Of a DNA stretch of 25,470 bases, positions 1 to 25,470 are shown piece by piece. Below the pieces are notes generated by a model. It saw nothing but the letters and a program-made list of their open reading frames with translations, was not told the origin of the DNA and did not search any database. The translations under genes and the position numbers were made by a program. Position 1 is the first letter of the stretch. The number at the start of each line of letters is the position of its first letter. Source of the DNA: a virus; IMG/VR virus record IMGVR_UViG_3300032053_000467, positions 1 through 25,470 of that record; one strand, given 5' to 3'.

Positions 1-375
1 GCTGCTGCTATCCTTGTGGACACTGGCTCAACCCTTTTGAACAATACAGCCTCTGTGCTGAGTGATACCAAGTCAATCCTCTCTACGATTGATGGTCCAG
101 TTCAAAGTGGTATTTCAGACATGCAAGTAGCTATTGATGCAATCCTAGTTGACACTGGAAGCACGCTTCAAAATCAGATTGCCAGCATTCTTGTTGACAC
201 AAAGACAACCTTAGCAGATAAGGTCACAAGTATTCTTGTCGACACTGGAAGTACTCTTAGCAATAGAATTCCTGCAGCTTTGACTGGAACAGGAAACATT
301 AAGGCAGATGTGAAGGCAGTTAATAATGTAACTCTGACTGGTGATGGATCTGCGACACCTTGGGGGCCAGCATAA
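1..375 (+). CDS. Tail fibre-like repeat protein, C-terminal part (5' partial)
   Basis: The reading frame is open from the first base, so the gene begins before the window and only the last 124 residues are seen. It is built of near-identical units beginning ILVDTGSTL or a variant at visible residues 4, 19, 48, 63 and 78, a 15-residue period. It ends in a Gly/Thr-rich tail finishing PWGPA. Fibrous phage proteins with ILVDTG-type repeats and a PWGPA-like end are common near tail genes, so a trimeric fibre or baseplate rod at the virion surface is likely. The internal GTG at 16 is a repeat codon and not a credible start. The stop overlaps the next start (TAATG at 373-377). Fibre function is inferred; the repeat is seen directly. 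Confidence 0.6.
   Translation, partial: AAAILVDTGSTLLNNTASVLSDTKSILSTIDGPVQSGISDMQVAIDAILVDTGSTLQNQIASILVDTKTTLADKVTSILVDTGSTLSNRIPAALTGTGNIKADVKAVNNVTLTGDGSATPWGPA
10..276 (+). repeat. 45-bp (15-residue) coding repeats in fibre gene
   Basis: Units start at 10, 55, 142, 187 and 232. The protein units are well conserved (ILVDTGSTL, VLSDTKSIL, ILVDTGSTL, ILVDTKTTL, ILVDTGSTL), while the DNA differs at many third positions, so the array is old and kept by selection on the protein. The stretch 100-141 is a diverged spacer one residue short of a full unit. Confidence 0.8.
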
Positions 376-497
376 TGGGAAGCGTTTGGGCAACTGGATC
401 TTGGGCGGCTAGCTGTTGGGCAGTAGGTACTTGGGCCGATGCAGTGATTGAATTGGGCTATGGTAGTCGAGGCTTATTGCTGAAGGTTTATAGTTGA
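375..497 (+). CDS. Trp-pentad mini-protein, 40 aa
   Basis: A 40-residue reading frame starts at ATG 375 inside the stop of the fibre gene (TAATG) and ends at TGA 495-497, filling the gap before the next gene. Trp occurs at residues 5, 10, 15 and 20, in a run WATGS-WAASC-WAVGT-WAD, a strict five-residue period. The second half is a short ordinary tail ending LLLKVYS. The start has no strong ribosome binding site and is probably translationally coupled to the fibre gene. The role is unknown. Its place after a fibre gene suggests a small virion or fibre-associated beta structure. The Trp period and exact gap fit argue for a real gene despite its size. Confidence 0.55.
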   Translation: MGSVWATGSWAASCWAVGTWADAVIELGYGSRGLLLKVYS

Positions 498-509
498 AGG
501 AGAAAAACT

Positions 510-965
510 ATGTTAGCAGAAATTGAAGAATTCTACTTTTCACGAGGTCTTCCAATAGACCGACTGATTGACATTGGAACTTCGCAGCATAGGCTGCGAA
601 GAGATTACATCGAGCAGGCTATTGTGCAAGTTTTTGAAAAGGAAAGCGGGCTTAAAAGACACCAGATCGCTTGGAGGATCTTTGCCCTTGCAAGGGAGAA
701 ATACTCCAAAGTTCAGATGGAAACTCACATTGCAAGACTCAACATAGTTACTAAGCCCGAAGAACCTCGACCGTTTATGGAAGAGGAGCTCAAGGCTAGC
801 CCTATGGTTGCTCCAGAGACAATTCCTTTAAACCTTCCCGACCCAAGCATTGTCATCGGAGGAACCAGGAGAACCCTTTCTGAGCGACTTTTCCTTTCCC
901 CTGCTGCGGCTGTGGTTGTCTTTATTGCCATAGTAGCCTATGCTTACCTTGGAGGGCTCCAATGA
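510..965 (+). CDS. Unknown protein with C-terminal membrane anchor, 151 aa
   Basis: ATG 510 follows a GAAGGAG ribosome binding site, and the stop overlaps the next gene by ATGA. Residues 1-75 are charged and predicted helical with several Arg/Lys. Residues 85-125 are Pro-rich and probably extended. Residues 129-149 are hydrophobic (PAAAVVVFIAIVAYAYLGG) and look like one transmembrane helix at the extreme C-terminus, giving an N-in tail-anchored layout. I do not recognise the family. It lies two genes before the large terminase, where a small terminase often sits, but a C-terminal membrane helix is not expected of a small terminase. Confidence 0.75.
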   Translation: MLAEIEEFYFSRGLPIDRLIDIGTSQHRLRRDYIEQAIVQVFEKESGLKRHQIAWRIFALAREKYSKVQMETHIARLNIVTKPEEPRPFMEEELKASPMVAPETIPLNLPDPSIVIGGTRRTLSERLFLSPAAAVVVFIAIVAYAYLGGLQ

Positions 966-1267
966 GACCAGATACTTTTCAAACAATCTCGGTGACAGAA
1001 TCTGGAATAGCCTACACCGGTCCCTGTGCTTGGGGTGGAGCACTGATCGGGGACAAAGATGGGATCAATAACATGACAGTGACGGTTTACGACGGAATTA
1101 CTGCCGCTGGAACCGAGATCGTTCCAACAACTATCTTCGACGGAACCTCCAAGGGACTCGAGGGTGTAGCCGAGAACCGAAAGATCCAATGTACAACTGG
1201 TATCTATGTCTTGATTGCTGGAAGTGGAACAATCAAAGTAACTGTTCGTTACAAGCCGATAGGATGA
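962..1267 (+). CDS. Small beta-rich protein, 101 aa
   Basis: It starts at ATG 962, overlapping the upstream stop (ATGA), and ends by overlapping the terminase start (ATGA at 1264), so it is tightly coupled on both sides. The sequence is rich in alternating hydrophobic and polar residues (MTVTVYDGIT, GIYVLIAGSGTIKVTVRY) with many Gly and Thr, typical of a small all-beta domain. Many phages carry such 90-130-residue beta proteins as decoration, neck or fibre-tip components. No catalytic motif is visible. Function is inferred only from composition and position. Confidence 0.7.
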   Translation: MRPDTFQTISVTESGIAYTGPCAWGGALIGDKDGINNMTVTVYDGITAAGTEIVPTTIFDGTSKGLEGVAENRKIQCTTGIYVLIAGSGTIKVTVRYKPIG

Positions 1268-3168
1268 CAATGGCTGTGGATGTTCAAAAATTGAACGATG
1301 GGAGTAACGGATGGAAGGTTCCGAAAGGGTATAGGGAGAACCTTGAGTGGCGTGGGATGCTGCTGAAAAGAGCTCAGTCTGATCAAATGTTTCAGTTGAA
1401 GGCGAAGGAACTCTATGAAAGGGACCCGATCTTTGCTTTTAATGCATTTTTCTGGACCTATGATCCGAGAAGAAGGCCTCTACATCATCAACCTTTCCTT
1501 ACTTATGATTATGAGGATGAGTTGATTAGAGAGTTGCAAGGGAGTGTGGAAAGTGGCCAGGATACTGTCATTGAAAAGTCCAGAGACATGGGAATCACTT
1601 GGGTGGTATTGGAACTATTTGAGTGGTTCTGGAGCAAGAGCACTGGAGGTTTCGACTTTCTGGTTGGTAGCAGAATTGCAGATTATGTCGATAAGAAGGG
1701 AGATCCAAGAACACACTTTGAGCGACTTAGGTATAATTTGTACAGACTACCCAAGTGGCTCAGACCAAGAGGATTTGAGCGAGGGAAGCATGATAACTTT
1801 ATGAAGTTGGTGAATCCGGAGACAGGAAATGCGATAACTGGAGAATCGAATAACGAAAGTTTTAGTACGCAAGGAAGATACAGTGGAGTGTTTTTTGATG
1901 AGTTTGCAAAGTGGATGCTTACGGACACGAAGGCTTGGGATAGTGCTGGTGATGCAACTCCTTGTAGGATTGCGGGAAGTACTCCATTTGGGGCAGGAGG
2001 GCAATTTTATAAACTGGCAATGGGAACAGAAAGTGGGATTAAGAAGTTACGCTACCACTGGAGTCAGCATCCAACAAAAAGTCTGGGATTGAACTGTGTT
2101 TGGCCGGCTCCAAATGATTCTGATCGCTCGAGAATGAGAGAGGACTTTAAGGCGGTGGAAAAGTTGACAAGTCCGTGGTATGAGAAGGAGTGTTTTAGGC
2201 GGACTGCAGCGGAAATTGCACAGAATTTGGATATTGACTATGTTGGGGCTGGAAATCCGGTGTTTGATGGAAGGGCGATGGATAGTCTGAAGTTTTATCT
2301 GGGAGTGAAGGATGAGCCGAAAGAGTGGTACAAGATTGATATTGAAGGACTTAAAGCTGAAGCAATTGTCTCTCCGTTTGATGCAGAAGGTTTTCTCGCA
2401 GTGTATAGTGGAAGAAACGAAAAGAGACGGTACAGTATTGGAGTTGATGTTGTTGAAGGGACTGAAGGAGGAGACTTTGCCTGGGTACTTGTGTTTGATA
2501 GAATGTCCAAAAACGTGGCCGCATGTTACTTTAGTCGAATTGATGAGGTAGGGTTAGCAAGGGTTGTTAGGGTTGTAGCGGATCTGTACTCGACTGAGCC
2601 AAATGGAGTTGATGCTCCATGGGTAGGGATTGAGACAACGGGGCCAGGGTTGGCGACTTTTGACCAGTGTATAGGACTGGGGATGACTAATCTATTCATG
2701 GCACCGAGGTATGATGTTGTGAATGGAGGAGTGTCCTGGAGGAAAGGGTGGAGAACGGATCAGTCGAGTAAGAATGAGCTGATTAGTGGAATTCGTGAGT
2801 ATCTGATTGAGCGAAGAGGAGCGCTGAACTCTGCAAGGCTCGTTGGGGAGTTGATGACCTTTGTGAGGACGAAGAGTGGAAAGGCTGAAGCAAAGTCAAG
2901 CTGCCATGATGATGGGGTTATGAGCTTTGGGATTGCGCTTCAGGTGGACATTCTCGCACCTGCGGATGAGGATGCGCTGGAGAAGGTTAGGGTGGAAGAG
3001 GCTCGGACAATGAGCGATCAGGTGGGACTGCCGTTTAGGAAGGATGAGGGGCCGGAAATGAGTCTGCAGGAACGCTGCTTTGCTCATGCGGTAGCGAAAA
3101 GGTTCGAACGGGAGGAAAGGCAGGAGGATCTTTGGGGACAAATTGGCGGAGAGGAGGGAGATGAATGA
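1264..3168 (+). CDS. terL: Terminase large subunit (TerL)
   Basis: This is the ATPase-nuclease motor that pumps DNA into the prohead through the portal. With ATG 1264 (ATGA overlap; ATG 1270 is an alternative) the protein has 634 residues, within the usual TerL range. The degenerate Walker A region is around residues 103-113 (IEKSRDMGITW, the EKSR-GxS/T form typical of terminases). Walker B is VFFDE with Asp212-Glu213. The C-terminal RNase H-like nuclease shows GVDVVEG with Asp395 and an HDDG motif with Asp549-Asp550, the expected metal-binding acids. Reading further upstream to 1189 would overlap the preceding gene and is unlikely. The fifth copy of the palindromic element (1281-1297) lies in its first codons. 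The coding strand is extremely poor in C (3 C in 2401-2460). Confidence 0.95.
   Translation: MTMAVDVQKLNDGSNGWKVPKGYRENLEWRGMLLKRAQSDQMFQLKAKELYERDPIFAFNAFFWTYDPRRRPLHHQPFLTYDYEDELIRELQGSVESGQDTVIEKSRDMGITWVVLELFEWFWSKSTGGFDFLVGSRIADYVDKKGDPRTHFERLRYNLYRLPKWLRPRGFERGKHDNFMKLVNPETGNAITGESNNESFSTQGRYSGVFFDEFAKWMLTDTKAWDSAGDATPCRIAGSTPFGAGGQFYKLAMGTESGIKKLRYHWSQHPTKSLGLNCVWPAPNDSDRSRMREDFKAVEKLTSPWYEKECFRRTAAEIAQNLDIDYVGAGNPVFDGRAMDSLKFYLGVKDEPKEWYKIDIEGLKAEAIVSPFDAEGFLAVYSGRNEKRRYSIGVDVVEGTEGGDFAWVLVFDRMSKNVAACYFSRIDEVGLARVVRVVADLYSTEPNGVDAPWVGIETTGPGLATFDQCIGLGMTNLFMAPRYDVVNGGVSWRKGWRTDQSSKNELISGIREYLIERRGALNSARLVGELMTFVRTKSGKAEAKSSCHDDGVMSFGIALQVDILAPADEDALEKVRVEEARTMSDQVGLPFRKDEGPEMSLQERCFAHAVAKRFEREERQEDLWGQIGGEEGDE
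1281..1297. promoter_or_regulatory. Palindromic element, copy 1 (inside terL 5' end)
   Basis: TGTTCAAAAATTGAACG contains a perfect GTTCAA-AAA-TTGAAC palindrome and fits the spacing of the four intergenic copies (arms of 5, spacer of 7). It differs from the consensus at its last base and lies in coding sequence, so it could be chance. The coding strand becomes sharply C-poor from here (1261-1320: 21 G, 5 C), which supports it. Confidence 0.45.
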
Positions 3169-3356
3169 TAAAGAAGGAGCAAGCCTGTAGTAACTGTAGT
3201 AAAATGAAAGTTTGTTGGTTGATTAGGTGTGTATGGAAGTTAGCAGAAGAGGATACAGATGGTCTACAAGCTTTTACTGATGGAACTGGGATATACCAAG
3301 TAGTTGACTGGTTACTTCAAGGAGTTGGACCAAATTGTACACAGTACCAAAAATAA
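3165..3356 (+). CDS. Small Cys-containing protein, 63 aa
   Basis: ATG 3165 overlaps the terminase stop (ATGA). The protein has a CxxC at Cys8-Cys11, further Cys at 17 and 22, and one more near the C-terminus (Cys58). The first four could bind a metal, though no His is present among them. The middle is acidic, and the end contains a hydrophobic stretch (YQVVDWLLQGVG) too short for a clear membrane helix. Small Cys proteins between terminase and portal genes are frequent in phages and mostly without assigned function. I do not recognise the family. Confidence 0.65.
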   Translation: MIKKEQACSNCSKMKVCWLIRCVWKLAEEDTDGLQAFTDGTGIYQVVDWLLQGVGPNCTQYQK

Positions 3357-3399
3357 AAAGGAGGAGCGGAGAAATGGAAAAGGAAGAAAGGAGGAGCTT

Positions 3400-3693
3400 A
3401 TGTTCTGGAAAAAGGAACTGTTAAAAGGACTGGTTGAGGTTAAGGCGGAACTTGCAAGGCAACAAAGTATTATTGCAGTGTACGATCTGATGATGACAAG
3501 ACAGCAAGTGACAATCGAGAGGCTACTTGATCGGATTCAAGCGGGGAGTTTTAAGGAGTACAAACTGGCTGAAGTTGCAACGGAAGTGAAACTGACTCAG
3601 AGGGACGTTGATGACTTTTATAATCCACTGGCAGATGAGAATCTAGCTGGTATGGCTCTTGAGGTAGGAGAGGGGGAAACTGGTGGCAGCTAA
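3400..3693 (+). CDS. Unknown helical protein between terL and portal, 97 aa
   Basis: I chose ATG 3400 because a strong AGGAGG lies just upstream. An in-frame start at 3304 would overlap the preceding gene by over 50 bases and add a low-complexity Lys/Arg/Glu stretch. Residues 1-55 are predicted to form long amphipathic helices (KKELLKGLVEVKAELARQQ), and residues 60-97 are acidic. The stop overlaps the portal GTG by 11 bases. The function is unknown. The position suggests a head-assembly or packaging accessory. Confidence 0.65.
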   Translation: MFWKKELLKGLVEVKAELARQQSIIAVYDLMMTRQQVTIERLLDRIQAGSFKEYKLAEVATEVKLTQRDVDDFYNPLADENLAGMALEVGEGETGGS

Positions 3694-5629
3694 AACAAAG
3701 GAATGGATCAAGAACCAAGGTGGGAGAAGAAAGGGATCTGGTAATCCAATAGATACAGAATTCTGGCCAATGCTTCAGGAGAAGTATGACACAGGGTTGG
3801 AACTGCGGAGACCATTTGAGGAGAGATGGATTATTAACCTGAGTTTTCTGAGTAACCAGCAGTACGCGTTTTATAATCAGACGGCTGGGATGTTGCAACA
3901 TCTACAGAAGACAAAAGGCAGAGTGAGGATTGTGGATAATAAGATTCTGCCAAGATTCCGAAAGCAGGTCAGTCGACTGATTAGAAACAATCCACGAATG
4001 AGTGTGGTTCCTAACTCGACAGAGCAAAAAGATCTCAAGGCTGCGAAGGTAGGGGATAAGGTACTGAAGAGCTGGTGGAGGAATCGGCAGCTGAAGAAGA
4101 AGGTTCGGGAGTTGGCTGGATGGATCTATGGGTGTGGGAATGGATTTCTGGACGACCGTTGGGACCCGAAGCTGGGACCTGTGCAGTTTGATGGAGAGAC
4201 TGGGCAGTTGGTCTATCTTGGGGATGCAGAGTGCTCTGTGTGGAGTCCGTTTGAAGTGTTAGTTCCAAGTGGAGGGTTAGGCGACACTGACATCCATACA
4301 CTACCCTGGCTGATTAAGATGAAATACAGACCGATTGAGTGGTTTGTAGGGAACTATCCGGAACGTGGAGCAGAGGTTGTTCCGGAGACTAGGGCGATGC
4401 CTTATGTGGATACCTCTACGTTGTTTGGTGTAGTTGGAACAGGTAGAGCTCAGTCGATTGAAGGAGCAACGGAGATTCAACTTTATTTGCAGCCGACACC
4501 GGAGTACCCGAAAGGACTGTATTTGGTCGGAGCAAATGGGGTGATTCTGAGGAGACAGGACTATCCGTTTAATTACTACCATATGGAGCAGTTTAAGGAT
4601 TTGGAAATTCCTGGAGTCTTCTGGGGGCTTAGCACGACTGAGGTTGCGATTTGGTTGCAGAAGGTTTGGAATAGAACGATTTCTGATATTGCTGAGTACA
4701 ATCGAGCTATGGCTAGGGGTAAGTGGATGATCCCCAGGGGAAGCAATATGGAAGTTGCTCCAGACGATACACATGGACAGAGGTTGTTCTACACTCCAGT
4801 ACTTGGGCATGAGCCAAAGATGCTCGATATTAAGGGACTTCCAGAGACGTACCAACAGATTCTTAATGTGATCAGTAATAGCTTTATGGAACTGTACTTT
4901 CAACACGAAGTTACCTCGGGGACGAATAGGTCGGATATCCGCTCTGGGGATATGGTGAGCCTTCTGTTGGAGCAAGACGATGCAGGGAATGTTCCTACTC
5001 ATGCAGTGTTTGAGGAAAGCCTTGAAGCTGTAATGCGTCGGGTTCTTGGAAGGATTCAGAAAGGTTATCAAAATGAGAGAATGCTTAGCGTTATTGGAGG
5101 ACCAGGGAAGGAAATTGAGGTCTTTGCTTTCAAGGGAGCAGACCTTCAGAATAACACTGATGTTTATGTAGCGAAGGAAAGTAGTCTTCCGGACTCGAGA
5201 GCAATTAGACAGGAGAGGATCAAAGGGAACTTTAAGGATACACTCTACGGAGATCCAAATGATCCGAAGGTCAAGGAGCGGGTCCTCCGGATGCTCGAAG
5301 AGGTTCCAGATGAAGTTGAGGACATCTTCAAGGAAAGTCATTTGGATTCTGAGAATGCTCGAATGGAGAATGTCGCGATTATGCAGAATCCGACTGTGGT
5401 GTACCTGGTCAATACCTATGACGATCATCAGGTTCACTTGGAAGAACATCACTATGCGAGGAAGCAACCGGAGTATCAAATGCTGAAGTTTGAGAACCCG
5501 AAGAATTTCGCAATTCTCGAAGTAGGGTTTACTGCACATGAGCGTATGCATCAGAGGTTCCTGGAAGAAGTTATGGCGGCTATGGAAAGGCAGGCAATGA
5601 GACAACAAGGAGGAGCAGAGAATGGATAG
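3683..5629 (+). CDS. Portal protein
   Basis: This is the dodecameric ring at the capsid vertex through which DNA is packaged and released. The protein has 648 residues, close to the large portals of short-tailed phages of the P22 type. The N-terminal 150 residues have the familiar pattern: a helix ending NLSFLSNQQY, a region with IVDNKILPRFRKQVSRLI and NNPRMSVVP, then helices leading to WIYGCGNGFLDDRWDP. Around residues 410-430 are helix residues EVTSGTNRSDIRSGDM, often seen in these portals near the tunnel region. GTG 3683 is the start, preceded by AGGAGAGGGG; no ATG in frame is nearby. The position between terL and scaffold/capsid genes agrees. The family is recognised by pattern, not by a search. 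Confidence 0.88.
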   Translation: MAAKTKEWIKNQGGRRKGSGNPIDTEFWPMLQEKYDTGLELRRPFEERWIINLSFLSNQQYAFYNQTAGMLQHLQKTKGRVRIVDNKILPRFRKQVSRLIRNNPRMSVVPNSTEQKDLKAAKVGDKVLKSWWRNRQLKKKVRELAGWIYGCGNGFLDDRWDPKLGPVQFDGETGQLVYLGDAECSVWSPFEVLVPSGGLGDTDIHTLPWLIKMKYRPIEWFVGNYPERGAEVVPETRAMPYVDTSTLFGVVGTGRAQSIEGATEIQLYLQPTPEYPKGLYLVGANGVILRRQDYPFNYYHMEQFKDLEIPGVFWGLSTTEVAIWLQKVWNRTISDIAEYNRAMARGKWMIPRGSNMEVAPDDTHGQRLFYTPVLGHEPKMLDIKGLPETYQQILNVISNSFMELYFQHEVTSGTNRSDIRSGDMVSLLLEQDDAGNVPTHAVFEESLEAVMRRVLGRIQKGYQNERMLSVIGGPGKEIEVFAFKGADLQNNTDVYVAKESSLPDSRAIRQERIKGNFKDTLYGDPNDPKVKERVLRMLEEVPDEVEDIFKESHLDSENARMENVAIMQNPTVVYLVNTYDDHQVHLEEHHYARKQPEYQMLKFENPKNFAILEVGFTAHERMHQRFLEEVMAAMERQAMRQQGGAENG

Positions 5630-5921
5630 CAAAGGAGTGAAAAAGGTTGAGTTGGTTCAAATTCTGACACTGATGGAACGAATAACTGGACATTGGAATG
5701 CTGTAGTTGAGGGATTGGAAGGAGTTAAGAAGGAATGGGACTCAATGCAGGAACTGTTATTGACCGTTTCGAGGGAGGAAATTGAATCATCTCCGCTAGA
5801 GGTACAAAAAGCTGTAGGAAGGTTTAGGAAGGCTAAGTTTGAAGTAATGCTAGGAAGATTTGTCACTCACTACAAGGCCTTTGGAGGTCTTGAGGCTATG
5901 AAAGTTAAAAAGGAGGAGTAA
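5622..5921 (+). CDS. Unknown helical protein, 99 aa
   Basis: ATG 5622 overlaps the portal stop by 8 bases and follows AAGGAGGAGCAGAG. The protein is highly charged and almost entirely predicted helical (LVQILTLMERITGHWNAVVEGLEGVKKEWDS), with a C-terminus rich in Lys and Glu. It contains no Cys and no membrane segment. It sits between portal and scaffold candidate, so a role in head assembly is possible, but nothing in the sequence identifies one. Confidence 0.7.
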   Translation: MDSKGVKKVELVQILTLMERITGHWNAVVEGLEGVKKEWDSMQELLLTVSREEIESSPLEVQKAVGRFRKAKFEVMLGRFVTHYKAFGGLEAMKVKKEE

Positions 5922-5925
5922 AGTA

Positions 5926-6768
5926 ATGGGAGAAGTAACGGTTAAAGTCAAAGATGAAAAGGGAATAGAAGTCGAAAAGACTCTCAAGGACGCTGATGTG
6001 CAGAAGGTTCTTGAAGGTCACGGAGAACTGGCGAATAGGCTTGCCACAGTTGAGGGTAATGCTGGGAAGCTTAAAGTTGTCCAGGACTTTATGGGAAGAA
6101 TTGGGTTAAGCCCAGATGAACTTATTCAGAATGCAGATGGAGCGTTTACGCTGATTAGTAAACTTGTCGAGGATGGGATTATTGATCCAAGTGGTAAAGT
6201 GCTTGTAAAGAAGGGTACTGGAGGGGAATCTCTCCCAAAGAAGAAGGACATGGATGATCTTGAGACACTGTTGAAGGAAGACTCTAAAGGTCTAACCGGA
6301 GAGGCTAAGGTAGCTGCACTGGTGAATAGAGCACTGGAATCTACTCTGAAGCCCTTTGCAAAGACCTTGGATGAAATCACAACGGTGCAGACAGGTATGC
6401 TCCGGAACCAATGGGAACAGAGAATCCTCAAAGAGTATCCAAATCTGAGCACGGAGGATGTACGGAAGGTTTTTGGTGAGGCAGCAGGGAAACCGAAGCT
6501 TGGAATTCTTGAAATTGCCAAAAGCGTTTCTGATGCAAAATCCAAAGATGAAGCAACCCTTAGAGCAACACATGCTAAGGAATTTGGAGTGGATCTGAAG
6601 GCCTTTGATGAGAACAAACTACTGGAAAAGGGACCTGAGGGTGGAGCAGGGGTGATGTTTAAGGGAAAAACCTTCACCCTTTCGAAGAGAAGGGAATCCC
6701 TCCCTGGGTTTGTTGATCCGACTAAGGCCACTAGAGAATACCTCAAGAAGACTGGGGTAATTCGGTAA
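5926..6768 (+). CDS. Candidate scaffolding protein, 280 aa
   Basis: A strong AAGGAGGAG lies ahead of ATG 5926. The protein is charged, predicted mainly helical, and lies directly before the major capsid gene in the usual place of a scaffolding protein. It opens with a short beta-like segment (VTVKVKDEKGIEVEK), continues with acidic and basic helices in the middle (residues 95-170, KKKDMDDLETLLKEDSKG) and ends in a basic tail (TLSKRRES, YLKKTGVIR) that could contact capsid protein. There is no protease motif. Family membership is inferred from composition, length and position, since scaffolds diverge quickly. Confidence 0.65.
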   Translation: MGEVTVKVKDEKGIEVEKTLKDADVQKVLEGHGELANRLATVEGNAGKLKVVQDFMGRIGLSPDELIQNADGAFTLISKLVEDGIIDPSGKVLVKKGTGGESLPKKKDMDDLETLLKEDSKGLTGEAKVAALVNRALESTLKPFAKTLDEITTVQTGMLRNQWEQRILKEYPNLSTEDVRKVFGEAAGKPKLGILEIAKSVSDAKSKDEATLRATHAKEFGVDLKAFDENKLLEKGPEGGAGVMFKGKTFTLSKRRESLPGFVDPTKATREYLKKTGVIR

Positions 6769-6778
6769 GAGGAACAAA

Positions 6779-8140
6779 ATGGCAACTGCAACTTTGAGTA
6801 CTTATGATGAAGTTTTGAAGACGTTTTACCTCCCGGGGATTCAGGATGCACTGAATCATGACACGATTCTTGCTGACCTGATCGAGGTGAATGAAACAGA
6901 CGTCAGTGGTAAAAACGCGACTATTGAAACCCACTACGGCCGCTCGACTGGGACCAAGTGGACAACCGACGGTGGGACACTGCCGACGGCGACTTACCAA
7001 AAATACAAAACCTGCACAGTGCCGATGAAGTACGGTTATGGACAGATTCAGTTCAGCGGTCCGACTCTTCGGGCGACTAAGGACGAGAAAGGTGCTTACA
7101 TTCGAGTGATGGACTCGGAAATCCGAGGTATTGTCGATGACTATAAGAAAGAAGTCAACCGGCAGTATTTTGGAACTGGTTATGGAATTATTGGGCGCTG
7201 GAGAGGTGGAACATCTGGTACAAGTTACACCATCCAGAAAAAGTACACTGGTAACTCAGCAGGTGGTGATAATTGGGGAAGTACCTTCGGTGCAAAGTAC
7301 ATGATTGAGCGAGGTGATGTTTCAGCGGTTGATTTGACATCTACTACGACTTATGTAGTTGATGCTTCGAATCTGGCGGTTACTGCTGTGACCAAAGGTG
7401 CTACTTATGACACGATCACCTGTACTGATCCGAGTTCATCTGAAACCACTGGATCTTTCTACATTCGACCAGAAGGTTTAGGCGCTCACGCAGCGAGTGG
7501 AGCTCATCGAGTTGAGATGATGGGTCTTGGAGGGATTATTGGTGACGATGATCTGGATAACATTGCCTGCGGAGCAACTTATGGTGTTGGACTTAGTAGC
7601 TATAATGATCCACTTCAGGGACTTGATATCGCAACTTATCCCTGGTTTGTCGCAGTGACAGATTTTCACGCAAGTGGTCGGTTTGCTGGTCAGAGAGCTT
7701 TGGATCTCAATCTTATGCAGACAATGTTTGACATGGTCGAAGAGCGAGCTGGCAAAGACTACGGCCCAAGCCTGCTTATGACTACGAGGGCAGTCCGTAG
7801 AGAGTACATCGAACTCTGCAAAGCCGACGGGATGAAGATTATCACCATGGAGCTCGACGGTGGTTGGACCGCTGTTGATTACAATGGAGTCCCAATGGTA
7901 GTGGACAATGATGCTCTCGACGGTGAGATCCAGTTCATCACGATGAAAGACCTGCAACTCTATCGGATGAGTGACTACTCCTGGATGGATCAGGACGGCG
8001 CAGTTCTTTCACGTGTCACTGGCTACGATGCTTACGAGGCGACCTTCTATCGTTACGCTGAGCTTGGATGCAAGAATCGGAGAACCCAAGGAGTTCTTGG
8101 TTCACTGAGCTATACCAAGAGCACAAATGAAGGTTATTAA
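6779..8140 (+). CDS. Major capsid protein
   Basis: The 453-residue product follows the scaffold candidate by 10 bases with AGAGGAAC ahead of ATG 6779. The N-terminal sequence (STYDEVLKTFYLPGIQDALNH, then a conserved-looking YGRSTGTKWTTDGG and VPMKYGYGQIQFSGP) resembles HK97-fold coat proteins of N4 gp56-like and related groups. Residues 120-150 (EIRGIVDDYKKEVNRQYF) would be the long spine helix. A Gly/Ser/Thr-rich insertion at about residues 140-170 may be a surface loop. The last third (MTTRAVRREYIELCKADG, then beta strands) fits the P and A domains. It is the last gene before a 12-bp hairpin and palindromic-element copy 2. The fold assignment is from recognition. Confidence 0.88.
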   Translation: MATATLSTYDEVLKTFYLPGIQDALNHDTILADLIEVNETDVSGKNATIETHYGRSTGTKWTTDGGTLPTATYQKYKTCTVPMKYGYGQIQFSGPTLRATKDEKGAYIRVMDSEIRGIVDDYKKEVNRQYFGTGYGIIGRWRGGTSGTSYTIQKKYTGNSAGGDNWGSTFGAKYMIERGDVSAVDLTSTTTYVVDASNLAVTAVTKGATYDTITCTDPSSSETTGSFYIRPEGLGAHAASGAHRVEMMGLGGIIGDDDLDNIACGATYGVGLSSYNDPLQGLDIATYPWFVAVTDFHASGRFAGQRALDLNLMQTMFDMVEERAGKDYGPSLLMTTRAVRREYIELCKADGMKIITMELDGGWTAVDYNGVPMVVDNDALDGEIQFITMKDLQLYRMSDYSWMDQDGAVLSRVTGYDAYEATFYRYAELGCKNRRTQGVLGSLSYTKSTNEGY

Positions 8141-8161
8141 TCTCTAACAATCTAACGGTCT

Positions 8162-8192
8162 GAGTGGGTGTTCAAAATTCGGACACCCACTT
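8162..8192 (+). terminator. 12-bp stem-loop after the capsid gene
   Basis: GAGTGGGTGTTC pairs with GGACACCCACTT around a 7-base loop AAAATTC (two wobble pairs in RNA). It lies 21 bases after the capsid stop. No T-run follows (next bases GGATAACC), so it is not a standard factor-independent terminator. It could be a weak terminator, an RNA-stabilising end for capsid mRNA or a processing site. It contains palindromic-element copy 2. Confidence 0.5.
8169..8185. promoter_or_regulatory. Palindromic element, copy 2
   Basis: TGTTCAAAATTCGGACA lies in the 82-base gap between capsid and beta-helix genes, 37 bases before ATG 8223. It shares the arm sequences and 7-base AT-rich centre with copies 3-5. 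Here the arms are extended outward into a longer stem. The coding strand changes from 17 G/13 C (8041-8100) to 23 G/7 C (8221-8280). Confidence 0.65.
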
Positions 8193-8222
8193 GGATAACC
8201 CATGAGGGTGGAGGGATGGAGG

Positions 8223-9245
8223 ATGATTACGAGGAAAGTGATTTATGAGAGCTTGGTGCCCTGGTTGATGGGCGTGACTGGATTAGGACCAGGGATTGGG
8301 GACATTGCTTTTCTAGTGCCAGTGGATAGTTCGACTTCATTGTATCGAACGAAACTGCATGAAATGGGAGTTCCTTATGGGGAAATGTTTGCGAGTCTAG
8401 CGAATGCCTACGGAGCGGTGAGCGCCAACAGGAATGATGTGATTCTGGTACTGCCTGGAGCTTACTTGGAGACTGCAAATTGTGCTTGGGCGAAGAGTCA
8501 GACTCATATGGTAGGCCTTGGTGGTCCAAATACGAATAATGACTACACTATGGCCGGCACACATATTTATACGACTACGTCTGCAGTGGGAGCAACAATT
8601 ACTGTGACTGGAAATCACTGTCAGTTTCATAATTTTGGCATATCTAATGTTGGCGCTGCTACTTCTAACTTGGCCGCGGTGGCCTTGGATGGGTATAATT
8701 GCTTCTTTAAGAATGTTACCCTACAGGGGATTATGACCTCACAGCAGATTGGGGTAGCTACTACTGCCTCTCTTATAATGGAGGCAAATGCACACAATAG
8801 TTTGTTTGACAACTGTGTGATTGGACAGAATCAATGGGGTGGGCGGACAGCAGCTGGTGGACATCTTCTTTTCAGTGGCGCTACAATGGGAATTGCAAAT
8901 AATACCTTTCGCAATACTCTTTTTCTGTCTGACAGTAGCACCGCTGGTGTAGGGATGATTCACTTTGATAATGTGAACAACGTAGACCGAATGCTACTGT
9001 TTGACAATTGTCACTTTGATAATTTTAGTCCGGATTATGCTGTACTTTGTACCAGCATTATTACAAAAGCGATACAAGTTTTGTCATCTGCCAACATTGG
9101 ATTTAGAAATTGTACATCTCAAGGATATACGAGTTTCTGTTCTGCGGCACAAAATGTTTCTGGTGTCGCTGGTAGTCTGGTTGGCTCAAATATGACCGCA
9201 GGTTCTGCCAATGGTGGTGTTATGAACGCTGCTAATGCAGTTTAA
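8223..9245 (+). CDS. Right-handed beta-helix virion protein
   Basis: The protein (340 residues from ATG 8223) has successive rungs with the pattern N-x-x-F-x-N seen in pectate-lyase-like beta-helices: NHCQFHNFGIS, YNCFFKNVTL, HNSLFDNCVI, NNTFRNTLFL, LFDNCHFDNF and NIGFRNCTS. ATG 8223 is preceded by GAGGGATGGAGG. ATG 8202 is in frame but lacks a ribosome binding site. Beta-helix proteins in phages are tail spikes, fibres or head decorations, sometimes cutting polysaccharide. Its location right after the capsid gene favours a head-associated or decoration role. No catalytic residues can be named. The C-terminus is rich in Ser, Gly and Ala. Confidence 0.75.
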   Translation: MITRKVIYESLVPWLMGVTGLGPGIGDIAFLVPVDSSTSLYRTKLHEMGVPYGEMFASLANAYGAVSANRNDVILVLPGAYLETANCAWAKSQTHMVGLGGPNTNNDYTMAGTHIYTTTSAVGATITVTGNHCQFHNFGISNVGAATSNLAAVALDGYNCFFKNVTLQGIMTSQQIGVATTASLIMEANAHNSLFDNCVIGQNQWGGRTAAGGHLLFSGATMGIANNTFRNTLFLSDSSTAGVGMIHFDNVNNVDRMLLFDNCHFDNFSPDYAVLCTSIITKAIQVLSSANIGFRNCTSQGYTSFCSAAQNVSGVAGSLVGSNMTAGSANGGVMNAANAV

Positions 9246-9270
9246 CTTCTAATCTAGGCAGGAGTAAAAA

Positions 9271-9624
9271 ATGGCTGAGGCAATTTGTATAAGTTGTAAT
9301 GGAATTGGAAGTGTTGAGGGAAGAACCTGTGCTAGTTGTAATGGAAGTGGTAGGGAGACAGGATTCTTTAACTCAATGAAAGTTTATGTCGAAGAAATTT
9401 GCACTAAAATGCCTACTGCAGTAAAATTGATCTACACGCATCAGATTGTTGCAGTAGTTAATCCCACTGAGTATGCAGCCTTAGTCGATGCTGCGAAGGA
9501 TGGGCTGAGGATAATTGTTTCCTGTGGAGTAGTGGATCTAAATCCGACAGGAAAGATCTATGCCAATCTTATGGCAATCTTTGGCTCAAGTCCGATCACC
9601 AAGGCAGCGATTACAGCACTTTAA
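9271..9624 (+). CDS. Small protein with DnaJ-type zinc-finger motif, 117 aa
   Basis: GGCAGGAG precedes ATG 9271. The N-terminus carries two CxxCxGxG motifs, Cys6-Cys9-N-G-I-G and Cys20-Cys23-N-G-S-G, together four Cys suited to one zinc ion, as in the zinc domain of DnaJ/Hsp40. There is no J domain. Residues 35-117 form an alpha/beta segment (VKLIYTHQIVAVVNPTEYAALV) that I do not recognise. The gene lies between virion genes, so a role in folding or assembly of virion proteins is possible but inferred. Phages often carry short CxxCxGxG proteins of unknown function. Confidence 0.7.
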   Translation: MAEAICISCNGIGSVEGRTCASCNGSGRETGFFNSMKVYVEEICTKMPTAVKLIYTHQIVAVVNPTEYAALVDAAKDGLRIIVSCGVVDLNPTGKIYANLMAIFGSSPITKAAITAL

Positions 9625-9632
9625 CCTCTTTC

Positions 9633-9649
9633 GCGGCAGGTTCTGCCGC
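9633..9649 (+). other. Perfect 7-bp hairpin with triloop
   Basis: GCGGCAG pairs with CTGCCGC around the loop GTT, 9 bases after the stop at 9624. It is immediately followed by a second, longer stem-loop. Together they fill a 90-base intergenic gap that is unusually GC-rich for this genome. Confidence 0.6.
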
Positions 9650-9651
9650 CT

Positions 9652-9695
9652 GGGAAGGGGTGGATTTCCGGCTTGCTCCTTTGCCACCCCTTCCC
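9652..9695 (+). terminator. 12-bp perfect stem-loop, terminator or processing candidate
   Basis: GGGAAGGGGTGG pairs perfectly with CCACCCCTTCCC around a 20-base loop. Only TTCT follows before AAAGGAG, the ribosome binding site of the next gene, so a T-run is missing. It may attenuate transcription or protect transcript ends. Confidence 0.5.
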
Positions 9696-9714
9696 TTCTA
9701 AAGGAGACACAAAC

Positions 9715-10347
9715 GTGGGAATAGAAGGCAATACAGGAAATCTTAAATCTGCAATTCATGAAACGAGATCTGGTCCTCGGTTCAAGGATTACAGAACAAC
9801 CACTGATGGAGTTATGGTAGCAGATATGGGGTTTAAGAAACAACTCTGGGCACTCGACCCAAGCCTTGACGTGGTCTGGGATTGGGCAAGTCAAAAGTGG
9901 GAGATTTGGAAGTTCCCTGGGCAGGAGAGGAAGAAAGTCAAGAGGATGAATGACAAGGCGAGACATGTCATGACTATCCAGACAATCAAGAGGAACTTCC
10001 GAGAGCTCGGAGCAGACATCCTTCTTAGACTTCAAGCTGGAGATCCGAATCGTTACTCGCTCAAGGAGTTCGTAGCCTATTTCGACCAGATGGATGATAA
10101 TATCCAGCGAGCCAAGGCGAAAGCCTTCAAGGCTCGCATGGATGATGCTCATATGGAAACCTTTTGGTACCAACGGGGCTTGAGGAAGACTGTCCCACAG
10201 AACTTCAATGTGAAACCTTCGGAAGAACAGCTCCTTCTAAAGGCACAGCAAGCCCCGCCCCCTAAGGTACAGATTTTCAAGCCTGCAGCGCAGGCCAAGA
10301 TCGCTAATGCAATTACAGGAGGTGCAGTAGATGCCTACACAGACTGA
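9715..10347 (+). CDS. Unknown virion-region protein, 210 aa
   Basis: GTG 9715 is chosen because AAGGAG lies 8 bases upstream. A longer reading from TTG 9673 would start inside the stem-loop. The protein has Trp-rich stretches (LDVVWDWASQKWEIWKF), a basic segment (ERKKVKRMNDKARH), a long helix near residues 125-160 (DQMDDNIQRAKAKAFKARM) and a Pro/Ala/Lys-rich C-terminus. No enzyme motif is seen. It overlaps the next gene by 17 bases, so the two probably act together. The position before the adaptor candidate suggests a head or connector accessory. Confidence 0.75.
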   Translation: MGIEGNTGNLKSAIHETRSGPRFKDYRTTTDGVMVADMGFKKQLWALDPSLDVVWDWASQKWEIWKFPGQERKKVKRMNDKARHVMTIQTIKRNFRELGADILLRLQAGDPNRYSLKEFVAYFDQMDDNIQRAKAKAFKARMDDAHMETFWYQRGLRKTVPQNFNVKPSEEQLLLKAQQAPPPKVQIFKPAAQAKIANAITGGAVDAYTD

Positions 10348-10678
10348 AGTTGAAGAGTATCGGTTGACTCCAGAGCAGATGGACTTCCAAAAAAGGTACA
10401 AACGGCTCAAGATGGTGCAGTCACTTCTCGAGAACGAAACCCTGAAGACTCAAGAAAAGGTTAAAACCCTCCGGAGTATGTGGGGTGAACTCACAGGGGA
10501 ATTTGACAAACTCCAGATGAACCTCCCTACAGAGCCTGTCAAGGAACTCGAAGGGATGGAACCTGGAACTGCTCCTGCTGCAGACAAGAACTGGTCTGAG
10601 CAAGGATCTTTACACCAACAATATCAACAGTCCCAGGGAGCTCAAATACCTCCTGAGAAACAACAATTGAGCTACTAA
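10331..10678 (+). CDS. Unknown coiled-coil protein, 115 aa
   Basis: ATG 10331 lies 17 bases inside the preceding gene with AGGAGGTG ahead of it, so translation is coupled. Residues 10-60 are helical and charged (FQKRYKRLKMVQSLLENETL, then TQEKVKTLRSMWGELTGEF), giving a likely coiled coil. Residues 65-115 are rich in Pro, Gln, Glu and Ser and probably disordered, ending QQLSY. Nothing identifies the function. It is the last gene before palindromic-element copy 3. Confidence 0.7.
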   Translation: MPTQTEVEEYRLTPEQMDFQKRYKRLKMVQSLLENETLKTQEKVKTLRSMWGELTGEFDKLQMNLPTEPVKELEGMEPGTAPAADKNWSEQGSLHQQYQQSQGAQIPPEKQQLSY

Positions 10679-10681
10679 GGA

Positions 10682-10698
10682 TGTTCGATTTTTGGACA
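10682..10698. promoter_or_regulatory. Palindromic element, copy 3
   Basis: TGTTCGATTTTTGGACA fills most of a 33-base gap and ends 13 bases before ATG 10712, just ahead of the ribosome binding site GGAGAG. G/C counts on the coding strand change from 11/15 (10621-10680) to 23/10 (10741-10800). Confidence 0.65.
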
Positions 10699-10711
10699 CG
10701 GAGAGAATTGA

Positions 10712-11557
10712 ATGAACGCTAAGGAACAGATTGATTTTGTAAGGGATCAGTTGAGTGAAGCAAGCGCTGCTCACTGGCTTGATGTGGGACTGCTGAGGAG
10801 ACTCAATGCTGCGCAGGAAAGGATTGCACTGAGGATTGCACTGACGGCAGGGCAGTGGTTGGTAAAGAATGCAAGTGTGACTCCTGTAGCTAGTGTGATT
10901 ACACTTCCGACGGATTGCTCGAAGCCGATTTATCTTGAGGAAACTTCCTCCGGAAGTCCGATTGATTGGCTGGGAAGTGTGACTCATAGAAGGGTTAGCC
11001 GAGGAATTGGAGCAGATGTTGGAGTAGGTTCAGCGGAAGCCTATTTACTAGCTGACACGATTGAGGTTAATCAGGCAAATTATACAACGGCTTGTACACT
11101 TTGGTATCAGAAAAGAGTCCCCTGGCTTCATGCTGGGGATGCAAGTGCTGCAGCAGCGAGTAGTATAACCCTTGCAGCTGACGCGAATAGGGTCTTCTTG
11201 GCTGATTACTACGCCGGTGTGACACTGGAGCAATACAATGCTGCTAGTGCTACGGCTACAATTGTAGCCTTTAGAAGCCTTATTACTGCTAACACTGCAG
11301 TTGGAGTTTGTACTGTGACTGGAACTCCAACTAATGCTTATGGGTATGGGACTATCTCAGTGCTTCCCAAAGAGACTCATATGCTTATGTGCTATATGGC
11401 TACAGCTGATGCGATATTGAAACCAAGTGCTACGATTGATGACAAGGCAGTTGATCGGATTCGAGCGGATACTAAGGATATGCAGAGGGATGTCTGGCAA
11501 TGGCTTGAGAGTCGGACTGTTGGTGGTGAGAGGATCGAGATTGGAGAGGAGTACTAA
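10712..11557 (+). CDS. Candidate head-tail adaptor protein, 281 aa
   Basis: The protein starts with helices typical of phage adaptor or connector proteins (INAKEQ-like start, then LLRRLNAAQERIALRIAL). It has a beta-rich middle with YLEETSSGSPIDWL and LWYQKRVPWL, and ends with long helices (HMLMCYMATADAIL, VDRIRADTKDMQRDVWQWL). This layout, helical ends around a beta domain, and the gene's place between head genes and the nozzle-like protein suit the ring that joins portal and tail. A Ser/Ala-rich insertion (residues 145-205) looks like an extra surface domain. The family is suggested by pattern and position only. Confidence 0.6.
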   Translation: MNAKEQIDFVRDQLSEASAAHWLDVGLLRRLNAAQERIALRIALTAGQWLVKNASVTPVASVITLPTDCSKPIYLEETSSGSPIDWLGSVTHRRVSRGIGADVGVGSAEAYLLADTIEVNQANYTTACTLWYQKRVPWLHAGDASAAAASSITLAADANRVFLADYYAGVTLEQYNAASATATIVAFRSLITANTAVGVCTVTGTPTNAYGYGTISVLPKETHMLMCYMATADAILKPSATIDDKAVDRIRADTKDMQRDVWQWLESRTVGGERIEIGEEY

Positions 11558-11607
11558 CGATTGTGGGAAAGGCAGCGAGGAGGAAAACTGAAAGGAGAGT
11601 AAGGAAA

Positions 11608-11793
11608 ATGGGCAAGCTGATGCTTACGATTACACTGGAAGAGGACGGAAGGATTGAGGTTACTGGACCTATTGATAATAAGGTTCTTTGCTATGGGATG
11701 CTTGAGCTAGCGAGGCAGACAGTGCAGGCTTATGAGCTGAAGATTTTGACTCCAAAGACAGGAACGCTGATTGATCTGAACAAAGGAGCATAA
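11608..11793 (+). CDS. Small conserved phage protein, 61 aa
   Basis: ATG 11608 is preferred: AAAGGAGAG lies upstream, and the protein then begins with the beta strands MLTITLEEDGRIEVTGP followed by an amphipathic helix (CYGMLELARQTVQAYE), a compact layout common in small phage proteins. GTG 11563 is in frame and would add 15 mostly basic residues (ARRKTERRVRK), possibly a nucleic-acid-binding tail, but its ribosome binding site is 11 bases away. The function is unknown. It sits between the adaptor candidate and nozzle-like protein. Confidence 0.65.
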   Translation: MGKLMLTITLEEDGRIEVTGPIDNKVLCYGMLELARQTVQAYELKILTPKTGTLIDLNKGA

Positions 11794-11798
11794 AGCTA

Positions 11799-14315
11799 AT
11801 GGCGACGAGAATCTTCAAAGAACAATTGAACGGAAGCTATCATGGAGTTGCTCCAGCGACACTATTAGGTCCTGGAGGAATTGCTGATGGGAAGAACATG
11901 AGGAAAGTGTTCACTGCTGGGGAGTGGAGAGCCTCAAGTGGAGGAGGAGCGAATTCTCCGTCGAGTGGGGGATGGAAGGCAAGGAAGGGCTGTGTGATGA
12001 ATAATACTACGGTGATTGCTGCAGCAAGTTGTCTGAGCCTTCATCAGTACACCCATCCGAGAAATGGGGACTATCATTTCATTGCTCAATGCAATGGGAG
12101 TCTTTACGATGCGACTAATGATCCTCCGGCGGCAGGGACGACCTTTGCAGGATCGGCACTGACAACACTGGCTGGGACGACTAATCCTGGGTTTTCTGAC
12201 ACGATTGGAGAGTCTTGGTTCTACGCTGATGGGGATAGTGCTCCGGTGATGTGGGGAGGAGATAATCCTTACTGCACAGGGTTTGTGGTTTATGATATCT
12301 CGGTAACTGCTTATGTAGACTACACTAGGGTAGTAACTGATAATAGGACAGATACTGGAGCAGTTGTTGTTGGTGCAGCGACTGATGTTTACTATGTCTG
12401 TAGTCCTTGCATTGCTAAGGGAATTGTCCTGGACCTGGGGACAGCGGTCAATACTGAGGCTGTAACTGCAGTAGTCAAGAGTTGGGTTGGAGGAACCTGG
12501 GAAAGCCGAACGATGGGAACTGATGGGACACTGGACACTGCAACTGGAACTAAGACTCATGCGAAAGATGGAACGATTCCCTGGACCTATCATGCAGATG
12601 ATACGATGAGAGTTATCAATGGTATAATGGGGTATTGGTATCAGATGAGCTGGACTGGAGCGTTAAGCGGCTCGGTAGATGTTCTTGGGTGTAAGGTTCT
12701 TTATGATCCAGCGGTTCTCAGTAACAAATGGAGTGGAGTGTTTGAAGTCCCTGCGGCAGTTAGGTTCTTTGATAATGGCACAGGGGAGTACAAGGACTAT
12801 ACTGGGGAGCTTACGAATGAAAGTACGAGTCAGTACCTCCAGTTGGAGGCGAGGACAACGAGTGACTTCATCTATGTTAAGACGATTGAACCAATAACCG
12901 GAATTGGCTTTGCTATTGCCAGTGGCTATGAGCAGACAGGAGTTGCTCAAATTGATCATGTTGAGTATTGGACTGGAGCGGCTTGGACTGAGATAGACAT
13001 TGCTGAAATAGATGATGGAACTTTAGATGTTGGAACCGATTCGAGCTTTGCACAGACAGGGATTGTCTGGTGGAATGCTACGGGGCTGGTGGTTAAGCGG
13101 AGGATCTTGAGCTTTGACAGCACTCCAGGGTACTGGTATAGGGTTAGCTGGGGTGGTACACTCGTTGGGACAAGCAGTGATGCGAGACTGTTTATGATTA
13201 GTGTTGCGACTTTTCCAGAGGTTCTTCCTGCATACAAAGGAGTAATTGAATTTAAAAATCGAGCCTTTGTTTGGCCTGATCCAGAGTATCCGAACAGGCT
13301 TAGGTATTCTTCCAATGGAAGACCTGACTGTTTCAGCGGAAGTGACAGTGGCTACACTGATGCCTTTGGGGATATGACTGAGATTGTTTGCACTAAGCGA
13401 TTCTACAATGAGTTGATTGTTTGGAAGAAGAATAGTATTTGGTTGCTAGAAGGATTCTCTCCGGATACTTTTGGAAGCATTAAGATTGCTGACACTGTGG
13501 GCTGTGATGCTCCAAAGACGGCTCAAGTAATTGAGACAGGCTATCCAACTATGCACGCAGACGAACCGCTGAGTGTTGCAATATGGAAGGATACTGACGG
13601 AATCTATGTGTTGGATGCACGAAAGCCTAGGAAGATTAGTCTCCCTGTGGATCAGTACTTTAATACTGAGTTCTCAACTGCAATTGCAGCGAATAAGCTT
13701 ACAAGCATTCAGGCCTATATTGATAGGCTGAATAATGAGTACCATTTGCTTGTGCAATCGACAACCGAGTTGGTCTATAACTTCATCCTCGACGAGTGGT
13801 ATCCGCCCTGGACGAGGAGAGTCGGTGGAGCGGCGGACTATCTAGTCTGTGGGATTAATCTTAAAGGGACTGATGGTAGGGACTACTCGTATGCTGGCAC
13901 AAGTGCAGGATTTGTGTTCAGACTAGAGAGTAGTACAGCTGACAAAGATGTTGCCAACGCAGACGTTGTGATTGAGCAAAGGCTCAAGGTCCGTGCGATC
14001 TCTGCAGAACAGAAGCAATCTACGACTCTGGAGTTCACCTTCCGTCGAGCCTTCATTGAGGCTAAGGCAAGAACCTCTGGGAGCGTGACGACTTACTTCT
14101 ATAAGAACATGGCAACTTCAGGAACGGTTCTTGCTACTCCAGCAGCGATTAGTCTTGTTAACACTGGCTATTCTCTTGCAATCGACGGAGTGGATACAAG
14201 TCAAGAGGCCTGTAAGACTTTTCAACTTGAGTTTGTCGAGACCGCGGCTGACGTGGAGCTTGAGATTTATTCGTTTCTTTATCTTTTGGAGATTCGTGGT
14301 GAGTTCACAAGCTAG
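11799..14315 (+). CDS. Tail nozzle / hub-like beta protein, 838 aa
   Basis: A large protein of beta strands and Gly/Thr/Asp loops with no coiled coil and no membrane segment. The C-terminal half has propeller-like blades (KNRAFVWPDPEYPNRLRYSS, YNELIVWKKNSIWLLEG, YHLLVQSTTELVYNFILDEW), as in nozzle or tail-tube B proteins of short-tailed phages, which form the distal tail tube. Two copies of a domain ending GYWYQMSW (Trp280) and GYWYRVSW (Trp446), 166 residues apart, show an internal duplication. The C-terminus continues as beta strands ending EIRGEFTS. GGAGC precedes ATG 11799. The family is inferred from fold pattern, size and gene order. Confidence 0.65.
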   Translation: MATRIFKEQLNGSYHGVAPATLLGPGGIADGKNMRKVFTAGEWRASSGGGANSPSSGGWKARKGCVMNNTTVIAAASCLSLHQYTHPRNGDYHFIAQCNGSLYDATNDPPAAGTTFAGSALTTLAGTTNPGFSDTIGESWFYADGDSAPVMWGGDNPYCTGFVVYDISVTAYVDYTRVVTDNRTDTGAVVVGAATDVYYVCSPCIAKGIVLDLGTAVNTEAVTAVVKSWVGGTWESRTMGTDGTLDTATGTKTHAKDGTIPWTYHADDTMRVINGIMGYWYQMSWTGALSGSVDVLGCKVLYDPAVLSNKWSGVFEVPAAVRFFDNGTGEYKDYTGELTNESTSQYLQLEARTTSDFIYVKTIEPITGIGFAIASGYEQTGVAQIDHVEYWTGAAWTEIDIAEIDDGTLDVGTDSSFAQTGIVWWNATGLVVKRRILSFDSTPGYWYRVSWGGTLVGTSSDARLFMISVATFPEVLPAYKGVIEFKNRAFVWPDPEYPNRLRYSSNGRPDCFSGSDSGYTDAFGDMTEIVCTKRFYNELIVWKKNSIWLLEGFSPDTFGSIKIADTVGCDAPKTAQVIETGYPTMHADEPLSVAIWKDTDGIYVLDARKPRKISLPVDQYFNTEFSTAIAANKLTSIQAYIDRLNNEYHLLVQSTTELVYNFILDEWYPPWTRRVGGAADYLVCGINLKGTDGRDYSYAGTSAGFVFRLESSTADKDVANADVVIEQRLKVRAISAEQKQSTTLEFTFRRAFIEAKARTSGSVTTYFYKNMATSGTVLATPAAISLVNTGYSLAIDGVDTSQEACKTFQLEFVETAADVELEIYSFLYLLEIRGEFTS

Positions 14316-15558
14316 AAAACCATATCTCAATTTGAAGAGTTCGATTGCTGAGCTGTTCAAAGCTGAGACGAGATACCTCAAGCAAAGCAATCAGATTGAA
14401 AGTGTCTTCGAGAAGCCTTATCTGGATCAAGAAAGTCAGGCCATGCATCTCAAGATCCCAAAACCTGATTGGCCTACTTGGTATCTGCCTCCTTGGAAGC
14501 TTGAGAAATGGAAAATCTTTCCTCCTGGAACCAAAGGTGGAGCTAAACCAACCGTAGGGTGTCCTGGTTGTGCGCTGTATGCTGATCCTTCGTTTAATTG
14601 CGCTAAAGATCCAGTGGAAATCCACGCTGGGATCTATTGCACTAACACTCCTGGAGCTGCAACAAACAGATTGGTGTCTAAAAAGACTACCAACTACGAT
14701 CATGTAGGTCCATTTGGACCTGTAAAGTCTCCAACTCACGGGTCTGTGGTTACTGGAGTAGTCGCAGGAGATACAGTCCTTGCGGTTTATGCCGAAAAGG
14801 GAACAATTAAGTCTGTCTCTGTCGGCGCTTGGGCTTACATTGGTCCCTCTGCTGCAGTTTTTGTAGACCCGGCACTGCCTGAGCATCGAATCTGCGGAAG
14901 GATGATTGATGGAGCAGGGAGTGTCTGCATTGCCTGTGCTGATGTTAAGTGTTGTAATTGTGCTGCTCCTCCAAGTGCTTTCTCGATTGTCTCCTATGAT
15001 TCGACTATTGCTCCTGGTGGAACTGCGTATGTGACAGTCACTGGAGGTTGTGAACCTTATACCTTTAGCGTAAGTGGACTAGGTTATACTATTGCTAGCT
15101 CTAAAGCAATAGGGACTGTTACCTCAGCGGATGGAACCTGCGGAGTGAACTACGGAGCAGTAGCCACAGTCACAATCAAGGATGTTTGTGGGACGAGCAA
15201 GACTTGTAAGATCAGAAATGCTGGGGGAGGATGGCTCACTCGGTGCAGTTGGAGTATTACAGCTCCTTGTTCACCAGCAGTATGCAATGCATATAATTGG
15301 TGTGATAATCTCTACGAAAAAAACAGTTATGTTGATGATGATAGATGGGAATATCTAAATTGGTCTTGTCGTGCAGGTACTTGTTCTTGGGGTGGGGGTG
15401 GTCCAAGTGGTTGTGTAACAGCAGGTTATGGCGATAAACTTCCTTCAAGCTGTCCTACAAGTGCGAATACCTGTACTAACGGACAAGAATGCCCAGGTGA
15501 TCCAGGATGTCTTTGTATTCCTAACGGCGTTGCATATCACCAATGGGGTTGCGTATGA
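14299..15558 (+). CDS. Cys-rich tail adhesin with Ig-like domain, 419 aa
   Basis: GTG 14299 has GGAG 7 bases upstream and overlaps the nozzle-like gene by 17 bases; a frame opening further up only copies the neighbour's shadow. Residues 1-80 are helical and would anchor the protein to the tail. Next come CPGCALYADP and a beta domain. Then follows an Ig-like sandwich (IAPGGTAYVTVTGGCEPYTF, ending TVTIKDVCGTSKTCKIRN), a repeat type seen in phage and bacterial surface proteins. The last 111 residues hold 13 Cys and many Trp, Gly and Asn, suggesting a disulfide- or metal-stabilised tip. A host-binding role is inferred. Confidence 0.6.
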   Translation: MSSQARKPYLNLKSSIAELFKAETRYLKQSNQIESVFEKPYLDQESQAMHLKIPKPDWPTWYLPPWKLEKWKIFPPGTKGGAKPTVGCPGCALYADPSFNCAKDPVEIHAGIYCTNTPGAATNRLVSKKTTNYDHVGPFGPVKSPTHGSVVTGVVAGDTVLAVYAEKGTIKSVSVGAWAYIGPSAAVFVDPALPEHRICGRMIDGAGSVCIACADVKCCNCAAPPSAFSIVSYDSTIAPGGTAYVTVTGGCEPYTFSVSGLGYTIASSKAIGTVTSADGTCGVNYGAVATVTIKDVCGTSKTCKIRNAGGGWLTRCSWSITAPCSPAVCNAYNWCDNLYEKNSYVDDDRWEYLNWSCRAGTCSWGGGGPSGCVTAGYGDKLPSSCPTSANTCTNGQECPGDPGCLCIPNGVAYHQWGCV

Positions 15559-15914
15559 AACTTCTCGAAGCCTACAACCCAGCCGAGGTTCGCGCCTGCG
15601 GTAGAATGGTCAAAGCAATCCAGGCTGCTGGCGGAACTGCTGAGGACATCTTGGGCTACGCTGCCTATGTCGAGGCTAATGCAACTAACCCAAAGTTCAT
15701 TCACCTTCGACTGGTCCTCAAGCGCCCAGCGTATGAGTCAACTACCAGAGAAGAACTCCTCGGAGCCCTTGGTCCAAAACTCTTGCGCGAGTGGATAAGG
15801 ATTACGAAGGACTTACTCAAGTTTGAATTCGCCCTTGATGAGATTCGTTCTTTTGTCTCCCAAGAGCGCAAGAAGGAACTCAACTCGACTAACTTTGGCC
15901 CTTTTCGGCCCTGA
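15555..15914 (+). CDS. Unknown helical protein, 119 aa
   Basis: ATG 15555 overlaps the adhesin stop (ATGA) and is preferred over ATG 15543, which lies 12 bases further up. The protein is helical and basic (VRACGRMVKAIQAAGG, then EELLGALGPKLLREWIRITK, then RSFVSQERKKELN). One Cys and no membrane segment are present. I do not recognise it. Position after the adhesin and before ejection-type genes suggests a small virion or assembly protein. Codon use is C-richer than in the nozzle-like gene's start. Confidence 0.7.
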   Translation: MKLLEAYNPAEVRACGRMVKAIQAAGGTAEDILGYAAYVEANATNPKFIHLRLVLKRPAYESTTREELLGALGPKLLREWIRITKDLLKFEFALDEIRSFVSQERKKELNSTNFGPFRP

Positions 15915-15971
15915 GGCAAGACTGCTCTTCCGGAGGAAGTGCAAAACATTTTATTTTAAGGAGGAACGACA

Positions 15972-16655
15972 ATGGCACTTGGAGAAATTGGACCTTTTCA
16001 TCCCGCGGAAACTACTTATCAAGATCCTAATGGATATGGTAATGCTCTTCGACTTCGTGCAACTCAAAGTGCGGCTTATCTTACCGCTATGGATTCATTC
16101 TACGAGCAGCTCGATGAAACCATTCGAGAGTTCAACGCTACACTTGTCTTTAAGGAAACAGAACTTGCCCAAGTCAAAGGTCTCACTGAGGAGCAGATAG
16201 GTCTTAGCAAACGTCAGCTTGACATCAGCGAGGAACAGTACAAATCCGATCTCGCTCTTCGGCAGCAAGCTCTCAAGGAGCAAACAGCTTACCAGACGGG
16301 AATGCTTGCAGTTGAGAACAAGAAGGTCAACGCTGCTGCAGGGACAAACTACCTCGGCAGTCAAGCTGCATCCGACAAAGCCTTTGACTTTCTTAAAACA
16401 GCTCAAAAGGCCAACCTGGATGCTGCTGCAGCAAGTCAAGCTGCTATGATGAAGTATCTCATTGGAGGTTCTACCAGGAATGCAACTAGTAGTCCTACCT
16501 ACACTGGGACAACTACTCCTCAAAGTAAAGAGGTCAATTATGCTCTAGCTAGCAATCCTGCTTATGATCCAAGGTATGATTTTAATTATTCTACAGGTAA
16601 ATATGCATCTGATGAACCTACTTATGGTAACATTGATGAATCTATTTGGGTTTAG
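15972..16655 (+). CDS. Putative internal virion protein, coiled coil, 227 aa
   Basis: TAAGGAGGAAC precedes ATG 15972. Residues 25-155 form a nearly unbroken Ala/Gln/Glu-rich helix (LRLRATQSAAYLTAMDSFYE, KRQLDISEEQYKSDLALRQQ, LKTAQKANLDAAAASQAAMM). Residues 165-227 are Ser/Thr/Asn/Tyr-rich and probably extended. T7-like phages place a small helical internal protein (gp14, about 196 residues) before two larger core proteins; here 227, 421 and 1055 residues follow one another in the same order. The homology is not shown; role in DNA ejection is inferred from composition and order. Confidence 0.6.
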   Translation: MALGEIGPFHPAETTYQDPNGYGNALRLRATQSAAYLTAMDSFYEQLDETIREFNATLVFKETELAQVKGLTEEQIGLSKRQLDISEEQYKSDLALRQQALKEQTAYQTGMLAVENKKVNAAAGTNYLGSQAASDKAFDFLKTAQKANLDAAAASQAAMMKYLIGGSTRNATSSPTYTGTTTPQSKEVNYALASNPAYDPRYDFNYSTGKYASDEPTYGNIDESIWV

Positions 16656-16668
16656 GAATTTGAGTATG

Positions 16669-16685
16669 TGTCCAATTTTTGAACA
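16669..16685. promoter_or_regulatory. Palindromic element, copy 4
   Basis: TGTCCAATTTTTGAACA lies in a 49-base gap, 19 bases before ATG 16705. Its arms do not pair at one position (C against A), so conservation across copies fits a DNA-level site better than an RNA hairpin. G/C counts change from 11/15 (16501-16560) to 23/12 (16741-16800). Confidence 0.65.
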
Positions 16686-16704
16686 TTTCAAGAGGAAAAC
16701 TTAG

Positions 16705-17970
16705 ATGCCTGATCAGAATGATATGACTGCGATAGATATTGTCTCGAGGGTAGCTAGTGCTGCAGGAGCAATGCAACGACTGCAGGGAGCTGGACAGGAA
16801 CAAGAAAATGCTCAGATGCGCGGGATGCTCTTGGCGAGGGAGCTGAGCGGACCGAGCGAACAGGATAAGTTTCAATTCGAGCAGGGGAAGTTTGTGGAGC
16901 AGCAGAGAGCAGAACAGGTTAAGTACGCCCTGACTAAGTTCACTGAACTAAGCAAGGAAAGTTCTCCAGCGACGAAGGCTGTGATGATGGGGCATATGGA
17001 GAATATATGGTTTATGATGAGTCCGGTGGAGAGGGCAACCTTAGGGATGGTTTATGCTCATAGTCCGCTGAATCCGATTGAGCAGAAGGCTACCTACTGG
17101 GACAGTACTATGAGGATTCCACAGGTGAATGCTAAGGCGAGTGAAGACCCTTATGCCTACGGGACACAGATATTTAATCTGGATGATTATAATCAGCAAA
17201 GAGCTAATTTTGTCTCTGGAGTGCCTATTCAGAAAAGAAAGATCATCGGAGTTGCTGATGGAGTGTTCGCTGTTCGAGGGGATGACGACAAGGTAAGCAT
17301 TATGCGCTCGGAGGATCTTGCAGGAGAGCAGTTAGGGAAGAAGCATGGGAAGAGTTTTGGGTCAATTCTGGCTAATAATGGTCTTGTCTTTGGGGAAAAG
17401 CAAACTGTTATGGTCGGAGGAGTGCTAAGTGAAGCGGTTAGTGTCTACAATGCTATTGAAGGGAAACCTGTAGGGACAAGGGTTACTCCGACTGCTGGAG
17501 CAGTTGCGACGCTGGATAAGGAACAGCAGGACCTGCAGGATCTGCTTGTCTCTTGGGTGACAAAGGACATTGGAGGAAAGACCCAGGGAAGCAGGGTTTA
17601 TACTGCGGTGCAGAAGATGCTAGATAATGGAGCCTCGATGGAAGAGGCTATAGAATATGTGAAGGAAATCTATCCAGGGAGGAATTTTAGGATTGAGGGA
17701 GCTGGAAAGTTCAGAGGTATTTCAAGCCTACTCCCTTGGAACTGGGGTGACGCTTATGTAGAGGGACCAAAGGAGAGGATTATTTCCTGGCCAGGGATAG
17801 CAATAAAACTGAATGCAAAGAACGGCTCGAAGGTTGGGTACTATGATGCGAGGTCAGGAAAGGTCTACGGTGGAAGTGGAAAGATGATAGCCGATAACTT
17901 GGAAGAACTACAGGCCTATATTGCTACGAGAACTATTGAGGAATTGGACAAAGAAGCGGAGGGTAAGTAA
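16705..17970 (+). CDS. Putative internal virion (ejection) protein, 421 aa
   Basis: AAGAGGAAAAC precedes ATG 16705. Residues 10-75 are a Gln/Glu/Ala-rich helix, probably a coiled coil (VASAAGAMQRLQGAGQEQEN). Residues 95-135 are Met-rich and partly hydrophobic (MGHMENIWFMMSPVERATLG). Residues 170-260 are beta-rich, and the C-terminus returns to helix with a Lys/Glu end. No lysozyme or transglycosylase motif is evident. The gene is joined by TAATG overlap to the 1055-residue gene, in the position of the middle core protein of T7-type ejection machines. The role is inferred from order and size. Confidence 0.6.
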   Translation: MPDQNDMTAIDIVSRVASAAGAMQRLQGAGQEQENAQMRGMLLARELSGPSEQDKFQFEQGKFVEQQRAEQVKYALTKFTELSKESSPATKAVMMGHMENIWFMMSPVERATLGMVYAHSPLNPIEQKATYWDSTMRIPQVNAKASEDPYAYGTQIFNLDDYNQQRANFVSGVPIQKRKIIGVADGVFAVRGDDDKVSIMRSEDLAGEQLGKKHGKSFGSILANNGLVFGEKQTVMVGGVLSEAVSVYNAIEGKPVGTRVTPTAGAVATLDKEQQDLQDLLVSWVTKDIGGKTQGSRVYTAVQKMLDNGASMEEAIEYVKEIYPGRNFRIEGAGKFRGISSLLPWNWGDAYVEGPKERIISWPGIAIKLNAKNGSKVGYYDARSGKVYGGSGKMIADNLEELQAYIATRTIEELDKEAEGK

Positions 17971-20900
17971 TGACTATTGATCTGGCTGGAGCAGGGCTTG
18001 AGGATAGCAAAGGAGCAATGCAACTGGAGGCTTGGAAGAGTCCCTTGGCTGGAAGTGGACTTGAGACCTTGGGGAAGGCACCAAAAGCCAAGGAAGAGAC
18101 TGAATGGGACTATCCGCTGAGGGACTGGGAAGCTGAAGTTGCTGCGAAGTATAATAACACCTACGCGGTGGCGAGGACGCTTGCTGACTTTGTGCCTTAT
18201 GCAGGACTTGCTATCTTTCCTTCTGCTCGAGATGCTTATGAAAGGAAGAGCGCTGGAGGGCAGACACTGGAACTTGTGCTTGAGGCTATGGGTCTGCTGC
18301 CAGCTGTAGTCATTGGTAAGGGTCTCAAGATTGCAGCTGGAGGAGTTGAAAGTGTCTTGGGGCTGGCAGCTAAGCCTGTGTGGAAGATGTTTCCGAAGAA
18401 GTTTCAGCCGATTCCTGATGCAACAGTTATGGCTAATCCTTTCGCTGATGGACTGATGAGTGATGTAATTAGGTACCAACATAAGACTGTAGCTGAGCGA
18501 CTGATGGGAAAGTACTCACTGGAAGCTGATGAAGCTGCTGCGGTGATTGAAGGGAAGACTACGGTCTGGAGACCAGCCGGGAGGTCTGGGGCTTGGACTC
18601 CAGAGAGGACAGAACTGTTGGGGAATCTGTACACGAAGGATAATACTCTCAAGCAAGGAGTCCTTGACGACATTCATACTTGGATTAGGCCAAGGGAATA
18701 TCAGGAACTCACACATTACATCAATCAGGCCAATGGGCTGTTCTACAAGATTACTGCAGGAACTGAGTACAAAAACATTGATGTCCTTCGAGCTGGAGCG
18801 ACTAGGATCTACGGTCCAGCTGGAAAGGACATGAGATTTGATAACATGACTCTGGATGAACTCGGCCAGGTGATGAATGATGTTCTTCAGCATGGAACAG
18901 CCTATCGGAGGACAATGGACATCAGCGGATGGGCCTACCTTCGACCTGATCGCAAGGTCTTTGGTGTCATGGATCTGCCGTGGAATGCTACTAATGGGTT
19001 CTTCAATCCAGTTAAGGGACTCCTCAACACAAAGAAAATCGCTGAGACTCAATACGTTCGTGAGTGGCAGGGAATGCTTGCCGGACGGAAGTTTGAAGGC
19101 AAACCTTTGCTTGAAATGACTACAAATAGCAAAGGCGAAGTGAAGCTTACGGAACACTATTCTCGAAAAGAATTCGACAACGCAGGAAAGCTTGCAACTG
19201 ACATAGATCTTGCTCAACGGTCAGGAAAGCCTATGGCTGAGATCCAGGCACTCATGGATGTTGCTCCTCCGAAGGTTCAAGCCATAGCGAAGACAATGTG
19301 GGACTGGCACGACAAGATGTATGCGGGATATTTTGCTGGTAAGGTTCCACAACTCTTTGAGAAGGCAGGACTGACAACTGAGGGTCGAGCAGCAATTGAA
19401 GGGATTATGTCTCGGCCAGGTGGAGCAGTCGAGGCAGTCAACGGAGCATTGAAGGCTGGGAACAATCTAGACTACAATGGAAAGCTGACTGTAATCAATC
19501 AAAATCTAGAATCACTGAAGTCTCTTGCGAGTGAGGAGAATATCAACTGGTTCACAACCAAGGCAATCAAGGATCTTTCGAAAGATGAATTCAAGGGACT
19601 TGTTGGAAAGCTTAAAGACCTAAAAGCTAACCTTACCCCTCGAACTGACAAGAGTCCTGACGGCTTCACTGGGTATCTTGAGAACTATACTGCTCGAATT
19701 CCGAAGAATGTCCTCAAGCCCTGGACTGCAGAAGGCGGTCTCCCTAGCGGCATGAAGGCCTCCTTTGAGCATCCAGCTCTTGTAGAGGAGTTAGGCTACG
19801 AAGTTAAGACAGATATTCCTAGTATCATTGGAGCAAGAGCTCGAGCACAAGCTAATGCTCTTCATCTATTCCCTTACATTGATGATTACAAAGCCGCTGT
19901 CTCCAAGTATCCTCCAATCCTCAAGGAGTATGCTACACACTGGCTCAATCGACAGTTAGGAATTACGAGTCCTGCGGATCTATCAACTGCTCGATTCCTA
20001 AGTCGCTTCTCCCTCAAGGGTTGGGATGACCGAAGAATCAACAACGTAGCCTCGACGATTACTGACCTGATGTACCTTGGTGGAATTGGGTTCAAACCGT
20101 TCTCTGCGATGAGAAACTACATCCAATACGTCCTCATGACCCCAGCGGAGCTCGGTGGAATCAAGGATATTGTCTGGCTTGCTCCAGGAATCAAGAAGGC
20201 TATGGAACCAGGACACCGAGAGTATCTTCGCTCAATCGGAGCAATCGCTGAGTACACCCCGGACATTACCTTCAACCTCGAGGTCAGCAAGTATGGTCGA
20301 GGCTTCCTAGATAAGACTAGGGACTTCGGCATGTGGATGTTTAAGGCCTCGGACTACCATGTCCGACTTATGACCGGAGGTGCAGCTGTAGCCAAATGGG
20401 ATTACTACTTTGCCCGCCTCGGCAAAGATGGAATCATCCCTAACAACAAACTCGATGCTTTCCGCTCCAAGATCGGATTTGGAATGCGCGAGCCTGTCGT
20501 TCGAAACGAGCTCGACTCTTTTGTCCGCATTGGTACTCCTGAGGCCTACCTCGAAGCCAAGAAGGTCTTCATCAAGGACGTAATCGCTGATTCTCAGTAC
20601 CTCTACGGCAAAGAGGAAAGCCCACTCATCACCTACAAATGGGGGGCTCTGGGTCGGACTACTCTTGTCTTCCAGTCCTGGTGGATGAACTATGCAGACA
20701 CTCTCGGCAAGTGGCTTCTCAGGACTCCTGAGGTCCCTGGTCGTGCAGTCTCGAAAACTAACGAGCGACTCTTTGCCTTCATGCTTTCAAGCGCCCTTGC
20801 CTTTGAGATCATGCAACCCTTGTGGGGCACAAAACGCTCAGCGACTTCAGTCATGACTGGACCCTTACCCTTGAGCCTTAGCATTCCACCTGCCTGGAAG

Positions 20901-21137
20901 CCTGTCTTTGACAGTCTCCGTACTGTCACCGATACAGCAGCCCTCCTTACCCCTTGGGGAGACTTGGAGCAAACCCGGAACCAGATGATCCAACTCATCA
21001 AGGACAGTGCAATCTTTATCCCTGGAGGAATTCAAGCTTACCTAAGTATCCAAGGAGCCAAGAAAGAAGGTTTCCCTGGAGTTCTCAAATCAATCATCGG
21101 TTACAGATCACCAAAGAAAGAGGAGGAAAACAAATGA
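17970..21137 (+). CDS. Large putative ejection protein, 1055 aa
   Basis: The largest gene of the window, coupled to its neighbour by TAATG. Hydrophobic segments lie near residues 95-130 (LELVLEAMGLLPAVVIGKGL, AAGGVESVLGLAAK) and near 930 (LFAFMLSSALAFEIMQPLWG), compatible with insertion into the host envelope. The rest is helical, and the C-terminus is basic. Giant polypeptides at this place in short-tailed phages (T7 gp16 type) leave the capsid with the DNA and form a channel; a tape-measure role is less likely because the coiled-coil length and tail-tube genes are missing. Codons change within the gene: Arg is mainly AGG/AGA to about base 18650, and mainly CGN after about 18780. Confidence 0.6.
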   Translation: MTIDLAGAGLEDSKGAMQLEAWKSPLAGSGLETLGKAPKAKEETEWDYPLRDWEAEVAAKYNNTYAVARTLADFVPYAGLAIFPSARDAYERKSAGGQTLELVLEAMGLLPAVVIGKGLKIAAGGVESVLGLAAKPVWKMFPKKFQPIPDATVMANPFADGLMSDVIRYQHKTVAERLMGKYSLEADEAAAVIEGKTTVWRPAGRSGAWTPERTELLGNLYTKDNTLKQGVLDDIHTWIRPREYQELTHYINQANGLFYKITAGTEYKNIDVLRAGATRIYGPAGKDMRFDNMTLDELGQVMNDVLQHGTAYRRTMDISGWAYLRPDRKVFGVMDLPWNATNGFFNPVKGLLNTKKIAETQYVREWQGMLAGRKFEGKPLLEMTTNSKGEVKLTEHYSRKEFDNAGKLATDIDLAQRSGKPMAEIQALMDVAPPKVQAIAKTMWDWHDKMYAGYFAGKVPQLFEKAGLTTEGRAAIEGIMSRPGGAVEAVNGALKAGNNLDYNGKLTVINQNLESLKSLASEENINWFTTKAIKDLSKDEFKGLVGKLKDLKANLTPRTDKSPDGFTGYLENYTARIPKNVLKPWTAEGGLPSGMKASFEHPALVEELGYEVKTDIPSIIGARARAQANALHLFPYIDDYKAAVSKYPPILKEYATHWLNRQLGITSPADLSTARFLSRFSLKGWDDRRINNVASTITDLMYLGGIGFKPFSAMRNYIQYVLMTPAELGGIKDIVWLAPGIKKAMEPGHREYLRSIGAIAEYTPDITFNLEVSKYGRGFLDKTRDFGMWMFKASDYHVRLMTGGAAVAKWDYYFARLGKDGIIPNNKLDAFRSKIGFGMREPVVRNELDSFVRIGTPEAYLEAKKVFIKDVIADSQYLYGKEESPLITYKWGALGRTTLVFQSWWMNYADTLGKWLLRTPEVPGRAVSKTNERLFAFMLSSALAFEIMQPLWGTKRSATSVMTGPLPLSLSIPPAWKPVFDSLRTVTDTAALLTPWGDLEQTRNQMIQLIKDSAIFIPGGIQAYLSIQGAKKEGFPGVLKSIIGYRSPKKEEENK

Positions 21138-21508
21138 ACGATCAAGTAATCACAGTAATTAAACTTTTCAATGCTGAATCAATCGCCAGTGGTTCTACTT
21201 CTTCTCAACCTGCTGAAGGTATCGACCTTCAACGCTTTGCTCAGAATGGGTTTTTCAGTCTTCAGTACACAATTACTGGAACTGGAACCCTCAAACTTGA
21301 GTACAATCTTAGCCTTGACGGAGCAAATTGGATTGAACCTACCAGTTCCACTGACATCGGTTCAAGTCTAACTGCATCCACAGGCCCAGGTTCCGATGGC
21401 AAAGACATTCTCACCTTCTCCCCTGAGCTCGCGAGATTCCTCAAAATCAAAGCCACTGGCTCTGGAGGTAGTGCTGCAGTGCTCACTCTCTGGATTGCAA
21501 TGCAGTAA
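21134..21508 (+). CDS. Small beta-sandwich virion protein, 124 aa
   Basis: ATG 21134 overlaps the preceding stop (ATGA), with GAGGAGGAAAAC ahead. The protein is all-beta: FSLQYTITGTGTLKLEYNLS, SLDGANWIEP, then DILTFSPELARFLKIKATGS and a final LTLWIAMQ strand. Small phage proteins of this kind, with an SLDGxNW motif, occur among virion genes and are probably neck, decoration or fibre-tip components. There is no catalytic motif. The specific role is unknown. Confidence 0.75.
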   Translation: MNDQVITVIKLFNAESIASGSTSSQPAEGIDLQRFAQNGFFSLQYTITGTGTLKLEYNLSLDGANWIEPTSSTDIGSSLTASTGPGSDGKDILTFSPELARFLKIKATGSGGSAAVLTLWIAMQ

Positions 21509-21509
21509 C

Positions 21510-21526
21510 CGTTCAATTTTCGAACA
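21510..21526. promoter_or_regulatory. Palindromic element, copy 5
   Basis: CGTTCAATTTTCGAACA fills half of a 33-base gap and ends 15 bases before ATG 21542, ahead of the ribosome binding site GGAGGTTGAGG. The coding strand changes from 10 G/20 C (21361-21420) to 21 G/9 C (21541-21600). Confidence 0.65.
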
Positions 21527-21541
21527 CACGGAGGTTGAGGA

Positions 21542-22309
21542 ATGCTTAAGAGCAAACATGGATGGAGTGGGAACTACCGCTGGGGAAGGGACAATCGTTG
21601 GAGCAATGATGCCTGGGACTACAATGCACTCCATAGTACAATCTGGGGACCAACAGTGTTGGGGTTAAGTTTTCTGAATGGAATTGCTTTTGCAAAGATC
21701 CAAGGAGCTACCCTTGCTGCCTACACTGGAACTGCAGGGACAAGTACTCCTTACAAACTAGTCCTTCATGACTCTGCAGGTGTTGCTGCTTCTGGTTTTA
21801 TCGCAAACGCAGATGCTGCGGAAGGATTAGATACTGATCTTGTTACAGTTGGAAACTTTGCTTCTGACAATATTGCTTGGGTCAAAGGAACTGGTTGGTC
21901 TATTGGTAGTGGTGTAGCAACTAAAGGTGCTGGAGCTGGAGTGCTGATTGAACAAGACATCAGCGCTGTAGCTAATACTCTCTACAAGATTGTCTTTGAT
22001 CTGACTCGAACTGCTGGAACTTTTTGGCCTTCCTTTGGTTCTACTACAGCTATAGCAGTACTTGCCGCAAGTGCAACTTATACTTACTATGTTAACTGCG
22101 GTGGAACTGATAGTAAAATCACTTTCAATAACGATTCTGCTTTTCGAGGAACTCTTGACAATGTAGTAGTCCAACAGGTTCTTCATGTTGGTGCTACAGG
22201 AAATCACATCGTCAGCGCAAAAGCTGGTTCAACGAGAAATTGGACCTCAATCGGGACAGGGTTTAACTACAATTCCTCAGCTTATCGAGCTGAGATTCGA
22301 AGGGCATAA
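21542..22309 (+). CDS. Tail fibre / carbohydrate-binding-like protein, 255 aa
   Basis: ATG 21542 follows GGAGGTTGAGG. Residues 1-36 hold six Trp with Arg, Asn and Asp (GWSGNYRWGRDNRWSNDAWD), an unusual aromatic head that might be the virion attachment part. Residues 105-215 have the look of a jelly-roll carbohydrate-binding module: GWSIGSGVATKGAGAG, LIEQDISAVANTLYKIVFDL, then YTYYVNCGGTDSKITF and a closing RGTLDNVVVQQV strand. Such modules are frequent in phage fibres. A role in contact with host surface sugars is inferred. The C-terminus is short and basic. Confidence 0.65.
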   Translation: MLKSKHGWSGNYRWGRDNRWSNDAWDYNALHSTIWGPTVLGLSFLNGIAFAKIQGATLAAYTGTAGTSTPYKLVLHDSAGVAASGFIANADAAEGLDTDLVTVGNFASDNIAWVKGTGWSIGSGVATKGAGAGVLIEQDISAVANTLYKIVFDLTRTAGTFWPSFGSTTAIAVLAASATYTYYVNCGGTDSKITFNNDSAFRGTLDNVVVQQVLHVGATGNHIVSAKAGSTRNWTSIGTGFNYNSSAYRAEIRRA

Positions 22310-22326
22310 ACTGGAGATCGAATCTA

Positions 22327-22692
22327 ATGACTACTGAACAGGAACAGGAATTATGCACTCGACAATGTAGATATCACGAGGAGATTATGGCAAGAGTAAA
22401 CGGTTCTATAGCAAAGTCAAGTATTAAATGGATTGCTACAATTTTTGCTATTCCTGTCCTTTTTGCAATCCTCGTCACCTATGCCTTTGTGACTAGTGCA
22501 GACTATCGGTATGGTTCAATAGTAACTGCGACTCAGAATCAGACCAATATTAGACTACTAGACGAAAGGACTCTAAACCTGAAGGGTGAAATTGTCAGCC
22601 TTCAACTCTCTATAGCAGGTGATATTTTAGGGATAAAAAATGACCTAAAGGAAATTACCAAAGAACTCAGGAATAATCGTAAAAAGGAGTAG
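22327..22692 (+). CDS. One-TM lysis-cassette protein (holin or inner spanin candidate), 121 aa
   Basis: TGGAG precedes ATG 22327. A single transmembrane helix covers residues 34-55 (KWIATIFAIPVLFAILVTYAFV), with a charged N-terminus holding Cys10, Cys14 and His17. After the helix, residues 75-121 form a probable coiled coil with a basic end. The gene stands directly before the lysozyme, so it is probably part of lysis: an inner spanin, a holin or a holin regulator. The long soluble C-terminal helix fits an inner spanin, but no outer spanin was found, so this stays open. Confidence 0.6.
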   Translation: MTTEQEQELCTRQCRYHEEIMARVNGSIAKSSIKWIATIFAIPVLFAILVTYAFVTSADYRYGSIVTATQNQTNIRLLDERTLNLKGEIVSLQLSIAGDILGIKNDLKEITKELRNNRKKE

Positions 22693-22695
22693 CAA

Positions 22696-23109
22696 ATGGA
22701 ATTGCTGATTAAATCTATCAAACGAAATGAAGGATTCAGAGATCGTGTTTATCTGGATAGTGAAAACAAACTAACCTGTGGATGGGGACATTACTTATGG
22801 GTTGGATCAAAAGTACCTTTGGTTGCCTGCGAAGAGTTTTTCAAGCAGGATCTTGCGGATGCAGTGAGCTCTTTTCGGACGATACAGTCGTATTTGAGAA
22901 GACAATTGAATCCTGCCAGAGCGAGAATAATCACCGAGATGATCTTCAATATGAATCTTGCCAAGGTGCTCAAGTTCCAAAAGATGTGGATGGCAATAGA
23001 GTTACGAGACTTTGACACAGCAGCAAAGGAAATGCTCAACTCAAAGTGGGCTGAGCAAACCAAAGGGCGAGCTATTGAGCTTGCTGAAATTATGAGAAAG
23101 GGGGAATAA
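22696..23109 (+). CDS. Endolysin, T4-type lysozyme (glycoside hydrolase family 24)
   Basis: It cuts the peptidoglycan glycan strand at the end of infection. The catalytic triad has the exact T4 spacing: Glu12, Asp21 and Thr27 in the stretch NEGFRDRVYLDSENKLTCGWGH (T4: Glu11, Asp20, Thr26). The C-terminal lobe shows ARARIITEMIFNMNLAKVLKF, matching the helix pattern of the family. At 137 residues it is shorter than T4 lysozyme (164). There is no signal peptide or SAR-type anchor, so release to the wall depends on a holin, which the next gene probably supplies. AAGGAG lies 7 bases before ATG 22696. Confidence 0.92.
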   Translation: MELLIKSIKRNEGFRDRVYLDSENKLTCGWGHYLWVGSKVPLVACEEFFKQDLADAVSSFRTIQSYLRRQLNPARARIITEMIFNMNLAKVLKFQKMWMAIELRDFDTAAKEMLNSKWAEQTKGRAIELAEIMRKGE

Positions 23110-23112
23110 ATT

Positions 23113-23673
23113 ATGGACTGGAAAGATATAGCTGGAACAGTAGCAAAGGCAGCTCCCTTGCTTGGCGGTGCCCTTGGTGGGCCTGTCGGCGTTGGTATCG
23201 GAGGGTTGGTTGCTTTGATTAGTTCAGCGTTTGGTTTGACCCCAGCTGAAACAACCCCGGAGAAGATCAGTCAGTTGCTCGCCACTGATCCGGAAGCTAC
23301 GATTAAGATAGCTGAGCTCGAAGCAAACAATAAGATTGAACTCCAGAAGTTCGTTTTGATGCAGAGTTGTCTGGCACTGCAAGAGAAACAAGCTGAGTTA
23401 GCAGATACGGACAGTGCAAGGAAGAGAGAAACTGCGGTAGTACAGGCCACAGGCAAGCTGGATATTAATTTATATCTTCTGGCCTGGACTATCGTGCTAG
23501 GTTTTTTCGGTCTTACCGCTTTGCTTATGTATGTCAAACTGCCTATGGGTCAGACTGAGGTAATCTTTATGTTATTCGGTGGTCTTGTTTCGGGGTTCAG
23601 CACAGTGCTGGGATACTTTTTTGGATCCAGTCGGGGCAGTCTCATAAAGAGTCAACTACTCGCGACGAAGTAA
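23113..23673 (+). CDS. Three-TM holin family protein, 186 aa
   Basis: ATG 23113 is 3 bases after the lysozyme stop with GGGGG ahead. Residues 12-41 are a Gly-rich hydrophobic segment (LLGGALGGPVGVGIGGLVAL), followed by a charged helical middle (residues 46-115, ELEANNKIELQKF) and two clear membrane helices at 119-141 and 149-171. This arrangement matches the GTA/phage three-TM holin family. It would form pores in the inner membrane that let the lysozyme reach the wall. The Ser/Lys-rich C-terminus is cytoplasmic or periplasmic depending on topology. It is the last plus-strand gene before the convergent hairpin. Confidence 0.82.
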   Translation: MDWKDIAGTVAKAAPLLGGALGGPVGVGIGGLVALISSAFGLTPAETTPEKISQLLATDPEATIKIAELEANNKIELQKFVLMQSCLALQEKQAELADTDSARKRETAVVQATGKLDINLYLLAWTIVLGFFGLTALLMYVKLPMGQTEVIFMLFGGLVSGFSTVLGYFFGSSRGSLIKSQLLATK

Positions 23674-23676
23674 AAC

Positions 23677-23727
23677 ACTACTAGTCCGAGCCAAAAAGCG
23701 AGAGGCAACGCGACTCGGACAAGTAGT
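23677..23727. terminator. Bidirectional terminator candidate between convergent genes
   Basis: ACTACT-A-GTCCGAG pairs with CTCGGAC-A-AGTAGT, 13 base pairs with one A/A mismatch, around a 23-base loop that itself can pair GCG with CGC. It lies 3 bases after the holin stop and 3 bases before the end of the minus-strand gene. Read on the minus strand, GTGTTTTA follows the stem, a weak T-run; on the plus strand TTACTCA follows. It probably stops both convergent transcripts. Confidence 0.75.
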
Positions 23728-23730
23728 TAC

Positions 23731-23946
23731 TCATAGTGGTAGCTTATGACTCAGTGGTAGCTTATGACTTTCACCGTTCAACATTATCTTAACTGCCTCA
23801 TCCCATGTCCAATGCAGTCCTCCTGCTTTAACGCGTAGACTGACAATAGCATCTAATCGTGATCTAAGTTCTTTTTCCCTAATAAGCCAACCTTGGCTTA
23901 ATTTATCTACACACCATTCTTTAATGACAAATCTTCTCTCGGTCAT
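23731..23946 (-). CDS. Unknown small basic protein, 71 aa
   Basis: The start at 23946 overlaps the ATPase stop by ATGA on the minus strand, so it is the last gene of that operon. The protein is basic and helical (RRFVIKEWCVDKLSQGW, then REKELRSRLDAIVSLRVK, then WTWDEAVKIML). It ends in SHKLPL twice in a row, made by an 18-bp tandem duplication just before the stop. The function is unknown. Its place after a replication-type ATPase suggests an accessory of DNA metabolism or regulation. Confidence 0.65.
   Translation of the reverse strand: MTERRFVIKEWCVDKLSQGWLIREKELRSRLDAIVSLRVKAGGLHWTWDEAVKIMLNGESHKLPLSHKLPL
23735..23770. repeat. 18-bp tandem duplication at gene end
   Basis: AGTGGTAGCTTATGACTC is followed directly by AGTGGTAGCTTATGACTT, differing in the last base only. 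It duplicates the six C-terminal codons of the minus-strand gene in frame and ends one base before the final Leu codon's last base and stop. Confidence 0.85.
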
Positions 23947-25172
23947 TTCATTCCTGCCTTTCCGAGCCAAGAAATTCTTCCTTCGGGAAATTCTCCTGAG
24001 AAACTCGATCTTGTTAGTCCCATCGACTCAATTGTTGCAAGAACTCCTTGGAGTTCCGTTTTGTTCAAGTGTCTATAGTTCAGCTTCATTAGCTCTCTAA
24101 AGCTCGCATGCTTGAGTACCTTTATCTGTCCCATTACTCGTTGGACATCTGGTCCAGTCTTGCTCCTTCCATGCCCTCCAAAAGCATCGCTTGCAGTCTT
24201 GACCACAGATTCGAGCAACTCTACTGCTGCCTTAATCTCCGGCGGAGTGATAATCAGTTCATCAGAGTATCCTACCCTCAGTGCCATAGCTACCTTCAGG
24301 ACTATTGTATGCATCCTCCCAACGAATGGGTGGAGCCGCTCGTCGGGGACTTCTTGGAGCTTCTCGTCTATCCTCTTGTACCACTTGTCAAAGATCTCAA
24401 ATGCTTCTGGGTCCCACTCGAAGGGACCGATCAGCTCACTGTGAATATGCATCAAATCACTGATCAGACTTTGCCACAGCTTTCCTTGCTTTTCGAGGAT
24501 AGCGAGATTTCCAAGATCTTCGATCCCTCTGAGCCAGGGTATGGTGACTCGCTTATAAACACAGTCTCCGTAGACGATGACGAATCGAGAAGTGAAGCCA
24601 CCTCCAATGGCAGATTGAGGCAGATTGTCCATGATCCATCCTGGTGTGGTTGCAGCGAGACAGTTGACACAAACATTATAGAGCTTATCTTGTCCTTTTC
24701 CTTCAGTCTCATATTTCCATACGTCTTGAGAGTCATAGACATCAGTCAGCACCTCCACCATTTCCTTCAGGTTCACTGCAAATATCGAGGAGAATTCACT
24801 CGACGTAAGGCTTAACGCACACTGAGGCATAGGCTTGCCTTTGAAATAGAACTGTTCTGTTGCTCCAGTTTTCTCAAGAGCACTTGTAAACCTTCGCTTT
24901 GAAGAGGAGTCTGCCGCAACTGGGACATTCAATTCCCCAAGGATCTTTTTCGAGAACGAGATCGGTGCATTCTTTCTGCAGGCTGGTGGCCCAACAAGCA
25001 GAACATACAAATTTGGGTACAACTTTTCTTGCCCAAAGAACAGCCAAGTCTTCCTCTGCATCGCAGATGCCAGCGTGCTTATCCCTGACCATAGCCAAAA
25101 TTGCCTCGGTGCCTCCGTTTGTTCAACGAATTCCTTGAGACCTTCCAACCAAGAAGCCAAGTGTCGAGCCAT
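23943..25172 (-). CDS. DUF3987-like primase/helicase ATPase, 409 aa
   Basis: A P-loop ATPase of the type annotated DUF3987 and found in phage replication modules. The N-terminus has the family's look (SWLEGLKEFVEQTEAPRQFW, then KLYPNLYVLLVGPP). The P-loop is GPPACRKN (residues 61-68): Lys67 is present but Ser/Thr is replaced by Asn68. A Walker B-like strand is ALSLTSSEF with Glu126. A sensor-like GGGFTSRFVIVYG follows. The C-terminus has helical segments that could bind partner or DNA. GGAG lies 6 bases before ATG 25172. Helicase activity is inferred from family knowledge, not seen. Confidence 0.75.
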   Translation of the reverse strand: MARHLASWLEGLKEFVEQTEAPRQFWLWSGISTLASAMQRKTWLFFGQEKLYPNLYVLLVGPPACRKNAPISFSKKILGELNVPVAADSSSKRRFTSALEKTGATEQFYFKGKPMPQCALSLTSSEFSSIFAVNLKEMVEVLTDVYDSQDVWKYETEGKGQDKLYNVCVNCLAATTPGWIMDNLPQSAIGGGFTSRFVIVYGDCVYKRVTIPWLRGIEDLGNLAILEKQGKLWQSLISDLMHIHSELIGPFEWDPEAFEIFDKWYKRIDEKLQEVPDERLHPFVGRMHTIVLKVAMALRVGYSDELIITPPEIKAAVELLESVVKTASDAFGGHGRSKTGPDVQRVMGQIKVLKHASFRELMKLNYRHLNKTELQGVLATIESMGLTRSSFSGEFPEGRISWLGKAGMK

Positions 25173-25180
25173 TGTTGCTC

Positions 25181-25366
25181 CTATTCCAGATCAGTTCCAG
25201 TTGCATACCTGTATTCCATCTCCGCGTTAATCGCCTCTTGCAGCTTTGGATACTTCTTCTTAAACCAGTTTGTCGTGCTGAGATAATTCAAATAGCTATC
25301 CGGGACTTCTCCTATCAAGCACCCTTGATACTTCCCAAACGATAGAACTGCTGTTCTTTCATCCAT
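25181..25366 (-). CDS. DUF3820-like small protein, 61 aa
   Basis: The start at 25366 has GGAG in AAAGGAGAGC upstream. The sequence VLSFGKYQGCLIGEVPDSYL followed by NYLSTTNWF matches the DUF3820 signature FGKYKG-x-x-I-x-x-V-P-x-x-Y-L. Such small proteins, sometimes linked to exonuclease domains, are common in phage replication regions, with unclear function. It lies 8 bases before the ATPase start in the same direction and overlaps the upstream small reading frame by 8 bases. Confidence 0.75.
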   Translation of the reverse strand: MDERTAVLSFGKYQGCLIGEVPDSYLNYLSTTNWFKKKYPKLQEAINAEMEYRYATGTDLE

Positions 25367-25469
25367 TTTTGCTCTCCTTTATTTCTTTCAGATTTCCCCA
25401 ATTGGGGCCGAATTTGAAACTGCAAGGGATCGTAAGTTCTCGATTGTGAAGGACAATAGGCCTCTCCAT
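25359..25469 (-). CDS. Small reading frame at window edge, possibly partial
   Basis: Read on the minus strand from ATG 25469 this gives 36 residues (beginning MERPIVLHNRELTIPC) and stops at 25359-25361, overlapping the DUF3820-like start (ATGGATGA). The upstream end lies at the window edge, so the ATG may be internal to a longer gene. The overlap style fits the operon. The sequence is too short to name. Confidence 0.45.
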   Translation of the reverse strand: MERPIVLHNRELTIPCSFKFGPNWGNLKEIKESKNG

Positions 25470-25470
25470 T

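What the first reader, a model, noticed from the sequence alone, without database searches (positions are those of the whole stretch)
1261..23673. Sawtooth GC skew that resets at each palindromic element
Hand counts in 60-base blocks (G/C on the coding strand): before copy 1 12/19 (841), after it 21/5 (1261), 22/3 (2401), 26/6 (4081), falling to 14/18 (6961); at copy 2 17/13 (8041) to 23/7 (8221); at copy 3 11/15 (10621) to 23/10 (10741); at copy 4 11/15 (16501) to 23/12 (16741), 21/8 (18301), falling to 9/18 (20581); at copy 5 10/20 (21361) to 21/9 (21541). The depleted base is C. The minus operon shows the same drift in its own direction: 18/6 at its start (25321-25380), 16/14 further in (24241-24300). 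That argues for a transcription-linked cause, such as C loss on the exposed non-template strand near promoters or selection on mRNA, over a replication-fork cause. I sampled blocks and did not compute the full curve; the block after copy 5 falls only partly.
Basis: partly seen in the sequence, partly recalled or inferred. Interest (0 to 1): 0.8.

Follow-up and report, generated by a model that had tools for sequence, protein, structure and literature searches.

The report
Phage operons with sawtooth G/C bias
In this short-tailed phage and its relatives, genes avoid C and favour G most strongly when much of their transcription unit still lies downstream, and the bias falls away until the next palindromic control site resets it, which looks like a record of pressure to keep long messages from being cut short.

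Summary
The sawtooth is real. At fourfold-degenerate sites the skew jumps upward at all five palindromes (+0.44 to +1.05, against +0.02 at other gene starts). Unsupervised segmentation of third positions puts its four breaks 33-58 bp from elements 1, 3, 4 and 5.

It is clade-wide. Seventeen contigs, the window included, carry palindromes of the same geometry but often different sequence at operon starts. The step is +0.22 at 96 elements against -0.04 at 495 other gene starts. Two distant phages have neither palindromes nor teeth.

With gene-family and genome-strand effects removed, skew follows the distance REMAINING to the unit's end (+0.056 per kb, bootstrap 0.026-0.080), not distance from the element (-0.007, interval includes 0). 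C falls and G rises with T flat, unlike C-to-T loss on an exposed strand.

Best explanation (inferred): selection for C-poor, G-rich RNA against premature, probably Rho-type, termination, scaled by how much RNA is still to be made. A multi-origin replication model cannot be excluded.

The parts
1281..1297 (+). palindromic element copy 1, TGTTCAAAAATTGAACG, inside the first codons of the terminase gene
   Evidence: the same position in the 85%-identical relative L005 holds the perfect palindrome TGTTCAAAATTCGAACA while the surrounding protein residues differ
8169..8185 (+). element copy 2, TGTTCAAAATTCGGACA, between the major capsid gene and 8202
10682..10698 (+). element copy 3, TGTTCGATTTTTGGACA, 13 bp before the start codon at 10712
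16669..16685 (+). element copy 4, TGTCCAATTTTTGAACA, 19 bp before the start codon at 16705
21510..21526 (+). element copy 5, CGTTCAATTTTCGAACA, 15 bp before the start codon at 21542
   Evidence: reset weaker than at the other copies
1264..8140 (+). tooth 1: terminase large subunit (1264-3168), portal (3683-5629), 5926-6768, major capsid protein (6779-8140). Fourfold C 0.08 / G 0.36 in the terminase gene, C 0.18 / G 0.21 in the capsid gene
8202..10678 (+). tooth 2: fourfold C 0.14 / G 0.24, then C 0.23 / G 0.15
10712..16655 (+). tooth 3: fourfold C 0.08 / G 0.25, then C 0.19 / G 0.06
16705..21508 (+). tooth 4: fourfold C 0.12 / G 0.31, then C 0.28 / G 0.04; total skew falls smoothly inside the single 1055-codon gene 17970-21137
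21542..23673 (+). unit 5, lysis region with a phage lysozyme at 22696-23109; weak reset, not a clean tooth
23943..25172 (-). DUF3987-type primase/helicase gene of the convergent early operon

Best explanation
The five palindromes mark the starts of transcription units. Within each unit the RNA is kept C-poor and G-rich in proportion to how much RNA is still to be transcribed. The pressure relaxes towards the end of the unit, and the next element starts a new unit, so the skew resets. The most likely cause is selection on the nascent RNA against premature termination, most plausibly by host Rho, which recognises stretches where C exceeds G. A termination event early in a unit costs all downstream genes and a late one costs little, so the selection is graded. 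Shown: the resets, their clade-wide link to the elements, the dependence on remaining rather than elapsed distance, and the C-for-G spectrum. Inferred: that the elements are promoters or operators, that selection rather than mutation is the cause, and that Rho is the agent.
For: Remaining distance predicts fourfold skew with gene-family and genome-strand fixed effects (251 genes, 32 families; +0.062 per kb, F 54.6). In the genome bootstrap the remaining-distance slope is 0.056 [0.026, 0.080] and the distance-from-start slope is -0.007 [-0.029, 0.016]; all 15 genomes have positive slopes; placebo elements at random gene starts give 0.009 (sd 0.007) against 0.065 observed. The same gene changes with place: terminase is +0.63 with 6.0 kb remaining in the window, and -0.28 to +0.30 in eight relatives with at most 2.1 kb remaining. 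C is avoided and G favoured in every synonymous choice, including Ser TCN to AGY and Arg CGN to AGR, and at codon positions 1 and 2, while T is flat. 150-nt windows with excess C are almost absent 5-8 kb before the end (0.002) and commonest near the end (0.04). Terminator-like sites are no commoner than in shuffles and none lies between a unit's last gene and elements 2-5. Published precedent: purine-rich genes protect RNA from Rho, whose targets are stretches over 150 nt with C above G (PMC13323073).
Against: Early operons in several relatives (G006, G007, G015) are C-rich on their coding strand throughout, which Rho avoidance alone does not explain. A and T do not shift, whereas Bacillus Rho avoidance favours both purines. 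The host, and whether it has an active Rho or uncoupled transcription, is unknown. Five contigs (G001, G002, G010, G011, G013) show little or no step. The direct test for compensation between synonymous and non-synonymous C was weak (r -0.05 to -0.11). Remaining distance and fractional position between elements fit almost equally well.
Confidence: 0.45

Rival explanations
1. Another selection on messenger RNA composition gives the same graded signal, for example keeping long messages unstructured, matching ribosome or ribonuclease behaviour, or a phage-specific termination or processing factor rather than Rho.
For: The same data as for the best explanation; low C with high G lowers G-C pairing; the Rho link itself is untested here.
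Against: No specific factor is indicated. Expression-level codon adaptation does not fit: the capsid gene is intermediate while the replication genes (primase, polymerase) are the most C-biased.
Confidence: 0.2
2. Each element is, or lies beside, a replication start. Fork direction then shifts gradually between neighbouring elements and mutation bias writes a jump at each start and a near-linear decline between them, as in the skew domains of vertebrate genomes.
For: Sharp upward jumps, near-linear decline and sign reversal before the next element. The fractional-position model fits nearly as well as remaining distance (dAIC -57.4 against -60.1 with family effects). Several relatives show a genome-long strand asymmetry as well.
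Against: Within tandem units remaining distance is preferred (dAIC -57.4 against -45.9). Units ending in convergence fall about as far as tandem ones (-0.15 against -0.22), where this model predicts a return only to the mid-value. It would need about ten origins in 45 kb. A and T show no matching change.
Confidence: 0.12
3. Transcription-linked mutation: C is deaminated on the exposed non-template strand most often near promoters.
For: C is the base most clearly lost, including C against T at two-fold sites. The polymerase of relative G006 carries a uracil-glycosylase domain, so deamination may matter to this phage.
Against: Distance from the start adds nothing once remaining distance is fitted. 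Fourfold T does not rise where C falls, and G rises instead. C-poorness extends over several kilobases and the skew reverses sign.
Confidence: 0.12
4. Mosaic history: the teeth are blocks of genes acquired with different codon usage, bounded by the elements.
For: Elements lie at module boundaries; phages are mosaic.
Against: The gradient persists within single genes (mean slope -0.019 in synonymous C-G residual per kb remaining, se 0.007, 75 genes) and after removing gene-family effects.
Confidence: 0.04

Closest known systems
Purine bias of bacterial genes driven by Rho avoidance during runaway transcription (Dierksheide et al. 2026, PMC13323073)
   Same: Coding strand kept low in C relative to G; affects synonymous codons in many amino acids; Rho targets are stretches over 150 nt with C above G.
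   Different: There the bias is described for genes as a whole and involves A and T too. Here it is a gradient set by position in the transcription unit, concerns only C and G, and is in phages. A search of that paper's main text for 'phage' and 'gradient' at word starts gave nothing (bacteriophages are mentioned as foreign elements).
Replication-linked sawtooth skew domains of vertebrate genomes (PMC3320577 and related papers found; shape recalled, papers not read)
   Same: Sharp upward jump, near-linear decline, sign reversal, next jump.
   Different: Scale of kilobases rather than about a megabase; jumps at short palindromes that start gene units; decline follows remaining unit length slightly better than fractional position.
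GC skew at transcription starts in plants and fungi (PMC555766; title and abstract only)
   Same: Strand bias tied to the start of a transcript.
   Different: Here the reference point is the downstream end of a multi-gene unit, the signal runs for kilobases and is synonymous-site driven.
Mycobacteriophage stoperators (PMC9283540, abstract) and cluster K start-associated sequences SAS/ESAS (PMC3203893)
   Same: Short repeats at many gene starts across a phage genome; ESAS contains 17-bp inverted repeats upstream of starts.
   Different: Stoperators and SAS are asymmetric. The present element is a single 17-bp palindrome with outer arms in some relatives, at the first gene of each unit, and its sequence differs between related phages while the geometry is kept.

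Membership tests
Rho-avoidance composition bias (PMC13323073) | coding strand has C below G, with stretches over 150 nt of excess C excluded from messages | tested here: met
   excess C 0.002 at 5-8 kb before unit end, 0.04 at 300-600 nt before it
Rho-avoidance composition bias (PMC13323073) | both purines favoured and T avoided | tested here: not met
   fourfold A and T essentially flat
Rho-avoidance composition bias (PMC13323073) | bias follows gene orientation, not replication strand | tested here: inconclusive
   steps follow gene orientation in both directions in G006, G019 and G022, but early operons of some relatives are C-rich on the coding strand
Rho-avoidance composition bias (PMC13323073) | bias lost or termination relieved without Rho | not testable with these tools
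   host unknown; needs experiment
Transcription-associated mutation (C to T on non-template strand) | effect decays with distance from the promoter | tested here: not met
   distance-from-start slope -0.007 [-0.029, 0.016] with remaining distance in the model
Transcription-associated mutation (C to T on non-template strand) | T rises as C falls at fourfold sites | tested here: not met
   T slope t = -0.5, G slope t = +6.5
Multi-origin replication skew domains | upward jump at each candidate origin and near-linear decline between them | tested here: met
Multi-origin replication skew domains | skew at convergent unit ends returns only to mid-value | tested here: inconclusive
   -0.15 at convergent and -0.22 at tandem ends; only 34 genes in convergent units
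Stoperator | asymmetric repressor site in transcription direction that stops elongation | tested here: not met
   palindromic, inner pairs 81% Watson-Crick; stopping itself not tested
SAS/ESAS of cluster K phages | 13-bp asymmetric repeat at the translation start, with paired 17-bp inverted repeats and a variable spacer | tested here: not met
   single palindrome of fixed geometry at unit starts, no companion 13-bp repeat seen; definition

The most novel reading that the evidence does not exclude
Phage genomes carry a quantitative record of the cost of premature termination: C-versus-G use at silent sites is set by how many kilobases of the transcription unit remain, so unit boundaries and the strength of termination pressure can be read from DNA alone, and a fast-evolving palindromic operator sets those boundaries across a whole phage clade.
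Probability: 0.4. Interest if true: 0.82.

Novelty: new variant of a known kind. Interest (0 to 1): 0.7.

Why it matters
Composition skews in small genomes are usually read as traces of replication or mutation. Here the same gene changes its silent-site C and G use according to how much of its transcription unit lies downstream. If caused by termination pressure, it would give a sequence-only readout of operon structure and of polarity cost, would extend the recent Rho-avoidance idea from whole genes to position in an operon, and would explain part of phage codon usage without translation. If caused by replication, it would mean about ten replication starts per 45-kb phage, which would be more surprising still.

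Tried and rejected
(1) RNA hairpin for the element: inner mismatches are split evenly between A-C (44) and G-T (43) over 112 elements, so the symmetry is at the DNA level. (2) Mosaic codon usage: rejected by within-gene gradients and family fixed effects. (3) Expression-driven codon adaptation: rejected by the order of skew among genes. (4) Simple C deamination near promoters: rejected by spectrum and by the distance variable. (5) Compensation test for selection: weak, not relied on. (6) Separation of replication from transcription through convergent units: too few genes. (7) Sigma-70 promoter and intrinsic-terminator scans gave nothing clearly above shuffles. (8) Nucleotide search of the phage collection with the window: no match. 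(9) Host identification through bacterial genome contigs: only one unclassified metagenome assembly. (10) Literature searches for a prior report of operon-position skew in phages found none, within an open-access library.
Full report
WHAT THE WINDOW IS. The window is a 25,470-base IMG/VR virus record from a phage with terminase large subunit, P22-type portal, major capsid protein, lysozyme and, on the minus strand, a DUF3987-type primase/helicase. Its capsid protein is about 25% identical to those of Arthrobacter and Microbacterium phages. A nucleotide search with window 1189-9100 found nothing in the phage collection.

THE OBSERVATION. The elements are 17-bp palindromes near TGTTCAAWWTTYGAACA. 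Fourfold-degenerate sites, which do not change the protein, jump at all five: mean step 0.68 in 1-kb windows against 0.02 at 19 other gene starts. Composition in the kilobase before and after copy 4, for example, goes from C 0.25, G 0.08 to C 0.11, G 0.34. A segmentation that knows nothing of the elements breaks third-position skew at 1252, 10723, 16631 and 21460, within 60 bp of copies 1, 3, 4 and 5; copy 2 appears only in a richer model, and fourfold sites alone give two breaks that are off the elements. Copy 5 resets only partly and another rise occurs near 22,280.

THE ELEMENT IS CLADE-WIDE. Searches with the capsid protein and its alignment gave some thirty viral contigs. Seventeen contigs, the window included, carry a palindrome of the same geometry, with a different sequence in many of them: GTTCAAAWTTTGAAC, GGTTCAT...ATGAACC, TGATTCA...TGAATCA, ATCCATTWAATGGAT, TTTCGTTWAACGAAA and others. 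Most lie 20-50 bp before the first gene of a run of genes, on both strands, early and late. Mismatches inside the palindrome are split evenly between A-C and G-T, so it is a DNA site rather than an RNA hairpin, and some relatives add outer arms for a total near 31 bp. In the 85%-identical relative L005 the same spot in the terminase gene holds a perfect palindrome while neighbouring codons differ. That the sites are promoters or operators is inferred from position.

THE TEETH ARE CLADE-WIDE. Over 96 elements the fourfold step is +0.223, against -0.044 at 495 other gene starts (stratified permutation p below 0.0002). It is strong in the window, G019, G024, G006 and G022 and absent or weak in G001, G002, G010, G011 and G013. 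Two distant relatives with similar gene order, Jasmine and Shocker, have neither the palindromes nor a gradient.

WHAT SETS THE SKEW. For 414 genes I related fourfold skew to distance from the upstream element and to distance remaining to the unit's end. With gene family and genome-strand removed (251 genes), remaining distance has slope +0.062 per kb, F 54.6. With both variables in the model the genome bootstrap gives 0.056 [0.026, 0.080] for remaining and -0.007 [-0.029, 0.016] for elapsed distance. Fifteen of fifteen genomes are positive, and pseudo-elements placed at random gene starts give 0.009 with sd 0.007. Terminase illustrates it: +0.63 with 6 kb to go in the window, -0.28 to +0.30 in eight relatives where it lies within 2.1 kb of the end. 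The slope exists inside single genes too.

WHICH BASES. C falls and G rises with remaining distance; A and T are nearly flat at fourfold sites. Two-fold C against T falls and G against A rises. Leucine moves from CTN to TTR, arginine from CGN to AGR, serine from TCN to AGY, and codon positions 1 and 2 also lose C. Deamination of C on an exposed strand predicts a matching rise of T, which is not seen.

MECHANISM. The pattern is what selection against premature termination would give if its strength depends on what is still to be transcribed. Rho targets are long stretches with C above G, and purine-rich coding strands protect messages from Rho where polymerase outruns ribosomes (PMC13323073). 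Excess-C windows are nearly absent far from unit ends and commonest near them, and no intrinsic terminator was found between a unit's last gene and elements 2-5. Against this: A and T are not involved, early operons of several relatives are C-rich throughout, the host is unknown, and the compensation test was weak.

THE MAIN RIVAL. Fractional position between elements fits nearly as well as remaining distance with family effects (dAIC -57.4 and -60.1); within tandem units remaining distance does better (-57.4 against -45.9), and convergent units fall about as low as tandem ones. I give replication 0.12.

LIMITS. Gene calls in relatives are mechanical, contigs are related and not independent, elements were found by motif, and unit ends are assumed to be the next element or the first opposing gene. 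The 'responder' split used was made; the main regressions use all genomes.

VERDICT.

Noticed in passing
relatives G001-G024 (for example L029 9524-9540, L063 near 12112, L074 near 3790): A palindromic site of constant geometry but different sequence sits at the starts of early and late gene runs in 17 related phage contigs; its half-sites diverge between relatives (GTTCAA, GTTCAT, ATTCA, CCAT, TCGT). Looks like a fast-evolving operator system.
   Followed up: partly
L029 13999-15504 (-), G006; homologues in 11 contigs: Conserved early gene encoding a ParB N-terminal domain with the GERR motif and an apparent helix-turn-helix, fused to an N6/N4 DNA methylase. A candidate for the protein that binds the palindromes; not tested.
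   Followed up: partly
L029 10736-13225 (-), G006: Family A DNA polymerase with an N-terminal uracil-DNA-glycosylase domain and a 3'-5' exonuclease domain in one protein.
   Followed up: no
window 22280: An upward step in third-position skew as large as those at the elements, with no palindrome; start of the lysis genes.
   Followed up: no
window 8162-8192: Copy 2 sits in a longer inverted repeat (AGTGGGTGTTC...GGACACCCACT) right after the capsid gene, without a T run.
   Followed up: no
window 10-258: Three imperfect 27-bp repeats encoding ILVDTGSTL at the left edge, inside a truncated gene, perhaps a repetitive fibre or coiled-coil protein.
   Followed up: no
G006, G007, G015 early operons: Coding strands of replication genes are strongly C-rich at fourfold sites (skew about -0.4 to -0.76), opposite to late genes; a second, genome-long strand asymmetry under the teeth.
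   Followed up: partly
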